Source: Actinotalea endophytica
GTDB taxonomy: Bacteria > Actinomycetota > Actinomycetes > Actinomycetales > Cellulomonadaceae
DNA length: 64,000 nucleotides
Assembly: GCF_025717005.1 (NCBI RefSeq)
Contig: NZ_JAOVZU010000005.1
Location: 1-64,000 of the forward strand
Direction: 5' to 3'
Part shown: positions 1-64,000 of the stretch, in pieces
Layout: every line of letters starts with the position of its first letter
Numbering within the stretch: position 1 is the stretch's first letter
The notes under the pieces: model-generated
The model's database searches: none
What the model was told of the DNA's origin: nothing
What the model saw: only the letters and a program-made list of their open reading frames with translations
Position numbers and translations under genes: made by a program

Positions 1-111
1 CGCCTGCACACCGAGCTCGGCGACATCCCACCGAGCGAGCACGAGACCAACCACTACCGTCAGATCAGCACCTCGACGACCCTGGAAACCAAAGAACCGA
101 GCCTCCACTGA
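1..111 (+). CDS. IS3-family transposase, C-terminal tail (cut by window edge)
   Basis: The first 36 codons read in frame from base 1 to a TGA at 109-111. The peptide begins RLHTELGDIPPSEHE, which resembles the extreme C-terminus of IS3-type (OrfB, DDE) transposases, where a pattern like LHTxLGxxPPxExE is common just after the integrase core. Only this tail is in the window, so whether the element is intact cannot be judged. It lies about 20 bp outside the tRNA-Val fragment that bounds the small island to its right, so it may be part of the same accessory region. The family is assigned from this short motif only. Confidence 0.6.
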   Translation, partial: RLHTELGDIPPSEHETNHYRQISTSTTLETKEPSLH

Positions 112-131
112 ACCCGGGGCGGTTCACTGAG

Positions 132-188
132 CTGCGGTGATCCTGGTGGGCGAGACTGGGATCGAACCAGGGACCTCTTCTGTGTCAG
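132..188 (-). repeat. Truncated 3' copy of tRNA-Val(GAC), putative attachment site
   Basis: These 57 bases match 2750-2806 with about four mismatches. Read on the minus strand the copy contains the 3' side of the anticodon loop (still GAC), the anticodon stem strand, the complete T-arm, the acceptor 3' strand and CCA, plus about ten bases beyond the tRNA. The 5' half of the tRNA is missing. A 3'-half duplication of a tRNA is the usual footprint of site-specific integration at a tRNA gene; the intact partner is the tRNA-Val at 2762-2836. No integrase gene is visible between the two copies. Confidence 0.7.
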
Positions 189-440
189 TGAGCGGAATGG
201 GGTCCGGGGAATTCGGTCGTGTCCGTCTGTGCAGATCAGACGCTCGTCCGGTCGCGCGCGGACGTTCGCGGACACCGGCGGCAGGTGGCTGGTCGGCGTA
301 CGCAGTTGGCTTTCGCGGCGCACGGGATCGGGAGCCCAGGTCGTCCCCCATCCCTTCCATGCCTGACGGTGCCGAGCCAGTCGACATGCTCGCTCATGCC
401 GATGAGCGCTCGCCCTCTCCGCGAGTTCGCTGGCTGTGTG

Positions 441-470
441 CGAGTTCGCTGGGTGTGGTCAGCGAACTCG
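441..470. terminator. Inverted repeat downstream of the unknown minus-strand gene
   Basis: CGAGTTCGCT at 441-450 and its exact reverse complement at 461-470 can form a 10-bp stem with a 10-nt loop. Another copy of the same word lies at 421-430 and a near-inverse at 480-489. It follows the 3' end of the minus-strand gene at 527, which would suit a terminator, but there is no T-run. Confidence 0.35.
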
Positions 471-526
471 GCGCCGATCAGCGAAGTCGGCCGCCGAACC
501 CGCACGGACATGCCGCCGTCCGGTCG

Positions 527-1231
527 TCAGGTGGATCCGGGCGTGCCGTGGCTGCCTTCGGCCCAGGCGCGCCACTTCGGGGCGTCGCGCTGCGCTGCCT
601 GTTGCGCCTCGGGCGACAGCCGTTCGTCGCGGGCGAAGAGGGCGTCCCAGTGGCGGATGCCGTCGGTGATGAAGGTTTCGATGGGCAGTTCGTTGCCGAG
701 CGCGTCGAGCACCTGGACGTCGCGGAAGGTGACGGTGCCCTCGAGGCAGTACCCGACGGTGGCCTCGCCGTCCGCGGCGCCACACTCGTTGAACCAGTAG
801 AAGGTGTGATCGCCCGGCGTGGCGCCTCGTGGCCGGACCGTCAGGCTGGGCTCGGCCGGCCAGTCGGCGGTCAGCTCGGGATCGTCGAAGAACCGCCACC
901 CGTAGATCGATCCTCCCCAGACCAGTGAGGCAAAGAACGCCTCGACGGCCGCGAGATCGGCGAGGGGGATCGCCTGCTGATCCGCGAGCTGCTCACCAAC
1001 CCGGTCAGCGCGAAGCAGGAACCTCAGTTCGTGGGCGGACGTCAGGCGCAGGACCCGGCGTCCGTCCCTGGGCAGCGGGCCAGACGGCGGCAGTGAGAGC
1101 ACGTGGAGGAGGATGTCCACGTCGCCAGATGGCTCCAGCCGGACACCGACGACATCCGACTCGTTCAGCGCAGTCTCCAGGCGCGAACGCTCGGCCTCGC
1201 TCCAATCCACGGGGCAATAATCCCCGACCAC
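527..1231 (-). CDS. Hypothetical protein, 234 residues
   Basis: I do not recognise the family. The protein is soluble, acidic and rich in aromatic residues (FFASLVWGGSIYGWRFF around residues 98-113; FYWFNECG around 142-149), with no signal peptide or membrane segment. Its composition looks like a folded cytoplasmic protein, unlike the overlapping plus-strand frames, which are arginine- and serine-rich. The start is a GTG at 1231 with no obvious Shine-Dalgarno sequence, so the true start could be internal. It lies inside the tRNA-bounded island, divergent from the TPR protein gene. A defence or immunity role is possible by location only; nothing in the sequence shows it. Confidence 0.6.
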   Translation of the reverse strand: MVGDYCPVDWSEAERSRLETALNESDVVGVRLEPSGDVDILLHVLSLPPSGPLPRDGRRVLRLTSAHELRFLLRADRVGEQLADQQAIPLADLAAVEAFFASLVWGGSIYGWRFFDDPELTADWPAEPSLTVRPRGATPGDHTFYWFNECGAADGEATVGYCLEGTVTFRDVQVLDALGNELPIETFITDGIRHWDALFARDERLSPEAQQAAQRDAPKWRAWAEGSHGTPGST

Positions 1232-1277
1232 GCGCCGTCACCAGCACACGACTGCCAGCGCCGACATGTCCGCTCAT

Positions 1278-1328
1278 GCCGCACTGAGCGCGTACCCTCC
1301 GGGTGCCGCGCGGTCATCCCGCTGATGG
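1278..1328. repeat. 51-bp direct repeat, copy 1
   Basis: Matches 2295-2345 with two mismatches over 51 bases. The pair lies either side of the TPR protein gene, 1,017 bp apart, in the same orientation. It lies between the divergent starts of the unknown gene and the TPR gene. No transposase or recombinase is associated with it. Confidence 0.85.
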
Positions 1329-1402
1329 GTCGCCTTGTGCTGGTCCTGGCGGGCCTTCGATTCAGCTGTTCGTCCGGCTGGCGAGTGCGCGAGGATCTTC
1401 TG

Positions 1403-2275
1403 GTGACACAAATCCTGCTGCGGCGCTTCGAGGAACTCGTAGGAAGCGAGGACGTCGACGCGCTGCTGGGGCTGGGGTGCGATCTGGCCGATGCCGGCCT
1501 CAATGAAGAGGCGGCCGCCTGCTTCCAGCGAGCGGGGCTGCTGGGCTCCCCGGTCGGGTGGTTCGACCTGGGCAACGTCCTGGTTGATCTGGGGCGGCTG
1601 CCCGCCGCGGCAGAGGTTCTGGAACGTGCGGGCGAGGGCGGCGAGCCTGACGCCTGGCTGAATCTCGGTCACGTGCTGTCCGAGCTGGGTGACGGCGAAG
1701 CAGCGGTGCGCGCCTACCGGGCGGCCAAGGATGCCGGGGACCCCAACGCACCTTTGGCCCTGGCGTTCGCGCTGCGCGAGCAGGGTGACCGCGCGGCCGC
1801 CCACGAGGTCGCCACCGCCGCTGCCGATGAAGGTGACGCGACCGCCGCCGCGGTGGTCGCGTGCTGGGACTGGTGCACCTCGCACGACCCGGCGCTCGAA
1901 CCGGCGCTGCGCGCCGGGGCGGACCTGTTCCCCGCCGCGCGCACCGACCTGGCCGACCTGCTCATCCAGACCGGCCGGACCGCCGAGGGACGAGCGGTCC
2001 TGGAACGCGGTGTCGAACTCGGGGAGGTCGAGCCTCTGCTGCCCCTCGGCAACCTGTGCGCCAGGCTCGGCGAGTTCGCGGCCGCCGAGGACGCCTACCT
2101 CAAGGACATCGCGTCCGGCGACATCTTCGGCCACAACAACCTCGCCACCCTCTACCTCGAACGCGGCGACGAGCGCTCCGCCGCAGACCAGTTCCGCATC
2201 GGTGCCGACAAAGGCGACGCCCTCGCCGAGCAGAACCTCCGGGAGATGCTCGCCGCCGACGACCCTGACGCCTGA
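1403..2275 (+). CDS. Tetratricopeptide/Sel1-like repeat protein
   Basis: A 290-residue soluble protein built from repeated helical pairs: units with small residues at fixed spacing (GWFDLGNVLVDLGRLPAAAEVLERA, then DAWLNLGHVLSELGDGEAAV) recur to the C-terminus, ending in NNLATLYLERGDERSAADQF. This is typical of TPR or Sel1-like solenoids, which bind partner proteins. The open frame extends upstream to 1103, but the GTG at 1403 has a GAGGA at 1391-1395 with a 7-nt spacer and begins where the repeat-like sequence begins, so I use it. No catalytic domain is attached. It lies inside the tRNA-bounded island between two 51-bp direct repeats. Its partner and role are unknown. Confidence 0.8.
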   Translation: MTQILLRRFEELVGSEDVDALLGLGCDLADAGLNEEAAACFQRAGLLGSPVGWFDLGNVLVDLGRLPAAAEVLERAGEGGEPDAWLNLGHVLSELGDGEAAVRAYRAAKDAGDPNAPLALAFALREQGDRAAAHEVATAAADEGDATAAAVVACWDWCTSHDPALEPALRAGADLFPAARTDLADLLIQTGRTAEGRAVLERGVELGEVEPLLPLGNLCARLGEFAAAEDAYLKDIASGDIFGHNNLATLYLERGDERSAADQFRIGADKGDALAEQNLREMLAADDPDA

Positions 2276-2761
2276 GGTCCCGACAGCGTCATCCGCCGCA
2301 CTGAGCGCGTACCCTCCGGGTGCCGCCCGGTCATGCCGCTGATGGCATGGCGGCATAGCGTCGTCCGCTCACTGCGCAGACTCTTCCTGCTGGTGCCTCG
2401 TGGTCGGCACGGTGGTTGGTGCCCGTGGCATGGGGCTGCTGGTGCATCTGGTGGCCGCCGGGCTTCTGCCTCATCCGCTTGATCTTCGAGCTCCGGCATG
2501 AGTTCTGTGGGGTCCGGGGCCGACGTGCGAAGGTCAGTGACCGCTTCCGCTTGCCGGAAGGGCAGGCCGCGTGCGGACCGGGTGGCGCGATGGCTCAGGT
2601 CGCTGACCGGGGGGAACGTGGTGAACGGGCGAGTGGCGTGGGCGGACGTGGTCCGGCTGGGCACGCCACGCGAAGCCTGGGTTGGCGTGCGCGTTGGCGT
2701 ACGAGGACGATCAAGGCCGCCCCGGAACCTGTCCGAGACGGCCTATGACCTGCGGTGATGC
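2276..2761. other. 485-bp stretch with no supported gene
   Basis: Holds the second 51-bp repeat and a following inverted repeat, and ends at the right-hand island boundary. The open frames here (such as 2416-2748 on the plus strand) have unlikely compositions and no family resemblance. I see nothing else in it. Confidence 0.6.
2295..2345. repeat. 51-bp direct repeat, copy 2
   Basis: Second copy of the repeat at 1278-1328 (two mismatches). It begins 20 bp after the TPR gene stop. Its right end overlaps an inverted repeat, ATGCCGC at 2333-2339 with GCGGCAT at 2350-2356, which could act as a terminator for the TPR gene. Confidence 0.85.
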
Positions 2762-2806
2762 TGGTGGGCGATACTGGGATCGAACCAGTGACCTCTTCCG
2801 TGTCAG
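2750..2806 (-). repeat. Intact-side attachment repeat overlapping tRNA-Val(GAC)
   Basis: Partner of the 132-188 copy. It covers the 3' part of tRNA-Val(GAC) from the anticodon loop to CCA and about 12 bp beyond. The interval between the two copies, about 2.6 kb, is the proposed island. Confidence 0.7.
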
Positions 2807-2836
2807 GGAAGCGCGCTCCCGCTGCGCCAATCGCCC
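2762..2836 (-). tRNA. tRNA-Val (anticodon GAC)
   Basis: The reverse strand folds as a full cloverleaf: acceptor GGGCGAT paired with ATCGCCC, discriminator A and an encoded CCA (TGG at 2762-2764 on the plus strand). The anticodon stem is CTTCC/GGAAG around the loop CTGACAC, giving anticodon GAC, and the T-arm is ACTGG/CCAGT around TTCGATC. It is the last gene of a Gly-Cys-Val tRNA group on the minus strand, and its 3' half is duplicated at 132-188. Confidence 0.95.
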
Positions 2837-2860
2837 GTGTCCTGCTGTCCTGCTCTTGCG

Positions 2861-2931
2861 AGGTGGAGACGGGATTCGAACCCGTGTATACGGCTTTGCA
2901 GGCCGCTGCCTCGCCTCTCGGCCACTCCACC
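2861..2931 (-). tRNA. tRNA-Cys (anticodon GCA)
   Basis: Reverse-strand cloverleaf with acceptor GGTGGAG/CTCCACC, anticodon loop CTGCAAA (anticodon GCA) and T-loop TTCGAAT. The discriminator base is U, as expected for bacterial tRNA-Cys. No CCA is encoded. It lies between tRNA-Gly and tRNA-Val. Confidence 0.95.
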
Positions 2932-2968
2932 GGTGAGGCCTGAGTCCACGTGGTGGATATCGCCTCCG

Positions 2969-3041
2969 AGCGGACGACGGGACTCGAACCCGCGACCCTC
3001 ACCTTGGCAAGGTGATGCTCTACCAACTGAGCCACGTCCGC
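2969..3041 (-). tRNA. tRNA-Gly (anticodon GCC)
   Basis: Reverse-strand cloverleaf with acceptor GCGGACG/CGTCCGC, anticodon stem TCACC/GGTGA around TTGCCAA (anticodon GCC), T-loop TTCGAGT and discriminator U. It is the first gene of the Gly-Cys-Val group; a good promoter lies just upstream. Confidence 0.95.
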
Positions 3042-3076
3042 GCTGCACGTTCGCCGGGGCGCCGTGCGCATCCGGA

Positions 3077-3107
3077 ACTGTAGTCGACGGCCGGACCGAT
3101 CGTCCAA
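3077..3107 (-). promoter_or_regulatory. Promoter of the tRNA Gly-Cys-Val group
   Basis: On the minus strand TTGGAC (3107-3102) and TACAGT (3082-3077) are separated by 19 bp, a good -35/-10 pair, about 35 nt before tRNA-Gly. Confidence 0.55.
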
Positions 3108-3131
3108 CCGGCCCGTCGCGTGGCGCGTCGC

Positions 3132-3137
3132 TAGCGT
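3132..3137 (+). promoter_or_regulatory. -10 box for leaderless pabB
   Basis: TAGCGT ends 7 nt before the ATG at 3145, and there is no Shine-Dalgarno sequence. This is the arrangement of leaderless actinobacterial transcripts and supports that start codon. Confidence 0.5.
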
Positions 3138-3144
3138 TCCTGGC

Positions 3145-4269
3145 ATGAGGTCGAGCAGGGTCGAGCCGAACGCGCGGGCCCGTGGCGCGTCGCCCGGGCG
3201 TGCGGTCCTCGGCGGTCGGCGCGCCGCGGGTGTCGTCGATCACGTCGTCCTGAGCGAGCCCGGTGCCCACCTGGACGGCGGGTTCTGGGCGGTCGTGGGT
3301 GACTTCGAGGGGGTCGTCCACGCCTGGCGCTTCGCCGAGGTGTCGCCGACGGCGGCAGAGCCGGGCGCCGGACCGCGCCCCGCCCCGGCATGGCGCGGCC
3401 CCGCCCGGGACACGTGGGTGAGCACGCTGGACCGCCCGGAGTACCTGGCGGGTGTCGAGGCGGTGCGCGCCGCCGTGCGCGACGGAGACGTGTACCAGGT
3501 GAACCTCTGCCGGGTGCTGTCGGCTCCGCTCCCGGGTAGGCCCGGGGCAGAGCCGGATGCGCAGGCCTTGGCGGACGGGCTGGCCGTGGGCAACCCGGCG
3601 CCGTACGCCGGTTGGGTGCACGTCCCGGTCGCCTCGCCGGAACCCGGCCGGCCGGCCGAGCCGGTGCCCGGGGTGTGGGTCGTCACGGCGTCTCCGGAGC
3701 TGTTCCTCAGGGTGGGTGAGGGTCTCGTCACGTCCGGGCCGATCAAGGGCACCGCAGCGACCGCCGACGGGCTCACCACGAAGGACCGGGCGGAGAACGT
3801 GATGATCGCGGACATGGTGCGCAACGACCTGCAGCGGGTCTGCGGGCCGGGGACCGTGGAGGTCGTCGACCTGCTTGCGCTCGAGCACCACCCGGGCCTG
3901 GTGCACCTCGTCACGACGGTCCAGGGGCGGCTGGAGCACCCACAGCCCGACTGGTCCGCGCTCCTGGCGGCGACCTACCCGCCGGCGTCCGTCTCCGGGG
4001 CGCCGAAGCAGTCGGCGCTCGGCGTGATCCGCCGGCTCGAGCCGGAACCCCGCGGCCCCTACTGCGGCGCCGTCGGCTGGATCGACGCCGACGAGGGGCG
4101 GGCCGAGCTCGCGGTCGGCATCCGGACCTTCTGGTGGACGCCGGCCGAGGGCGGGACGCTGCGGTTCGGCACCGGCGCAGGCATCACGTGGGCGTCGGAC
4201 CCGGCGGCCGAGTGGGCGGAGACCGAGCTCAAGGCAGCCCGCCTCGTGTCGCTCGCGAGCGACACGTGA
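3145..4269 (+). CDS. pabB: Aminodeoxychorismate synthase component I
   Basis: Chorismate-binding enzyme of 374 residues. It converts chorismate and ammonia (from glutamine amidotransferase PabA) to 4-amino-4-deoxychorismate for folate synthesis. The C-terminal catalytic domain has YQVNLCR, ASPELFL, PIKGTAA (Lys201), ENVMIADMVRNDL, PPASVSGAPK and the closing GTGAGITWASDP. The lysine in PIKGT is the residue that distinguishes this enzyme from anthranilate synthase, which has alanine there. It is shorter than the usual ~450 residues because the N-terminal part is reduced. The open frame continues upstream to 3064, but the -10 box at 3132-3137 favours the ATG at 3145. pabC follows, 59 bp downstream. 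Confidence 0.9.
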   Translation: MRSSRVEPNARARGASPGRAVLGGRRAAGVVDHVVLSEPGAHLDGGFWAVVGDFEGVVHAWRFAEVSPTAAEPGAGPRPAPAWRGPARDTWVSTLDRPEYLAGVEAVRAAVRDGDVYQVNLCRVLSAPLPGRPGAEPDAQALADGLAVGNPAPYAGWVHVPVASPEPGRPAEPVPGVWVVTASPELFLRVGEGLVTSGPIKGTAATADGLTTKDRAENVMIADMVRNDLQRVCGPGTVEVVDLLALEHHPGLVHLVTTVQGRLEHPQPDWSALLAATYPPASVSGAPKQSALGVIRRLEPEPRGPYCGAVGWIDADEGRAELAVGIRTFWWTPAEGGTLRFGTGAGITWASDPAAEWAETELKAARLVSLASDT

Positions 4270-4328
4270 CCGTGGTCGGGACGCGTGCCCGGGGGATCGG
4301 CCAGGATGGCGGTGAGGGAAGGAGCGGT

Positions 4329-5174
4329 GTGGACGACATCGTGGTGTGGGTCGACGGGCGGCTGCGCGACCCTGCCGAGCCGGCGATCAGCGCGGTCGAC
4401 CACGGGATCACGGTCGGTGACGGGGTCTTCGAGACGTGCCAGGCGGTCGACGGGCAGGCGTTCGCGCTCTCCCGGCACCTGCGCCGGCTGACGCGCTCGG
4501 CGCGGGGGCTCGGCCTGGACGACCCGGATCTCGACGAGGTCAGAGCGGGGATCGCGGCGGTGCTCGACGGACGCCCCGACCTCGGGCGGATCCGGATCAC
4601 CGTGACGGCGGGCGTCGGGCCGCTCGGGTCGACCAGGTCCGGCGGGCGGCAGACGGTGGTCGTGGTGGCCGGAGCCGCCGGGGCGCCGCGCCCGGTCCGC
4701 AGCGTGCGCGTGCCGTGGGTCCGCAACGAACGGTCACCGCTGACCGGCCTGAAGACGACGTCGTACGCCGAGAACGTCGTCGCGGTGGCGGCGGCCACGA
4801 AGGTCGGTGCGGACGAGTCCTGGTTGGCAAACACGCGTGGCGAGCTGTGCGAGGGCACCGGGTCGAACGTGTTCGTCGAGGTGGGCGGCGAGCTGCTCAC
4901 CCCGCCCCTGTCGAGCGGGTGCCTCGCGGGCATCACGCGCGAGCTGGTCCTCGAGTGGTCGGCGCAGGCCGGGCTGCCGGTCCGCGAGCAGACGCTGCCC
5001 TGGAGCGTCCTCGACACCGTGACCGCCGGCGACGCGGGACTGGCGCTGTGCGGGTCGATCCGCACCTTCGTGCCGGTGGTCGAGCTGGACGGGGTCGCGC
5101 TCGAGCCCTTCCCGCTGACGCTCGAGGTCGCGGAGCTCTACCGGCGGCGTGCCGCCGACGACATCGACCCCTGA
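4329..5174 (+). CDS. pabC: Aminodeoxychorismate lyase (class IV aminotransferase fold)
   Basis: A 281-residue fold-type IV PLP enzyme. Next to pabB the likely reaction is cleavage of aminodeoxychorismate to 4-aminobenzoate and pyruvate. The N-terminus has the usual DHGITVGDGVFET; the PLP lysine is K142 in TGLKTTSYAEN, and the cofactor-binding stretch ELCEGTGSNVF follows. Branched-chain or D-amino-acid aminotransferases share this fold, so the call rests partly on pabB. The GTG at 4329 has GAAGGAG at 4318-4324 with a 4-nt spacer; upstream codons in frame carry no domain sequence. It ends convergent with the SsgA-like gene across a bidirectional hairpin. Confidence 0.85.
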   Translation: MDDIVVWVDGRLRDPAEPAISAVDHGITVGDGVFETCQAVDGQAFALSRHLRRLTRSARGLGLDDPDLDEVRAGIAAVLDGRPDLGRIRITVTAGVGPLGSTRSGGRQTVVVVAGAAGAPRPVRSVRVPWVRNERSPLTGLKTTSYAENVVAVAAATKVGADESWLANTRGELCEGTGSNVFVEVGGELLTPPLSSGCLAGITRELVLEWSAQAGLPVREQTLPWSVLDTVTAGDAGLALCGSIRTFVPVVELDGVALEPFPLTLEVAELYRRRAADDIDP

Positions 5175-5254
5175 CTCCGCTGCCGCAGGTTCCGCGGGTT
5201 CCGCGGGTTGCGGGAGGCCGTAGGCACAGGGTCGCGCTGTGGGCCCGGACGCCA

Positions 5255-5291
5255 CGAGACCCCGCCGCCTCGATCGGCCAGCGGGGTCTCG
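5255..5291. terminator. Bidirectional terminator between pabC and the SsgA-like gene
   Basis: CGAGACCCCGC at 5255-5265 pairs perfectly with GCGGGGTCTCG at 5281-5291 (11 bp, 15-nt loop), placed between two convergent genes. There is no long T-run, as is common in this GC range. Confidence 0.7.
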
Positions 5292-5308
5292 GGTGTCCTT
5301 CGGGTGGC

Positions 5309-5737
5309 TCAGGCCTCCAGGAGCGAGTCGATGAGCCGGGAGATCTCGCTCTCCATGTGCGGGCTCTCCGAGCCGAACGGCACCAGCGTGACCGTGGCGG
5401 ACAGGAATCGCATGAAGTTCTCGGCGGGACCCGCGAGGAGCGCGTCGCCCTCGACACCGCTCAACGCGACCAGCAGGTAGGTCGGGTCCTCGTCCCGCCA
5501 GATGCGGACGTCACCGGTGCCGGCGGGGGCGTTGGCGTCGGCGAGCACGCCGTGCGCGAACAGCTCACGTCCGATCAGCCAGGTGGAGGTCGAGTGGGTG
5601 CCTACGAAGTCCACTCGCACGGTGTAGGGATCAGCGGGGTCGAACGTCAGATCGGCTCGGATCGGCAGCACGCTGGCGTCGGGGAGCACCAGGTGCATGG
5701 GGACGGCCTCATGAACCGCTTGGGGGGTGTCGGCCAT
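5309..5737 (-). CDS. SsgA/SsgB-like cell-division and sporulation regulator family protein
   Basis: A 142-residue acidic protein matching the SsgA-like (SALP) family: DPADPYTVRVDF, then TWLIGRELFAHGVL, GDVRIW and the C-terminal ENFMRFLSATVTLVPFG. Family members are actinobacteria-specific; SsgB in Streptomyces helps place FtsZ at septa. The length matches SsgB (about 140 residues). The ATG at 5737 follows GAGGGG with suitable spacing; an in-frame extension to 5836 has no family sequence. It is a single gene facing pabC. An 8-bp inverted repeat lies about 40 nt upstream of the start. Confidence 0.85.
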   Translation of the reverse strand: MADTPQAVHEAVPMHLVLPDASVLPIRADLTFDPADPYTVRVDFVGTHSTSTWLIGRELFAHGVLADANAPAGTGDVRIWRDEDPTYLLVALSGVEGDALLAGPAENFMRFLSATVTLVPFGSESPHMESEISRLIDSLLEA

Positions 5738-5774
5738 GGTGTCACCCCTCTCAGGTGGCGTTACCGACCTTCTG

Positions 5775-5799
5775 GGATCTCGATGGGGGACCGAGATCC
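5775..5799. promoter_or_regulatory. Inverted repeat upstream of the SsgA-like gene
   Basis: GGATCTCG at 5775-5782 and CGAGATCC at 5792-5799 form a perfect 8-bp inverted repeat with a 9-bp centre, 38 bp upstream of the start at 5737. It could be an operator or a leader hairpin; the sequence does not decide. Confidence 0.35.
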
Positions 5800-5830
5800 G
5801 AGCGGTTTCGGCAAACAGTCGGGTTCCGGG

Positions 5831-5836
5831 TAGCAT
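5831..5836 (+). promoter_or_regulatory. Possible -10 box for tRNA-Val(CAC)
   Basis: TAGCAT lies 38 bp upstream of the tRNA. A matching -35 box is not clear (TTCGGC at about 5807 is the best candidate). Confidence 0.35.
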
Positions 5837-5874
5837 GCAGGTCGCGTCGTGCGGTTGAACCTCGACCGGCCGGC

Positions 5875-5946
5875 GGGCGATTGGCTCAGTGGTAGAGCGC
5901 CTCGTTCACACCGAGGAGGTCACTGGTTCGAACCCAGTATCGCCCA
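5875..5946 (+). tRNA. tRNA-Val (anticodon CAC)
   Basis: Full cloverleaf with acceptor GGGCGAT/ATCGCCC, D-loop CTCAGTGGTAGAG, anticodon stem CCTCG/CGAGG around TTCACAC (anticodon CAC) and T-arm CTGG/CCAG around TTCGAAC. No CCA is encoded. It shares the acceptor stem and T-stem with tRNA-Val(GAC) at 2762-2836, and a terminator hairpin follows at 5967. Confidence 0.95.
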
Positions 5947-5966
5947 CACAGGTATCGCAGACCCAT

Positions 5967-5985
5967 CCCCCGAAAGGGGGCTTTT
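5967..5985 (+). terminator. Terminator of tRNA-Val(CAC)
   Basis: CCCCC (5967-5971), GAAA loop, GGGGG (5976-5980), then CTTTT. This is the most classical intrinsic terminator in the window, 20 nt after the tRNA. Confidence 0.8.
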
Positions 5986-6215
5986 GTCCGTATAGGGCCC
6001 CTCCAGATGGTGTATAGGCCCAGGTCATTGCCGGTTTCGGGGCGTCTCGGGCTCACCCGTTCGCAGTCGGGGTGAAGAGCCCAGCCGTCACCCGGACGGA
6101 GCAGTCCGGCGTGTCGCATCCACAGGTGCGCGCACGGCCGTGACCGAGCCGTGATCAAGCGGTGACGTGAGCCGCGCGGGGAGCGAATGAGGTCGGTCGC
6201 ACCCGGGCGGGTCGG

Positions 6216-6221
6216 TAGCAT
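6216..6221 (+). promoter_or_regulatory. -10 box for thrS
   Basis: TAGCAT, 29 bp before the GTG start of thrS. No clear -35 box. Confidence 0.4.
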
Positions 6222-6250
6222 CGATCCGGCCGACCACCCGAAGGAGTCCC

Positions 6251-8230
6251 GTGTCCCAGATCAGCCTCACCGTCGACGGCGCTACCCGGATCGTCGAGGG
6301 CCCGGTGACCGGTGCGACGCTCTTCGCCGACCGCCGCGACGTGGTGGTGGTCCGCGTGGACGGCGAGCTCCGCGACCTCGCCGCCGAGCTGCCCGAGGGT
6401 GCCGTCGTCGAGGGTGTGACCATCGACTCCCCGGACGGGCTCGCCGTGCTGCGCCACTCCGCCGCGCACGTGCTCGCGCAGGCGGTGCAGGCGGTGAACC
6501 CGAGCGCCCGGCTCGGGATCGGCCCGCCGATCACCGACGGGTTCTACTACGACTTCGACGTCGAGACCCCGTTCACCCCCGAGGACCTCAAGGCCCTCGA
6601 GAAGGCGATGCAGCGGATCATCAAGGAAGGGCAGACCTTCCGGCGCTGGGACCTGTCCGAGGCGGAGGCACGCTCCGAGCTCGCGGCCGAGCCGTACAAG
6701 CTCGAGCTGATCGGCCTCAAGGGGAACCCGGGTGCCGACGAGGACGGCGCGAACGTCGAGGTGGGCCTCGGCGGGCTGTCGATCTACCAGAACCTGCGCC
6801 GCGACGGCTCGGTCGCCTGGCAGGACCTCTGCCGTGGCCCGCACCTGCCCAGCACCAGGCTGATCGGCAACGGGTTCCAGCTGACCCGGTCGGCCGCGGC
6901 CTACTGGCGGGGATCGGAGAAGAACCCGCAGCTGCAGCGGGTCTACGGCACCGCCTGGCCGACCAAGGACGAGCTGCGCGCGTACCTCGAGCGCCTGGCC
7001 GAGGCCGAGCGCCGGGACCACCGGCGGCTCGGCGTCGAGCTCGACCTCTACTCCTTCCCCGAAGAGCTCGGCTCCGGCATGGTCGTGTTCCACCCGCGCG
7101 GTGGCGTGATCAAGCGTGAGATGGAGGACTACGTCCGCCGGCGGCACATCGAGGAGGGCTTCGAGTACGTCTCGACCCCGCACATCAGCAAGGACGGCCT
7201 GTTCCACACCTCGGGCCACCTGCCGTACTACGCGGACACCATGTTCCCGCCGATGGAGCTGGAGCACGCCGAGTACCGGCTCAAGGCGATGAACTGCCCG
7301 ATGCACAACCTCATCTACCGTTCGCGCGGACGCTCGTACCGCGAGCTGCCGCTGCGGCTGTTCGAGTTCGGCTCGGTCTACCGGTTCGAGAAGTCGGGCG
7401 TCGTGCATGGCCTGACCCGGGTCCGGGCCATGACCCAGGACGACTCGCACTCGTACGTGACCCAGGAGCAGGCCTCGGCCGAGGTCGAGCACCTGCTGAA
7501 GTTCGTCACCGGGCTGCTCAAGGACTTCGGGTTGGACGACTACTACTTCGAGCTGTCGACCCGGGAGACCGAGGGCGACAAGAAGGACAAGTTCATCGGC
7601 TCGGACGAGCAGTGGGAGAGCGCGACCCGGATCCTGCTGGAGACCGCGGAGAAGTTCGGGGTCGACCCCGTGCTCGACCCGGGTGGTGCGGCGTTCTACG
7701 GGCCGAAGATCTCCGTCCAGGCCAAGGACGCGATCGGCCGGACCTGGCAGATGTCGACCATCCAGTACGACTTCAACCAGCCGGAGCGGTTCGGCCTGGA
7801 GTACACCGCGGCCGACGGCTCCCGCCAGCAGCCCGTGATGATCCACTCCGCGAAGTTCGGCTCGATCGAGCGCTTCATGGGCGTCCTCGTCGAGCACTAC
7901 GCGGGTGCCTTCCCGCCCTGGCTCGCGCCGGTGCAGGTGCTCGGCGTCCCGGTCGCCGAGGAGTTCGCCCCCTACCTGAACGACGTCGCGGCACGGCTCA
8001 AGGCCGCGGGGATCCGGGTGGAGGTCGACGAGTCCGACGACCGGTTCCCGAAGAAGATCCGCAACGCGAGCAAGGCCAAGGTGCCGTTCGTGCTGATCGC
8101 GGGGGAGGAGGACCGATCGGCCGGTGCCGTCTCGTTCCGGTTCCGCGACGGCAGCCAGGACAACGGGGTGCCGGTCGACGACGCGGTGGAGCGGATCCTG
8201 GCAGCGGTGCGCGACCGCGTGCAGGTCTGA
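6251..8230 (+). CDS. thrS: Threonyl-tRNA synthetase
   Basis: A 659-residue class II synthetase that charges tRNA-Thr. The N-terminal TGS-like domain is followed by the editing domain ([10 protein letters not shown] near 77, [11 protein letters not shown] near 197) and the catalytic core. The zinc ligand cysteine is C349 in MNCPMHN, with histidines in DDSHSYVT and [11 protein letters not shown]-terminal anticodon-binding domain starts near [13 protein letters not shown]. The GTG start has AAGGAG at 6241-6246. It heads a tightly packed run (HIT, pgsA, acyltransferase, pimA) whose order matches mycobacteria. Confidence 0.97.
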
Positions 8231-8231
8231 C

Positions 8232-8834
8232 GTGACGCATCCCGTGGGCGGTGGCGCACCGGGCGAGGAGCCCGAGGCGCCCGCGACCGTGGACGCCGGG
8301 GACGACCTCGCCGGTGAGCCCGACGGCTTCCAGCGGCTGTGGACACCGCACCGGATGGTGTACATCCAGGGCGAGGACAAGCCGGCCGGGCCCGCCGTCG
8401 AGCTGTGCCCGTTCTGCCGCGCGGTCGGCGGCGACGACGCAGCGGGGCTCGTGGTGGGCCGGGGACGCACGTGCCTCGCGCTGCTGAACAAGTACCCCTA
8501 CAACTCGGGGCACCTCATGGTCGTGCCGCACCGGCACGTCGCCGACCTCACCGACCTGCGGGACGACGAGCTGGACGAGCTGAACCGCATGACCCGCACG
8601 TCGATCGAGGTGCTCCGGGCCGTGATGGCGCCGCAGGGGTTCAACCTCGGGATGAACCTCGGGCAGGTCGCGGGCGCCGGGATCGCGGCGCACCTGCACC
8701 AGCACGTCGTGCCGCGATGGACCGGGGACGCGAACTTCCTGCCGGTCGTGGCACGGACCAAGGCGCTGCCCGAGCTCCTCGCGGACACCCGCGCGCGGCT
8801 CGCGGCAGCCTGGCCGAGCGCGGCGACGACGTGA
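8232..8834 (+). CDS. HIT-family hydrolase/phosphorylase (Rv2613c-like)
   Basis: A 200-residue histidine-triad protein with catalytic HLHQH at residues 154-158 followed by VVPRW. A C-x-x-C pair (CPFC) near residue 58 fits the zinc-binding subgroup. The mycobacterial protein in the same position (Rv2613c) is reported as a diadenosine tetraphosphate phosphorylase, so nucleotide hydrolysis or phosphorolysis is the likely activity. The GTG lies 1 nt after the thrS stop; about 40 N-terminal residues are low-complexity. Its 3' end overlaps pgsA by 4 nt. Confidence 0.85.
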   Translation: MTHPVGGGAPGEEPEAPATVDAGDDLAGEPDGFQRLWTPHRMVYIQGEDKPAGPAVELCPFCRAVGGDDAAGLVVGRGRTCLALLNKYPYNSGHLMVVPHRHVADLTDLRDDELDELNRMTRTSIEVLRAVMAPQGFNLGMNLGQVAGAGIAAHLHQHVVPRWTGDANFLPVVARTKALPELLADTRARLAAAWPSAATT

Positions 8835-9487
8835 TCGCGCGCCTGCGGGGTCTCGCCGGACGGGTCTTCGACCCGCTGGCCGGGCTCCTCGTCCGGCTCG
8901 GCGTGAGCGCGGACGCCGTGACGATCGCCGCGACGCTCGGGGTGGTCGTGGTCGCCCTGTGGCTGCTGCCGACCGGCCACCTGCTCGCCGGCGCGATCGC
9001 ACTGACCGTCCTCGCGCTCGGTGACGCGCTGGACGGTGCGGTGGCGCGCAAGGCGGGGTCGTCCGGACCGTGGGGAGCCTTCCTCGACTCGACGCTCGAC
9101 CGGTTGGCCGACGGCGCGATCTTCACGGGTCTGGCCGGGTACTTCTGGATCCAGGTGGGCGGGCTCGAGGGTGCCTACGGCGTCGTCGCGGCCCTCGCCT
9201 CGCTCGTGCTCGGTTTCCTGGTGTCCTACGCGCGGGCGCGAGCCGGTTCGCTCGGCTTCGACGCGAACGTCGGGATCGCCGAACGTGGTGAGCGGCTCGT
9301 CGTCGCGATCGTCGGGTGCTACCTCGTCGGGTTCGGCATGGCACCGGTCGGTCTTGCGGTACTGCTCGGACTGCTCGCCTTCGCGAGCGCGGTGACCGTC
9401 GTGCAGCGGATGGCGGTGGTGCGGCGCCAGGTCCGCGCGACCCGGACGGACACCGACCCGGCGACCGGAGCGGGTGGCGCCGCGTGA
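8831..9487 (+). CDS. pgsA: Phosphatidylinositol phosphate synthase (CDP-alcohol phosphatidyltransferase)
   Basis: A 218-residue membrane enzyme. The family signature D-x2-DG-x2-AR-x8-G-x3-D-x3-D is complete from D65 (DALDGAVAR) to D90 (FLDSTLD). Four or more hydrophobic segments follow. In mycobacteria the enzyme at this position joins CDP-diacylglycerol and inositol 1-phosphate to make phosphatidylinositol phosphate. Neighbouring pimA and the acyltransferase support that over phosphatidylglycerol phosphate synthase. The GTG overlaps the HIT stop by 4 nt (GTGA), indicating translational coupling. Confidence 0.88.
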   Translation: MIARLRGLAGRVFDPLAGLLVRLGVSADAVTIAATLGVVVVALWLLPTGHLLAGAIALTVLALGDALDGAVARKAGSSGPWGAFLDSTLDRLADGAIFTGLAGYFWIQVGGLEGAYGVVAALASLVLGFLVSYARARAGSLGFDANVGIAERGERLVVAIVGCYLVGFGMAPVGLAVLLGLLAFASAVTVVQRMAVVRRQVRATRTDTDPATGAGGAA

Positions 9488-10422
9488 CGCTCGCCTCGCG
9501 CGGCATGGTCGCTGCGGTGCGCCTCGCGCCCCGGGTCCCCGAGACCCTCGTGCGGGCCGGCGCCACCTGCGCGGCCGACCTGGCGTGGCTCCGGCGGGGC
9601 AAGGGGGTGCGCCGCCTCGAGGCGAACCTGCGTCGGGTCCGACCGGACCTCGACGGTCCGACGCTGCGCGCGATGAGCCGCGCCGGGATGCGCAACTACC
9701 TGCGCTACTACGCCGAGGCCTTCACGCTCCCGGCGCGCAGCTTCGAGCAGCTCGACGCGCGCGTCCGGGTGATCGGCGCCGACGCGTTGCACGAGGCGAT
9801 CGCGGCGGGCAGGTCCGTGGTGCTGGCGCTCGCGCACCAGGGCAACTGGGACCTCGCCGGTGCCTGGGCCACGAGGGCGATCGCACCGGTGACGACGGTC
9901 GCCGAGCGACTCGAGCCGCCCGAGGTCTTCGACGCGTTCCTCGCGCTGCGGGAGGGGATCGGGCTCCGGATCCTGCCGCTCGACTCCGGTGCCGAGGTCT
10001 TCCGTGAGCTGGTCCGGGTCGTGCGGGCCGGCGGCGGCGTCGTCCCGCTTCTGGCCGACCGGGACCTGACCTCGGGCGGGATCGAGGTCGACCTGCGGGG
10101 CAGGCGGGCGCGCGGCGCCGCCGGCCCGGCGGCCCGCGCCGCCCCCACGGGGGCTCCGCTGTTCGCCACCGTGCTGCGGCACGAACGGCTGCACGGCGCA
10201 CGGCGCAGGGCGGCAGGCACGCCCTGGGGGCTGGTGGTCAACTTCATCCCGGTCGAGGTGCCGGCCGACACCCCCCGCGGTGAGCTGGTCGCGGTGCTGA
10301 CCCAGGCGTGGGTCGACCTGCTCGGGGCGGACATCGCTGCCCACCCCGAGCACTGGCACATGCTGCAGCGGGTGTTCGTGGAGGACCTCGACCCGGAGCG
10401 CGTCGCCGGAGGTGCGCGGTGA
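9484..10422 (+). CDS. Phosphatidylinositol mannoside acyltransferase (PatA-like)
   Basis: A 312-residue member of the LpxL/HtrB-type lysophospholipid acyltransferase family. The catalytic H-x4-D motif is H118-QGNW-D123, and the second block reads PLLADRDLTSGGIEVDL. By position (between pgsA and pimA) it corresponds to the mycobacterial acyltransferase that adds a palmitoyl group to PIM1/PIM2 on the cytoplasmic face. The stretch after residue 205 is unusually rich in Ala and Arg, but no frameshift is evident because the C-terminal HPEHWHMLQRVF matches the family. The GTG overlaps the pgsA stop by 4 nt. Confidence 0.85.
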   Translation: MTLASRGMVAAVRLAPRVPETLVRAGATCAADLAWLRRGKGVRRLEANLRRVRPDLDGPTLRAMSRAGMRNYLRYYAEAFTLPARSFEQLDARVRVIGADALHEAIAAGRSVVLALAHQGNWDLAGAWATRAIAPVTTVAERLEPPEVFDAFLALREGIGLRILPLDSGAEVFRELVRVVRAGGGVVPLLADRDLTSGGIEVDLRGRRARGAAGPAARAAPTGAPLFATVLRHERLHGARRRAAGTPWGLVVNFIPVEVPADTPRGELVAVLTQAWVDLLGADIAAHPEHWHMLQRVFVEDLDPERVAGGAR

Positions 10423-11585
10423 GGGTCGGCATCGTGTGCCCGTACTCCTTCGACGTCCCCGGTGGCGTGCAGTTCCATGTGCGTGACCTGGCGGAGGCCC
10501 TCCAGGGCCTCGGCCACGAGGTCTCGGTGCTCGCGCCTGCGGACGACGAGACCCCGGTGCCCGACTACCTCGTCCCGGCGGGGCGCGCGGTCCCGGTGCG
10601 CTACAACGGGTCGGTCGCCCGGATGACCTTCGGCCCGGTCAGCGCCCGCCGGGTGCGGAGGTGGCTGGCCGCCGGTGAGTTCGACATCCTGCACCTGCAC
10701 GAGCCGGTGACGCCGAGCCTGGGCATGCTCGCGCTGTGGATCGCCGAGGGCCCGATCGTCGCGACCTTCCACACCGCGCTGCTCCGGTCGCGCGCGCTGC
10801 AGATGGCGTACCCGATGGTGCGGTCGAGCCTGGAGAAGGTCTCGGCCCGGATCGCCGTGTCGGAGGACGCCCGGCGGACGCTCGTCGACCACCTCGGCGG
10901 CGACGCCGTGGTGATCCCGAACGGCGTGTACGTGGACACGTTCGCCTCCGCCTCGCCCGACCTGCGCTGGACCGGGACGCCGAGCGCTCCCACGGTCGCG
11001 TTCCTCGGCCGCCTGGACGAGCCCCGCAAGGGCCTCCCGGTGCTCACGGGCGCCATCCCGGCAGTACTGGAGGCGTTCCCGGGCGCGCGCTTCCTGGTCG
11101 CCGGCAGCGGCGACGTGGGTGCGGCCGAGGCGCGTGAGGCACTGGGCCCGCGCGCCGCGTCGGTCGAGTTCCTCGGCGGGATCTCCGACAAGGACAAGGC
11201 GGCGCTGCTGTCCTCGGTCGACGTCTACTGCGCACCGCAGACCGGTGGCGAGAGCTTCGGCATCGTGCTCGTCGAGGCGATGAGCGCCGGTGCGGCAGTG
11301 GTCGCCAGCGACCTCGGTGCGTTCTCCCGGGTCCTCGACGGCGGGCGCGCCGGCACGCTGTTCCGGACCGAGGACTCCGCGGACCTCGCTGCGACGCTCG
11401 TGCGGGTCCTCGGCGACGCCGAGCTGCGCCGGCGGACGTCGTCCTACGCGTCGGACGTGGTGCGCCGCTACGACTGGTCGACCGTGACACGGCAGATCCT
11501 GACGGTCTACGAGATGGCGGTCGCCGGGGCGCGGACCCCGGTCGGCGAGGACCCGTCGTCGAGGCGGTTCGGAGGCTGGTCGTGA
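10419..11585 (+). CDS. pimA: Phosphatidyl-myo-inositol mannosyltransferase PimA
   Basis: A 388-residue GT4-family (GT-B fold) glycosyltransferase. Near the N-terminus it has GIVCPYSFDVPGGVQFHV, the glycine-rich loop that binds the inositol lipid, then FDILHLHEP and FHTALL. The C-terminal domain has the nucleotide-sugar part FLGRLDEPRKGL and the ESFGIVLVEAMSAGA motif with the two acidic residues of this family. It transfers the first mannose from GDP-mannose to phosphatidylinositol. The GTG overlaps the upstream stop by 4 nt, and its own stop is overlapped by the next gene. Confidence 0.92.
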   Translation: MRVGIVCPYSFDVPGGVQFHVRDLAEALQGLGHEVSVLAPADDETPVPDYLVPAGRAVPVRYNGSVARMTFGPVSARRVRRWLAAGEFDILHLHEPVTPSLGMLALWIAEGPIVATFHTALLRSRALQMAYPMVRSSLEKVSARIAVSEDARRTLVDHLGGDAVVIPNGVYVDTFASASPDLRWTGTPSAPTVAFLGRLDEPRKGLPVLTGAIPAVLEAFPGARFLVAGSGDVGAAEAREALGPRAASVEFLGGISDKDKAALLSSVDVYCAPQTGGESFGIVLVEAMSAGAAVVASDLGAFSRVLDGGRAGTLFRTEDSADLAATLVRVLGDAELRRRTSSYASDVVRRYDWSTVTRQILTVYEMAVAGARTPVGEDPSSRRFGGWS

Positions 11586-12199
11586 CCTGGTCCGAGATCA
11601 CGGTCGTCGCGGCCGCGCTCCTGCTGCTCCTCGGCTGGGCGGTGTGGGTCATGGCGAGCCGCCTGGACCGCCTGCACCGCAAGGTCGGCTCGTCGCGCGC
11701 CGTCCTGGACAACCAGCTCGTCCGGCGTGCCTCCGCAGCGGCCGAGCTCGCCGCGAGCGGCCTTCTTGACCCCGCCAGCTCGGTGCTCGTGGGCGAGGCG
11801 GCCTGGCAGGCGCTCGTCGTCGGCGCGGGCGACCAGGAGCTCGGCGAGGTGAACGGACCCGGCCTGGACCCGGACGTGCCGCTCGGCGGGGTCGACCACG
11901 TCTCGCGGGACCTCGCCGAGTCCGAGCTCTCGGCGACCGTGCGGGCCGCCCTCGCAGACCCGGAGGAGGTCGCCGCGCTGCGCGCCGAGCCCTACGGCGC
12001 CGAGCTGCTCACCGCGCTCGGGGCCGCCTGGTACCGGGTGCAGCTGGCACGCCGGTTCCACAACGAGGCCGTCGCGCAGGCGCGGCGGGTTCGCCGCAAG
12101 ACCCTGGTGCGCGTGCTCCGGCTGCAGGGCCATGCGGCACTCCCGGCGACGGTCGAGATCGACGACGACGCACCCGAGGCGCTCACCCAGCTGCGCTGA
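11582..12199 (+). CDS. Conserved membrane-anchored protein of unknown function
   Basis: A 205-residue protein with one N-terminal membrane helix (residues 7-28) and a long helical remainder (RLDRLHRKVGSSRAVLDNQL) that recalls LemA-like proteins. It starts with GTG overlapping the pimA stop by 4 nt. In mycobacteria a membrane protein also follows pimA (Rv2609c), but that one is longer and carries a Nudix domain. Here a separate Nudix protein lies beyond pdxS. I cannot assign a function. Confidence 0.75.
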   Translation: MTWSEITVVAAALLLLLGWAVWVMASRLDRLHRKVGSSRAVLDNQLVRRASAAAELAASGLLDPASSVLVGEAAWQALVVGAGDQELGEVNGPGLDPDVPLGGVDHVSRDLAESELSATVRAALADPEEVAALRAEPYGAELLTALGAAWYRVQLARRFHNEAVAQARRVRRKTLVRVLRLQGHAALPATVEIDDDAPEALTQLR

Positions 12200-12243
12200 G
12201 CGGGCCGTGTACGCGGAGCGCGGGACCGGCGCCCGCCCCGGTC

Positions 12244-12249
12244 TAGGAT
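12244..12249 (+). promoter_or_regulatory. -10 box for pdxS
   Basis: TAGGAT, 55 bp before the pdxS ATG. No convincing -35 box. Confidence 0.4.
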
Positions 12250-12304
12250 GGTTGCACCCGCGCGTAGCCGCCGGGACCCCACCCTTTCCACACGACGAGG
12301 ACGT

Positions 12305-13201
12305 ATGAGCGACAACGGTCAGCTGATCGGCACCGCCAAGGTCAAGCGGGGCATGGCGGAGATGCTCAAGGGCGGCGTGATCATGGACGTGGTCACCGCG
12401 GAGCAGGCGAAGATCGCCGAGGACGCCGGTGCCGTCGCCGTCATGGCGCTCGAGCGCGTGCCCGCGGACATCCGCGCCCAGGGCGGCGTCGCGCGGATGA
12501 GCGACCCCGACCTGATCGACGGGATCATCGGCGCCGTCTCCATCCCGGTGATGGCCAAGGCGCGGATCGGGCACTTCGTCGAGGCGCAGGTGCTCGAGAG
12601 CCTCGGCGTCGACTACGTCGACGAGTCCGAGGTCCTCACCCCGGCGGACTACGCCCACCACATCGACAAGTGGGCGTTCACCGTCCCCTTCGTCTGCGGT
12701 GCGACCAACCTCGGCGAGGCGCTGCGTCGGATCACCGAGGGCGCGGCGATGATCCGGTCCAAGGGCGAGGCCGGGACCGGTGACGTGTCGAACGCGACGA
12801 CGCACATGCGTCAGATCCGCGACGAGATCCGCCGGTTGACCTCGCTGCCCGAGGACGAGCTCTACGTCGCGGCCAAGGAGCTCCAGGCGCCGTACGACCT
12901 GGTGAAGGAGGTCGCCGCGACCGGGAAGCTGCCGGTCGTCCTGTTCACCGCGGGTGGCATCGCGACCCCGGCCGACGCCGCGATGATGATGCAGCTCGGT
13001 GCCGAGGGCGTGTTCGTCGGTTCGGGCATCTTCAAGTCCGGCGACCCGGCGAAGCGGGCCGCGGCGATCGTGAAGGCCACGACGTTCTACGACGACCCGG
13101 CCGTCGTCGCCGAGGTCTCGCGTGGCCTGGGTGAGGCCATGGTCGGCATCAACGTCGAAGAGGTTCCCGAGCCGCACCGCCTGGCGCAGCGCGGCTGGTG
13201 A
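12305..13201 (+). CDS. pdxS: Pyridoxal 5'-phosphate synthase, synthase subunit
   Basis: A 298-residue (beta/alpha)8 enzyme that builds PLP from ribose 5-phosphate, glyceraldehyde 3-phosphate and ammonia delivered by PdxT. The two catalytic lysines are present: K85 in [10 protein letters not shown] and K153 in RSKGEAGTG. The phosphate-binding [16 protein letters not shown] is intact. The length is normal for the family. ATG 12305 is chosen because [20 protein letters not shown] matches family N-termini; the frame upstream does not. The stop is overlapped by the Nudix gene, and pdxT lies about 1.9 kb downstream in the same direction. Confidence 0.96.
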
Positions 13202-13764
13202 CCCCGGCCGATCCGGGCGGGTCGACAGCTCCTCGGCCCGGCTTCCTCGGTCCGGACTGGGCGCTCGGCCCGGACGGCCGCTGGTCGAGGCGCGGTGCGC
13301 GGGTCCTCGTGCTGGACGAGCACGACCGCCTGCTGATGGCCCGCGGGCACGACGCGGACCAGCCCGAGCGGTCGTGGTGGTTCACGATCGGCGGCGGGAT
13401 CGATGACGGTGAGACGCCGCGGGACGCGGCCGTGCGCGAGCTCCGCGAGGAGACCGGCCTCGTGGTGCGTCCCGACGACCTCGTGGGGCCCGTGCTCCAG
13501 CGCAGCGCGGTGTTCGACTTCTACGCCATGCCGGTGCGCCAGGACGAGGTGTTCTTCCTCACCCGGGTCGGCGAGGTCGGCGAGCTGGTCGTGGACGGCT
13601 GGACCGAGATCGAGCGGGACTTCATGGACGAGCTGCGCTGGTGGCATCTCGACGAGCTCGAGAACGTCGGGGTGGAGGTGTTCCCGGGTCGCCTGGTCGA
13701 GGTGGTCCGGGGCCTGCTGGCGGGGTGGGACGGCGTGCTCCGGCGCCTGCCGGACGCCCCCTGA
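13198..13764 (+). CDS. Nudix hydrolase
   Basis: A 188-residue protein with a complete Nudix box G-x5-E-x7-REL-x-EE-x-G, seen as [20 protein letters not shown]. The substrate cannot be read from the sequence. It starts with a GTG overlapping the pdxS stop by 4 nt, so the two are translated together. A role in clearing nucleotides or sugar phosphates near PLP synthesis is conceivable but unproven. Confidence 0.88.
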
Positions 13765-13830
13765 CGCGCAGGTCCAGCACCTCCCGACAGGTCCGGTCGG
13801 CTTGTGACACGCCGGACACATGCCGAGCGT

Positions 13831-13836
13831 TACTGT
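13831..13836 (+). promoter_or_regulatory. -10 box for leaderless aminotransferase gene
   Basis: TACTGT ends 7 nt before the GTG at 13844, with no Shine-Dalgarno sequence. Confidence 0.4.
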
Positions 13837-13843
13837 CTGGTAC

Positions 13844-15061
13844 GTGCCGACCTCGAACTCTCCCTCGCTACGCATGTCCCGCAGTGGGATCCGTGCCCTC
13901 ATGGAGCTCGCGCTCAAGGATCCGGAGGCCATCCGGCTCGAGGTCGGTGAGCCGGACGTCCCGACCCCGGAGCACGTGATCGAGGCGGCCTTCGCCGACG
14001 CGAAGGCGGGCCACACCGGCTACACGTCGTCGGCGGGCACCCTCGAGCTGCGCCGCGCCCTGGCCGAGAAGGTGGCGGCCGTGAACGGGCTCGAGGTCGG
14101 TCCCGAGCGGGTGGTGGTCACGCACGGTGCGATGAACGCGCTGATGCTGGCCTTCCAGGCGCTGCTCGGCCCCGGTGACCAGCTCCTGGTGCCGGACCCC
14201 GAGTTCCCGAACTGGCGGATGGGCGCGTTGGCCGCGGGCGGCGACGTCGCGACCTACCCGACCGTCGCCGAGGACGGGTTCGTGCCGCGCCTGGCGGACA
14301 TCGAGGCGGCGATCACGCCGGCCACCCGGGCGATCCTGGTGAACTCGCCGAACAACCCGACGGGCGCGGTGTACCCGCCCGCGCTGCTGGCCGAGATCGT
14401 GGCCCTGGCGCGCGTGCACGACCTGTGGGTGCTGTCCGACGAGTGCTACGAGGCCATCACGTTCGATGCCGAGCACGTCAGCCCGGCGTCGTTCGACACC
14501 GACGGCCGCGTGCTGAGCTTCTTCAGCTTCTCGAAGACGCACGCCATGACCGGGTGGCGGCTCGGCTACGTCGTCGCACCGAGCCAGGCGCTCGCCGAGA
14601 CGATGGCGCAGATCGCCGAGGCGACGGTCGCCTGCCCGTCGTCGGTCACCCAGCGCGCCGGGCTCGCCGCGCTGCGCGGTCCGCAGGACCACGTCGGGCG
14701 AGCCGTGGCGGCGTACCGGGAGCGCCGGGACGAGGCCATGGCGACCCTCGGCGCGGCGGGGATCCGCTGCGCGCACCCGGCGGGCGCCTTCTACCTGCTG
14801 GTCGACGTCTCGTCGGCGTTCGACGACGGCGAGGAGGCGGCGCTGAGGCTGCTGGCCGAGGAGCACGTGTCGGTCGCCCCCGGCGAGGCGTTCGGTGCCG
14901 GTGCGGCCGGGTGGGTGCGGCTGTCGCTGGCCAGCGACCCGGAACAGCTCCGCACGGGCGTGCGCAAGCTCGTCGCGTTCCTCGAGCGTGAGCGTGCCGC
15001 GCAGGCCTCGTCGGCGCTCGAGGCCACCCTGGACGCGTCGACGGCCGGCTCGGCGGTCTGA
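13844..15061 (+). CDS. Class I/II pyridoxal-phosphate aminotransferase
   Basis: A 405-residue fold-type I aminotransferase. Visible are [12 protein letters not shown] near the N-terminus, the substrate-binding [10 protein letters not shown], the PLP aspartate and tyrosine in [12 protein letters not shown], and the PLP lysine K231 in [16 protein letters not shown]. This is the aspartate aminotransferase subgroup Ig pattern; the amino-acid substrate is uncertain. An ATG at 13820 is in frame, but the -10 box at 13831 points to a leaderless GTG at 13844. It lies between the Nudix gene and pdxT, so a PLP-using enzyme sits inside the PLP-synthesis cluster. Confidence 0.88.
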
Positions 15062-15099
15062 CGACCGGACGGCCCGGCACGAGGCGTTCCCTGCGTCCG

Positions 15100-15105
15100 T
15101 AGACT
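15100..15105 (+). promoter_or_regulatory. -10 box for leaderless pdxT
   Basis: TAGACT ends 8 nt before the GTG at 15114; no Shine-Dalgarno sequence is present. Confidence 0.45.
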
Positions 15106-15113
15106 CGCCCCTC

Positions 15114-15719
15114 GTGATCACGACCGTCGGTGTGCTGGCCCTGCAGGGAGACGTCCGCGAGCACCTCGCGATGCTCGAGGCGTCCGGCGCCCGCGCCGTG
15201 CCGGTGCGCCGTCGCAGCGAGCTGGACGGCGTCGACGGCTTGGTGATCCCCGGCGGCGAGTCCACGACGATCGACAAGCTGCTGCGTGCGTTCGACCTGC
15301 GCGACCCGTTGCGCGAGCGCCTCGCGCAGGGCATGCCGGCGCTCGGGTCGTGCGCGGGCATGATCCTGCTCGCGGACCGGATCGTCGGTGGCACCGTCGA
15401 TCAGCAGACGCTCGGCGGGCTGGACATCACGGTGCGGCGCAACGCGTTCGGGCGTCAGGTGGACTCGTTCGAGACCGACCTGGAGGTCGCGGGCGTGCCG
15501 GACTCACGGGCACGCCCGGTGCACGCGGTGTTCATCCGGGCGCCCTGGGTGGAGGAGGTCGGCCCGGGCGTCGAGGTGCTCGCGCGGGTCGAAGGCGGGC
15601 CGGCCGCCGGTAGGATCGTTGCGGTGCGTGAGCGCGACGTGGTCGCCACGTCCTTCCACCCGGAGATCACCGGGGACCTGCGCCTGCACCGCCTGTTCGT
15701 CCAGATCGTCGAGGGGTAG
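15114..15719 (+). CDS. pdxT: Pyridoxal 5'-phosphate synthase, glutaminase subunit
   Basis: A 201-residue class I glutamine amidotransferase that supplies ammonia to PdxS. The catalytic triad is C80 in GSCAGMIL, H182 and E184 in SFHPEIT. The N-terminal [13 protein letters not shown] and IPGGESTT are family hallmarks. The GTG at 15114 has a -10 box 8 nt upstream, indicating a leaderless message; upstream codons in frame belong to the aminotransferase region. The YebC gene starts 2 nt after its stop. A TAGGAT at 15611 inside the 3' part could give YebC an extra promoter. Confidence 0.95.
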
Positions 15720-15721
15720 TC

Positions 15722-16480
15722 ATGTCCGGTCACTCCAAGTGGGCCACGACCAAGCACAAGAAGGCCGTCATCGATGCCCGGCGCGGCAAGCTCTTCGCCA
15801 AGCTGATCAAGAACATCGAGGTGGCCGCCCGGGTCGGTGGCGGTGACCCGGCGGGCAACCCCACGCTCTACGACGCGATCCAGAAGGCCAAGAAGTCGTC
15901 GGTCCCGAACGACAACATCGACCGCGCGGTCAAGCGCGGGTCCGGTGCCGAGGGCGGCGGGGCCGACTACCAGACGATCATGTACGAGGGCTACGCCCCC
16001 GGTGGCATCGCGGTGCTGGTGGAGTGCCTGACCGACAACCGGAACAGGGCCGCGTCCGACGTCCGGGTCGCGTTCACCCGCAACGGCGGCCAGATGGCCG
16101 ACCCGGGCTCGGTCTCCTACCTCTTCTCGCGGCGTGGTGTGGTGATCGTGCCCAAGGCCGACGCCGTCACCGAGGACGACGTGCTGACCGCCGTGCTCGA
16201 CGCGGGCGCCGAGGAGGTCAACGACCTCGGCGAGGTGTTCGAGGTGATGAGCGAGGCGTCCGACGTGGTCGCGGTGCGCACCGCCCTGCAGGACGCGGGG
16301 ATCGACTACGACTCGGCCGAGGCGCAGTTCGTCCCGGCGACGCAGATCGAGGTCGACGTCGACGGCGCACGCAAGGTGCTGCGCCTGATCGACGCCCTCG
16401 AGGACAGCGACGACGTGCAGAACGTGTTCGCGAACTTCGACGCGTCCGACGAGGTCATGGCTGCGCTCGACGAGGAGTGA
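15722..16480 (+). CDS. YebC/PmpR-family DNA-binding regulator / translation factor
   Basis: A 252-residue protein with the invariant N-terminus [18 protein letters not shown] and the middle [10 protein letters not shown]. Members bind DNA as regulators, and some relieve ribosome stalling at proline runs. The ATG has GAGGGG with 5-nt spacing. It sits between pdxT and ruvC, the same arrangement as in other actinobacteria, and commonly precedes ruvC. Length and conservation are normal. Confidence 0.95.
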
Positions 16481-16531
16481 CCTCGCGCGTCGGTCCGCGG
16501 GATGCTGCGGGCCGCGGGGGAGACTGACCGC

Positions 16532-17092
16532 GTGCGCGTGCTCGGTGTGGACCCGGGGCTGACCCGGTGCGGCCTCGGGGTGGTCGACGCCCTGCCGGGT
16601 CGGCGCGCCCGTCTGGTGGAGGTCGGCGTGGCACGCTCCGCGGCCGACGCAGACCCGGCGCTACGCCTCGTCGAGATCGGCGACGTGGTGGAGCGCTGGC
16701 TCGACCGGCACAGCCCGGACGCGGTCGCGGTGGAGCGGGTGTTCGCCCAGCACAACGTGCGGACCGTGATGGGGACGGCCCAGGTCTCCGGCGTGGTCAT
16801 GGTCGCCGCGGCGAGGCGTGGCATCCCGGTCGCGCTGCACACCCCGAGCGAGGTCAAGGCTGCGGTGACCGGGAGCGGTCGGGCCGACAAGGCGCAGGTC
16901 ACGTCGATGGTCACGAGGATCCTGGACCTCGACGAGCGGCCGTCGCCCGCGGACGCGGCCGACGCGCTCGCCCTGGCGATCTGTCACCTGTGGCGCCCGG
17001 CGGCACCGACCGGACGTGGCGCGGCCGGACGCACCCCGGCGCAGGCGGCCTGGGCCGCGGCCGAGGCCGCGGCGCGCCGCGGTGCCCGCTGA
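16532..17092 (+). CDS. ruvC: Crossover junction endodeoxyribonuclease RuvC
   Basis: A 186-residue RNase H-fold resolvase of Holliday junctions. Catalytic acids are visible: D7 in [11 protein letters not shown], the glutamate in VAVERVF, and the C-terminal acidic pair in [15 protein letters not shown] 16532 is chosen over an upstream ATG at 16502 because family proteins start just before the LGVDPG strand; GGGGGAGA lies at a plausible distance. A C-terminal Ala/Arg-rich tail follows the fold. ruvA and ruvB follow. Confidence 0.95.
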
Positions 17093-17104
17093 GGCTGCGG
17101 TTGC

Positions 17105-17110
17105 TAGCGT
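17105..17110 (+). promoter_or_regulatory. -10 box upstream of ruvA
   Basis: TAGCGT, 65 bp before the ruvA start, in the only notable gap of the ruvCAB run. Confidence 0.4.
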
Positions 17111-17175
17111 CTGTCGTACAGGTGTTCGGTCACGCGCCGTGACGGCGGGACACACGTGAGGACTGGAGGAGCCCG

Positions 17176-17775
17176 GTGATCGCCTCGGTGAACGGCCGTG
17201 TGGCCGCGGTGCGGCTGGACGCGGCCGTCGTGGAGGTCGGCGGCGTCGGCCTGCTCGTGCAGGCCACCCCCACGACGCTGGCCGGGCTCCGGGTCGGCCA
17301 ACCCGCGAACCTGGCGACGTCGCTGGTGGTCCGAGAGGACTCGCTGACGCTGTTCGGCTTCGCCGAGCCCGACGAGCGGGACGTGTTCGAGCAGGTCCAG
17401 ACCGTCAGCGGGATCGGCCCGCGTCTCGCGTTGGCGATGCTCGCGGTGCACAGCCCGGACGCACTGCGCACGGCCGTGGCCACGGAGGACCTCGGTGCAC
17501 TGCAGCGGGTTCCCGGGATCGGGCGGAAGGGCGCCCAGCGGCTCGTCCTCGAGCTGGCCGACCGGCTGGGCGCGCCGTCGGGCTCGGCAGCGACACCGGC
17601 GCCCGCGACCGCCGACCGGCGCGGCGAGGTGGTGGAGGCACTGGTCGGCCTCGGCTGGGCGCAGAAGGTCGCCCAGGGCGCGGTGGACAAGGTCGTGCCG
17701 GACAGCGAGTCGGTGACCGACGTCGCGGCGGTGCTCCGCGCGGCTCTGCGGTCCTTGGGCGGCGGCCGTGCCTGA
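17176..17775 (+). CDS. ruvA: Holliday junction helicase subunit RuvA
   Basis: A 199-residue protein with an N-terminal OB fold ([12 protein letters not shown]), two helix-hairpin-helix motifs ([13 protein letters not shown] and [13 protein letters not shown]) that grip the junction, and a C-terminal domain ([13 protein letters not shown]) that contacts RuvB. The GTG has TGGAGGA at 17164-17170 with a 5-nt spacer. The ruvB start lies inside its 3' end (8-nt overlap). Confidence 0.96.
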
Positions 17776-18808
17776 CGAGGAGGACGTGACCACCGAGCGG
17801 ATCGTGGCTCCCGGCGCGGAGGAGGCCGAGCGCGCGGCGGAGGCCGCGCTACGTCCTCGGCGGCTCGCCGAGTTCGTGGGGCAGCGCGTGGTGCGTGACC
17901 AGCTCGAGCTCGTTCTGCACGCGGCGATCGGGCGCGGCCGGGCGCCGGACCACGTGCTGCTCTCCGGTCCGCCGGGCCTGGGCAAGACCACGCTCGCGAT
18001 GATCATCGCGGCCGAGCTGGGCGCGTCCGTGCGGGTCACCTCGGGTCCGGCGATCCAGCACGCCGGCGACCTGGCGGCGGTGCTCTCCTCGCTCGAGGAG
18101 GGCGAGGTGCTCTTCCTCGACGAGATCCACCGCCTCGCTCGGCCGGCGGAGGAGCTGCTCTACGTCGCGATGGAGGACTTCCGGGTCGACGTCGTGGTCG
18201 GCAAGGGCCCGGGTGCGAACGCGATCGGGCTGACCCTGCCGCCGTTCACCGTGGTCGGCGCGACCACGCGGGCCGGTCTGCTGCCGTCCCCGCTGCGGGA
18301 CCGGTTCGGGTTCACCGCCCACCTCGACTTCTACGACACCGACGAGCTGCGCCGGGTCCTCGTGCGCTCGGCGGGCCTGCTCGGCGTCGAGCTGAGCGAG
18401 GATGCCGCCGCCGAGATCGCCGGTCGGTCGCGGGGCACGCCGCGGATCGCGAACCGGCTGCTTCGCCGGGTGCGGGACTGGGCGGAGGTCCGCGGGGACG
18501 GGCGGCTGGACCTGGCCGCCGCGCAGTCGGCACTGGCGGTCTACCAGGTCGACGAGCTCGGCCTGGACCGCCTGGACCGTGCCGTGCTGTCGGCCCTGTG
18601 CGAGCGGTTCGGCGGCGGCCCGGTCGGGCTCACCACGCTGGCCGTCGCGGTGGGTGAGGAGCCGGAGACGGTCGAGACGGTCGCCGAGCCGTTCCTGGTG
18701 CGTGAGGGCCTGATGGGGCGGACCCCGCGGGGGCGGATCGCGACACCGCGCGCCTGGCAGCACCTGGGCCTCGCCGAGCCGTCGGGCGCACCTACGCTCT
18801 TCGACTGA
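17768..18808 (+). CDS. ruvB: Holliday junction branch migration ATPase RuvB
   Basis: A 346-residue AAA+ motor. Walker A is GPPGLGKTT (residues 67-75, K73), Walker B is LFLDEIH, sensor 1 is VGATTRAG and the arginine finger region is LRDRFG. The C-terminal winged helix contains [11 protein letters not shown]. It pumps DNA through the RuvA tetramer. The GTG overlaps ruvA by 8 nt. A GC-rich hairpin follows the stop at once. Confidence 0.97.
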
Positions 18809-18809
18809 G

Positions 18810-18832
18810 GGGCGCGGGGAACCGCCGCGCCC
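18810..18832 (+). terminator. Hairpin after ruvB
   Basis: GGGCGCGG (18810-18817) pairs with CCGCGCCC (18825-18832), loop of 7. There is no T-run. It lies directly after the ruvB stop and before the yajC promoter box. Confidence 0.5.
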
Positions 18833-18866
18833 GGAGCGGCGTTAGGGCGGGGGAGCGGGCGTCACC

Positions 18867-18872
18867 TAGACT
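18867..18872 (+). promoter_or_regulatory. -10 box for yajC-secD-secF
   Basis: TAGACT, 33 bp before the yajC ATG. Confidence 0.45.
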
Positions 18873-18905
18873 GCCCCCCGGCTTCTCGCGACCAAGGACG
18901 TGATC

Positions 18906-19337
18906 ATGGACCCCCTTCTCCTCGTCATGCTCGTCGTGCTGTTCGGCGGTATGTGGTTCATGTCGAACCGCTCCCGCAAGCAGCAGCAGGCGGCTGCGGC
19001 GTTCCGCGACCACCTCGAGCCCGGGCAGGAGGTCATGACCGGCTCGGGGATGTACGGCACCGTCGTGGGCGTCGAGGGTGACGTCGTCACGCTGGAGACC
19101 TCGCCCGGCGTGGAGACGCGCTGGTACAAGCCGGCGATCGCCAAGCTCGTCGAGCACCCCGAGGCCGAGGAGTCGTACGACGAGGACGACGAGTACGACG
19201 AGGACGACTACGACGGCGATGAGTACGAGGACGACGTCGACGACGACGCCGAGTACGACGACGTCGAGGACGACACCGAGGACGAGGACGGCCCGGACGA
19301 GACGCCCGGCATGATCGAGGACAACCGCCGGGACTGA
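18906..19337 (+). CDS. yajC: Preprotein translocase accessory subunit YajC
   Basis: A 143-residue membrane protein with one N-terminal helix (MDPLLLVMLVVLFGGMWFM) followed by RKQQQAAAAFRDHLEPGQEV, the usual YajC core (EVMTGSGMYGTVV). The C-terminal 60 residues are almost only Asp, Glu and Tyr, an acidic tail longer than in most homologues. ATG 18906 is preferred over the GTG at 18900 because AAGGA at 18894-18898 then has a 7-nt spacer. It forms a Sec accessory operon with secD and secF. Confidence 0.93.
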   Translation: MDPLLLVMLVVLFGGMWFMSNRSRKQQQAAAAFRDHLEPGQEVMTGSGMYGTVVGVEGDVVTLETSPGVETRWYKPAIAKLVEHPEAEESYDEDDEYDEDDYDGDEYEDDVDDDAEYDDVEDDTEDEDGPDETPGMIEDNRRD

Positions 19338-19383
19338 GCGCACCGTCGCGCCGTCCTACCACCACACGAGAGAAGACTGACCG

Positions 19384-21063
19384 TTGGCCACACCGACCCG
19401 CCGTGAGCGGCCGGCCCGCACCCTGATCACGTTGGGCGTCATCATCGTCGCCCTCTTCGGAACGCTGTTCGCCGGCGTGAAGTGGTCGGACGCCACGCTG
19501 ACCCCGAAGCTCGCGCTCGACCTCGAGGGCGGTACGCAGCTCATCCTGCGGCCGATCACCGAGGACGGCGCCGAGGTCACCGACCAGGACATCCAGCAGG
19601 CGATCGACATCATCCGCCAGCGTGTGGACGCCTCCGGTGTCTCCGAGGCGGAGATCACCTCGCAGGGCTCCGGCCAGAACCGGAACATCGTGGTGGGCCT
19701 GCCCGGCACGCCGTCGCAGGAGACGCTCGACCTGGTCCGGCAGTCGGCGATGATGTACTTCCGTCCGGTGATCAAGGTCGCCGGGCCGTCGGTGACGGAC
19801 CCCGAGACGGCCGCGAGCGACCTGGGCACGCCCGCGGACGCCTCCGACCTCGCGTGGCTCACGCAGGACGTGCTCGACGAGTTCGCGGCGCTGGACTGCA
19901 CCGACCCGGCCAACCTCACCGGCTCGGGCTCGAACAGCGGTGACCCCGAGGCGCCCCTGGTGACCTGTGCGGCCGACGGCACCGCGAAGTACGTGCTCGG
20001 GCCGGTCGAGGTCAGCGGCACCGAGATCTCCTCGGCGTCGTCGGGCCTACGGGTGTCCTCGACGGGCCAGATCTCGAACGAGTGGGTCGTGAACCTCGAG
20101 CTCAACGCCGAGGGCACCACGGCGTTCCGGGAGACCTCCACGCGTCTGCTGGACCTGGAGTCCCCGCGGAACCAGTTCGCCATCGTGCTCGACGGCCTGG
20201 TGATCTCCGCGCCGCGGATCAACAGCGTGATCCCGAACGGCAAGGCCGAGATCTCCGGGTCGTTCACGCGCGAGTCGGCCGCGACCCTGGCCCGCCAGCT
20301 GAACTTCGGCGCCCTGCCGCTGAGCTTCGAGGTGCAGAGCCAGCAGACGATCTCCGCGACGCTCGGGTCCGAGCAGCTGCAGAAGGGTCTGCTCGCCGGC
20401 CTGATCGGTCTGGTCCTGGTCGCCGTCTACTCGATCTTCCAGTACCGAGCCCTCGGCTTCGTCACGATCGCCTCCCTGCTGGTGGCGGGGACCATCACCT
20501 ACGGCGTGATCGCGCTGCTCTCGTGGACGCAGGGCTACCGGCTGAGCCTGCCCGGCGTCGCCGGTCTGATCGTCGCGATCGGTATCACGGCGGACTCGTT
20601 CATCGTGTACTTCGAACGTGTCCGAGACGAGCTGCGGGACGGCCGTACGCTGCCGGCCGCCGTGGCTCAGGGATGGTCGCGCGCCCGGCGGACGATCCTG
20701 GCCTCGGACACCGTGAACTTCCTGGCGGCCGTGGTGCTCTACTTCCTCGCGGTCGGCGGGGTGCGCGGCTTCGCGTTCACCCTCGGCCTGACGACGATCA
20801 TCGACCTGGTGGTCGTGTTCATGTTCACCCACCCGGTGATGGCCCTGCTCGCGAAGACCCGGTTCTTCGGTGAGGGTCACGCCTTCTCCGGTCTCGACCC
20901 GGAGCAGCTCGGAGCGAGGTCGCGCTACGTCGGTCGCGGTCGCGTGGTCGGAGCCGACGAGAACGCCGAGGGTGAGCGTCGGATGACCATCGCGGAACGG
21001 CGCGCCGCGGAGAAGGCGGCTGCCACGACCGGGACGTCGGGCGCCGAGGGGAAGGACGCCTGA
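19384..21063 (+). CDS. secD: Protein translocase subunit SecD
   Basis: A 559-residue RND-type membrane protein that uses the proton gradient to help release exported proteins. TM1 lies at residues 14-34, LDLEGGTQLIL (the D1 motif) follows, then a periplasmic domain and the C-terminal TM bundle with GLIVAIGITADSFIVYFERVRDE (D4 region). The start is a TTG at 19384 after GAGAGAAG; no ATG or GTG fits before TM1, so TTG is likely real. The tail after the last TM carries an extra charged 60-residue extension. The stop shares one base with the secF ATG. Confidence 0.95.
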   Translation: MATPTRRERPARTLITLGVIIVALFGTLFAGVKWSDATLTPKLALDLEGGTQLILRPITEDGAEVTDQDIQQAIDIIRQRVDASGVSEAEITSQGSGQNRNIVVGLPGTPSQETLDLVRQSAMMYFRPVIKVAGPSVTDPETAASDLGTPADASDLAWLTQDVLDEFAALDCTDPANLTGSGSNSGDPEAPLVTCAADGTAKYVLGPVEVSGTEISSASSGLRVSSTGQISNEWVVNLELNAEGTTAFRETSTRLLDLESPRNQFAIVLDGLVISAPRINSVIPNGKAEISGSFTRESAATLARQLNFGALPLSFEVQSQQTISATLGSEQLQKGLLAGLIGLVLVAVYSIFQYRALGFVTIASLLVAGTITYGVIALLSWTQGYRLSLPGVAGLIVAIGITADSFIVYFERVRDELRDGRTLPAAVAQGWSRARRTILASDTVNFLAAVVLYFLAVGGVRGFAFTLGLTTIIDLVVVFMFTHPVMALLAKTRFFGEGHAFSGLDPEQLGARSRYVGRGRVVGADENAEGERRMTIAERRAAEKAAATTGTSGAEGKDA

Positions 21064-22172
21064 TGGCCAGCACGCGGATGGGCCGGTGGGGCTCGGACCT
21101 CTACACCGGCAAGCGGTCGTACCAGATCGTCGGTCACCGGCGCCGGTGGTATGCGATCTCGGCGACGATCATCGTGATCTCGGCGCTGCTGCTCGTGACC
21201 AAGGGCCTGACGCTGAGCATCGAGTTCCGTGGGGGCTCGGAGTTCACGCTCTCGAACGTCAGCGACACCTCGCAGCAGCCGGCGATCGACGCAGTGACCG
21301 CGATCCAGCCGGACGAGGTCCCGCGCGTCTCGGTGGTGGGTGGCAGCTCGCTGCGCGTGCAGACCGGCCAGCTCGACGACGCCCAGACGCAGGAGGTGGC
21401 GGCCGCCCTGGCCGCCGCGTACGGCATCCCGACCGACCAGGTCTCCACGACCTACATCGGCCCGAGCTGGGGCAAGGACGTCACGGACAAGGCCGTGCGC
21501 GGCCTGATCGTGTTCCTCGTGCTCGTCACGCTCGTGATGACGATCTACTTCCGCAACTGGCGGATGGCCGTCGCGGCGCTGGTGGCGCTCGTGCACGACA
21601 TGATCATCACCGTCGGTCTCTACACCGGCACCGGCTGGGAGGTCAGCCCCGCGACCGTGATCGGCTTCCTGACCATCCTCGGGTACTCGATCTACGACAC
21701 CGTCGTGGTGTTCGACAAGGTGCGTGAGAACAACGAGCGCCTGCTCGAGCAGAAGCGGTTCACGCACGCCGAGCTGTCGAACCTCGCGGTCAACCAGACG
21801 CTGGTCCGGTCGATCAACACCTCGGTCGTGGCGCTGCTGCCGGTCTCCGGCATCCTGTTCATCGGCGCGTTCCTGCTGGGTGCGGGCACGCTGCGGGACA
21901 TCGCCCTCGCGCTGTTCATCGGCATCATCGCCGGGACGTTCTCGTCGATCTTCATCGCGACCCCGGTCGAGGTGTCCCTGCGTGAGCGCGAGCCGGCCGT
22001 GCGCGAGCACACGAAGGCCGTGCTCGAGGCGCGCGCCGCGGCCGGGATGACCGCCGAGGACGTGGCCGCCGAGCCGGTGCGGGTCGGTGCCTCGGTGCCG
22101 GGTCAGCACCTCGGGGTCGGCGCCCAGCCCAAGCGGCGCAAGACCAACCGCGGGCCGGGGAGGACCTCGTGA
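21063..22172 (+). CDS. secF: Protein translocase subunit SecF
   Basis: A 369-residue partner of SecD with six membrane helices. It has RWYAISATIIVISALLL (TM1), FRGGSEF, and the C-terminal TILGYSIYDTVVVFDKVREN motif typical of SecF. The ATG overlaps the secD stop by one base. The C-terminal tail is basic, ending near KRRKTNRGPG. Its last codons overlap apt by 4 nt. Confidence 0.96.
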   Translation: MASTRMGRWGSDLYTGKRSYQIVGHRRRWYAISATIIVISALLLVTKGLTLSIEFRGGSEFTLSNVSDTSQQPAIDAVTAIQPDEVPRVSVVGGSSLRVQTGQLDDAQTQEVAAALAAAYGIPTDQVSTTYIGPSWGKDVTDKAVRGLIVFLVLVTLVMTIYFRNWRMAVAALVALVHDMIITVGLYTGTGWEVSPATVIGFLTILGYSIYDTVVVFDKVRENNERLLEQKRFTHAELSNLAVNQTLVRSINTSVVALLPVSGILFIGAFLLGAGTLRDIALALFIGIIAGTFSSIFIATPVEVSLREREPAVREHTKAVLEARAAAGMTAEDVAAEPVRVGASVPGQHLGVGAQPKRRKTNRGPGRTS

Positions 22173-22696
22173 CGGCGGGGTCGCTGGTCGAGCGGGCCGG
22201 CGCGCTCATCCACGACGTGCCGGACTACCCCGAGCCCGGCGTCGTCTTCAAGGACATCACTCCGCTGCTCGGCGACGGTCCGACCTTCACCGAGGTCGTC
22301 GCGCACCTCGCCGAGCAGGCGCCGCCGGTCGACCTGGTGGTCGGCATGGAGGCCCGCGGGTTCATCCTCGGCGCGCCGGTGGCCTACGCCCTCGGCGTCG
22401 GCTTCGTGCCGGTGCGCAAGGCGGGGAAGCTGCCGCGTGAGACCTTCTCCGGTGCCTACGACCTCGAGTACGGCAGCGCCGTGCTCGAAGTCCACCGGGA
22501 TGCGTTCGCGAGCGGGTCGCGCGTGCTGGTCGTCGACGACGTGCTGGCGACCGGCGGCACCGCGGCGGCGACGGTGGAGCTGCTCGAGCACGCGGGCTGC
22601 GCCGTCCCGGCGATCTCGTTCCTGATGGAGCTGACGTTCCTGCACGGCCGTGAGCGCCTCGCGGGGCACAACGTCCAGACCTTGCTCACGTACTGA
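22169..22696 (+). CDS. apt: Adenine phosphoribosyltransferase
   Basis: A 175-residue purine salvage enzyme making AMP from adenine and PRPP. It has PGVVFKDITPLL near the N-terminus, the GMEARGFILGAPVA loop, VPVRKAGKLP, and the PRPP-binding VLVVDDVLATGGTA. The GTG overlaps the secF stop by 4 nt. The next gene is the (p)ppGpp enzyme, as in mycobacteria, which ties it to purine nucleotide balance. Confidence 0.96.
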   Translation: MTAGSLVERAGALIHDVPDYPEPGVVFKDITPLLGDGPTFTEVVAHLAEQAPPVDLVVGMEARGFILGAPVAYALGVGFVPVRKAGKLPRETFSGAYDLEYGSAVLEVHRDAFASGSRVLVVDDVLATGGTAAATVELLEHAGCAVPAISFLMELTFLHGRERLAGHNVQTLLTY

Positions 22697-22715
22697 GGCC
22701 TTCGCGCGACGCACC

Positions 22716-22721
22716 TAGAAT
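22716..22721 (+). promoter_or_regulatory. -10 box for the (p)ppGpp synthetase gene
   Basis: TAGAAT, 26 bp before the ATG at 22748. Confidence 0.45.
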
Positions 22722-22747
22722 CGATCCACGGACAACCGGGAGGGTCG

Positions 22748-25093
22748 ATGGCGGAGCGCGACGCAGCAGGCGTCCCCGTCGGCGGCGCGCCCGTGACGGC
22801 GACGCCGGCGACGCTGCGTGAGCAGCAGCTCGGTGCCGCGCGGGCACGGTCGTGGCGCGACCGCCTCGTGCCGCGCTCCGGGGGGAGCGCGACGCCCGCC
22901 CTCGAGCCGGTGCTGCAGGCGGTCCGCTCGAACCACCCGAAGGCCGACACGTCCGTCGTGGAGCGCGCGTACGCCGTGGCCGAGCGGGCGCACCGCGGCC
23001 AGCTGCGCAAGAGCGGCGACCCCTACATCACGCACCCGATCGCGGTGGCCACGATCCTCGCCGACCTGGGCATGACCACGTCCACGCTGGCCGCGGCCCT
23101 GCTGCACGACACGGTGGAGGACACCGACTACTCGCTGGACCAGCTCCGGAGCGACTTCGGAGACGAGATCGCGAAGCTGGTGGACGGCGTCACCAAGCTC
23201 GACAAGGTCGTGTACGGCGAGGCCGCGCAGGCCGAGACGGTCCGCAAGATGGTCGTCGCGATGGCGCGCGACATCCGCGTCCTGGTGATCAAGCTGGCCG
23301 ACCGGCTGCACAACGCACGGACGTGGAAGTACGTGCCGCAGGCGTCGGCGGAGCGCAAGGCGCGCGAGACGCTCGAGATCTACGCGCCGCTCGCGCACCG
23401 GCTCGGCATGAACACGATCAAGTGGGAGCTGGAGGACCTGTCCTTCGCGACGCTCTACCCGAAGATCTACGAGGAGATCGTGCGGCTGGTCTCCGAGCGC
23501 GCACCGGCACGCGACGAGTACCTCACCACGGTGCGCGAGCAGGTCTTCGCGGATCTGCGCGCGGCGAAGATCCGCGCCGTCGTGACCAGCCGGCCCAAGC
23601 ACTACTACTCGATCTACCAGAAGATGATCGTCCGCGGCCGCGACTTCTCCGACATCTACGACCTCGTCGGGGTCCGTGTGCTGGTGGACACGGTCCGTGA
23701 CTGCTACGGCGCGCTCGGCGCGCTGCACGCGCGATGGAACCCGGTGCCGGGCCGGTTCAAGGACTACATCGCGATGCCCAAGTTCAACATGTACCAGTCG
23801 CTGCACACCACGGTGATCGGGCCGGGCGGCAAGCCGGTGGAGATCCAGATCCGGACCCACGACATGCACCGTCGTGCCGAGTACGGCGTCGCCGCGCACT
23901 GGAAGTACAAAGACCAGGTCAAGCACCCCAAGGGTGGAGCGCCCGACTCCGCGACCGACATGGCATGGCTGCGCCAGCTGGTCGAGTGGCAGCAGGAGAC
24001 CGCCGACCCGAGCGAGTTCCTCGACTCGTTGCGGTTCGAGATCCGCGGCTCGGAGGTCTACGTCTTCACACCGAAGGGCGAGGTCATCGCTCTGCCGTCG
24101 GGGTCGACGCCGGTCGACTTCGCGTACGCGGTGCACACCGAGGTCGGTCACCGGACGATGGGCGCGCGCGTCAACGGGCGCCTCGTGCCGCTCGACTCCG
24201 AGCTCGAGAACGGGGACGTGGTCGAGGTCCTCACCTCGAAGTCGGAGACTGCCGGCCCGTCGCAGGACTGGCTGAACTTCGTCAAGAGCCCGCGCGCACG
24301 CAACAAGATCCGCCAGTGGTTCTCGAAGGGCCGTCGCGAGGAGGCCATCGAGCACGGCAAGGATGCGATCGCGAAGGCGATGCGCAAGCAGAACCTGCCG
24401 ATCCAGCGGTTGCTCTCGCACGAGTCGCTCGTCACGCTCGCCAACGAGATGCGCTACGCGGACGTCTCGGCGCTGTACGCGGCGGTCGGCGAGCAGCAGG
24501 TGTCCGCCCAGACCGTGGTGCAGCGGCTCGTGCAGTCCCTCGGCGGGGAGTCCTCGGCGGAGGAGGACCTCGCCGAGACGACCCGGCTGGGCCAGCCGCG
24601 CACGCGGGCGCGGGCCGGCGACCCGGGCGTGCGGGTCAAGGGGGTGGGGGACGTCTGGGCGAAGCTCGCGAAGTGCTGCACCCCCGTCCCGGGTGACGAC
24701 ATCGTCGGGTTCGTGACCCGCGGCGCGATCAGCGTGCACCGCGCCGACTGCGGGAACGTGGTGGGGCTGCGCAAGCAACCGGAACGCATCGTCGAGGTCG
24801 AGTGGGAGCCGGGCGCCGGGTCGGTGTTCCTCGTGCAGATCCAGGTCGAGGCGATCGACCGGAGCCGGCTGCTCTCGGACGTGACGCGGGTGCTGTCCGA
24901 CCACCACGTCAACATCCTGTCCGCCACGGTCTCCACCAGCCGGGACCGGGTGGCGCTGTCGCGCTTCGTGTTCGAGATGGCCGAGACGACGCACCTGAAC
25001 ACCGTGCTCGCCGCGGTGCGCAAGGTGGACGGCGTGTACGACGTCTACCGGATCACGGGCGCACGCCAGCACGAGCTCGACGCCGGCGTGTAG
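22748..25093 (+). CDS. relA: Bifunctional (p)ppGpp synthetase/hydrolase (RelA/SpoT family)
   Basis: A 781-residue stringent-response enzyme. In order: an HD hydrolase domain with [10 protein letters not shown] and intact HDTVED (H120), a synthetase domain with [25 protein letters not shown] and VEIQIRT, a TGS domain starting near [11 protein letters not shown], a zinc-finger-like CCTPVPGD region, and a C-terminal ACT domain. Because the HD motif is intact it should both make and degrade (p)ppGpp. The ATG has GGGAGG at 22738-22743. The gene ends convergent with the DUF349 gene. Confidence 0.95.
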
Positions 25094-25188
25094 TCCGGAC
25101 GTACCGACCGCGCGCACCGATCGCGCCGTACGCGCACCGATCGCGGCGCGCGGGACAGGTCGCGACGGTCCGTGCCACGGACATCGCA

Positions 25189-25220
25189 GGAGGCCGGGTA
25201 CCGTCGGGCACCCGGCCTCC
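25189..25220. terminator. Bidirectional terminator between relA and the DUF349 gene
   Basis: GGAGGCCGGGT at 25189-25199 pairs perfectly with ACCCGGCCTCC at 25210-25220 (loop of 10), between convergent genes. Just before it the phrase CGCGCACCGATCGCG is repeated twice (about 25110-25145). Confidence 0.7.
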
Positions 25221-25229
25221 TCGCGACGA

Positions 25230-27128
25230 TCAGCGGGACTCGGCCGCCGCGCGTTCGACCTGCTCGAGCCAGGCCCGCCGGGCCGCGAGCGCCTCGGTGG
25301 CCTCCTTGATGCGCCGGGAGTCCTTGGCTGCCTTGGCCGCTTCGAGGTCGTCCTCGAGCTGGGCGATCGCCGCCTGGAGCTGTGCGCCGAGGCCCTCGGC
25401 ACGGGCGCGCGTCTCGGGGTTGGTCCGCTTCCAGTGCGCGGACTCGGCGTCCCGCACCGCCTGCTCGACGGCGCGGAGGCGACCCTCGACCCGCTGAATC
25501 TCCGAGCGCGGGACCTTGCCGGCCTGCTCCCACTTCTCCTGGACCTCGCGCAACGTGGACTTCGCGGCCGCGAGGTCGGTCACCGGGACGAGCTTCTCCG
25601 CGCGCCCGAGCAGCTCGAGCTTGACCTCGAGGTTGGCCTGGTACTCGGTGTCCGTGGCACGGTTCGCCGCGTCGCGTGCCGCGAAGAACTCGTCCTGGGC
25701 GGCGCGGAACCGAGCCCACAGCGCGTCGTCGTCCTTGCGCCCGGCCCGGCCGGCTGCCTTCCACCGGGTCATGAGGTCCCGGTAGGCGGACGACGTCGCG
25801 CCCCAGTCGGTGCTCGTGGACAGCGACTCCGCCTCGGCGACGATCGCCGCCTTGGTCTCCTTGGCTGCGGCGTTCGACTTCTCCAGCTCGCTGAAGAACC
25901 GACGCCGTTCGCGATCGAACGCGGAACGGGCGTGGCTGAACCGCTTCCAGAGGGCGTCCTCGGTCGGCCGGTCGATCCGCGGACCGTTGCGCTGCGCGTC
26001 CTTCCACTGGTCCAGCAGAGCGCGCAGCTGCTCACCTGCGGGGCGCCACTGGATCTTGGCCGGATCGGTCGCGACGATCTGCTCAGCCGCCTCCACCAGG
26101 GCGGTGCGGGCCTCGACCGCCGCGGCCTTCGCTGCCGCGCGCTCCGCCTCGGCAGCGGCCTTGCGCTCGGCGGCGACGGACCGCAGCGCGTCGAGTCGCG
26201 CGCGCAGGTCGTCGAGGTCGCCCACCGCGGCCGGTTCGGCGAGCTCCTCGGCGAGGTGCTCGAGCGTGGTGTCGATCTCCTTGGCGGGCAGGTCCGTCCC
26301 GAGCCGCGCCTCGAAGAGCAGGACCTTGGCGCGCAGATCGGCGAACCGCCGCACGTACAGGGCGAGTGCCTCGGTGGCGTCCGCGTCCGGGTACTGGCCC
26401 ACCACGCGCTCTCCGGCGGCCTCACGGACGTACACGGTGCCGTCCGGGTCCACCCGGCCGAAGGTGGCCGCCTCGGCCTCCTCGGCGGGAGTGAGGTCCG
26501 GCGGAGCGGGCACCGACGGTGCCGCCGGTGCGGCCGCTGCGACCGCCGCAGGCGTGGGCCGCGGGCCGGGCCGGGGGGCGGGCTTGGGACGCGGAACCGG
26601 CTTGGGCCGAGGCGCGGGGGCGGCCTGCGCGGTCGCGGCGCCAGATTCCTCCGCGGGGGCGGCGGCCTCCTCGACGGGCGTCACTTCGTCTGCCGGGGTG
26701 GCTTCCCCGGTGGCGATTGCCTCGTCTGCCGGGGCAGCCTCGTCGGCGGGCGTCGCCTCGTCTGCCGGGGCAGCCTCGTCGGCGGGCGTCGCCTCGTCTG
26801 CCGAGGTGGCCTCGTCGGTGGCCGTGGCCTCGGGTGCAGGCTCCGGCACGGTCTCGCCCGGCGACGCGTTCTCGGTCTCGTCGGTCGCAGGGGCCTCCTC
26901 CTGCGGGGTGGCGACATCCGCCGGAGCGGCGTCAGCCGTGGACGACGCGTCCTCGACGGCCTGCGCGGGTGCGGAGTCGTCCGCGGAAGCCTCGGTGTCC
27001 GCTGCGGCCGGGAGGGACTCGGCCTCGGCGGGAGCCGTCGGTTCGCCCGTGGGGGGTGCGGGTTCGGGCGCGGGCGCGGTCTCGGGGTCGACCGCGACCG
27101 GGTCCACCTCGGGTCGGTTCTCGCTCAC
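25230..27128 (-). CDS. DUF349-domain protein with acidic Ala/Pro/Glu-rich N-terminus
   Basis: A 632-residue protein. The first ~230 residues are low-complexity Pro/Ala/Glu/Thr, including a 12-residue repeat encoded by a 36-bp DNA repeat. The rest has repeated helical DUF349 units (ALWKRFSHARSAFDRER, ALWARFRAAQDEFFAARD) and ends in a coiled coil. DUF349 proteins are widespread in actinobacteria and their role is unknown. The GTG start at 27128 overlaps the cyclophilin stop by 4 nt, so the two are co-translated. Confidence 0.88.
   Translation of the reverse strand: MSENRPEVDPVAVDPETAPAPEPAPPTGEPTAPAEAESLPAAADTEASADDSAPAQAVEDASSTADAAPADVATPQEEAPATDETENASPGETVPEPAPEATATDEATSADEATPADEAAPADEATPADEAAPADEAIATGEATPADEVTPVEEAAAPAEESGAATAQAAPAPRPKPVPRPKPAPRPGPRPTPAAVAAAAPAAPSVPAPPDLTPAEEAEAATFGRVDPDGTVYVREAAGERVVGQYPDADATEALALYVRRFADLRAKVLLFEARLGTDLPAKEIDTTLEHLAEELAEPAAVGDLDDLRARLDALRSVAAERKAAAEAERAAAKAAAVEARTALVEAAEQIVATDPAKIQWRPAGEQLRALLDQWKDAQRNGPRIDRPTEDALWKRFSHARSAFDRERRRFFSELEKSNAAAKETKAAIVAEAESLSTSTDWGATSSAYRDLMTRWKAAGRAGRKDDDALWARFRAAQDEFFAARDAANRATDTEYQANLEVKLELLGRAEKLVPVTDLAAAKSTLREVQEKWEQAGKVPRSEIQRVEGRLRAVEQAVRDAESAHWKRTNPETRARAEGLGAQLQAAIAQLEDDLEAAKAAKDSRRIKEATEALAARRAWLEQVERAAAESR
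26719..26800. repeat. 36-bp tandem repeat inside the DUF349 gene
   Basis: A 36-bp unit starts at 26719, repeats at 26755 and begins a third, diverged copy at 26791. It encodes a 12-residue Ala/Asp/Glu/Pro unit, so copy-number changes would keep the frame. Confidence 0.75.
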
Positions 27129-27946
27129 TCGACTTCCACCTTCTCGATCGTCACCTTCGTCACCGGCGTCTCGGTCCCGTCCTCGACCCCGGCATCGGCC
27201 ACCTGCTGCAGCACGTCCAGGCCACTCGTGATGGTGCCGAGGACCGTGTAGCCGCCGGCGCTGTCGGCCGGGATCGTGGAGTCGCCGTACACCAGGAAGA
27301 ACTGGCTTCCCATGCTGTAGGCGTCACCGGAGACCCGAGCCATCGCCACCGTACCGGCTGGGTACACGTCGTCGGCAGGCGCGTTCTCGATCGGACCGAA
27401 CCGGAAGTCCGGGCCGCCGGTGCCGTCACCGTTCGGGTCGCCGCACTGGAGCAGCTTGAACGCGTCGGCGGTGGTGAGTCGGTGGCAGGTCGTCTGCTCG
27501 AAGAATCCGTCCTGCGCGAGCGTCACGAAGGCAGCGACAGCCTGCGGCGCCGCGTGGCCGTCGAGCGAGAGCGTCAGGTCACCGGCCGAGGTGGTGATCG
27601 TCGCGGTCCAGGTGCGGTCCTCGGCGATCGAGGGGTCCGGAGCCGCAGCGGTCGGGTCCGCGGTCGCAGTGTCCGTCGCGCCGTCCGTCGCCGTGTCCGT
27701 GGCGCCGTCCGTCGCGGTCGCGGCCGCGGAGTTCAGCTCGTCCATCACGCTGCTGAGCTCGGCCTGGTCGCGGAACGACCCGATCACCGTCCAGACGATC
27801 CAGGCCACACCGGCCAGCACGAGCGCTGCCAGCACGATGCCACCGAACCGACGCCGCTGCCGTTCCTTCGCCTGCGCGGTCTCCACGTGGGCCTGCCACT
27901 TCTCGGCACGGCGACGCGCGTACTCCCGCTCCCGCTTGCTCGACAC
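27125..27946 (-). CDS. Membrane-anchored cyclophilin-type peptidyl-prolyl isomerase
   Basis: A 273-residue protein with a charged N-terminus, one membrane helix (GIVLAALVLAGVAWIVW, about 36-52), a Thr/Ala/Asp-rich linker with repeated TATDGATDTATDGATD, and a C-terminal cyclophilin domain (GDLTLSLDGHAAPQAVAAF, GTVAMARV, SQFFLVYG). It would assist protein folding outside the membrane. The family's first catalytic arginine region reads TTCHRLTT, as in related actinobacterial proteins. GTG 27946 is preceded by GGGAG with 5-nt spacing, although the frame is open much further upstream. A mycobacterial cyclophilin (ppiB) lies in the same place next to relA. Confidence 0.9.
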   Translation of the reverse strand: MSSKREREYARRRAEKWQAHVETAQAKERQRRRFGGIVLAALVLAGVAWIVWTVIGSFRDQAELSSVMDELNSAAATATDGATDTATDGATDTATADPTAAAPDPSIAEDRTWTATITTSAGDLTLSLDGHAAPQAVAAFVTLAQDGFFEQTTCHRLTTADAFKLLQCGDPNGDGTGGPDFRFGPIENAPADDVYPAGTVAMARVSGDAYSMGSQFFLVYGDSTIPADSAGGYTVLGTITSGLDVLQQVADAGVEDGTETPVTKVTIEKVEVE

Positions 27947-27993
27947 TCCGGCTCCCGTCGACTCCTCGGCCCGCCGCTGTGCGAGCACCGCAC

Positions 27994-27999
27994 AGTCTA
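27994..27999 (-). promoter_or_regulatory. -10 box for the cyclophilin-DUF349 operon
   Basis: TAGACT on the minus strand, 48 bp before the GTG at 27946. It lies back to back with the promoter of the hydrolase gene to the right. Confidence 0.45.
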
Positions 28000-28041
28000 G
28001 GCAGTCCGGCCGCCCGAACCGGACGTGGCGTGCGGCGCGGC

Positions 28042-28047
28042 TAGGCT
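28042..28047 (+). promoter_or_regulatory. -10 box for leaderless metallo-hydrolase gene
   Basis: TAGGCT ends 6 nt before the GTG at 28054, with no Shine-Dalgarno sequence. Confidence 0.5.
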
Positions 28048-28053
28048 GCGTCC

Positions 28054-28731
28054 GTGCTCCTGCGGACCGTCGAGGCGCCCCTGCTCGGGGCCACGTGCGT
28101 CCTGCTCGTGGACGAGGCCGGCGGAGTGGTCGTCGTCGACGCCGGTGGAGGCGTCGCGGACCGGGTGACGCGGATGGTCGCGGCCGAGGGGTGGAATCCC
28201 GTCGCGGTGCTCGCGACGCACGGCCACGTCGATCACACCTGGGACGCCGGGCTGCTCTGCCAGCGGTGGGGGGTGCCGCTGCACATCCACGAGGCCGACA
28301 CCTACCGGCTCGCGGACCCGTTCGGCTCGCTCGGACCGCTCGGGCCGCAGCTGCGTGCCATGGCCGGGCTGCCCGACCCGCAGGACCCACCGCGGGTCGC
28401 GACGTCGCCGGCCGAGCCCTGGGTGACGGCGCCTCTCGACCTGCCGTGGGACGGCGCGATCGGTGCGCTCCCGCTGCCCGGGCACACCGAGGGCTCGACC
28501 GCCTACCGGGTCGAGGTCGACGGTGCTGCCGTGCTGCTGACCGGTGATGTCCTGTTCGCGGGCTCGATCGGGCGGACCGACCTGCCCGGTGGCGACGATG
28601 CGACGATGGCGCGGAGCCTCCGGCTGCTCGCCCGCGAGGACCCCCTGACCCAGGTCGTCCCGGGGCACGGTCCGCGCACCACGATCGGCGCCGAGCTCCG
28701 CACGAACCCCTACCTTCGCGCCGCGCGCTGA
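28054..28731 (+). CDS. Metallo-beta-lactamase-fold hydrolase (glyoxalase II-like)
   Basis: A 225-residue protein with metal ligands H-x-H-x-DH in THGHVDHTWD, a further histidine in LPGHTEGST, an aspartate in LLTGDVLF and a final histidine in VPGHGP. This is the hydroxyacylglutathione-hydrolase-like branch, acting on thioesters; since actinobacteria use mycothiol, the substrate is uncertain. The message looks leaderless, and a GTG start at 28054 also fits the family N-terminus. hisS follows 26 bp downstream, the same neighbour order as in mycobacteria. Confidence 0.88.
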   Translation: MLLRTVEAPLLGATCVLLVDEAGGVVVVDAGGGVADRVTRMVAAEGWNPVAVLATHGHVDHTWDAGLLCQRWGVPLHIHEADTYRLADPFGSLGPLGPQLRAMAGLPDPQDPPRVATSPAEPWVTAPLDLPWDGAIGALPLPGHTEGSTAYRVEVDGAAVLLTGDVLFAGSIGRTDLPGGDDATMARSLRLLAREDPLTQVVPGHGPRTTIGAELRTNPYLRAAR

Positions 28732-28757
28732 GCGGCGCAGACCGGAGAGGAACACGC

Positions 28758-30122
28758 ATGGCACGTCCGACCCCGCTGTCCGGCTTCCCCGAGTGGCTGC
28801 CCGCCGGTCGGATCGTCGAGCAGCACGTGCTCGACGTGCTCCGCGACACGTTCGAGCTGCACGGCTACGTGGGCATCGAGACGCGCGCCGTCGAGCCGCT
28901 CGACCAGCTGCTGCGCAAGGGCGAGACCTCGAAGGAGATCTACCTGCTGCGCCGCCTCCAGGAGGACGACGAGCGGCCGGCCGACCGCGGGCACCGCGAG
29001 ACCGAGCAAGGGCTCGGCCTGCACTTCGACCTCACCGTGCCGTTCGCGCGCTACGTGCTGGAGAACGCCGGCCGACTCACCTTCCCCTTCAAGCGCTACC
29101 AGATCCAGAAGGTCTGGCGCGGCGAGCGGCCCCAGGACGGTCGGTTCCGCGAGTTCGCCCAGGCCGACATCGACGTGGTCGGCCTGGGCGACCTGCCGTA
29201 CCACTACGAGGTCGAGGTGCCGCTCGTCGTGGCCGAGGCGTTCGGCCGGCTGCGGTCGATCGGCATGCCGCCGGTCCAGGTGCTGGTGAACAACCGCAAG
29301 GTCGTCGAGGGCTTCGCGCGCGGTCTCGGCCTGGACGACGTGGACGCCGTGCTCAGGTCGGTCGACAAGCTGGACAAGGTCGGCCCCGAGGTCGTCGCGG
29401 AACTCCTTGCCGCCGAGGCCGACGCGACCACCGTCCAGGCCGAGGCGGTGCTCGCGCTGGCCGCGGTCCGAGGGTCCGACACGGCCGTGGTCGACGACGT
29501 GCGCGCCCTCGCGGCGGCTCACGGTGCGGGGTCCGAGCTGCTCGAGGTCGGGCTCGCGGAGCTCGCGCAGCTGCTCGAGGCGGCTGCGGTGACCGCGCCC
29601 GGCACGCTCGTCGCCGACCTGAAGATCGCCCGGGGCCTCGACTACTACACGGGATCGGTCTACGAGACGGTGCTCGTGGGGCACGAGCACCTGGGTTCGA
29701 TCTGCTCCGGAGGGCGGTACGACTCGCTCGCGAGCGACGGCGCGACGACCTATCCGGGTGTGGGCATCTCGGTGGGTGTGTCCCGGCTGGTGTCCCGCCT
29801 GCTCTCGGCCGAGCTCGTCACGGTGACGCGCACCGTGCCCAGCGCCGTGCTCGTCGCGGTGACCGACGAGGCCGGCCGCGCCGACTCCGATCGCATCGCC
29901 GCGGCGCTGCGGGCACGGGGGATCCCGACGGAGGTGGCGCCGACCGCCGCGAAGTTCGGCAAGCAGATCCGGCACGCCGACCGGCGGGGCATCCCGTTCG
30001 TGTGGTTCCCCGACTCCGGCGAGGTCAAGGACATCCGGTCCGGCGAGCAGGTCCCGGCCGACCCGGACAGCTGGGACCCGCCTGCCGACGACCTCCGGCC
30101 CCGGGTCGTCCCGACGAGCTGA
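28758..30122 (+). CDS. hisS: Histidyl-tRNA synthetase
   Basis: A 454-residue class II synthetase. Visible are the motif 2 region KVWRGERPQDGRFREFAQADID, the histidine-specific GLDYYTGSVYE, and motif 3 GGRYDSL with GVGISVGVSRL. The C-terminal anticodon-binding domain has ARGIPTEVAPTAAKFGKQ. The ATG has GGAGAGGA just upstream. Compared with common bacterial HisS the stretch KGETSKEIYLLRRLQEDDE is longer. It is the last backbone gene before the pilus/secretion cluster. Confidence 0.96.
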   Translation: MARPTPLSGFPEWLPAGRIVEQHVLDVLRDTFELHGYVGIETRAVEPLDQLLRKGETSKEIYLLRRLQEDDERPADRGHRETEQGLGLHFDLTVPFARYVLENAGRLTFPFKRYQIQKVWRGERPQDGRFREFAQADIDVVGLGDLPYHYEVEVPLVVAEAFGRLRSIGMPPVQVLVNNRKVVEGFARGLGLDDVDAVLRSVDKLDKVGPEVVAELLAAEADATTVQAEAVLALAAVRGSDTAVVDDVRALAAAHGAGSELLEVGLAELAQLLEAAAVTAPGTLVADLKIARGLDYYTGSVYETVLVGHEHLGSICSGGRYDSLASDGATTYPGVGISVGVSRLVSRLLSAELVTVTRTVPSAVLVAVTDEAGRADSDRIAAALRARGIPTEVAPTAAKFGKQIRHADRRGIPFVWFPDSGEVKDIRSGEQVPADPDSWDPPADDLRPRVVPTS

Positions 30123-30123
30123 G

Positions 30124-30145
30124 AAGACCTCTTTCGGGTCTTTCC
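30124..30145 (+). terminator. Possible terminator after hisS
   Basis: AAGACC (30124-30129) pairs with GGTCTT (30137-30142) followed by TCCC. The 6-bp stem is weak but is the only candidate before the next promoter. Confidence 0.45.
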
Positions 30146-30153
30146 CTCCGGTT

Positions 30154-30186
30154 TTGTCCGACTCATCCCATCTTCGGCCCTATAGT
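30154..30186 (+). promoter_or_regulatory. Promoter of the Tad pilus operon
   Basis: TATAGT at 30181-30186 is a strong -10 box, 33 bp before the cpaB ATG. TTGTCC at 30154-30159 resembles a -35 box but the 21-bp spacing is long, so an activator may be needed. Confidence 0.45.
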
Positions 30187-30218
30187 CGACCCCGTTGTCA
30201 GGGGGGAAGCAGGGGGCC

Positions 30219-30920
30219 ATGGGGGAGAGTTCTGCCGTCGGCGTGCTCGATCGGCGTCGGGCGCGCGACGGGCGTGATGTGGCCGGGGCGTCCGCGCCCA
30301 GAGGCGATCGTCTGCCGCCACCACCGCGTGAGCGGCGCCCGTTGCTCGCCGCCCTCGCCGTCCTGCTCATCGTCGGCGGTGCCGCGGTCGCGGGCCTGCT
30401 GGCGCTGCGTCTCGACGAGCGCGTCCAGGTGGTCGTCGCCGCGCACGACATCGCCAACGGGTCGCAGCTCACCGCCGACGACTTCACCACGACGGCTGTC
30501 GCCTCGGAGGGCACGCTCCTCATCCCGGCAGGGCAGCTCGACCAGGTCGTCGGGCAGTACGCGCGGGTGCCGATCGCCGCGGGGCAGCTGCTGGACACCA
30601 CGATGCTGTCCGCGAGCGGCGCGCTGCAGCCCGGGCTGGTGGCCGTGGGGGCCGGCCTCGCGGCCGGGAGGATGCCGGCCTCGGGGCTGCAGCCGGGCGA
30701 CGTGGTCGAGCTCGTCCGGGTCGGTGACGGCACCGGAACGGTGCTCGTGCCGGACGCGTACGTCTCGTCGTCGTCCACCGGCAGCGAGGACCAGCTCGGC
30801 TCCGGTGGCACGGTCGTGACGTTCATCGTCGACGAGTCCGAGGGTGCGGAGGTGGCCGCGGTGGCGGCCGACGGGTCGCTGGCCGCCGTCCTCGTCTCGC
30901 GCGGCGACGCGAGGGGTTGA
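30219..30920 (+). CDS. cpaB: SAF-domain pilus assembly protein (CpaB/RcpC-like)
   Basis: A 233-residue protein with a basic, Pro-rich N-terminus, one membrane helix (PLLAALAVLLIVGGAAVAGLLAL) and an external SAF domain starting VQVVVAAHDIANGSQLTADDF. CpaB proteins of Tad systems have this architecture. In Gram-negatives they sit at the secretin; actinobacteria lack one, so here it may shape the pilus exit through the wall. ATG 30219 lies behind G-rich stretches; an alternative TTG lies 24 bp upstream. The next gene starts 1 nt after its stop. Confidence 0.8.
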   Translation: MGESSAVGVLDRRRARDGRDVAGASAPRGDRLPPPPRERRPLLAALAVLLIVGGAAVAGLLALRLDERVQVVVAAHDIANGSQLTADDFTTTAVASEGTLLIPAGQLDQVVGQYARVPIAAGQLLDTTMLSASGALQPGLVAVGAGLAAGRMPASGLQPGDVVELVRVGDGTGTVLVPDAYVSSSSTGSEDQLGSGGTVVTFIVDESEGAEVAAVAADGSLAAVLVSRGDARG

Positions 30921-30921
30921 C

Positions 30922-31701
30922 GTGCTGCTAGGGGTGGCGTCGGCGAAGGGGGCGCCAGGGGTCACGACAACCGCCCGTGTGCTCGCAGCGGTCTGGCCGA
31001 CGGAGGTGGTCCTGGCGGACTGCGACCCCGCCGGGGGAGACCTGGCCCTGCTGGCGCGGACACCGGCCGGCGAGGTGCTCGACCCCGACCGTGGGCTCCT
31101 CTCGCTGGCCGCGGACGCCCGGCGTGGCGTAGGGGCGCGTGACGTGGCGGCGCACCTGCAGCACGTCGACGGCGGTACGGCCGTGCTGTGCGGGATCGGA
31201 GCGCCCGAGCAGATGACAGGTCTGGGCCCGATGTGGCCGACCCTTGCGCAGCTGCTGCATCGGCTCCCGACGGCCAACGTCGTCGCCGACCTCGGGCGCC
31301 TGGTGCCGGACACGCCGGTGCTGCCGCTGGTGCAGGCGTGCGACGCGCTGGTCATGATCGTGCGCCCGAGCGTCGAGGCCTTCGGCCACCTGCGCGAGCG
31401 ACTGCGGTGGCTCGCGTCGCTCGAGCAGCTGCCCGGCGGCGCACCGGCCGTCGGCGTGCTCGTCGTGACCGAGAGCAGCGACCGACGCTCGGCGACCGAC
31501 CTCCAGCGGCTGCTCGCGAGCTCCGGGATCACGGTGCCGGTGCTCGGCACGATCGCGCTCGACCGGCACGCGGCCGACGTCGTGCAGGGGCGCCTCGACC
31601 GGGGCCTCTCCCGCTCGCTCCTGGTCCGTTCCGTCCGCTCCCTGGTGCCCTCGCTGCGGGCGCTGGCCGACACTCGTGGGTTCGCCCACGCACAGGTGTG
31701 A
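30922..31701 (+). CDS. tadZ: TadZ/CpaE-like ParA-superfamily protein with altered P-loop
   Basis: A 259-residue MinD/ParA-like protein. The N-terminal loop reads ASAKGAPGVTTTA: the deviant Walker A pattern KGGxGKT is kept at its first lysine but the catalytic second lysine is replaced (position of V). ADCDPAGGDLALL is the switch I-like segment. TadZ proteins position Tad machinery at cell poles and often bind nucleotide without strong hydrolysis. GTG 30922 has GAGGGG with 5-nt spacing. The tadA start lies at its stop codon. Confidence 0.8.
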   Translation: MLLGVASAKGAPGVTTTARVLAAVWPTEVVLADCDPAGGDLALLARTPAGEVLDPDRGLLSLAADARRGVGARDVAAHLQHVDGGTAVLCGIGAPEQMTGLGPMWPTLAQLLHRLPTANVVADLGRLVPDTPVLPLVQACDALVMIVRPSVEAFGHLRERLRWLASLEQLPGGAPAVGVLVVTESSDRRSATDLQRLLASSGITVPVLGTIALDRHAADVVQGRLDRGLSRSLLVRSVRSLVPSLRALADTRGFAHAQV

Positions 31702-31703
31702 CC

Positions 31704-33020
31704 ATGGCGATCGACCAGGCCCTCGTCCGCAGGCTCCGCGAGGAGGTCGCGGACGTCCTCGCGCGCCAGCGTCGGGACGACGCCGCCGCGGGGAACCCGC
31801 CGATGTCCGGGGAGGACGAGCGGCAGTTCGCCCGGGCGGTGATCAACCGCGTGCTGGACGGGCACGCGAGGGCGGAGGTGAGCGCCGGTCGCACGCCCCT
31901 GAGCCCGGTGGAGGAGGAAGAGGTCTCGTCGGGCATCCACGCCGCCCTGTTCGGCGTCGGACGGCTCCAGCCGCTGCTCGACGACCGCGACGTCGAGAAC
32001 ATCGACATCAACGGCTTCGACCACGTCTTCGTGCAGTACGCCGACGGGCGCGAGCTCAGGATGCCGCCGGTCGCGGACAGCGACGACGAGCTCGTGGAGC
32101 TCGTCCAGATCCTCGGTGCCTACTCGGGGCTGACGAGCCGGCCGTTCGACTCGGCGAACCCGCAGCTGGACCTGCGTCTGCCGGACGGCAGCCGGCTGTC
32201 GGCCGTGATGGACGTGTGCGCTCGGCCTGCGGTGTCCGTGCGACGTGCCCGCCTGGCGCGCGTGCACCTGGACGACCTGGTGCGGTTCGGCTCGATCACG
32301 CCGGACCTCGCCGCGTTCCTGTCGGCCGCGGTCGCGGCACGGAAGAACATCATGATCGCAGGCGCGACGAACGCCGGGAAGACGACCCTGCTCCGCGCTC
32401 TCGCGAACGAGATCCCCGCGCACGAGCGCCTGATCACGGTGGAACGGGCACTGGAGCTCGGGCTCGGGGAGTTCGCGGACCTGCACCCCAACGTCGTGGC
32501 GTTCGAGGAGCGGCTGCCGAACTCCGAGGGCAGCGGCGCGATCACGATGGCCGAGCTCGTGCGCCGCTCGCTGCGGATGAACCCCAGCCGGGTGATCGTC
32601 GGCGAGGTGCTCGGCGACGAGATCGTCACGATGCTGAACGCGATGAGCCAGGGCAACGACGGCTCCCTCTCGACCATCCACGCCAACAGCTCGATCGAGG
32701 TGTTCAACCGGATCTCGACCTACGCGATCCAGTCCGTCGAACGGCTGCCGGTCGACGCGACGATGATGCTGATCGCGGGAGCGATCGACTTCGTGGTCTT
32801 CGTGCAGAAGCACAACGACTACCTCGAGGGCGGCCGTCTGCGGCGGTTCGTCGCCTCGGTGCGTGAGGTCAACGGGGTGGACGGTCGTGTGCTGTCCAGC
32901 GAGGTGTTCGCGCCCGGACCGGACGGCGTCGCGATGCCGGCGGCCCCGATCGCGTGCATCGACGACCTCGTGGCGGTCGGGTACCGCCCCGGCTACGCGA
33001 TGGCTCGGGGGCACCTGTGA
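31704..33020 (+). CDS. tadA: Tad pilus assembly ATPase (TadA/CpaF)
   Basis: A 438-residue type II/IV secretion ATPase driving pilin assembly. The N-terminal helical region is followed by LLDDRDVENIDINGFDHVFV, typical of CpaF. Walker A is GATNAGKTT (from residue 220, K226); RMNPSRVIVGEVLGDE is the Walker B region, and the histidine box is STIHANSS. ATG 31704 is used; a GTG at 31698 overlapping the previous stop is also possible. The stop overlaps tadB by 4 nt. Confidence 0.92.
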   Translation: MAIDQALVRRLREEVADVLARQRRDDAAAGNPPMSGEDERQFARAVINRVLDGHARAEVSAGRTPLSPVEEEEVSSGIHAALFGVGRLQPLLDDRDVENIDINGFDHVFVQYADGRELRMPPVADSDDELVELVQILGAYSGLTSRPFDSANPQLDLRLPDGSRLSAVMDVCARPAVSVRRARLARVHLDDLVRFGSITPDLAAFLSAAVAARKNIMIAGATNAGKTTLLRALANEIPAHERLITVERALELGLGEFADLHPNVVAFEERLPNSEGSGAITMAELVRRSLRMNPSRVIVGEVLGDEIVTMLNAMSQGNDGSLSTIHANSSIEVFNRISTYAIQSVERLPVDATMMLIAGAIDFVVFVQKHNDYLEGGRLRRFVASVREVNGVDGRVLSSEVFAPGPDGVAMPAAPIACIDDLVAVGYRPGYAMARGHL

Positions 33021-33898
33021 GTGCCACGACGATCGGCATCGTCCTCGCCGGGCTGGTGATCGGTCTCGGCGGGTTCCTGCTCGTCCTGGCGCTGGTCGGC
33101 CGACCGGCCGGGGCGCGCGAGCAGCGCCCACGCCGCACCGCACCGAGGGTGGGCCGGCGCGCGATCCTGGCCCTGGCGGCCGGCCTCGTCGTGCTCGTGG
33201 CGACCCGGTGGCCGGTGGCCGCGGTCGGGACGGTGGCCCTTGCCCTCGCCGGTCCGGCGTTGTTCGGCGGCGCGCGGCTCGAGCGGGAGGCCATCGCACG
33301 CGTCGAGGGGCTCGCCGCGTGGACCGAGTCGCTCCGGGACACCATCGCCGGTGCCGTCGGCCTCGAGCAGGCCATCCCGGCGACCGTCTACGCCTCGTCC
33401 CCGGCGATCCGGCCGCAGCTGCGCCTGCTCGTCGACCGCCTGCGCGTGCGTGTCCCGCTCGCCGTGGCGTTGCAGCGGTTCGCGGACGATCTCGACGACC
33501 CGTCTGCCGACCTGGTCGTCGCAGCGCTGATCCTGAACGCGAAGCTCCGCGGGCCCGGGCTCCGGCAGGTCCTCGGCTCGCTGTCGGAGGCGGCGCGCGC
33601 GGAGCTCGACATGCGCCAGCGGGTCGCGGCCGGGAGGTCCTCGACACGCCGCTCCGCGCAGATCGTCATGGTGTTCTCCCTGGTCGTGATCCTCGGCCTG
33701 AGCGTCGCGAACCGGGCCTACGTCGCCCCGTACCAGAGCCTGACGGGGCAGCTCGTGCTCGTGGTCGTGGCGGGGCTGTTCGCGGCGGGGTTCTGGTGGA
33801 TGAAGCGCCTGTCGGGGATCGAGCTGCCGGGCCGGTTCCTGGTGGCGACCACCGACCGGGGCGGCGTCCCGGTGCGGACCCCGGAGGTCTCGCGATGA
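33017..33898 (+). CDS. tadB: Tad membrane platform protein, TadB-like
   Basis: A 293-residue protein with two N-terminal helices, a cytoplasmic GspF/T2SSF domain (GLEQAIPATVYAS, RFADDLDDPSADLVVAAL, then LRQVLGSLSEAARAELDMRQ) and two C-terminal helices. It would form, with TadC, the inner platform on which TadA acts. The GTG overlaps tadA by 4 nt. The C-terminal tail after the last helix is longer than usual. Confidence 0.85.
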   Translation: MSATTIGIVLAGLVIGLGGFLLVLALVGRPAGAREQRPRRTAPRVGRRAILALAAGLVVLVATRWPVAAVGTVALALAGPALFGGARLEREAIARVEGLAAWTESLRDTIAGAVGLEQAIPATVYASSPAIRPQLRLLVDRLRVRVPLAVALQRFADDLDDPSADLVVAALILNAKLRGPGLRQVLGSLSEAARAELDMRQRVAAGRSSTRRSAQIVMVFSLVVILGLSVANRAYVAPYQSLTGQLVLVVVAGLFAAGFWWMKRLSGIELPGRFLVATTDRGGVPVRTPEVSR

Positions 33899-34791
33899 CG
33901 CCGATCCTGGTCGCCGGGGCGGTCGCCGGGCTGGGCGCCCTCCTGCTCGCGGTGGTGCTTGCGCCGCCGCGGGTCCAGCCCGGCTCGGCCCTGGCCCGGC
34001 TCGACCTCGAGCGCGCTGCGCGGCGCCGGGCGGACGTGGGAGCGGCGCCGAGGTCCGGCGACCGGCTCGGCCGACGCGTCGCGAGCCTGCTGGCGGGCCT
34101 GGGGCTCCCGCTCACGACCCTGCGTGGCGACCTGGCGATCACCGGCAGCTCCTACGAGCGACACCTGGCGACGAGCACGCTGGCCGCGCTCGTCGGGTTC
34201 CTGAGCCCGATGGTGCTGGTCGTGCCGTGGACGCTGGTCGGCGCGGGTGTCGCGCCCGCGGTGCCGGTGGTCCTCGCTGTGGGCCTCGGCGTGCTGGCCG
34301 GCCTCGCACCGAGCCTCGTGGTCCGCCATCGCGCCGCGCAGCGCCGCCGGGACTTCCGGCACGTCGTCGGGTCGTTCCTGGACCTGGTGGCGATGAGCCT
34401 CGCCGGCGGCCGCGGGGTGCCGGAGGCGCTGCAGAGCGCGTCCGAGCTGAGCAACGGGTGGGCGATGGTGCGGATCCGCGACACCCTGATCGCCGCGCGG
34501 CTCCGAGGCGTCACGCCCTGGACGGCGCTCGGACAGCTCGGGGAGGACCTGCGCGTCGACGAGCTGCGCGATCTCTCGGCAGCGCTCGCCCTGGTCGCGG
34601 AGGACGGGGCGAAGGTCCGCGACTCGCTGAGGGCGCGGGCCGCCTCGATGCGCCGCCGCGAGCTCGCCGAGGCCGAGGGGCGGGCGGGGGAGAAGTCGCA
34701 GTCGATGCTCGTCGCGCAGCTGCTGCTCGCGGTCGGCTTCCTGGTCTTCCTGGTGTACCCGGCGATGGTGACGGTGCTCCATGGTGCCTAG
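33895..34791 (+). CDS. tadC: Tad membrane platform protein, TadC-like
   Basis: A 298-residue GspF-domain membrane protein: TM1 at residues 3-23, a pair of helices around 95-135, a cytoplasmic domain containing VGSFLDLVAMSLAGGRGVPEAL and EAEGRAGEKSQSMLVAQLL, and a last helix (LLAVGFLVFLVYPAMV). The ATG overlaps the tadB stop by 4 nt. A strong hairpin lies between its stop and the pilin gene. Confidence 0.85.
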   Translation: MTPILVAGAVAGLGALLLAVVLAPPRVQPGSALARLDLERAARRRADVGAAPRSGDRLGRRVASLLAGLGLPLTTLRGDLAITGSSYERHLATSTLAALVGFLSPMVLVVPWTLVGAGVAPAVPVVLAVGLGVLAGLAPSLVVRHRAAQRRRDFRHVVGSFLDLVAMSLAGGRGVPEALQSASELSNGWAMVRIRDTLIAARLRGVTPWTALGQLGEDLRVDELRDLSAALALVAEDGAKVRDSLRARAASMRRRELAEAEGRAGEKSQSMLVAQLLLAVGFLVFLVYPAMVTVLHGA

Positions 34792-34797
34792 GTTCTG

Positions 34798-34814
34798 GCC
34801 CGCCGACGGCGGGC
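34798..34814 (+). terminator. Hairpin directly upstream of the pilin gene
   Basis: GCCCGCC (34798-34804) and GGCGGGC (34808-34814) form a 7-bp GC stem with a 3-nt loop, 23 bp before the pilin ATG. It could be a partial terminator or an RNA-stabilising end that sets pilin levels apart from the platform genes. Confidence 0.45.
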
Positions 34815-34837
34815 CCGGTGTGAGTGGAAGGAACAGC

Positions 34838-35089
34838 ATGGAACTCGGACTCGACAACCCGCTCGGGTACCTGTGGCTCCGAGCCAGGGTCCGGCTGGAC
34901 CGGGCCCGGAGCACCGGCGACCTCGGCGCCTCCGCGATCGAGTGGGTGATCATCACCGGTGTGCTCGTCGCCCTCGCGGCGGCGGTCGGCGTGATCATCT
35001 ACAACCTCGTCCGGGACCGGGCGAGCGAGATCGCGATCCCGGACGCCCCTGGCGGGGGCGGTAGCGGTGGGGGCGGCGGCAACCCGTGA
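34838..35089 (+). CDS. Flp-type prepilin
   Basis: An 83-residue protein with the class III signal: a charged leader ending in GDLG, cleavage before A, then ASAIEWVIITGVLVALAAAV, a hydrophobic helix with the conserved glutamate at mature position 5. The mature pilin would have about 50 residues with a Gly/Ser-rich tail. The ATG has GGAAGGA with 5-nt spacing, the best ribosome binding site of the operon, as expected for the major subunit. No prepilin peptidase gene is in the window. Confidence 0.85.
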   Translation: MELGLDNPLGYLWLRARVRLDRARSTGDLGASAIEWVIITGVLVALAAAVGVIIYNLVRDRASEIAIPDAPGGGGSGGGGGNP

Positions 35090-35508
35090 CCTGCCGGCAG
35101 GGACGGCTGCACGGGCGGCTGCGCGGCGACACCGGGGCGAGCACGGTCGAGCTGGTGATGTACACGCCGCTGCTGATGCTGACGATCTTCGTGATCGTCC
35201 AGTTCGCCCTGTCCTGGTACGGGAACGAGGTGGCCGGCGCGGCGGCACGCGAGGCGGCGCGGGTGGCCAGGGTGGGTGGCGGCACGCCGTCCGCGATCGC
35301 GGACGCCGAGGCGGCCGGTGCAGCACTCGCCACCAACGTCGGGGGCAACGGCCTCACCGACGTCGAGGTCGAGGTGGTGGCGCTACCGCTCTCCCAGGAG
35401 GTTCGCGCGACGGTGACCGGTCGCTCGGTCGAGATCGTCGCCGGCCTCGCGCCGAGGGTGAGCGCTTCGGTCCAAGGGCCGGTGGAGGTCTTCCGCCCCG
35501 ATGAGTGA
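35086..35508 (+). CDS. TadE-like minor pilin
   Basis: A 140-residue protein with a prepilin-type leader (LRGDTG), then ASTVELVMYTPLLML with glutamate at +5 and a single helix, and an external domain with EVAGAAAREAARVA, the TadE pattern. It is probably a pseudopilin at the pilus base or tip. The GTG overlaps the pilin stop by 4 nt, and the next gene overlaps its end by 8 nt. Confidence 0.85.
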   Translation: MTCRQGRLHGRLRGDTGASTVELVMYTPLLMLTIFVIVQFALSWYGNEVAGAAAREAARVARVGGGTPSAIADAEAAGAALATNVGGNGLTDVEVEVVALPLSQEVRATVTGRSVEIVAGLAPRVSASVQGPVEVFRPDE

Positions 35509-35908
35509 ACGCACGTCTCGTGACACCGGGTCGATGGCCGTCGAGGTCGTCGTCCTGGTCCCGGTGATGCTCGGACTCCTGCTGCTCGTCGTGGCGATGG
35601 GTCGGTTCGTGTCGGCACAGGGTGTCGCGACCTCGTTGGCCCGGGACGCGGTCCGGGCCGCGAGCCTCGAGCGGGATGCGGACAGCGCACTCGACGTCGC
35701 CCGTCGGACCGCCGCAGCCGCTCCCGGCGGGTTGACCTGTTCGCCCGCGGAGCTGGACGGCGCGTTCGCCGCCGGTGGGGTGGTCACCGTGGTGCTCGAC
35801 TGCCGCGTGTCCTGGGACCAGCTCGGGTTCATCGGTCTGCCCGGCTCGGTGCGGGTGACCGGGACCAGCTCGGCCCCGATCGACGTGTACCGAAGGACCG
35901 CGCCGTGA
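35501..35908 (+). CDS. TadE-like minor pilin, second copy
   Basis: A 135-residue protein with leader SRDTG, then SMAVEVVVLVPVMLGLL (glutamate at +5) and one membrane helix. Two cysteines in the external part (LTCSPAE and VLDCRV) could form a disulfide. The ATG overlaps the upstream gene by 8 nt and the next gene overlaps its stop by 4 nt. Confidence 0.82.
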   Translation: MSERTSRDTGSMAVEVVVLVPVMLGLLLLVVAMGRFVSAQGVATSLARDAVRAASLERDADSALDVARRTAAAAPGGLTCSPAELDGAFAAGGVVTVVLDCRVSWDQLGFIGLPGSVRVTGTSSAPIDVYRRTAP

Positions 35909-36351
35909 GGCGCCCGGCGGCCCGCGACGAGGGCACAGCATCGGCGTTCGTGATCGGCCTGGTGGTGGCCCTGTTCGTGGTCGCGGGTCTCGTGGTCGAC
36001 GGGGGCCGCGCGCTCAACGCACGGGTCGCCGCGGCGGACGTCGCCGAGCAGGCCGCCAGGGCGGGCGCGATGCAGGTCGACGTCGACGAGCTGCGGTCGA
36101 ACGGGTCCCTGGCGCTCGACCCGACGGCCGCTCGCTCGGCGGCCGCGGCGTACCTCGTGAGCCAGGGGTACGACGCGACGACGGCCTCGGTGGCCGCCGA
36201 CACGACGGCGGTGCACGTGACCGTGCGCGACGAGGTGCCCACCTCGTTGCTCCAGCTGATCTTCATCCCGACGATGGCCGTGTCCGGTGGCGCGAGCGCC
36301 CGTGCGGCGCTCGGCATCGTCGACGAGATCTCGCTCCCGGGGGGACCATGA
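35905..36351 (+). CDS. TadG-like pilus-associated membrane protein
   Basis: A 148-residue protein with a helix ASAFVIGLVVALFVVAGLVVDGG followed by RALNARVAAADVAEQAARAGA, the pattern of TadG/Flp-associated proteins (Rv3654c-like). The +5 glutamate of prepilins is absent (phenylalanine is there), so it may be a membrane anchor and not a processed pilin. It is much shorter than Gram-negative TadG, with no von Willebrand domain. The GTG overlaps the previous stop by 4 nt. Confidence 0.78.
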   Translation: MRRPAARDEGTASAFVIGLVVALFVVAGLVVDGGRALNARVAAADVAEQAARAGAMQVDVDELRSNGSLALDPTAARSAAAAYLVSQGYDATTASVAADTTAVHVTVRDEVPTSLLQLIFIPTMAVSGGASARAALGIVDEISLPGGP

Positions 36352-39131
36352 CGACGCCGACGCCCAGCCCGCACGCCGCCCGGATCGGGCCCGAGCGCTT
36401 CCAGCGATCGGTCGCCGAGGACTCCGACGGGCGGCGCCTGGCTCCGCTGGGGGCCGCGCTGCTGCTGGTCCTGCTCGTGGTCGGGGTCCCGGCGCTGCTG
36501 ATCTCGCTCGGTGGGGTGCCCGGGCTCCCGACCGGCCTGCCCACCAGAGCCCAGCTGACCGGGACGATCGGCGTGCCGCAGCTCATGTCGGCGCTGCTGT
36601 GGGTGGTCTGGCTCGCGTGGCTGCAGTTCACGATCAGCGTGCTGGTCGAGCTGCGCAGTGCGTTGTCCGGGGTGGGGTTGCCGCCCAGGGTCCCGCTCGC
36701 CGGCGCGAGTCAACGACTCGCCAGGACGCTGGTCGCCTCGGCCCTGCTGCTGGTCACGGTGGCCGGCCAGGCCACTGCGCTCGAGCCGGGCCAGGGCGCG
36801 CAAGCGGGCGCCCCGGTGGCCGTCGTGCAGACCGTGGCGAGCACGGACGAGGGTCGTGAGCCGAGCGCCGTCGCGGACGAAGCCGCTGCCCAGGAGACCC
36901 GGACCACGTACTGGCTCGGCGACCTGCAGCTCGACCCCGAGGAGGGCGAGGCCCTCGCCGGTCGGAAGGTCTACGTGGTGCAGCCACCCGAGGGGCGCTA
37001 CCACGACAACCTCTGGGACATCGCGGAGCGGACGGTCGGTGACGGCCGCCGCTACCAGGAGATCTTCGACCTGAACCGCGGCCGTGCCCAGCCCGATGGT
37101 CAGGAGCTCTCCCTCGCCCGGCTGATCTACCCGGGGTGGCTGATCGCGGTGCCGGAGGACGCGACCGGGGTGGAGCGGGTCGAGGTCCGCCAGGTTGCGC
37201 AGGCACCGCAGGCGGAGCCCGAGGAAGCCGCGCCGAGCCTCAGCGAAGCAGGCGCCGTCGCGGTGCCGGTCGGCCTGGACCGCACCGCCGACCGCACCGC
37301 CGCCGCTGACGTCCAGGTCACGCCGGCCGCGGCCCGGCACGAGGGCCTGGTCGGCGCCGGTCTGCTCGCCGCGGGTCTGCTCGCCACCCTCGAAGGTGCG
37401 CGACGACGGCGGCGCAGACGGGCGCCCGAACCGGCGGAGGCCGAGCTGGAGGTCGCGCTCCGGATCGGCGCGGACCCGTCCCGCGCCCGTCGCCTCGACG
37501 CCGCTCTGCGTGGCCTCGCCGCAGCGCACCAGGCCGAGCGCCGCCCGTTGCCGCCGGTGTACGCCGCACGGGTCGACGACGAGCAGGTCGAGCTGTGGTG
37601 CTCCCCGCCGGCGCCGGCGCCGCCGTCGCCGTGGACGGAGGCGGACGGTGGGCGGCGCTGGGTGCTGTCCTCCGAGCTGGACCACGTGGTGGCCGGCGCG
37701 CGGGCGGGGGTGGCCTTCCCGGGCCTGGTCTCGCTGGGCCGTGACGACACGGGCGCCGACGTCCTGATCGACCTCGAGGCTGCCCAGGGCCCGGTCGCCG
37801 TCGTCGGTGCGGGCGCGCACGACGTGGTCACGGCGCTGGCCGCCGAGCTGGCCACCAACCTGTGGTCCGCCGAGCTCGAGGTGCACGCGGTCGACCTCCC
37901 GCCGGCACTCGAGCAGCTCGGGGACCGGCTGCACCGGGCGGAGGTCGCAGCCGTCGTGGCCGCGTGGCGCCGGGTCCCGGAGGACCGCGACGTCCTGACC
38001 GGGCGAGTGTCGTACGGGGGCGGCTCGCTCACCGGCCGCTACCTGATGCTCGGCGCGTTGCCGGGTGCCGCGGAGGCCGAGGCGCTCGGTGCCCTGGGGC
38101 ACAGCGGCGGGCGCACCCCCTGGGGCGTCGTGTGCGCGGGTGACCTCCCGGGCGCGCGGTGGCAGCTCGAGGTCGAGGGGGAACGGCTCCGGGTCCCGGC
38201 ACTGGGCCTGAGCGTGCGCGCGAACCGGTTGCGCGCGGACGATGCCGCCGGGATCGCCGGGCTTCTCGACGAGGCGCCGGCGCTCGTTGCGGAGCGGCCC
38301 GGCGATCCGGCCCGGCCCGCCGTACCCCTGCCGCCGCGCACGGTCACGCTCGACGCGTTCTTCGCGGCCCCGGTCGCCGTGCGGGTGATGGGCGCGCCCG
38401 AGATCACCGGTGCGGGGCCGATCGACGTGGAGCGCCTCGCACTGGCGACCGAGGTGGTGGTGCACGTCGCGATGCATCCGGAGGGGGTCCACCCGGCGGT
38501 GCTCGGGGCCGACCTGTGGCCGCGCGGCGTCACCCCTGATGTCGTGGACTCCACCCTCGCGCGGGTCGCGGTGTGGCTGGGATCGGGCGCGGACGGGCGG
38601 CCGCGTCTGCGGCCCGATGCGGACGGTCGATGGACCTTGAGCCCCGAGGTGGTCACCGACTGGCACGTGGTGCTGGGGTTGCTCGAGCGGTCGCGACGCA
38701 CGGCCGACCCACGCCAGGAGCGAGAGGACCTGGCCGACGCGCTCGACCTGAGCCCCGCGGCGGTGCTGTCGCAGCGGCCGCCGGGGCGGTACTCCTGGCT
38801 CGCGCGCGCCAGGGACGAGCGCGCTTCCGAGGAGCTGCTCGAGGACGCCGCGCACCGGCTCGGGGCGGTCTGCCTCGCGGACGGCGACCCCGTGGGTGCG
38901 GCACGTGCGGCGCGCGACGGCCTGCGCTCGGCACCCCTGTCGGGCCTGCTGTGGCGTGACCTCCTGCGTGCGTCGGCCGCCGAGGGGGGAACCGACGCCG
39001 TCCTCCCGGTCGCCGCCGAGCTCGAGCGGACGCTGCACCGCGCGGGTGTGGTGGAGGTCGACGCCCAGACCGCAGCGCTGCTCGACCACCTCGTGCCGGG
39101 CACGGTGCGCGAACGTCGCCGGGAGGCATGA
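36348..39131 (+). CDS. Membrane protein with external LysM domain and cytoplasmic SARP/BTAD-like domain
   Basis: A 927-residue protein. Predicted order: helix 1 (33-54), helix 2 (about 78-101), helix 3 (126-145), a LysM domain (about 208-268, from YVVQPPEGRYHDNLWDIAER to PGWLIAVP), helix 4 (333-350) followed by six arginines, a long middle region, a winged-helix-like part (VRVMGAPEITG, from 677) and a C-terminal helical bacterial-transcriptional-activator region. The positive-inside rule puts LysM outside and the C-terminus in the cytoplasm. This suggests a wall-sensing regulator or a wall-anchored pilus organiser. The ATG overlaps the TadG-like stop by 4 nt. The domain calls are by eye. Confidence 0.75.
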   Translation: MTTPTPSPHAARIGPERFQRSVAEDSDGRRLAPLGAALLLVLLVVGVPALLISLGGVPGLPTGLPTRAQLTGTIGVPQLMSALLWVVWLAWLQFTISVLVELRSALSGVGLPPRVPLAGASQRLARTLVASALLLVTVAGQATALEPGQGAQAGAPVAVVQTVASTDEGREPSAVADEAAAQETRTTYWLGDLQLDPEEGEALAGRKVYVVQPPEGRYHDNLWDIAERTVGDGRRYQEIFDLNRGRAQPDGQELSLARLIYPGWLIAVPEDATGVERVEVRQVAQAPQAEPEEAAPSLSEAGAVAVPVGLDRTADRTAAADVQVTPAAARHEGLVGAGLLAAGLLATLEGARRRRRRRAPEPAEAELEVALRIGADPSRARRLDAALRGLAAAHQAERRPLPPVYAARVDDEQVELWCSPPAPAPPSPWTEADGGRRWVLSSELDHVVAGARAGVAFPGLVSLGRDDTGADVLIDLEAAQGPVAVVGAGAHDVVTALAAELATNLWSAELEVHAVDLPPALEQLGDRLHRAEVAAVVAAWRRVPEDRDVLTGRVSYGGGSLTGRYLMLGALPGAAEAEALGALGHSGGRTPWGVVCAGDLPGARWQLEVEGERLRVPALGLSVRANRLRADDAAGIAGLLDEAPALVAERPGDPARPAVPLPPRTVTLDAFFAAPVAVRVMGAPEITGAGPIDVERLALATEVVVHVAMHPEGVHPAVLGADLWPRGVTPDVVDSTLARVAVWLGSGADGRPRLRPDADGRWTLSPEVVTDWHVVLGLLERSRRTADPRQEREDLADALDLSPAAVLSQRPPGRYSWLARARDERASEELLEDAAHRLGAVCLADGDPVGAARAARDGLRSAPLSGLLWRDLLRASAAEGGTDAVLPVAAELERTLHRAGVVEVDAQTAALLDHLVPGTVRERRREA

Positions 39132-39147
39132 CCGACCGGACAGAACT

Positions 39148-39170
39148 CCCGGGGCCCTGGTGGCCCCGGG
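39148..39170 (+). terminator. GC-rich hairpin between the Tad operon and the WXG100 gene
   Basis: CCCGGGGCC (39148-39156) pairs with GGCCCCGGG (39162-39170), loop of 5. It fills the 95-bp gap after the LysM protein gene and may attenuate read-through or protect a processed WXG100 message. Confidence 0.5.
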
Positions 39171-39226
39171 GCCGATCGCCGGGCTGACCAGCGCGGCGGG
39201 ACCGACACGAAGCAGGGAGACAGAAC

Positions 39227-39499
39227 GTGGCCGTTGGTGCAGAACTCAGCACGCTTCAGGACCTTCACAAGACCTTCGTCGCGAAGGCCGACGAGGCGCT
39301 CCAGATCCAGACCCAGGTGCAGAGCGCGCTTGACGGCGCCCAGTGGACGGGCAAGTACTCCGAGGACTTCCGCTCGGCCTGGGTCGAGTACAAGAAGAAC
39401 CTCAACAACCTCGCCGACGCCCTGACCGGTGCCGCCAAGGACGTGCAGACCAACCACAACAACATCGCTGCCGCGACCGGCGAGCCGGACCGCATCTGA
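39227..39499 (+). CDS. WXG100-family type VII secretion protein (EsxA-like)
   Basis: A 90-residue, wholly helical protein with the turn WTG at residues 40-42 in the middle, the hallmark of WXG100 proteins that dimerise as four-helix bundles and leave through type VII systems. KYSEDF after the turn gives the usual aromatic at +8. No clear YxxxD/E export signal is seen at the C-terminus, as in many Firmicute-type (T7SSb) members. The GTG has GGGAGA with 6-nt spacing. Hairpins flank the gene on both sides, and the EccC-type ATPase follows. Confidence 0.9.
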   Translation: MAVGAELSTLQDLHKTFVAKADEALQIQTQVQSALDGAQWTGKYSEDFRSAWVEYKKNLNNLADALTGAAKDVQTNHNNIAAATGEPDRI

Positions 39500-39505
39500 G
39501 GCGTG

Positions 39506-39544
39506 CGGCGCGCGGCCCGCCCAGCTGGAGCGGGCCTCGCGCCG
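39506..39544 (+). terminator. Long hairpin between the WXG100 and EccC genes
   Basis: CGGCGCG (39506-39512) plus GGCCCGC (39514-39520) pair with GCGGGCC (39530-39536) plus CGCGCCG (39538-39544): 14 pairs with one mismatch, loop of 9. It lies between two genes that must be made in very different amounts. Confidence 0.6.
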
Positions 39545-39564
39545 TGCCGGGAGAAGGAGAACAC

Positions 39565-42500
39565 GTGCGGCTCGTGCTGAGCGTCGCGACGGGCGACCAG
39601 AACCTCGACGTGCTCGTCGAGTGCGCGCCCGGTGCACTGGTCCGTGACCTCGCGTCCGGGCTCGCGACGGTCGCGCCGCACGTGACGCCGCGGGGGCGCG
39701 GGCACCTGGGCGTCGTGCAGGTGGGACCCGGCGCCGGTCCCGCGCCCGCGCTGTGGTTCCAGGGACGTGCCTTGGACCCGGACCAGCCCGTCGCGGACTC
39801 GCCGGTGCGGCACGGTGCGGTGCTGGGCATCGGCGCGGACGCCGGTGGCGAGTGGGCCGAGCCCACCGGCGTGGTCGAGGTGCGGATCTCGTCCGGCCGG
39901 GGCGCCGGGCGGGTGCATCGCCTGGCCGCCGGTCGTCACGTGGTCGGTTCCGGGCCGAGCGCGTCGATCCTCCTCGAGGACGGCCCGGCGCACGCGGTGG
40001 TGCTCGAGATCGGCATCGACGCCGGCGTGACGGTGCACCCCGACGACGCCGCGAGCGGGTCGGTCGCGCCACCGTCGCGCCGCAAGCCCCTGGACGGACC
40101 GATCGTCCTGCCGGGCGACCCCGAGCCCGGCCCGGCGGGACGCACCTACGCCGCACGCCTGGCCCGCGCCACGTCGGCGCGCGGGGCCCTGCGCGAGGTC
40201 GACCCGGAGAGCGATCGCCCGGTCGTCCACCTGGACCGCGCGCCGCTCGACGGACCGACCCCGTGGTCCCCCGGGGCCGCGCTCGTGGTCGGGGACACGA
40301 TGCTCGAGCTCTCGGCCGTCACCGCGCCGGACGCGTCGCTGTCCCCGGGCCGAGGTGGCGCGACGCTCGACTACAACCGGCCGCCGAGGATCCTGCCGCC
40401 CCGGCGGACCACGGACTTCCGGCTGCCGGCCGAGCCCCAGCGGCCGGACGCGGTGCGGTTCCCGGTCGTGATGCTCCTGGCGCCGGTCGCCCTCGGCGCG
40501 GGGACGTTCCTGATCTTCCACAACCCGAGCTTCCTGCTCCTGATGCTCCTGTCGCCCGTGATGGCGGTGGCGAACTGGGCCGGGAACCGACGCAGCCGAC
40601 GCGGGCAGCACGTCGATGCGGTGAGGTCCTGGGCCGAGCGCAGCGCGCGGGTCACCGCGGCCGCGTACGCCGCGCTCGGGGAGGAGAGCAGCGCCCGGCG
40701 CCACGACCTCCCCGACCCCGCGACGGTGCTGCTCGCAGCGACCGGTCCGCGGGTCCGGCTCTGGGAGCGGCGCCGCACCGACCCGGACTGGCTGCTCGGC
40801 CGGATCGGCACGGCCGACCTGCCGAGCGAGGTCCGCCTGATCGACCCGGCACGCCTCGACCACGAGCGCGACCTCCGCTGGACCGCACCCGACGTCCCGG
40901 TGGCGGTGCCGCTGGCCGACGTCGGCGTCACCGGCATCGCCGGGCCCGCCGAGGAGCGCACCAGGCTGGCCGGGTGGGTCGTCGCGCAGGTGGCGGCGGA
41001 GCACTCCCCGGCCGATGTGTCGGTGGTGCTGCTCGGCGACGGTGCCGGGCAGGGGTGGCACTGGCTGCGGTGGCTGCCGCACGTGCGACGCGAGACCGGG
41101 GCCCTCGCGTCGGTGGGGACGGACGACGAGACGACGCAGCGCCGGGTCGCCGAGCTCCTGGACCTGGTCGAACGGCGACGAGCCGCGGAGCGCGAAGGCA
41201 GGACGGCTGTGGCTCCCGCGCCCGTCGTGGTCGTGCTCGACGGCGCGCGGCGGATCCGCCTTCTCCAGGGCCTGGTGACCCTGCTCCGGGACGGCCCCGG
41301 TGTGGGCGTGCTGTTCGTCTGCCTTGACGAGGACGAGCGTCAGCTCCCGGAGGAGTGCCGGGCCGTCGTGACGCTCGGCAGCACGGCGTCGGTCACCGTC
41401 GCCGGTCGCGATCCGGTCGACGGGATCCGGCCCGACCTGCCCGACCCCGCCTGGTTCGAGCGGCTCGGGCGGGCGCTCGCGCCCCTGCGCGACATCTCGA
41501 CCGAGGACCTCGGGCAGACCCTGCCGACCGCGTCCCGCCTGCTCGAGGTGCTACGGATGGACCCCCCCTCCGGGGCGGCCGTGGTCGCCCGATGGGCGGG
41601 CGGCGGACGCACCACCAGGGCAGTCATCGGGGAGACCGGCGAAGGGCCGTTCGAGGTCGACCTGCGCGGCGACGGACCGCACGGCCTCGTCGCCGGGACG
41701 ACGGGCTCGGGCAAGTCCGAGCTCCTGCAGACGTTGATCGCCTCGCTCGCGGTCGCGAACCGCCCGGACGAGATGACCTTCGTCCTCATCGACTACAAGG
41801 GCGGCGCCGCGTTCAAGGACTGTGATCGTCTGCCGCACACCGTCGGGATGGTCACCGACCTCGACGCCCACCTGACGTCCCGGGCGCTCGAGTCGTTGCG
41901 TGCGGAGCTGCGCCGAAGGGAGCACCAGCTCGCGCGGCTGGGCGCCAAGGACATCGAGGACTACGTCGCGATGCGCGGGGCGGCGGACGCGCCGATGCCC
42001 CGCCTGCTGATCGTGATCGACGAGTTCGCGGCGCTGGTCTCCGAGCTGCCCGACTTCGTCACGGGTCTCGTGGACGTCGCACGTCGGGGCCGCTCGCTCG
42101 GGGTGCACCTCCTGCTGGCGACACAGCGACCCGCCGGCGTGGTGAGCGCGGAGATCCGCTCGAACACGAACCTCCGGATCGCACTGCGGGTGACCGACAA
42201 GCAGGACTCGCAGGACGTGATCGAGGTCCCCGACGCGGCCGAGATCCCGCAGGGTCTGCCGGGTCGCGCCTATGCCCGCCTGGGGCACCAGAACCTGGTC
42301 CCGTTCCAGGCGTCCCGGGTCGGCGGTCGCCCGCCCGGCGCGGACCCCGGAGACGCGGTCCGGGTGCTGCCGCTGACGTGGCGATCGCTCGGGCGACCGG
42401 CCGTGGTCGTGGGTGCCGTCGACGAGAAGGACGTCGATGTGCCCACCGATCTCGCGTCGTTGGTCCGGGCGGTCGAGGCTGCCTGCCTGGACGTCGGTGT

Positions 42501-44118
42501 GACGGCGCCGCCCCCGCCGTGGCTGCCCGCGTTGCCGGACGTGGTGGTCGAGCTGCCCGCGGTCGACGGGCCGCTCCTCCTGCCGTACGGCCTGGTCGAC
42601 CTGCCTGCGCAGCAGGCCCGCGACCTCGCGGTGCTCGACCTGGAGACCTGCGGGTCGCTCGCCGTGGTGGGCAGCGCGCGGTCCGGCCGGTCGACCGTCC
42701 TGCGGGCGCTGGCAGCGGCCGTCGCGGAGCGGACCTCGCCGCGGGACGTGCACCTGTACGGGGTCGACTGCGGCAACAACGCCCTGCTGCCGCTGGTCGG
42801 CCTGCCGCACACCGGTGCCGTGGTGCCGCGGGACCAGCCCGACCGGCTCGCGCGACTGAGCCGACGCCTGCGGGCGGAGATCTCCCGCCGCCAGCAGCTC
42901 CTCGCGGAGCTGGCCTGCGCCGACGTCACCGAGCAGCGGGCGCGGGCGACCGAGGGCGACCGGCTCCCGTACCTGCTCGTGCTGCTCGACCGGTGGGAGG
43001 GGTTCCTCCAGGCCTTCGAGGAGTACGACGGCGGCGCTCTGGTCGAGACCTGGACCCAGATCCTCCAGGAAGGGCCGGGGGCGGGCGTGAAGGTCGTGGT
43101 CAGTGGCGACCGCTCGCTGCTCGCCGGCCGCGTGTCGACCCTCACCGAGGACCGCGTGATGCTGCGGATGAACGATCGCTCGGAGTACGGCGCCGTCGGC
43201 CTCCTGCCGCGCGAGGTGCCCGAGCGCGTGCCGGACGGCCGTGCCTTCCGTGGGCCGGACGCCGAAGAGCTCCAGGTCAGGGTGCTCGACGCCGACGTGC
43301 AGGGTGCGGCGCAGGTCGCCGCGCTGCAGTCGCTCGGGCGTCTGGCGGAGCAGCGATGGGCGGCGGAGCGGGTCGATCTGCCGCCGTCCGCGGACCAGGT
43401 GCCGTTCCGGGTCGACGTGCTGCCGGCCAGGATCACGCTGGCCGAGGCCGGACGGCTCGGCGGGCCGCCGCTCGGCGGGACCGCGGTCCCGGCGGGTGTG
43501 GGTGGTGACGCGCTGCGGCTGATGGGCCTGGACGCCGAGGAGCACGGTCCAGGCGTCCTGGTGGTCGGTCCGCGACGCTCGGGCCGGAGCACCACCCTGG
43601 CCACGATGGCGCGCTCGGCCCTCGACCGCGGCTGGGCGGTCGGTCTGGTGACTCCGCGCCGCAGCCCGCTTCAGGACCTGGAGCGCGAGCGCGGGGTCGT
43701 GGGCGTGCTCGACCTCGACTCGCCGAAGGACGCGGTCGGCGCGGTCCTGTCGAGGCTCGCTCCCGACTCGCGGCCGACCCTGCTCCTGGTCGACGACCTC
43801 GAGCTCGTGGGTACGGACGGGCCGCTGGCCGACGCCGTCGTGAACCACCTCGGCGCCGTGCGAGACCGGCCGGGCCTCGTGGTGGCGGCGGGGTCGGTCG
43901 ACGACCTCTCCGGCGCGTACCGCGGCCCGGTGCCCGCGCTCAAGCGGTCGCGGTGCGGGCTCTTCCTGTCCCCGAGCACCCCGAACGAGGGTGACGTGCT
44001 CGGTGTGCGCCTACCGCGGTCGGCGCTCGGTGCCACGGTGCCCGGTCGAGGCGTCCTGGTCGCCGCAGGTGCGATGCACCTGGTGCAGGTTCCGCTCCCC
44101 ACGGGAGCGTCGTCATGA
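39565..44118 (+). CDS. FtsK/SpoIIIE-type secretion ATPase (EccC/EssC-like) with FHA-like N-terminus
   Basis: A 1517-residue type VII secretion motor. The N-terminal ~290 residues contain two beta-rich, FHA/ubiquitin-like parts, as in EssC. Two close membrane helices follow (about 300-342, MLLAPVALGAGTFLIF and LLLMLLSPVMAVANWAG), then three ATPase domains. Domain 1 has an intact Walker A, GTTGSGKSE (K717), LIDYKGGAAF and LIVIDEFAALV. In domains 2 and 3 the lysine is arginine (R1042 in GSARSGRST, R1341 in GPRRSGRST). The GTG at 39565 has AAGGAGA with 4-nt spacing; the open frame upstream is not family-like. The next gene overlaps its stop by 4 nt. Confidence 0.92.
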   Translation: MRLVLSVATGDQNLDVLVECAPGALVRDLASGLATVAPHVTPRGRGHLGVVQVGPGAGPAPALWFQGRALDPDQPVADSPVRHGAVLGIGADAGGEWAEPTGVVEVRISSGRGAGRVHRLAAGRHVVGSGPSASILLEDGPAHAVVLEIGIDAGVTVHPDDAASGSVAPPSRRKPLDGPIVLPGDPEPGPAGRTYAARLARATSARGALREVDPESDRPVVHLDRAPLDGPTPWSPGAALVVGDTMLELSAVTAPDASLSPGRGGATLDYNRPPRILPPRRTTDFRLPAEPQRPDAVRFPVVMLLAPVALGAGTFLIFHNPSFLLLMLLSPVMAVANWAGNRRSRRGQHVDAVRSWAERSARVTAAAYAALGEESSARRHDLPDPATVLLAATGPRVRLWERRRTDPDWLLGRIGTADLPSEVRLIDPARLDHERDLRWTAPDVPVAVPLADVGVTGIAGPAEERTRLAGWVVAQVAAEHSPADVSVVLLGDGAGQGWHWLRWLPHVRRETGALASVGTDDETTQRRVAELLDLVERRRAAEREGRTAVAPAPVVVVLDGARRIRLLQGLVTLLRDGPGVGVLFVCLDEDERQLPEECRAVVTLGSTASVTVAGRDPVDGIRPDLPDPAWFERLGRALAPLRDISTEDLGQTLPTASRLLEVLRMDPPSGAAVVARWAGGGRTTRAVIGETGEGPFEVDLRGDGPHGLVAGTTGSGKSELLQTLIASLAVANRPDEMTFVLIDYKGGAAFKDCDRLPHTVGMVTDLDAHLTSRALESLRAELRRREHQLARLGAKDIEDYVAMRGAADAPMPRLLIVIDEFAALVSELPDFVTGLVDVARRGRSLGVHLLLATQRPAGVVSAEIRSNTNLRIALRVTDKQDSQDVIEVPDAAEIPQGLPGRAYARLGHQNLVPFQASRVGGRPPGADPGDAVRVLPLTWRSLGRPAVVVGAVDEKDVDVPTDLASLVRAVEAACLDVGVTAPPPPWLPALPDVVVELPAVDGPLLLPYGLVDLPAQQARDLAVLDLETCGSLAVVGSARSGRSTVLRALAAAVAERTSPRDVHLYGVDCGNNALLPLVGLPHTGAVVPRDQPDRLARLSRRLRAEISRRQQLLAELACADVTEQRARATEGDRLPYLLVLLDRWEGFLQAFEEYDGGALVETWTQILQEGPGAGVKVVVSGDRSLLAGRVSTLTEDRVMLRMNDRSEYGAVGLLPREVPERVPDGRAFRGPDAEELQVRVLDADVQGAAQVAALQSLGRLAEQRWAAERVDLPPSADQVPFRVDVLPARITLAEAGRLGGPPLGGTAVPAGVGGDALRLMGLDAEEHGPGVLVVGPRRSGRSTTLATMARSALDRGWAVGLVTPRRSPLQDLERERGVVGVLDLDSPKDAVGAVLSRLAPDSRPTLLLVDDLELVGTDGPLADAVVNHLGAVRDRPGLVVAAGSVDDLSGAYRGPVPALKRSRCGLFLSPSTPNEGDVLGVRLPRSALGATVPGRGVLVAAGAMHLVQVPLPTGASS

Positions 44119-44696
44119 GGCCGTGTGCAGGAACGATCGGAAGGGGGAGCGCGGTGCGGAGAGCTGCGCGCGCAGGGATGGTCGCGATGGTTGTCGGACT
44201 GGTGGTCGGGCTGGGGGTCACCGGGTGCTCGGGCACCGCGCCGGAGCCGACGAGCACGGCCACGAGTCCCGTGGAGACACCTTCCGAGACGGCCACCGTC
44301 GACCCGACCGAGGACGCCGAGGCGGAGGTCCTGGCCGCGTACCGGGCCTACTGGGCCGCGACCGTCGCGCTCTTCGCGGGCAACCACGACGCGGCGGTCT
44401 ACGACGGCGTCGCGCAGGGGGCGATCGTCGAGGAGAACCTCTCCCAGGCCCGCTACTACGAGGAGTACGACCTGGTCCTCACCGGTGCGCCGACGTTCTC
44501 GAACGAGACCGTGACGATCGACGGCGACCGGGCCACGGTCCTCGCCTGCGTGGACAACTCCGCGTGGGTTCCGGCCGAGGGTGAGGTCACGGGCGAGATC
44601 GAGCCGGTGCAGGCGGGTGGCCTCGTCCTCGAGCGGATCGACGGCACCTGGCTGGCGACCGACTCCACGCCGGCGCCGGAGGGCTTCACATGCTGA
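44115..44696 (+). CDS. Lipoprotein of unknown function, T7SS-linked
   Basis: A 193-residue lipoprotein: basic N-terminus, helix MVAMVVGLVVGLG, and lipobox VTGC with the modified cysteine at residue 38. After a Thr/Pro/Glu-rich linker comes a domain starting EVLAAYRAYWAATVALF, and VTIDGDRATVLACVDNS, which resembles NTF2-like small lipoproteins of Gram-positives. The ATG overlaps the EccC stop by 4 nt (ATGA). A GTG at 44154 would give a shorter signal peptide. Confidence 0.8.
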   Translation: MRPCAGTIGRGSAVRRAARAGMVAMVVGLVVGLGVTGCSGTAPEPTSTATSPVETPSETATVDPTEDAEAEVLAAYRAYWAATVALFAGNHDAAVYDGVAQGAIVEENLSQARYYEEYDLVLTGAPTFSNETVTIDGDRATVLACVDNSAWVPAEGEVTGEIEPVQAGGLVLERIDGTWLATDSTPAPEGFTC

Positions 44697-45568
44697 GCCG
44701 TCGTCGTCGCCTCGTCGGTGCGGCCGTGGCCGTGGGCCTCTGGGTGGCGGCGTGGCCGGCCGGCCTCGCGTGGGCGGAGACTCCGCCGGGGTGCCGGCTC
44801 GTCCCGGTCGCCGGGCACGGCGAGGGCGGCATCCGGTACGAGGTCGTCTGCCCCGGCGACGGCGACGAGACGACCCCGGGGGACGGGGGAGGAGACGCGC
44901 CGACGTGCGACCTCTCGGGGATCGCCGAGTACTGCATCGGAGCGAGTGCGTGCTGGGCGAACGTGCCGTCGGCGCTGCCCGAGGACTCCTGGCCGTGGGA
45001 GTCCCAGCCGTCGCCGGACGCGATCTACACGTACCAGTCGTGCACTCCGGACCCGACCGGGACGCTGACAGGTTGGTCCTGGTACACGCCTCCGGAGATC
45101 ACGGTCGGCCAGGCGGCGCGGCAGGCCTACGGTGCCTTGCGCACCCCGGCGTTCTCGATCGGGATGAGCCCCGTGCGGCGTGCCGTCGTGGGGTTGGACA
45201 CGTGGTTCTGGGCGGCGGGGCCCGACGGCGGCGAGATCACCGGGTCGGCGGCGCTGGGCGTGGTCGCGATCGGCACGCCGGCGAGTCTGGAGGTCGACCC
45301 CGGGGACGGTTCGGGCCCTCGTACCTGTGCGTGGTCGGTCTCGGACGGCCCGGCCTGCGCGGTCGCGTACGAGAGGTCGTCGGCGGGTCAACCCGTCGGT
45401 GCCGACGGGCTGCCGGCCTACACGGCCCGGATGCGGTTGGTCTACGACGTCCGGTTCACGCAGGGCGGCACCACCCTGGACGTGGCCGGCGTGCCCGACA
45501 CCCTGACCTCGGGGTGGCAGACCCTGGAGGTCCCGGTGGCGGAGATCGAAGCGGTCGTCGCGCCGTGA
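44690..45568 (+). CDS. Secreted protein of unknown function
   Basis: A 292-residue protein with a Sec signal peptide: RRRR, a hydrophobic core (AAVAVGLWVAAWPAGL) and an AWA cleavage site before E30. The mature part has several cysteines (CRLV, VVCPG, CDLSG, EYCIG, SACW, SCTPD), likely disulfides, and a Gly/Asp-rich segment. No membrane anchor is present. I do not recognise the family. It overlaps the lipoprotein gene by 7 nt and ends the first transcription unit. Confidence 0.8.
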   Translation: MLSRRRRLVGAAVAVGLWVAAWPAGLAWAETPPGCRLVPVAGHGEGGIRYEVVCPGDGDETTPGDGGGDAPTCDLSGIAEYCIGASACWANVPSALPEDSWPWESQPSPDAIYTYQSCTPDPTGTLTGWSWYTPPEITVGQAARQAYGALRTPAFSIGMSPVRRAVVGLDTWFWAAGPDGGEITGSAALGVVAIGTPASLEVDPGDGSGPRTCAWSVSDGPACAVAYERSSAGQPVGADGLPAYTARMRLVYDVRFTQGGTTLDVAGVPDTLTSGWQTLEVPVAEIEAVVAP

Positions 45569-45614
45569 CGGTGCGGGGCGGACGGTTGCCCGGATCGACG
45601 GACCGGACGCCCGA

Positions 45615-45620
45615 TAGGGT
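45615..45620 (+). promoter_or_regulatory. -10 box for the second secretion-linked unit
   Basis: TAGGGT, 43 bp before the start at 45664, in the longest gap (95 bp) after the EccC gene. Confidence 0.45.
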
Positions 45621-45663
45621 TTCGACGCGCGCCGCACGGCGCTGATGCGGGGGGAGAACGGGA

Positions 45664-45966
45664 TTGGCGGAGGACGAGCCGGAGCAGGTGGAGAACCGCT
45701 ACCGGACGGCGATGTCACGGGCGCTGCCGAGTGTGGAACGTCGCGCCGACGACGTCGCCGCGGTGTTCGACGACGTGCAGGCGGCGATGCGACAGGGTGC
45801 GTGGACGAGCACCAGCCACGCCGCCGACGACTTCGCGAGCGGCTGCGCGACGCACGACACGGCGGCGGCGAACGCCGGCGGTGACTGCGTCGCGGATCTT
45901 CGCGCGCGCCGGGACGGCGAGCCCGTGACGGTGCCCGCGACCGACTCACGCGCGTACTGGGGCTGA
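45664..45966 (+). CDS. Small helical protein, possibly WXG100-like
   Basis: A 100-residue, mostly helical protein. Near the middle W47-T-S-T-SHAADDF resembles the central turn of WXG100 proteins (W-x-G followed by AA-x-x-F), but the glycine is replaced by serine. It has two cysteines and no signal peptide. The start is a TTG at 45664 behind GGGGGGAG; an ATG at 45712 is an alternative. It directly precedes the large 705-residue protein (1-nt gap), which recalls small helical partners encoded before T7SS effectors. This is inference. Confidence 0.6.
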   Translation: MAEDEPEQVENRYRTAMSRALPSVERRADDVAAVFDDVQAAMRQGAWTSTSHAADDFASGCATHDTAAANAGGDCVADLRARRDGEPVTVPATDSRAYWG

Positions 45967-45967
45967 C

Positions 45968-48085
45968 ATGGCGACGTCGAGCATCGATGTGGTGGGGATG
46001 CGGCAGGTCGTCCGGGGCATGGAGTGCGCGCTGGACGACCTGCACACGGCCAAGGACTGGTTCTCGTCCACCCTGCACGGGTACCGCGTGTGGACCGGTT
46101 CGCCGTCTCGGCTGTGGGGGCCGATCACCTGGACGCAGGACCAGATCCCGGGTCTGCGTCGGCGCCTGGCGATGGCCGAGGCGTTGGAGAGCTCACGGCC
46201 CGAGTGGCCGGTGGGGACGGCGGTGATCGACGAGGACCTGCTCAGCCAGGTGGCTCCCGAGACAGCCGTGACGAACGGTCGCGAGGCCGCCGAACGCCTG
46301 CGGGACTGCGACGGGGTGCCGGACGAGGACCTGATCGCGCTGATCGAGGCGAACCAGGACGACCCGTACTTCGCCTCGGGCTTCGCGGGCGAGCTGAGCC
46401 CCGACGAGCTGGCCGAGCTGACCGTGGCGCTGTCGTACCACCGCACCCAGTACGACAACGTGCACACCGCCGAGGAGATCGACGCCGCCAACGCCTGGTA
46501 CGGGCGGCTGGTCACGGCGATGTCGGCCACGCTGGGCACGGCGACCCGGGCCACCGGCGACCTCGCCCTGCCTGCCGGGTATGCCGACGGCTGGGTCGAG
46601 GCGATCACCGAGGAGGTGCCCTACCAGATCGGCGCCGACCCCGACGCCTCCGGGTTCGCCGACCGCGCGAACGCGCTGGGCGTGCTGTTGATGTCCGGAA
46701 CGTTCTCCGAGGACTTCACCACCACCGTGGCCACGGGCGTGTACGACTACGAACGGGAGTTCGGCGCGGAGAACGGCGCGGTCTGGGGCCCGCGGTCGAG
46801 CGACGCCGCAAGCGCCTTCTTCGTCGCGGACGCGACCGGGGCCAGGTTCCGTGACCCGATGGTCGGCGTGCTGGCGGCGCTGGGGCACAACCCCGCGGCG
46901 GCGCAGGAGTTCTTCGCGGGCGGGGACCAGGTCACCGTGACGATCGCAGGGAGCGACCAGGTGGTCTCGGACCGGCTGGCCTATCTGATCACCGAGCGCA
47001 CCTGGGCGGGTCTGCCGGACAACGGCGACGCGCTGGGTGCGGCACTGGAGGCCGCGACGACCACGTACCGGAACAACCAGGAGTCCGGGCGCGTCTCGGC
47101 CGACCTCGCCGGCCAGACTCTCGCCCTGATCGGCGAGACGACCGGGGACGGCGCGGGCGGCTGGGGGCCGTGGAAGGACGCCGGATGGCAGATGTGGGAC
47201 GGCATGCGCCCCCACATCGCCGACGTGCTGGCCTCCTACGGCACCGACGTCTACCGCGTCGCTCTCGAGGGCGACGACCTCTCCGGCGGCCTGGCCGGAC
47301 CGGGGAGCGGGTACCTCTTCCCGGACGGCAGCGCGTACGGGGTCCGGATGGATCAGGGGCTGCTCGCGAAGGTCCTCGGCACGCTCGGTGAGGACGAGGC
47401 GACGATCACCCCGGTGATGGCCGGCCTGATGCAGGCCGGGACGGTCGCGGTGGACTACGGGTTCAGCACGGCCGCCGAGACCCAGGAGTCCGCCGCGGGC
47501 GCGATGCTGGCGGGCTTGTCCGTGGACGACGCGACGTCGTCGGTGGTCAACACGTCCGAGGCCTTGGCGTGGGTGATGCAGAACGCCTACAGCGGTGACC
47601 AGAGCGACGCGGACCTGAAGGCCGAACGTGCGGCCGCCGTCGCGGAGGCGCTCAGTCTCGCCTCGTCGTTGCCGTTCATCCCGGAGGTGAAGAACGAGTG
47701 GGTGCAGCTCGCGCTCGGCGAGGCGGAGAGCCGAGCGTTCTCGGCCGTGGAGGACGGCCTGGCCGGCGACGACGACCCGCAGGCCGCGTATGCCGCGTGG
47801 GACGACTACGCGCGGAGCAACCTGCTGCACCAGACACTCGACTCGGCCGTGCGGGCCGGGTACTTCACGGAGGACTCGCTGGCCTCGGCCCAGGAGCTCT
47901 ACCACGTGACCGTCGAGCCGCCGCCGGCCTCGGGCGTCATCACCGACGCCCAGGGCAACCCGGTCGGGCTGGACTACTCCGACCCGGCGGTCCGCAGCTG
48001 GTTGAACGGCTCCGGGTTCGTGGCGGCGATGAAGGACTCGGTGGTCGGCCCGATCGCGGCCGCGTGGGCGGGGCCGGGCTCATGA
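45968..48085 (+). CDS. Large helical protein, candidate type VII substrate (DUF6571-like)
   Basis: A 705-residue protein without signal peptide or membrane helices. The first ~100 residues are helical with W-rich turns (YRVWTGSPSRLWGP), and the rest is alpha-helical and Ala/Asp-rich, including ANALGVLLMSGTFSEDFTT and GHNPAAAQEFFAG. This looks like the DUF6571-type proteins that occur near WXG100 genes in actinobacteria; I am not certain of the family number. The C-terminus carries no toxin motif I can name. The ATG follows the small gene by 1 nt, and the lipoprotein start overlaps its stop. Confidence 0.7.
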   Translation: MATSSIDVVGMRQVVRGMECALDDLHTAKDWFSSTLHGYRVWTGSPSRLWGPITWTQDQIPGLRRRLAMAEALESSRPEWPVGTAVIDEDLLSQVAPETAVTNGREAAERLRDCDGVPDEDLIALIEANQDDPYFASGFAGELSPDELAELTVALSYHRTQYDNVHTAEEIDAANAWYGRLVTAMSATLGTATRATGDLALPAGYADGWVEAITEEVPYQIGADPDASGFADRANALGVLLMSGTFSEDFTTTVATGVYDYEREFGAENGAVWGPRSSDAASAFFVADATGARFRDPMVGVLAALGHNPAAAQEFFAGGDQVTVTIAGSDQVVSDRLAYLITERTWAGLPDNGDALGAALEAATTTYRNNQESGRVSADLAGQTLALIGETTGDGAGGWGPWKDAGWQMWDGMRPHIADVLASYGTDVYRVALEGDDLSGGLAGPGSGYLFPDGSAYGVRMDQGLLAKVLGTLGEDEATITPVMAGLMQAGTVAVDYGFSTAAETQESAAGAMLAGLSVDDATSSVVNTSEALAWVMQNAYSGDQSDADLKAERAAAVAEALSLASSLPFIPEVKNEWVQLALGEAESRAFSAVEDGLAGDDDPQAAYAAWDDYARSNLLHQTLDSAVRAGYFTEDSLASAQELYHVTVEPPPASGVITDAQGNPVGLDYSDPAVRSWLNGSGFVAAMKDSVVGPIAAAWAGPGS

Positions 48086-48660
48086 GGCGCGCGATCCGGG
48101 CCGGGACGGCGGCGCTGGTCCTTGTCTCCCTGGCGGCTTGCACCGCACACGGGAGCCCCGAGCCGGGCCCGACGACCTCGGGTGACCTCGCCCTCGCCAC
48201 TTCGGCGCCCGCCGACGCCGAGGTGCAGTGCGGAGTCGATGTCGCGTCGGTCGAGCTCGCGACCGGGCACGCCGTCGACAGCATCGACGGCACGCTGGCC
48301 GAGGCCGGTGACGTCGGCGGAGGCTGGTGCGTGCTGCGCGGCGAGACGCTGGTCTCGCCCGTCGCGGCGGTGCGCGTCGACACCGTCCAGTCCGCGGAGG
48401 GCACCGACCTCCGGGCTCGGATCGACGGCGACGGGCACAACCCCCCGGACCGGACCTTCCCGGACCTCGACGGTGGCGTGTGGGGTGACGTCGTCCCGGC
48501 GACCGACACCGCGTCGCTCGGGGCGTCGTCCGGGGTCATCTGGGGCTCCTATGCGATCGAGGTCCAGCTCGGTGCAGGTGCCCGTGGGCGCGACATCACG
48601 CTCGACCTCGAGGCGTTGACCCGCCAGGTCGCGGACTCGCTGAACCTCGGGAGCCCGTGA
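48082..48660 (+). CDS. Lipoprotein of unknown function
   Basis: A 192-residue lipoprotein with lipobox LAAC (C20) after a short helix. The mature domain has two cysteines (VQCGVDV and GWCVLRG) and a beta-rich look. The ATG overlaps the upstream stop by 4 nt, so it is co-translated with the 705-residue protein and could be its immunity or surface partner. No family is recognised. Confidence 0.75.
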
Positions 48661-48661
48661 C

Positions 48662-48678
48662 GCGCCGCTGAGCGGCGC
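48662..48678 (+). terminator. Palindrome after the lipoprotein gene
   Basis: GCGCCGCT and AGCGGCGC are separated by a single base, giving a compact GC hairpin at the end of the accessory cluster. No T-run. Confidence 0.4.
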
Positions 48679-48710
48679 TGCACGCGTCCGCACCGGTTGC
48701 GCAGGCCAAC

Positions 48711-48716
48711 TAGGAT
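48711..48716 (+). promoter_or_regulatory. -10 box for aspS
   Basis: TAGGAT, 44 bp before the aspS GTG. Confidence 0.45.
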
Positions 48717-48760
48717 CGACGCGCCCGACCGGGCGTCTCCCGAACCGAAGGACCCGATCC

Positions 48761-50536
48761 GTGCTGCGCACCCACGACGCCGGCTCACTGCGAGCCGAGC
48801 ACACCGGCCAGACCGTCACGCTCACCGGCTGGGTGGACCGGCGGCGCGATCACGGCGGCGTGGCGTTCATCGACCTGCGGGACGCCTCCGGGATCGCGCA
48901 GGTCGTGATCCGGGACGAGGCGGTGGCCCACGGCCTGCGCAACGAGTACGTGCTGCGAGTGACCGGAACTGTCGGTCGCCGGCCGGAGGGCAACGAGAAC
49001 GACCACCTGGCCACGGGCGAGATCGAGGTCGTCGCGACCGGCGTCGACGTGCTCAACGAGGCCGCGCCGCTGCCGTTCCAGGTCTCGAGCGCTCTGGACG
49101 AGCAGGTGGGCGAGGAGGCGCGGCTCCGTCATCGATACCTCGACCTGCGCCGGCCGGCCACCGCCCGGGCCCTGCGTCTGCGGGCGCAGGTGAGCTCGGC
49201 GGCTCGGCGGGTGCTCGACGCCCACCGGTTCGTCGAGGTCGAGACCCCGACGCTGACCCGCTCGACGCCCGAGGGCGCGCGCGACTTCGTCGTGCCCGCA
49301 CGGCTGGCACCCGGCTCGTGGTACGCCCTGCCGCAGTCGCCCCAGCTGTTCAAGCAGCTGCTCATGGTCGGCGGGCTCGAGCGGTACTACCAGATCGCCC
49401 GTTGCTACCGCGACGAGGACTTCCGCGCCGACCGGCAGCCGGAGTTCACCCAGCTCGACGTCGAGATGAGCTTCGTCGACCAGGACGACGTGATCGCCGT
49501 CTCCGAGGAGATCCTGGTCGAGCTGTGGAAGCTGATCGGCTACGAGATCCCGACGCCGATCCTGCGGATCACCTACGCCGAGGCCATGCGGCGCTACGGC
49601 TCCGACAAGCCCGACCTGCGCTACGACCTCGAGCTGACCGAGCTGACCGAGTACTTCGCGAACACTCCCTTCCGGGTCTTCCAGGCCCCGTACGTCGGAG
49701 CGATCGTGATGCCGGGCGGCGGCTCCCAGCCGCGGCGCACGTTCGACGCGTGGCAGGAGTGGGCGAAGCAGCGCGGTGCCCGTGGCCTCGCCTACGTGAC
49801 CGTGAGCGAGGACGGCGAGCTCGGCGGCCCGGTCGCGAAGAACCTGTCCGACGCCGAGCGCGACGGGCTCGTCGCGGCGGTCGGCGCGAAGCCGGGGGAC
49901 TGCGTGTTCTTCGCGGCCGGCAAGGCTAGCGAGTCCCGCGGGCTGCTCGCGGCGACCCGCGAGGAGATCGCCCGCCGCGTCGGTCTGGTCGACGAGTCCG
50001 CCTGGTCCTTCGTGTGGGTGGTCGACGCGCCGCTCTTCAAGCCGACCGGTGAGGACGACGACGTCGCCGTCGGCGGTGGGCAGTGGACCGCCGTGCACCA
50101 CGCGTTCACCTCGCCCAACCCGGACTGGATCGACCGGTTCGAGTCCGACCCGGGCAGCGCGCTGGCCTACGCGTACGACATCGTCTGCAACGGCAACGAG
50201 ATCGGTGGCGGGTCGATCCGTATCCACCGGCGCGACGTGCAGGAGCGCGTCTTCTCGGTCATGGGCATCGGGCACGAGGAGGCCCAGGAGAAGTTCGGGT
50301 TCCTGCTCGACGCGTTCCAGTACGGCGCCCCGCCGCACGGCGGCATCGCGTTCGGCTGGGACCGGATCGTCATGCTGCTGACCGGAAGCGAGTCGATCCG
50401 GGACGTGATCGCCTTCCCGAAGTCGGGCGGCGGCTACGACCCGCTGACCGGAGCACCGGCGCCGATCAGCGCCGAGCAGCGCAAGGAGACCGGCGTCGAC
50501 ACCAAGCCGGAGAAGCCCGCGTCCGAGGATCTGTGA
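48761..50536 (+). CDS. aspS: Aspartyl-tRNA synthetase
   Basis: A 591-residue bacterial-type class II synthetase. The N-terminal OB fold has [19 protein letters not shown]; motif 2 is [18 protein letters not shown] with [10 protein letters not shown]; the bacterial insertion domain follows; and motif 3 is [15 protein letters not shown]. The C-terminal tail after PEKPASEDL is short. The GTG start follows an AAGGA. The stop overlaps the GNAT gene by 4 nt. Whether it also charges tRNA-Asn cannot be told. Confidence 0.96.
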
Positions 50537-51375
50537 CACCGTCGGGTCTCGAGCGCCTGCCCGAGGCCTGGCGGGCGGACCGTCTCCTGCTCGGCGACCG
50601 AGGGCGCTGGAGCGTCCAGGACGTGGCGTCCTGCGACGGGGCGCTGCTGGTGGAGCTCGGCGTCGACGGCCGTACGTCGCTCCTGGGCCGCGGGGACCCG
50701 GTGCTCGTTCGACGCCTGGTCGCTGCCCGCGTGCACGCGGCCGCGCCCGGGTGGGCGAGCCTTCCCCGGCTCGGTGCGGGCCCGGCGGGGGTGCAGGGCG
50801 CGCCGGACGATGAGGGCCCCGCCGTCGAGCCGGAGGACGACCTGCCCGCGCAGACCCGCCGGCGGCTCGGACTCGAGCCCGTCTCCGCCTGGGACTGGCT
50901 CGCGACGGCCGAACGCCCCGCTGCTGCGCCGGGCGAGGCCGACGTGGTCCGCCTCGACGCGGCCGAGGACGGTGACGCCATCCGCGACTGCCTGCGCCAG
51001 GCGAACCCGGACACGTCCGCCGACCCCGGTGCACCGGGCGAGGCGGCGTGGTTCGGCGTGCGCGACGGCGACCTGCTCATCGGCGTGATCGGCGCGGGGG
51101 CCAGGGCCGGCGACCCCGCGGGCGCCGACCTGTCGTGGCACCTCCACGGACTTGGGGTGCGCCCGCACGGTCGCCGCGGCGGTCTCGGCCGCGCCCTCAC
51201 GGGCGCTGCGACCCGTGCAGGTCTCGCCTCCGGCGCCGACTGGGTGTCGCTCGGCATGTATGCCTCGAACGCGGTCGCACGGCGGGTCTACGAACGACTG
51301 GGATTCCAGGTCGAGGGGCGGTTCACCTCCTACCGGGCGGTCGCCCCCGCCGTCGGCACGCCGTCCGTGCACTGA
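50533..51375 (+). CDS. GNAT-family N-acetyltransferase
   Basis: A 280-residue protein. The N-terminal half is not recognised; the C-terminal half is a GNAT domain with the acetyl-CoA loop [20 protein letters not shown] and the closing [17 protein letters not shown]. The substrate is unknown. The GTG overlaps the aspS stop by 4 nt. It is convergent with the membrane protein gene, with only 12 bp between. Confidence 0.82.
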
Positions 51376-51387
51376 GGGTCCACGGGG

Positions 51388-51789
51388 TCACCAGCGCCGC
51401 GGCGGCTCCACGCCGCCGGACAGGCCCTCGTGCGGGCGGGGTGGGGGAGGCTCGTCGGCGGGTTGCTCGTCCAGCACCGCCGTGGCGTGCACCCGCCAGG
51501 CCCACCGCAGGAGCGCACCGCCCGCGGCGACGGTCGCGCACAGCGTGAGGAAGACGAGCAGCGCCAGTGGGCTCCCCTCCCGGTGGCGGATCACCATGGC
51601 GGCGACGAGGTAGCCGACCACGAGCCCGACGGCCACGGTCAGCCACTGGGCCCGGCCGAGGGTGGCCTCGCGGGGCGTCCGGCGCGGCCGCGGCCGCAGG
51701 GCGAGGACGACGGACGTCACCACCAGCAGCGGGACCGTGATCTGGACGAGCCAGAGCACGAGGCCGCCGACGCCGGTCAGCTGGGGCAC
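51388..51789 (-). CDS. Small membrane protein of unknown function
   Basis: A 133-residue protein with three hydrophobic segments (VGGLVLWLVQITVPLLVVTSVVLAL, WLTVAVGLVVGYLVAAMVI, LALLVFLTLCATVAAGGALL) and a Pro/Arg-rich tail. It starts 1 nt after the MMPL stop with GTG and so is translated with the transporter. No family is recognised; it may be a partner of the transporter. Confidence 0.7.
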   Translation of the reverse strand: MPQLTGVGGLVLWLVQITVPLLVVTSVVLALRPRPRRTPREATLGRAQWLTVAVGLVVGYLVAAMVIRHREGSPLALLVFLTLCATVAAGGALLRWAWRVHATAVLDEQPADEPPPPRPHEGLSGGVEPPRRW

Positions 51790-51790
51790 G

Positions 51791-54028
51791 TCAGTGCTCG
51801 ATCGCGATCCGGCGGGTCGCCCGGAGCAGCCACGCGGGCGCCCACCAGTTCGCCCGGCCGAGCACCGTCATGGTCGCGGGGACGAGCAGCATGCGCACGA
51901 GGGTGGCGTCGATGATCACCGCGACGGCCAGCGAGAAGCCGACCTCCTTGATGATCAGCAGCTTGCCGAACACGAAGCCCGTGAACACCACGACGATGAT
52001 CACCGCCGCCGAGGTGATGATCCGGCCGGACCGCTGCAGGCCTCGGCGGACGGCCTCGTCGTTGCCGGCGCCCTTGTCCCACGCCTCCTTGATCCGGGAG
52101 AGCAGGAAGACCTCGTAGTCCATCGCCAGCCCGAACGCGAACGCGACGACCATCGCGAGCACGTACGTCTCGATCCCACCGGTCGAGGTGAAACCGAGCA
52201 GGTCCTGCAGGTGCCCGTCCTGGAACGCCCACACCAGCACGCCGAGCGACGCCGAGAGCGAGAGCACGTTGGTGAGCAGCGCCTTGACCGGGATCACCAG
52301 CGAGCGGGTCATCAGGAACAGCAGCACGAGCGTCGCGACGACGACGATCGCGACCGCCCACCACACGCGGTCGAGCAGCGCGTCGAGGAAGTCGATCTGC
52401 GTGGCGGCCTGACCGGTGACCCAGGTCGGGAACGGAGCATCGAGCGCGCGCAGCGCGCGGACGGCGTCGACCGCGTCCGGACCGCCCGGGTCGTCGGTGT
52501 CGACCCGTACCGGGAGGACCACGTAGCCGCCGATCGCCTGGGGCGGGTCGACCGACGCGATCTCGGGGAGGGCGGCGACCTCCGAGCTCCAGTCGGTCAC
52601 GTCCTCGAGCGGCGCCTCGGCGACGACCCACGCCGTCGCCGACTCCGACGCCGGGTACTGGTCCGCGATGGTCTGCAGGTACTCGCTCTGGTCGGAGCCG
52701 CGGGGCAGGAGCTCGACCGAGGAGTTGCGCAGCTGCAGGTGCCCGAGCGGGAGGGCGAGCACGGCGAGGACGCCGAGCGTGCCGATCATGACGAGCCAGG
52801 GGCGGCGCTGCACCCAGCCGGCGAGGCGGGAGAAGACGCCTTCCTCCGAGGTGACGTCGCCCGTGCGGCGGATGAGCCCGCGCAGCCCGGGCACCCGGCC
52901 GATCAGCCCGGGCTTGATCAGGCGGCGACCGGAGAGCACCAGCAGCGCCGGGACCAGGGTCGTCGCGGAGAGGATCGCGACCACGATCACCGCGACGCCC
53001 GCGGCGGAGACCGCGCGCAGGATCGACGGCTTGAACACGAGCAGGCCGCTGATCGCGATGGCGACGGTGAGCGCGGAGAAGGTCACGGTGCGGCCGGCGG
53101 TGTGCATCGTGGTGCGCATCGCGCGTTGCACGGCGCCGTCCCCGCGACGTCGGCGCACGGCCCGGCCGCCGTCGTCGTCGACCAGGGCGTGCAGCTCCTC
53201 GCGGTACCGCGACACGATGAGCAGGCCGTAGTCGATCGACAGGCCGAGCCCGAGGATGGTCACCACGTTGACCACCGACGCGTCCATCTCGAGCCAGTAG
53301 GACAGTGCGAGCACGCTGCCGAGGCCGCCTGCGATCGAGGCGATGGCGCCGATCAGCGGCATGCTCGCGGACAGCAGACCGCCGAAGACGAGCACCATGA
53401 CGAACAGCGCGACCGGCAGGGCGATCCGCTCGCCGGTCTGCAGGTCCTTCTCGACCTGGTCGGTGATCTCCTTGACGATCAGCGTCTCGCCGCCGACCTG
53501 CCCGGTCACCGTGGTGCCGACGGCGTCGCTCAGCTCGCCGGGGATGGCCGCCAGCTGCTCCTCGACGGCGGCGAGCGCTGTCTCCTCGACGGTCGCATCC
53601 AGGCCGTGCTCGAGCTCGACGACGACCAGGAAGCCCTGCCCGTCCTGGGCCAGGAGGCCGGCGACCGCGGGGTTGGCGGGCCCGTCCGGGACCACGTACG
53701 GGTCGATCACCGAGGCGACGCCGTCGATCGCCGCCAGGTCGGTGCGCGCCGCGGCCATCGCGTCCGGGAGCGCCGGGTCCGCCGGGTCCACGCCGTCCAC
53801 CGCGAGGCTCAGCGAGGGGCCCGTGGTGGTCTCGGTGTCGATGATCTCGTTGGCGATCGCGCTCTCCGAGCCCGGGACGCCCGGGGCACCGGTGTGCAGG
53901 CGGTCGAAGAGCGTCTCGCCGGTCACGTCGGTGAGGGTCACGGCGAAGCACCCGAGCGTCAGGACGAGCCAGACGAGGATCACCGTCTTGGGGTGACGCG
54001 CGATCTGTGCGCCCAGCCGGTCGAACAC
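51791..54028 (-). CDS. MMPL/RND-family membrane transporter
   Basis: A 745-residue transporter with two repeats of six helices, each with a large external loop. TM1 is VILVWLVLTLGCFAV; the first core has LGLGLSIDYGLLIVSRYREEL and the second has FAFGLAMDYEVFLLSRIKE, the MMPL signatures with the Asp-Tyr pair that carries protons. Such proteins export lipids or drugs. The start GTG at 54028 lacks a strong Shine-Dalgarno sequence, and the long frame upstream to 54340 is Arg/Pro-rich and not family-like. rarA diverges to its right. Confidence 0.88.
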   Translation of the reverse strand: MFDRLGAQIARHPKTVILVWLVLTLGCFAVTLTDVTGETLFDRLHTGAPGVPGSESAIANEIIDTETTTGPSLSLAVDGVDPADPALPDAMAAARTDLAAIDGVASVIDPYVVPDGPANPAVAGLLAQDGQGFLVVVELEHGLDATVEETALAAVEEQLAAIPGELSDAVGTTVTGQVGGETLIVKEITDQVEKDLQTGERIALPVALFVMVLVFGGLLSASMPLIGAIASIAGGLGSVLALSYWLEMDASVVNVVTILGLGLSIDYGLLIVSRYREELHALVDDDGGRAVRRRRGDGAVQRAMRTTMHTAGRTVTFSALTVAIAISGLLVFKPSILRAVSAAGVAVIVVAILSATTLVPALLVLSGRRLIKPGLIGRVPGLRGLIRRTGDVTSEEGVFSRLAGWVQRRPWLVMIGTLGVLAVLALPLGHLQLRNSSVELLPRGSDQSEYLQTIADQYPASESATAWVVAEAPLEDVTDWSSEVAALPEIASVDPPQAIGGYVVLPVRVDTDDPGGPDAVDAVRALRALDAPFPTWVTGQAATQIDFLDALLDRVWWAVAIVVVATLVLLFLMTRSLVIPVKALLTNVLSLSASLGVLVWAFQDGHLQDLLGFTSTGGIETYVLAMVVAFAFGLAMDYEVFLLSRIKEAWDKGAGNDEAVRRGLQRSGRIITSAAVIIVVVFTGFVFGKLLIIKEVGFSLAVAVIIDATLVRMLLVPATMTVLGRANWWAPAWLLRATRRIAIEH

Positions 54029-54168
54029 GTCGCCAGCATTCCAGGTCCGGGGGAGGTGGCGCACGTCACTGCGTGTCCGGTTGGGGTGCGGTGCGTCCGG
54101 CCCGTTGCGCTGCGCCGCGTCCCCGGGGCGCGGCCGGGTGCGTGCGCGGGCGGGTGGGTGGCGGTGCG

Positions 54169-54174
54169 TAGGCT
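54169..54174 (+). promoter_or_regulatory. -10 box for leaderless rarA
   Basis: TAGGCT ends 6 nt before the GTG at 54181; no Shine-Dalgarno sequence. Confidence 0.5.
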
Positions 54175-54180
54175 TCGCCC

Positions 54181-55545
54181 GTGGACCTGTTCGATGCGGC
54201 GGTGACGACCGACGCCGGTCTTCCCGCGGCCGGTGACGGAGCGCCGCTGGCCGTCCGGATGCGTCCGCGAACCTTGGACGAGGTCGCCGGGCAGGGTCAC
54301 CTCCTGGCGCCGGGCTCGCCGCTGAGGCGGCTCGTCGCACCTGGCGAGGAGGCCCGTCGCGCCGCCCCGTCCTCCGTCGTGCTCTGGGGCCCGCCGGGGA
54401 CCGGGAAGACCACGCTCGCGTACCTCGTGGCGGCCGTCGCCGGGCGGCGGTTCGTCGAGCTGTCGGGCGTGACGTCCGGGGTCAAGGACGTCCGTGCGGT
54501 GGTGGAGGACGCCCGTCGGGTGCTGGCGACCGGCGGGCCGGAGACCGTGCTCTTCATCGACGAGGTGCACCGGTTCTCCTCGACCCAGCAGGACGCGCTG
54601 CTGCCGAGCGTGGAGAACCGGTGGGTGACGCTGGTCGCGGCGACCACCGAGAACCCGAGCTTCTCGGTCGTCTCGCCGTTGCTCTCGCGGTCCTTGCTGC
54701 TCACGCTGCGCCCGCTCGGCACCGAGGACGTGCGGATGCTGGTCCGCCGCGCCGTCGACGACGACCGGGGGCTGGCCGGTGCCGTGACGCTGGACGAGGA
54801 CGCCGAGGAGCACCTGCTCCGGCTCGCTGGTGGCGATGCGCGCAAGGCCCTGACGATCCTCGAGGCGGCGGCCGGTGCCGCACTGGACGGCCACCGCGAC
54901 CCGGGGCCGGCCGCGGTCGACCTGGCGACCGTCGAGCGTGCGGTGGACACGGCTGCGGTGCGCTACGACCGTGCCGGGGACCAGCACTACGACGTCGCGA
55001 GCGCGTTCATCAAGTCGATGCGCGGTTCCGACGTGGACGCCGCGCTGCACTACCTCGCCCGGATGGTGGTCGCGGGAGAGGACCCGCGGTTCATCGCCCG
55101 TCGGATCGTGATCGCTGCCTCCGAGGAGGTCGGGATGGCCGACCCGTCGGCGCTGCAGACGGCCGTCGCCGCGGCACAGGCGGTCCAGCTGATCGGCATG
55201 CCGGAGGCGCGGATCGTGCTCGCCGAGGCGGTCGTGCACGTCGCGACGGCGCCGAAGTCCAACGCGTCGTACGCGGCGATCGACGCCGCGATCGCCGACG
55301 TCCGGGCCGGCCGGATCGGTGCCGTCCCGGCGCACCTGCGGGACGCCCACTACGCCGGCGCCGAGCGGATCGGCCACGGCGCGGGGTACCGGTACGCGCA
55401 CGACGAGCCGCACGCGGTCGCGGCGCAGCAGTACCTGCCCGACGAGCTGCGCGGTGCGCGGTACTACGCTCCCTCGGACCGTGGCTACGAGCGCCAGGTC
55501 GCCGAGCGGCTCGCCCGGATCCGCGAGGTTCTCGACCAGGGCTGA
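54181..55545 (+). CDS. rarA: Replication-associated recombination ATPase RarA/MgsA
   Basis: A 454-residue clamp-loader-like AAA+ protein acting at stalled replication forks. Near residue 20 lies [21 protein letters not shown]; Walker A is GPPGTGKTT (from residue 70, K76), Walker B is LFIDEVHRF, and sensor 1 is [11 protein letters not shown]. The C-terminal tetramerisation domain has [22 protein letters not shown] and [11 protein letters not shown]. The GTG start is supported by the -10 box 6 nt upstream. It is a single gene; rpsD follows with its own promoter. Confidence 0.95.
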
Positions 55546-55580
55546 CCCGGCGCCGGTGCACCGCCCGCCCGGCGTTCCGG

Positions 55581-55586
55581 TATGAT
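55581..55586 (+). promoter_or_regulatory. -10 box for rpsD
   Basis: TATGAT, close to consensus, starting a leader of about 115-120 nt before the rpsD ATG. Confidence 0.55.
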
Positions 55587-55593
55587 TGCGAGG

Positions 55594-55710
55594 TTGCCCG
55601 CTCACGGGCACGCCCTGGGGACCTCAGCCGCATCACGAAGGTCGGTCCCACTCCCGCCGGGAATCCGCCCGTCGCGGGATGTGCCACGACAACGACAGGA
55701 CGAACACCGC
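55594..55710 (+). promoter_or_regulatory. Structured rpsD leader
   Basis: The long leader holds a hairpin GCCCG (55596-55600)/CGGGC (55605-55609) and further GC-rich self-complementary segments near 55650-55680. S4 represses its own synthesis in other bacteria through its leader; a similar control here is possible. Other leaders in this window are far shorter. Confidence 0.35.
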
Positions 55711-56337
55711 ATGACCAAGGTGACCCGCGCGCGCCGTCAGGTGCGCCTCTCTCGCGCCCTGGGCCTGGCGCTCACCCCCAAGGCCGTCAAGCACTTCGAG
55801 AAGCGGCCCTACCCGCCCGGCGAGCACGGCCGCGCCCGTCGCCGCACCGAGTCGGACTACGCGGTCCGGCTGCGTGAGAAGCAGCGGCTCCGCGCCCAGT
55901 ACGGCCTGCGCGAGAAGCAGCTGGCCCGTGCGTTCGAGGAGGCCAAGAAGCACTCCGGTCTGACCGGTGAGGCGCTGGTCGAGAACCTCGAGACCCGTCT
56001 CGACGCGCTCGTGCTGCGCGCCGGCTTCGCCCGGACGATCCTCCAGGCGCGCCAGGCCGTGGTGCACCGCCACATCCTGGTGGACGGCAAGATCGTCGAC
56101 CGCCCGTCGGCCCAGGTGAAGATCGGCCAGACCATCCAGGTCAAGCCGCGCAGCCAGACCACCGTCCCGTTCCAGATCGCCGCCGCCGGCGCGCACCGCG
56201 ACGTGCTGCCCGCCGTGCCCGGCTACCTGGACGTCCAGCTCGAGAAGCTCTCCGCGGTCCTGACCCGGCGCCCGAAGCGCGCCGAGGTGCCGGTGACCTG
56301 CGACGTGCAGCTGGTCGTCGAGTACTACTCGCGCTGA
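55711..56337 (+). CDS. rpsD: 30S ribosomal protein S4
   Basis: A 208-residue primary rRNA-binding protein of the small subunit. It has RAQYGLREKQL, the S4 RNA-binding domain from about residue 94 (ETRLDALVLRAGFA) to HILVDGKIVDRPS, and a C-terminal VEYYSR. No cysteines are present in the N-terminal region, so it is the zinc-free form. The gene is alone, away from the alpha operon, as in other actinobacteria with this form. A strong terminator follows. Confidence 0.97.
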   Translation: MTKVTRARRQVRLSRALGLALTPKAVKHFEKRPYPPGEHGRARRRTESDYAVRLREKQRLRAQYGLREKQLARAFEEAKKHSGLTGEALVENLETRLDALVLRAGFARTILQARQAVVHRHILVDGKIVDRPSAQVKIGQTIQVKPRSQTTVPFQIAAAGAHRDVLPAVPGYLDVQLEKLSAVLTRRPKRAEVPVTCDVQLVVEYYSR

Positions 56338-56350
56338 GTCCGCGAACCGA

Positions 56351-56381
56351 CGCCCCGCCTCCGCGTGCCGGAGGCGGGGCG
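56351..56381 (+). terminator. Strong terminator after rpsD
   Basis: CGCCCCGCCTCCG (56351-56363) pairs perfectly with CGGAGGCGGGGCG (56369-56381), loop of 5, then TCGTCGTTCC. It is the longest perfect stem seen in the window. Confidence 0.8.
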
Positions 56382-56429
56382 TCGTCGTTCCCCCCGTCTG
56401 TCGCGTTCTCGGCGCGAGCCGCTCCCGAG

Positions 56430-56435
56430 TAGGGT
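56430..56435 (+). promoter_or_regulatory. -10 box upstream of the DUF948 gene
   Basis: TAGGGT, 34 bp before the ATG at 56470. Confidence 0.4.
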
Positions 56436-56469
56436 CGGGGGGTCGTCCCCGTCCAGGAAGGATCCTCCG

Positions 56470-56838
56470 ATGTCGGTGTCTCTCGGTGACGTCGCCGGTC
56501 TGATCGGCGCACTCGTCTTCCTGCTCCTGGTGGGATTCCTCGCGTTGCCGCTGATCCGCCTGTCGCAGGTGTTCGACGAGGCCCGGATCGCCGTCAAGGA
56601 GATGACCGAGCACACCCTGCCCGTGATCGACGAGGCGGCGACGACCATCGCGACCACCAACGTCCAGCTGGCCAAGGTCGACCAGATGACCACGTCGGCG
56701 GCCGAGATCACGCAGAACGTGTCGGCGCTGACGGCGCTCGTCTCGGCGACGGTCGGTGGTCCGCTGATCAAGGTCGCGGCGTTCAGCTACGGCGTGCGCC
56801 GGGCGATGTCGGACCTGGCGGCGAAGGTGCGCCGCTGA
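56470..56838 (+). CDS. DUF948-family membrane-associated protein
   Basis: A 122-residue protein with one N-terminal helix (LIGALVFLLLVGFLALPLIRL) and a long helix with coiled-coil character (IDEAATTIATTNVQLAKVDQM), the pattern of DUF948 proteins. Its function is unknown. The ATG has AGGAAGGA with suitable spacing. Together with the next gene it precedes alaS, a common actinobacterial arrangement. Confidence 0.85.
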   Translation: MSVSLGDVAGLIGALVFLLLVGFLALPLIRLSQVFDEARIAVKEMTEHTLPVIDEAATTIATTNVQLAKVDQMTTSAAEITQNVSALTALVSATVGGPLIKVAAFSYGVRRAMSDLAAKVRR

Positions 56839-57197
56839 TGCGTCGGCTCTTCTGGATGGGCGTCGGCGCGGCGGCCACCGTGGCGGTCGCGCAGCGCCTG
56901 CGCACCGCGTGGCGCAAGTACACGCCCGAGGGTGTCGCCGAGCAGGTCGAGCAGGCAGGGGAGTCGGCCGTCGCGGCGGGTCGTAGCGCGCTGGACACCT
57001 TCGTCCAGGCGTTCCGGACCCGCGAGCGCGACCTCACCGCCCAGCTCCTCGTGACTCCTGAGGGCGGCGACCCGTCCGCCGTGTTCCACCGGACGGGCAA
57101 GCCGGCCGCGCAGCCGTCGGCGCCCACGGATCCCGCGGCCGAGCGCGCGCGGCCCGCAGGCCGCGTCGACCCGGACGAGCCGTTGTACGACTTCTGA
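56838..57197 (+). CDS. Conserved small protein upstream of alaS (DUF6167-like)
   Basis: A 119-residue protein with a short hydrophobic N-terminus (FWMGVGAAATVAVA), an amphipathic helix (QVEQAGESAVAAGRSALDTF) and a disordered tail ending LYDF. The ATG shares one base with the previous stop. A homologue lies at this place in many actinobacteria; I name the family from memory. No function is known. Confidence 0.75.
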   Translation: MRRLFWMGVGAAATVAVAQRLRTAWRKYTPEGVAEQVEQAGESAVAAGRSALDTFVQAFRTRERDLTAQLLVTPEGGDPSAVFHRTGKPAAQPSAPTDPAAERARPAGRVDPDEPLYDF

Positions 57198-57203
57198 CCG
57201 CCG

Positions 57204-57223
57204 GGTCGGGCCGGGCCCCGACC
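57204..57223 (+). terminator. Hairpin upstream of alaS
   Basis: GGTCGGG (57204-57210) pairs with CCCGACC (57217-57223), loop of 6, in the 92-bp gap before alaS. It may be a weak terminator or attenuator. Confidence 0.4.
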
Positions 57224-57289
57224 GGCGATCGCGACCCCCGACCCAGGTGGGAGGCGACGAGCCACCCACGCACCGACAACGAGGACACC

Positions 57290-59950
57290 ATGCTCACCTC
57301 CGAGATCCGACGTCGCTGGCTGGCGTTCTTCGAGCAGCGCGGACACACCGTGGTCCCGTCCGCCTCGCTCGTCTCGCCCGACCCGTCGACGCTCTTCACG
57401 ATCGCCGGCATGGTCCCGTTCATCCCGTACATGCTCGGTCGGGAGACCCCGCCGTGGCCGCGCGCGACGAGCGTGCAGAAGTGCGTCCGCACGCCGGACA
57501 TCGACGAGGTCGGCAAGACCACCCGGCACGGCACGTTCTTCCAGATGAACGGCAACTTCTCGTTCGGCGACTACTTCAAGGAAGGCGCGATCGAGTACGC
57601 CTGGGAGCTCGTCACGGGTTCGCAGGACGACGGGTGCTACGGGTTCGACCCGGACAAGGTCTGGGTGACGGTCTACGAGGAGGACGACGAGGCCGCAGCG
57701 CTGTGGCGCAAGGTCGCGGGCATCCCCGAGCACCGCATCCAGCGCCGCGACAAGAAGGACAACTACTGGCACACCGGCCAGCCGGGCCCCGCGGGCCCGT
57801 GCTCGGAGATCTACATCGACCGCGGTGCGGCCTACGGCCCTGAGGGCGGGCCCATCGTGGACGAGGACCGGTTCCTGGAGATCTGGAACCTGGTCTTCAT
57901 GCAGTACGCGATCGACGACGTCAAGGCCAAGGACCAGTTCCGGATCACCGGCGACCTGAAGTCCAAGAACATCGACACGGGCATGGGTCTGGAGCGCACC
58001 GCCTACCTGCTCCAGGGCGTGGACAACCTCTACGAGATCGACGAGGTGTTCCCGGTCATCAAGGCCGCCGAGGAGATCTCCGGGAAGCGGTACGGGGCCG
58101 ACCACGACGACGACGTGCGGTTCCGGGTCGTGGCCGACCACGTGCGCAGCACGCTGATGCTGATCGGGGACGGCATCACGCCGTCCAACGAGGGCCGTGG
58201 GTACGTGCTGCGCCGGCTGCTGCGGCGCTCGGTGCGCGCGATGCGCCTGCTCGGTGTGGACGAGCCCTCGCTGCCGCACCTGCTGCCGGTGTCCCGCGAC
58301 GCGATGGGCCAGTCCTACCCCGAGCTGGTCAGCGGCTTCGACCGGATCAGCCGTGCCGCGTACGCGGAGGAGGAGGCGTTCCGCCGGACCCTCGTGGCGG
58401 GCACGACGATCCTCGACACGGCCGTGAAGGCCGCCAAGAAGGCCGGCGACACGATGCTCGGCGGCGAGCAGGCGTTCGCCCTGCACGACACGTACGGCTT
58501 CCCGATCGACCTGACCCTCGAGATGGCGGCCGAGCAGGGGCTGAAGGTCGACGAGCAGGGTTTCCGTGACCTGATGCGCGAGCAGCGCGAGCGCGCCCGC
58601 GCCGACGCGAAGTCGAAGAAGGGCGGCCACGCGGACCTCACCGTCTTCCGCGAGCTGCGGGAGGCGGGCGCCACCCCGTTCACCGGCTACACCGAGCTCA
58701 CCACCGCGACCACGGTGCGGGCGCTGCTGCGCGACGGCGGTCTGATCGCCACGGCTGCTGCGGGTGAGACGGTCGACGTGGTGCTCGAGCTGACGCCGTT
58801 CTACGCGGAGTCCGGCGGCCAGGAGTCCGACTCGGGTGTGATCACCGGCGACGGCCTGCGCCTGGACGTCCTCGACGTGCAGCGCCCCGTGAAGGGCCTG
58901 ATCGTGCACACGGTGCGGGTCGTCGAGGGCGAGGTCCGGCACGGTCAGGAGGTGCTCGCGCAGGTCGACCCCGAGTGGCGGCTCGGCGCGCGGCAGGCGC
59001 ACTCCGGGACGCACGTCGTGCACGCCGCGCTGCGTGAGGTGCTCGGCCCGAACGCGCTGCAGTCCGGGTCGTACAACAAGCCCGGGTACCTGCGCCTGGA
59101 CTTCTCCTGGAACCAGGCCCTCTCCGCCGCGGCGCGCAGCGAGATCGAGGACGTCGCCAACCGTGCGATCCGCGAGGACCTCGGTGTCCAGTGGCAGTAC
59201 ATGTCGCTGCCCGAGGCGAAGGAGTGGGGCGCGATCGCGCTGTTCGGCGAGACGTACGACGAGCAGGTCCGCGTCGTGGAGATCGGTGGGCCGTGGTCGC
59301 GTGAGCTGTGCGGCGGCACGCACGTGGACCACTCGAGCCAGATCGGGCTCGTGACCCTGACCGGCGAGTCGTCGGTCGGGTCGGGCTCGCGACGGGTCGA
59401 GGCGCTGGTCGGGCTCGAGGCCTTCCACCACCTGGCGAAGGAACGTGCGCTGGTCGCGACCCTGAGCGACACCCTCAAGACGCGCCCGGAGGACCTGCCC
59501 GAGCGGGTCGCGGGCTTGGCGGCCCGTCTGCGCGAGGCCGAGAAGGAGCTCGCCGCGATCCGGACCGAGCGCCTGCTCGCCGGCGCGGGGGCCCTGGCGG
59601 AGTCCGCCCAGCAGGTGGGTGGGGTCCGGCTCGTCACGGCGGCCGTCGGTGACGTGTCGTCCGCTGACGACCTGCGAACCCTGGCGCTCGAGGTCCGGGG
59701 CCGGATGGGGGAGAGCGCTGCGGTGGTGGCCGCGGGCGGGGTCGCGGGCGGGCGCCCGGTGGTCGTGGTCGCGACGAATGCCGCGGCTCGCGACGCCGGT
59801 CTGGCGGCAGGTGCGCTGGCGAAGGCGGCCGCGGCGGTGCTCGGCGGAGGAGGCGGGGGCAAGCCCGACGTCGCGCAGGGCGGCGGCACGGACGCGTCCC
59901 GGCTGCCGGCCGCGATGGACGCGCTCCGGGCCCAGGTCCAGGGCACCTGA
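57290..59950 (+). CDS. alaS: Alanyl-tRNA synthetase
   Basis: An 886-residue class II synthetase. The N-terminal catalytic part has FTIAGMVPFIPYMLG and FQMNGNFSFGDYF (motif 2 region), plus DTGMGLERTAYLLQG (motif 3). The editing domain has HSGTHVVHAAL and CGGTHVDHS with its metal ligands, and a C-terminal DHHA1-type domain ends the protein. The ATG at 57290 has GAGGA with 4-nt spacing. ruvX, mltG and aroE follow in the usual actinobacterial order. Confidence 0.97.
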   Translation: MLTSEIRRRWLAFFEQRGHTVVPSASLVSPDPSTLFTIAGMVPFIPYMLGRETPPWPRATSVQKCVRTPDIDEVGKTTRHGTFFQMNGNFSFGDYFKEGAIEYAWELVTGSQDDGCYGFDPDKVWVTVYEEDDEAAALWRKVAGIPEHRIQRRDKKDNYWHTGQPGPAGPCSEIYIDRGAAYGPEGGPIVDEDRFLEIWNLVFMQYAIDDVKAKDQFRITGDLKSKNIDTGMGLERTAYLLQGVDNLYEIDEVFPVIKAAEEISGKRYGADHDDDVRFRVVADHVRSTLMLIGDGITPSNEGRGYVLRRLLRRSVRAMRLLGVDEPSLPHLLPVSRDAMGQSYPELVSGFDRISRAAYAEEEAFRRTLVAGTTILDTAVKAAKKAGDTMLGGEQAFALHDTYGFPIDLTLEMAAEQGLKVDEQGFRDLMREQRERARADAKSKKGGHADLTVFRELREAGATPFTGYTELTTATTVRALLRDGGLIATAAAGETVDVVLELTPFYAESGGQESDSGVITGDGLRLDVLDVQRPVKGLIVHTVRVVEGEVRHGQEVLAQVDPEWRLGARQAHSGTHVVHAALREVLGPNALQSGSYNKPGYLRLDFSWNQALSAAARSEIEDVANRAIREDLGVQWQYMSLPEAKEWGAIALFGETYDEQVRVVEIGGPWSRELCGGTHVDHSSQIGLVTLTGESSVGSGSRRVEALVGLEAFHHLAKERALVATLSDTLKTRPEDLPERVAGLAARLREAEKELAAIRTERLLAGAGALAESAQQVGGVRLVTAAVGDVSSADDLRTLALEVRGRMGESAAVVAAGGVAGGRPVVVVATNAAARDAGLAAGALAKAAAAVLGGGGGGKPDVAQGGGTDASRLPAAMDALRAQVQGT

Positions 59951-59953
59951 CCC

Positions 59954-60454
59954 GTGGTCGAGCGCGGGGTGCGGCTCGCCGTCGACGTCGGCTCCGTGCG
60001 GGTCGGGGTCGCCGCGAGCGACCCCGACGGCCTTCTCGCGACGCCGGTCGAGACGGTGCCCCGTGGCGACACGGTCGAAGGCGGTGTCTCACGGCTCGTG
60101 GAGATCGTGCAAGAGCGAGACGCGGTTGTGGTGTACGTCGGGCTGCCGAGGCACCTGTCCGGTCGCGAGGGTTCGGCATCGGAGGCCGCGCGCACGTATG
60201 GTGTCCTCTTGGCTCGTGCCCTGGCACCGGTGCCCGTCCGGCTCATCGACGAGCGGATGAGCACTGTCTCGGCGCACCGTGCGATGCACGCCTCCGGACG
60301 CCCCGGGCGGCGGCAGCGCGCGGTCGTCGACCAGGCGGCTGCCGTGGTGATCCTGCAGAGCGCTCTGGACTTCGAACGCTCGACGGGTCGCCGGGCGGGC
60401 GAGCCGTGTGAATCGGACGGCGGGGGCGTGGAACAACGGGAGGTCTCCTGGTGA
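59954..60454 (+). CDS. ruvX: YqgF/RuvX RNase H-fold nuclease
   Basis: A 166-residue putative Holliday junction resolvase or rRNA-processing nuclease. The fold motifs are LAVDVGSVRVGVA, VYVGLPRHLSG, LIDERMSTV and VVDQAAAVVILQ, carrying the acidic catalytic residues. The C-terminus extends about 20 residues past the fold. The GTG starts 3 nt after the alaS stop; mltG overlaps its end by 4 nt. Confidence 0.92.
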   Translation: MVERGVRLAVDVGSVRVGVAASDPDGLLATPVETVPRGDTVEGGVSRLVEIVQERDAVVVYVGLPRHLSGREGSASEAARTYGVLLARALAPVPVRLIDERMSTVSAHRAMHASGRPGRRQRAVVDQAAAVVILQSALDFERSTGRRAGEPCESDGGGVEQREVSW

Positions 60455-61617
60455 ACGACGTCTTCCTCGACGACATCGTGCGGTCGGGTGAGCCCGACCC
60501 CGGTCGCCGTGGGTCGCGCCGTGACGGCCGGAAGGAACGCGATCGGCGGCGCCGGGCCCGCCGCCGCCGCAGTGTCTTCGCCGTGGTCATCGCGATGGTC
60601 CTGGTCGGTGGCGTCGGCTACGCCGTGGCGACCTACCTCCTCCCGCAGATCAGCTCCTTCACCAAGCCGGAGCCCGCCGCGGCGGACTATCCCGGACCGG
60701 GCCACGACTCGGTCGACGTGACGATCCCCGCAGGGGCGACCGGTGCGCAGATGGGGCAGATCCTGGTGGACAACGGGGTCGTGCAGTCCGTCCAGGCGTT
60801 CTCGGCGGCGTTCACGGCGAACCCGGACGCCGCGGGCATCCAGCCGGGGACCTATCGGCTCACCCTGGAGATCCCGGCCGCGGACGCCGTCACCCAGCTG
60901 CTCGACCCGGAGAAGCGTGTCCAGGTGCGGGTGACGGTTCCCGAGGGCTTCCGGGCAGATCAGGTCGTCGACCGGATCTCCGCCGTCGCGACGATCCCGG
61001 TGGAGGACGTCCAGGCGGCGATGGAGGACACCGAGGCCACGGGCCTGCCGGCGGAGGCCGGGGGCAGCTACGAGGGTTGGCTCTTCCCGGCTACGTACAC
61101 CTTCGAACCGGGCACGACCGCGACCGAGATGATCGCGACGATGGTCGCGAAGACGGTCTCCGTGCTCGACGAGAAGGGTGTCGCCGCGGAGGACCGCGAG
61201 CGGGTGCTGACCATCGCGTCCCTCGTGGTGCGTGAGGCGAAGTCGGCCGAGGACGCGCGCAAGATCGCCCGGGCGATCGACAACCGGCTCGAGATCGACA
61301 TGAAGCTCGACATCGACGCGTCGGTCGCCTACGGGCTGGGCAAGTCGGGTACCGAGCTGACCTACGACGACATCCACGTCACGGACACTCCCTACAACCT
61401 CTACCTGCACACAGGTCTCCCACCGACGCCCATCGCGTCGCCGGGGGAGGACGCGATCGATGCCGCCCTGAACCCGGCGGACGGTCCGTGGCTCTTCTGG
61501 GTGACGGTCAACCCGGAGACCGGCGAGACGCTCTTCGCCGAGACCTACGCCGAGCATCAGCAGAACGTCGACAAGCTCCGCCAATGGGAGGCGGAGAACT
61601 CCGGCAGCGACGGGTGA
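60451..61617 (+). CDS. mltG: Endolytic murein transglycosylase MltG
   Basis: A 388-residue membrane enzyme that cuts nascent glycan strands and so helps end chain growth. A basic N-terminus (RRRRARRRR) precedes one membrane helix (VFAVVIAMVLVGGVGYAV). The LysM-like and YceG catalytic parts follow: GWLFPATYTF, ASLVVREAKS with the catalytic glutamate at about E262, and SVAYGLG with LYLHTGLPPTPI. The GTG overlaps the ruvX stop by 4 nt, and aroE overlaps its stop by 4 nt. Confidence 0.93.
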   Translation: MNDVFLDDIVRSGEPDPGRRGSRRDGRKERDRRRRARRRRSVFAVVIAMVLVGGVGYAVATYLLPQISSFTKPEPAAADYPGPGHDSVDVTIPAGATGAQMGQILVDNGVVQSVQAFSAAFTANPDAAGIQPGTYRLTLEIPAADAVTQLLDPEKRVQVRVTVPEGFRADQVVDRISAVATIPVEDVQAAMEDTEATGLPAEAGGSYEGWLFPATYTFEPGTTATEMIATMVAKTVSVLDEKGVAAEDRERVLTIASLVVREAKSAEDARKIARAIDNRLEIDMKLDIDASVAYGLGKSGTELTYDDIHVTDTPYNLYLHTGLPPTPIASPGEDAIDAALNPADGPWLFWVTVNPETGETLFAETYAEHQQNVDKLRQWEAENSGSDG

Positions 61618-62558
61618 GCGCGGTGCACCGGGCGGCGGTGCTCGGGCACCCGATCGCCCACTCGCTGTCGCCGGTGCTGCACCGGGCGGCCTACACGGCT
61701 CTCGGCCTCGACGGGTGGCGCTACGACGCGATCGACACGACCGTGGAGCAACTGCCGGGCTTCCTCGACGGGCTCGACGGGACGTGGGCGGGCCTGAGCC
61801 TGACCATGCCGCTGAAGGTCAGCGTGCGCGACCTCGTCGACCATGTGGAGCCGCTCGCGGACGTCGTCGGGGCGATCAACACGGTCCTGGTGCAGCCGGG
61901 ACCGCGTCTGACGCTCGTCGGTGCGAACACGGACGTGCACGGCATCGTGGCCGCGTTGCAGGAAGGCGGGATCCGGCCCGGCGGCCGAACGGTCGGGCGG
62001 GCCGTCGTGCTCGGCGGCGGCGCGACCGCGGCGTCCGCTCTCGCGGCGCTCGCGCAGCTGGGCCAGGCAGAGGCCGACGTCCTGGTGCGGTCGGTCGCCC
62101 GGGCCGGGGGCATGATCCGGGCGGCGCACCGGATGGGTGTCAGCCCGCGTACCGCGGCGCTCGGCGATCCGGACGCGGCGGTCGGCCGGTGGGTCGCCGC
62201 CGACACCGTGGTGTCGACACTGCCGCCGCATGCGGCCGACCCGATGGCGGAGGCGCTGGTTCGTCGCGGCGAGCCGGTGTCCGGCGTGCTGCTGGACTGC
62301 GCGTACGACCCTCGGGTGACCGCCCTGGGTGCGGCGTGGCGCTCGCTCGGCGGGACCGTGGTGGCCGGTGAGCGCATGCTGCTGCACCAGGCCACCGAGC
62401 AGGTGCGGCTGATGACGGGCCGTGCGGCGCCGGTCGAGGCCATGGCTGCCGCGCTGGACGGGGCGCTCGGTGCGGCGCCTGCCGGACCCCGCTCGCCGGA
62501 CCGCGGTGTCCACGCTGTGTCGGACGCACGGACCACCCAGATCGATCACCTACCCTGA
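61614..62558 (+). CDS. aroE: Shikimate dehydrogenase
   Basis: A 314-residue enzyme reducing 3-dehydroshikimate to shikimate in aromatic amino acid synthesis. The substrate site has GHPIAHSLSPVLH, the catalytic lysine K68 in SLTMPLKVSV and D107 in GANTDVHG. The cofactor loop is GGGATAASALAAL, a slightly altered GxGG pattern. The last ~30 residues are extra. The GTG overlaps mltG by 4 nt. The other aro genes that usually follow are not in the window; a LytR-family gene comes next. Confidence 0.9.
   Translation: MSAVHRAAVLGHPIAHSLSPVLHRAAYTALGLDGWRYDAIDTTVEQLPGFLDGLDGTWAGLSLTMPLKVSVRDLVDHVEPLADVVGAINTVLVQPGPRLTLVGANTDVHGIVAALQEGGIRPGGRTVGRAVVLGGGATAASALAALAQLGQAEADVLVRSVARAGGMIRAAHRMGVSPRTAALGDPDAAVGRWVAADTVVSTLPPHAADPMAEALVRRGEPVSGVLLDCAYDPRVTALGAAWRSLGGTVVAGERMLLHQATEQVRLMTGRAAPVEAMAAALDGALGAAPAGPRSPDRGVHAVSDARTTQIDHLP
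62551..62556 (+). promoter_or_regulatory. -10 box for leaderless LytR-family gene
   Basis: TACCCT ends 6 nt before the GTG at 62563 and overlaps the last codons of aroE. Confidence 0.35.
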
Positions 62559-62562
62559 TCCG

Positions 62563-63879
62563 GTGCACGATCAGGACGAACCGGGCGACCCGGCACCGAC
62601 ACCCGCGGGAGACTCCGAGCCCGCGGGTGCACCGGAACCCGCCGACGCGCCCGAGCCCGCTGGTGCGCCGGAGCCCGGCGAGGCGGCCGAGCCCGCTGGT
62701 GCGCCGGAGCCCGGCGAGGCGGCCGAAGGCCACCCCCTGGACACGGTCGCCGGCGAGGCGGCCGAAGGCCACCCCCTGGACACGGTCACCGGCGAGGCAC
62801 CCCACCCGCGACGGCGTCGGCGGTGGGTGGCCGTCCTCGCACTGTCGATCGCGGCGGTCCTGGTGGTGGGCGGCGGTGCGGTCGCGTGGTACGGCTGGCG
62901 GCTGAACTCGAACGTCGAGCGCATCCCCGACCCCTTCGCAGGCCTGACCGACCGGCCCGAGTCGCCGACCGCGGTGCCGGTGCCCGCGGGCGACGGTTCC
63001 GACCCCGAGGAGACCGTGCTGCGGGCGCCGATGAACGTCCTCGTCCTCGGTTCGGACAGCCGGATCTCCGCGGGCGACCCGTCCGACTGGGAGGCCGGCG
63101 CGCAGCGCACGGACACGATCATGCTCGTGCACCTGCCGGCCGACGCGTCCTCGGCGTACGTCATGTCGATCCCGCGCGACTCGTGGGTGCCGATCCCGGG
63201 GTACGGCACGGCCAAGATCAACGCGGCGTACTCCTACGGCGGTCCGACGCTGCTGATCCAGACCATCGAGGACCTGACCGGCGTCCGCATCGACCACTTC
63301 GCAGTGACGGACTTCGAGTCGTTCGTGTCCATCACCGACTCGCTCGGTGGGGTGACGCTGAACCTCGCCGAACCGCTGTACGGGCGCGCCGACATGGGGA
63401 CGAAGGGGGAGCTGCTGGCCCCTGCCGGCGAACAGCTGCTGGACGGCTCGGAAGCGCTGACCTGGGTCCGCGAGCGCTACTCGCTGACCCGTGGTGACTT
63501 CGACCGGGTGCAGCGCCAGCAGGCCTGGATGCGCGCGATCCTGTCGCAGGTGACCTCGAAGGGGATCCTGGAGAACCCGGCGCGGACGCTGGCGTTCCTG
63601 GACACGGTGAGCCAGGCGGTCGCGGTCGACGACGGCGTGGACCTGGCCGTCATGCAGGACATGGTCGGCCGGGTCCGCAACCTGCGCAGCGGTGACGTGC
63701 ACTTCCTCACCGTGCCGATCTCCGGGACCGGCTGGAGCCCGGACGGCAAGCAGAGCATCGTCCGCCTCAACCAGAGCGCGTTCGACGAGCTGATGGCCGC
63801 CGTGGTCGCGGACGACGTCGACGGCTATCTCGCGGCGCACGCGGACGACGTGGACCAGCTGGGCGCTGTCGCGCCCTGA
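62563..63879 (+). CDS. LytR-CpsA-Psr family cell-wall glycopolymer ligase
   Basis: A 438-residue membrane enzyme attaching polymers to peptidoglycan. The first ~80 residues are cytoplasmic Pro/Ala/Glu/Gly repeats; then RRRRR and one membrane helix (about 88-110); then the LCP domain with LVLGSDSR, MSIPRDSWVPIPG, KINAAYSYGGP, DSLGGVTLNLAEP and the Arg-rich RGDFDRVQRQQAW. These hold the acidic and arginine residues that bind the pyrophosphate of the lipid donor. The GTG at 62563 lies 4 nt after aroE. Confidence 0.9.
   Translation: MHDQDEPGDPAPTPAGDSEPAGAPEPADAPEPAGAPEPGEAAEPAGAPEPGEAAEGHPLDTVAGEAAEGHPLDTVTGEAPHPRRRRRWVAVLALSIAAVLVVGGGAVAWYGWRLNSNVERIPDPFAGLTDRPESPTAVPVPAGDGSDPEETVLRAPMNVLVLGSDSRISAGDPSDWEAGAQRTDTIMLVHLPADASSAYVMSIPRDSWVPIPGYGTAKINAAYSYGGPTLLIQTIEDLTGVRIDHFAVTDFESFVSITDSLGGVTLNLAEPLYGRADMGTKGELLAPAGEQLLDGSEALTWVRERYSLTRGDFDRVQRQQAWMRAILSQVTSKGILENPARTLAFLDTVSQAVAVDDGVDLAVMQDMVGRVRNLRSGDVHFLTVPISGTGWSPDGKQSIVRLNQSAFDELMAAVVADDVDGYLAAHADDVDQLGAVAP
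62631..62790 (+). repeat. In-frame tandem repeats in the LCP gene
   Basis: Two kinds of direct repeat occur: a 36-bp GCC-rich unit encoding an Ala/Gly/Glu/Pro peptide, and a unit encoding EAAEGHPLDTV, present twice with almost no differences. They lie in the cytoplasmic tail before the membrane helix. Confidence 0.7.
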
Positions 63880-64000
63880 CCTGCCGGGTCCCTCGCAGGG
63901 CTCCACGGGGACGGCCCGGTCTCGGCCGGTTGTTGGCCCGATCGGGCTACAGCACGGCCGGGTCCGTGCCGATAGGTCGGTCAGGCGTATGCCGGCCGAC
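63880..64000. other. Unassigned right edge
   Basis: The last 121 bases hold no recognisable gene on either strand; a minus-strand gene could end here but too little is visible. Confidence 0.5.

What the first reader, a model, noticed from the sequence alone, without database searches (positions are those of the whole stretch)
30219..48660. Composite Tad pilus and type VII secretion locus
A complete-looking Tad core (SAF protein, TadZ, TadA, TadB, TadC, pilin, three minor pilin-like genes) runs in one direction with 4-nt overlaps into a LysM-regulator protein, a WXG100 protein and an EccC/EssC motor, then lipoproteins and candidate substrates. Each family is known, but their tight joining suggests one surface system in which pilus and WXG100 export are co-regulated or share the wall passage. 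The usual T7SS partners EccB, EccD, EccE, mycosin (or EsaA, EssA, EssB) and the prepilin peptidase are absent from the window.
Basis: partly seen in the sequence, partly recalled or inferred. Interest (0 to 1): 0.85.

Follow-up and report, generated by a model that had tools for sequence, protein, structure and literature searches.

The report
Pilus locus joined to type VII secretion
In many soil bacteria of the class Actinomycetes, the genes for one kind of surface fibre (a Tad pilus) lie close to the genes for a protein-export machine (type VII secretion, here in a stripped-down form), which suggests that the two work together.

Summary
The locus is real: between hisS and aspS lie a Tad (type IVc) pilus set, a LysM-BTAD protein, a WXG100 gene, an EssC/EccC-type ATPase, a lipoprotein/secreted pair and a WXG-like/DUF6571/lipoprotein cassette.

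The linkage is no local accident. Of 64 other genomes of the class with a close TadA (394 searched), 58 could be judged; 56 have an EccC-type ATPase within about 26 kb, in four gene orders. Thirteen more distant Tad loci of the window's family show none in 20-kb stretches.

EccB is absent from all 36 genomes searched in three families (own included), so this is not the classical mycobacterial-type system; in a fourth family EccB often occurs. ATPases of the same family also occur without Tad.

In my searches Tad-adjacent T7SS is in print only for Bacillota (T7SSg/h), its meaning left open. Functional coupling is likely; a shared wall passage is possible and untested.

The parts
28758..30122 (+). 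hisS, left border of the island (not part of the system)
   Evidence: recognised from the translation; tblastn hit beside the Tad genes in 5 f1 relatives
30195..30920 (+). SAF-domain protein (CpaB/RcpC-like)
   Evidence: Pfam SAF 1.4e-11; the start may be further downstream, 30342 in my gene caller
30922..31701 (+). TadZ/CpaE-like ATPase
   Evidence: no significant family hit of its own; homologues at the same place in relatives
31704..33020 (+). TadA/CpaF motor ATPase
   Evidence: T2SSE 4.4e-30, TIGR03819 228 bits
33017..33898 (+). TadB
   Evidence: T2SSF 1.4e-6
33895..34791 (+). TadC
   Evidence: T2SSF 1.1e-9
34838..35089 (+). Flp-type major pilin with G|ASAIE cleavage site
   Evidence: sequence; homologues in relatives; no significant Pfam hit
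35086..35508 (+). TadE minor pilin 1
   Evidence: PF07811 1.3e-10
35501..35908 (+). TadE minor pilin 2
   Evidence: PF07811 1.1e-8
35905..36351 (+). TadG-like protein
   Evidence: PF13400 8.1e-8
36348..39131 (+). LysM-BTAD membrane protein of the Tad locus
   Evidence: family hits in homologues: BTAD 6 of 9, LysM 2 of 9; 83 genes of the family by iterated HMM in the loci examined
39227..39499 (+). WXG100 protein (TsxA/EsxA type)
   Evidence: PF06013 31.4 bits, over cut-off; orthologues at the same place in f1 and f27
39503..39547 (+). hairpin (17 pairs by my measure) between wxg100 and eccC, terminator- or attenuator-like
   Evidence: 22 of 23 f1/f27 loci have a stem of 12 or more pairs within 130 nt after wxg, against 41 of 460 random windows and 68 of 338 windows after other genes
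39565..44118 (+). EssC/EccC-type ATPase: possible N-terminal ubiquitin-like stretch (weak evidence), FHA-like stretch, two likely membrane helices, FtsK-type ATPase domains
   Evidence: PF01580 9.5e-59; TIGR03928 529 bits; alignment A1; tree
44115..44696 (+). lipoprotein 1, half of a pair seen with many Tad loci
   Evidence: 28 genes by iterated HMM in the loci examined, in f1, f20, f24, f26, f34
44690..45568 (+). secreted Cys/Trp-rich protein, other half of the pair
   Evidence: 36 genes by iterated HMM in the loci examined
45664..45966 (+). second small WXG-like protein (AWTST motif), likely export partner of the DUF6571 protein
   Evidence: no significant Pfam hit; joins the WXG100 genes in iterated HMM; alignment A5
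45968..48085 (+). DUF6571 protein, candidate T7SS substrate
   Evidence: PF20211 4.9e-18; recurs near EccC in f1, f27, f34 and once in f24
48082..48660 (+). lipoprotein 2, beside the DUF6571 gene
   Evidence: homologues beside DUF6571 in f1 relatives; similar-looking genes in f27 and f34 by eye only
48761..50536 (+). aspS, right border of the island (not part of the system)
   Evidence: tRNA-synt_2 3.6e-117

Best explanation
The locus encodes a two-part surface system: a Tad (type IVc) pilus coupled to a minimal type VII secretion core (one WXG100 protein plus an EssC/EccC-type ATPase with an FHA-like extension), which in the window's form has no EccB, and which exports a WXG-like/DUF6571 cargo.

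Shown here: gene content; wide co-conservation; several gene orders; absence of EccB from the genomes searched in three families; recurring cargo genes; a conserved hairpin after wxg.

Inferred: the ATPase works at or near the Tad assembly site and exports WXG100 and DUF6571 proteins when or where the pilus acts, for contact-dependent delivery or surface display. The pilus gives contact and placement, the ATPase gives export. The hairpin lets WXG100 be made in excess over the membrane motor.
For: 56 of 58 judgeable class-wide relatives have an EccC-type ATPase within about 26 kb of TadA: f27 19/19, f24 18/18, f34 13/13, f26 6/7, f20 0/1 (6 more of the 64 lie on cut contigs; in the first, equal stretches of -6 to +13.9 kb the count was 44 of 64 at 100 bits or more). 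My arithmetic: about 52 kb of a 3-10 Mb genome gives roughly 0.5-2% per EccC gene by chance.

Four orders: co-directional downstream (f1, f27), divergent upstream (f24, 9 of 13 f34, 4 f26), co-directional upstream (G472, G464, G447, G334), convergent downstream (G354, G394). Different neighbours: hisS/aspS in f1, folC and ndk in the f27 genomes looked at.

Within-family comparison: 13 f1 Tad stretches with TadA of 38-48% identity show no EccC, while 5 of 6 genomes with 82% or more do.

Interleaving: the lipoprotein/secreted pair seen with many Tad loci follows EccC with a 4-nt overlap in the window. In f34 genomes G433 and G410 an EccD gene lies upstream of the Tad genes and in line with them, two genes between.

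Linked EccCs fall mainly in two clades of 100% SH-aLRT. TadA and EccC distances correlate (r 0.91 over 46 loci, 0 of 2000 permutations).

Precedent: in Myxococcus a Tad-like Kil pilus recruits a needleless T3SS (PMC12075869, passages).
Against: No experiment. The distance correlation and the conservation are partly species history. ATPases of the same family persist without Tad nearby: 5 of 6 plasmid-collection loci looked at, and 12 of 21 named EccC loci of 600 bits or more have no TadA within 10 kb (one of these 12, S. aureus, seems to have it about 23-25 kb away). In the tree two Tad-linked f34 EccCs (L125, L128) sit among mostly unlinked ones. G070 keeps the Tad half at hisS-aspS without EccC, and has EccB and a canonical EccC elsewhere. 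G189 and G112 lack linkage. EccB is present in 3 of 4 f24 and 2 of 3 f26 genomes searched, beside the locus in some, so EccB-independence holds only for the f1/f27/f34 form. 17 of 19 f27 loci have a promoter-like site before wxg, so the halves can be expressed apart. The DUF6571 protein has no known activity and its export is unproved.
Confidence: 0.6

Rival explanations
1. Neighbourhood without joint mechanism: an adhesion module and an export module are kept side by side because both serve surface life and travel or are regulated as one island, but they do not act on each other.
For: EccC family also found without Tad; Tad without EccC in G070 and in 13 stretches with more distant f1 TadA; promoter-like site of wxg in f27; patchy presence in the family, 6 of 101 genomes with TadA of 82% or more.
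Against: Linkage kept in 56 of 58 judgeable relatives over four families despite inversions and different neighbours; in the window, genes typical of Tad loci lie on both sides of wxg-eccC; EccD in line with Tad genes in two f34 genomes. Drift should have separated them more often.
Confidence: 0.25
2. The T7SS core serves the pilus: it exports a wall-remodelling or tip factor that the Tad fibre needs to cross the thick wall.
For: This Tad subfamily rarely lacks an ATPase nearby (2 of 58), while the ATPase often lacks Tad within 10 kb (12 of 21), so dependence looks one-sided; LysM domain in the Tad locus.
Against: No hydrolase family hit in the DUF6571 proteins scanned; other Tad loci of the same genome have no EccC in their 17-kb stretches; G070 keeps the Tad half without it.
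Confidence: 0.1
3. EccC is a DNA or other translocase, and the WXG100 gene is unrelated to secretion.
For: FtsK-type ATPase domains; promoter-like site of wxg in f27.
Against: Best NCBIfam matches are EssC and EccC; WXG100 sits directly upstream in f1 and f27; WXG-like genes recur around EccC in the other families.
Confidence: 0.03

Closest known systems
T7SSg and T7SSh of Bacillota (Garrett, Higginson and Palmer 2024, PMC11217815; abstract, passages, sections 7 and 16 seen)
   Different: Other phylum; TsgC and TshC lack FHA domains; T7SSg has TsgL (beta-propeller) and a separate ubiquitin-like TsgB; T7SSh has TshB, TshG and TshM. In the window no such gene was found by Pfam among the 17 genes, and a LysM-BTAD protein and a DUF6571 protein are present.
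T7SSa (ESX) of Actinomycetota
   Same: EccC-family ATPase and WXG100; EccB, EccD and a canonical EccC do lie beside this kind of Tad locus in Nonomuraea gerenzanensis (L026) and G414.
   Different: No EccB in the window's genome nor in the other 35 f1/f27/f34 genomes searched; ATPase has an N-terminal extension with an FHA-like stretch.
T7SSd (Olsenella, Bifidobacterium; from PMC11217815)
   Same: Actinomycetota; FHA-type ATPase; few core parts; no separate ubiquitin-like protein.
   Different: Published core includes kinase TsdD, TsdH and the large TsdI; no kinase hit and no protein of TsdI's size was seen in the window locus; T7SSd is not reported next to Tad in the parts read.
Tad (type IVc) pilus
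   Same: SAF, TadZ-like, TadA, TadB, TadC, Flp-like pilin, two TadE, TadG-like.
   Different: LysM-BTAD protein and lipoprotein/secreted pair; no prepilin peptidase in the locus.
Kil pilus and needleless T3SS* of Myxococcus xanthus (PMC12075869; abstract and passages seen)
   Same: Tad-like pilus working with a secretion system that lacks its needle and secretin.
   Different: T3SS-like partner with its own gene cluster, diderm host; function shown by experiment there, not here.

Membership tests
Type VII secretion (general) | EccC/EssC FtsK-type membrane ATPase | tested here: met
   PF01580 9.5e-59; TIGR03928 529 bits, below its equivalog cut-off of 778
Type VII secretion (general) | WXG100 protein next to the ATPase | tested here: met
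   PF06013 over cut-off
Type VII secretion (general) | Secretion of WXG100/substrates shown | not testable with these tools
   needs culture experiments
T7SSa (ESX) | EccB in the genome | tested here: not met
   own genome none at E up to 10; at E up to 1e-5, 0 of 5 f1 (own included), 0 of 20 f27 and 0 of 11 f34 genomes, while 6 of the 44 genomes of that search match strongly
T7SSa (ESX) | EccD, EccE, mycosin | not tested
   none among the genes of the locus by Pfam; no genome-wide search made
T7SSb | EssB, EssA, EsaA, EsaB | tested here: inconclusive
   none among the genes of the locus; not searched genome-wide; an N-terminal ubiquitin-like domain on EccC is only weakly supported (YukD in 6 of 15 members, best E 0.0023; hhalign against EccD N-termini prob. 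15)
T7SSd | kinase TsdD and TsdI in the locus | tested here: not met
   no kinase family hit and no protein of TsdI's size and kind among the genes of 30195-48660
T7SSg/T7SSh | Tad genes adjacent | tested here: met
   window; 56 of 58 judgeable relatives within about 26 kb
T7SSg/T7SSh | ATPase without FHA; TsgL or TshG/TshM | tested here: inconclusive
   FHA-like stretch at residues 105-164 suggested by weak hits only (NCBIfam HrpD5 1.4e-4; Pfam Yop-YscD_cpl 0.012); no TsgL/TshG/TshM-like family hit in the locus
Tad pilus | TadA, TadB, TadC, pilin, TadE-type minor pilins | tested here: met
   the pilin by sequence motif and homologues only
Tad pilus | A24 prepilin peptidase | tested here: inconclusive
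   none in the locus; PilD about 10 kb beyond the window; whether it serves this pilin is unknown

The most novel reading that the evidence does not exclude
Tad pilus and channel-less T7SS form one machine: the Tad apparatus supplies the passage through membrane and wall, or the moving fibre, that the EccB-less ATPase lacks, and WXG100/DUF6571 substrates leave through or on the Tad fibre, a Gram-positive counterpart of the Kil pilus with its needleless T3SS.
Probability: 0.2. Interest if true: 0.95.

Novelty: new variant of a known kind. Interest (0 to 1): 0.74.

Why it matters
The only report of Tad-adjacent type VII secretion found in my searches (PMC11217815) concerns a few Bacillota genera, and its authors could not tell function from coincidence. 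The present survey gives many genomes with different gene orders in another phylum, some of them from named cultured strains (Nonomuraea, Microbispora, Actinomadura, Thermomonospora), so the question becomes directly testable. It also points to a T7SS form in Actinomycetes that does without EccB, and names its likely cargo (WXG-like protein plus DUF6571 protein).

Tried and rejected
(1) Idea that the EccC of the solved structure 4nh0 (from Thermomonospora curvata by my recall) belongs to this Tad-linked type: rejected. The T. catenispora Tad-linked EccC matches 4nh0 at only 299 bits. (3) Energy as a measure of the wxg hairpin: rejected because GC-rich random windows reach -33 kcal/mol; replaced by stem length with controls. 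Both the hairpin and the promoter test were framed after I had seen the sequences, so their controls do not make them blind tests. (4) Sigma-70 scan and T-tract terminator scan of the window: nothing beyond chance. (5) Apparent EccC losses in f27 genomes G283 and G202: rejected; EccC lies about 20-24 kb from TadA, with sugar-transport genes between wxg and it. (6) Literature: seven answered searches listed no paper that I could recognise as reporting Tad-T7SS linkage in Actinomycetota; PMC5720513 (passages) and PMC11004387 (passages) list both systems in one genome without linking them in the passages seen. DUF6571 occurs in no held paper. Most subscription papers are not held. (7) The label test on the tree is biased, because most linked rows were fetched through TadA; I use only the clades. 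The tree left out 19 of 75 sequences, chosen by me as near-copies or fragments.
Full report
WHAT IS THERE. The window is G000:C16:1-64000 of a 4.25-Mb, 20-contig genome. Between hisS (ends 30122) and aspS (starts 48761) seventeen genes run in one direction. Genes 1-9 are a Tad set: SAF, TadZ-like, TadA, TadB, TadC, pilin, TadE, TadE, TadG-like. Gene 10 is a large LysM-BTAD membrane protein. Genes 11-12 are a WXG100 protein and a 1517-aa EssC/EccC-type ATPase. Genes 13-14 are a lipoprotein and a secreted protein (signal types by eye). Genes 15-17 are a second WXG-like protein, a DUF6571 protein and a lipoprotein. Gaps: overlaps of 4-8 nt at most joints of the Tad half, 95 nt before wxg, 65 nt between wxg and eccC, then overlaps again after eccC.

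SAME GENOME. EccB: none at E up to 10. WXG100: two genes, the window's and an orphan near groEL on C17. FtsK-type matches over the cut-off: FtsK itself, the window's EccC, and an orphan FtsK-type gene on C2 (1104 aa as called) without T7SS neighbours in its 17-kb stretch. Two other Tad-type loci (C17, C12) have no EccC in their 17-kb stretches, and a type IVa pilus cluster with PilD begins just past the window.

FAMILY-LEVEL SURVEY. TadA was searched in 101 genomes of the family, E up to 1e-60: 40 have a match; six (own included) have a TadA of 82% identity or more. I fetched 18 stretches of up to 20 kb: the five others of that group and 13 of the 34 genomes with more distant TadA (38-48%). 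Four of the five carry Tad-LysM-EccC after hisS; tblastn found the WXG100 gene in three of these four (not in L057). The fifth, G070, has hisS-Tad-LysM-aspS without EccC. None of the 13 distant stretches shows an EccC at E up to 1e-3, though all 13 show a LysM-BTAD relative and several the lipoprotein/secreted pair. These stretches reach about 16 kb downstream of TadA, less than the 26 kb read in some genomes below.

CLASS-LEVEL SURVEY. TadA was searched in 394 genomes of the class, E up to 1e-140: 65 match, own included. Identity is 72% or more in 61 of the 64 others and 57-60% in three. I fetched -6 to +13.9 kb around all 64 (some cut by contig ends). An EccC hit of 100 bits or more lies inside the stretch in 44 of 64, and four f34 stretches have a weaker hit (66-85 bits). 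Wider stretches, and a FtsK_SpoIIIE search of seven genomes, for part of the rest raise this: G283, G202, G464, G201, G447, G233, G173 and G368 also have it within about 26 kb; two of the four weak f34 cases (G433, G410) were read in full as EccC with an EccD neighbour, and the other two (G370, G418) rest on the weak hit. Six of the 64 lie on cut contigs (G175, G325, G470, G430, G169, G107). So 56 of 58 judgeable genomes are linked; G189 and G112 show none within about 26 kb on either side. Of the 56, 52 have an ATPase of the window's own family (by tblastn; many seen only in part) and 4 a more canonical-like one.

ORDERS AND SITES. The tool gives families as numbers. f27 (Micromonospora-like by my reading) has the window's order. 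f24 (which groups with Nonomuraea, Microbispora, Actinomadura and Thermomonospora in the EccC tree) has EccC divergent from the SAF gene in 18 of 18. f34 is mixed. In f26 (Streptomyces-like by my reading) EccC lies up to about 26 kb away, with WXG and DUF6571 genes between in G447. The f1 island lies after hisS, and before aspS where the stretch reaches it; in the f27 genomes looked at, folC lies upstream (G283, G202) and ndk downstream (G326) (folC and ndk recognised by eye). In G283 and G202 sugar-transport genes lie between wxg and eccC.

CONVERSE. EccC of the same family without Tad: six loci of the plasmid collection were read with 15-kb flanks (55 records matched). Five (Streptomyces, Embleya, Curtobacterium) have no Tad gene hit. 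The sixth, Nonomuraea gerenzanensis (L026), has Tad divergent from EccC, followed by EccB, WXG-like genes, EccD and a canonical-looking EccC. So this Tad subfamily rarely goes without an ATPase, but the ATPase often goes without Tad nearby.

PARTNERS. EccB searched in 44 chosen genomes, E up to 1e-5: 0 of 5 f1 with the linked locus, 0 of 20 f27, 0 of 11 f34 (in 33 of these 36 the linked ATPase of the window's family was seen; the others are G175, cut, and G433 and G410, canonical-like), 3 of 4 f24, 2 of 3 f26, and G070. Nine of the 36 are held as one contig. Thus the window's form stands without EccB, while f24 often has EccB, in G414, L026, L197, L198 and L205 close to the locus. In f34 G433 and G410 an EccD gene (PF19053 3.6e-26 in G433; 40% to the L026 EccD in both) lies upstream of and in line with the Tad genes, two genes between.

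CARGO AND ACCESSORIES. DUF6571 genes recur near EccC in f1, f27 and f34 and, more distantly similar, in f24 G476 and f26 G447, often next to a WXG-like gene. The lipoprotein/secreted pair accompanies Tad loci in f1, f24, f26 and f34; in the window it follows eccC with a 4-nt overlap, so genes typical of Tad loci lie on both sides of wxg-eccC. In three f1 relatives (L058-L060) the WXG-like and DUF6571 genes follow EccC directly.

CONTROL ELEMENTS. A stem of 12 or more pairs follows wxg within 130 nt in 22 of 23 f1/f27 loci, against 41 of 460 random windows and 68 of 338 windows after other genes. A TTGNNN-N15-18-TANNNT site lies at -86 to -90 of wxg in 17 of 19 f27 loci and 0 of 4 f1 loci, against 8 of 920 random windows and 2 of 335 windows upstream of other genes. 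Both tests were framed after seeing the sequences, and the loci are related. No transcript was measured.

MECHANISM. I take the two halves to be functionally coupled: pilus for contact and placement, ATPase for export of WXG100 and DUF6571 proteins, WXG100 made in excess through the hairpin. Coupling is inferred from the genomic evidence; export, placement and function are not shown. The closest experimental parallel I know is the Kil pilus that recruits a needleless T3SS in Myxococcus (PMC12075869, abstract and passages).

PRIOR ART. PMC11217815 (abstract, passages, sections 7 and 16) reports Tad genes always next to T7SSg and T7SSh in Bacillota and says that it is not clear whether this is functional or coincidental; its only new Actinomycetota subtype, T7SSd, is not described as Tad-linked in the parts seen. 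My seven answered literature searches listed no report for Actinomycetota. Hence 'new variant of a known kind'.

LIMITS. Gene calls outside the window come from a simple caller of mine; the reading of f24, f26, f27 as named groups is mine; sampling is by TadA, so unlinked EccCs are under-sampled; relatedness inflates counts; the structure job did not return.

Noticed in passing
L015:6842-10156 (own genome C2): Orphan FtsK/SpoIIIE protein (1104 aa as called) with EccC-like ATPase domain, a WhiB-like gene (by eye) nearby, no WXG100 or Tad hit in the stretch.
   Followed up: partly
L020:7402-7689 (own genome C17): Orphan WXG100 gene (57.9 bits) near groEL, without a recognisable secretion gene in the 15-kb stretch.
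   Followed up: no
L019:2019-13999 (own genome C16, just past the window): Type IVa pilus cluster (PilB-, PilT-, PilC-like, pilins, PilD, PilM-like; mostly by eye), so the strain carries type IVa and at least three Tad-type loci.
   Followed up: partly
L156:1561-4405 and L161: EccD and two further genes lie in line upstream of the Tad SAF gene, with a canonical-like EccC divergent; no EccB found in these two genomes.
   Followed up: partly
L117, L119 (14.3-19.9 kb): A LacI-type regulator and sugar ABC genes lie between wxg100 and eccC; the wxg hairpin is kept and eccC is displaced by more than 10 kb.
   Followed up: partly
G468:C39:93343-94647: TadA frame reported with two internal TGA codons while most other Tad genes of the locus give hits.
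   Followed up: no
G070 (L061, L288): The one f1 genome with this Tad but no EccC at the locus has EccB and a canonical EccC elsewhere, as if one T7SS type replaced the other.
   Followed up: partly
L023:21229-34644 (Streptomyces plasmid): An annotated gene of about 19 kb (roughly 6,300 aa) next to WXG100 and an EccC of this family.
   Followed up: no
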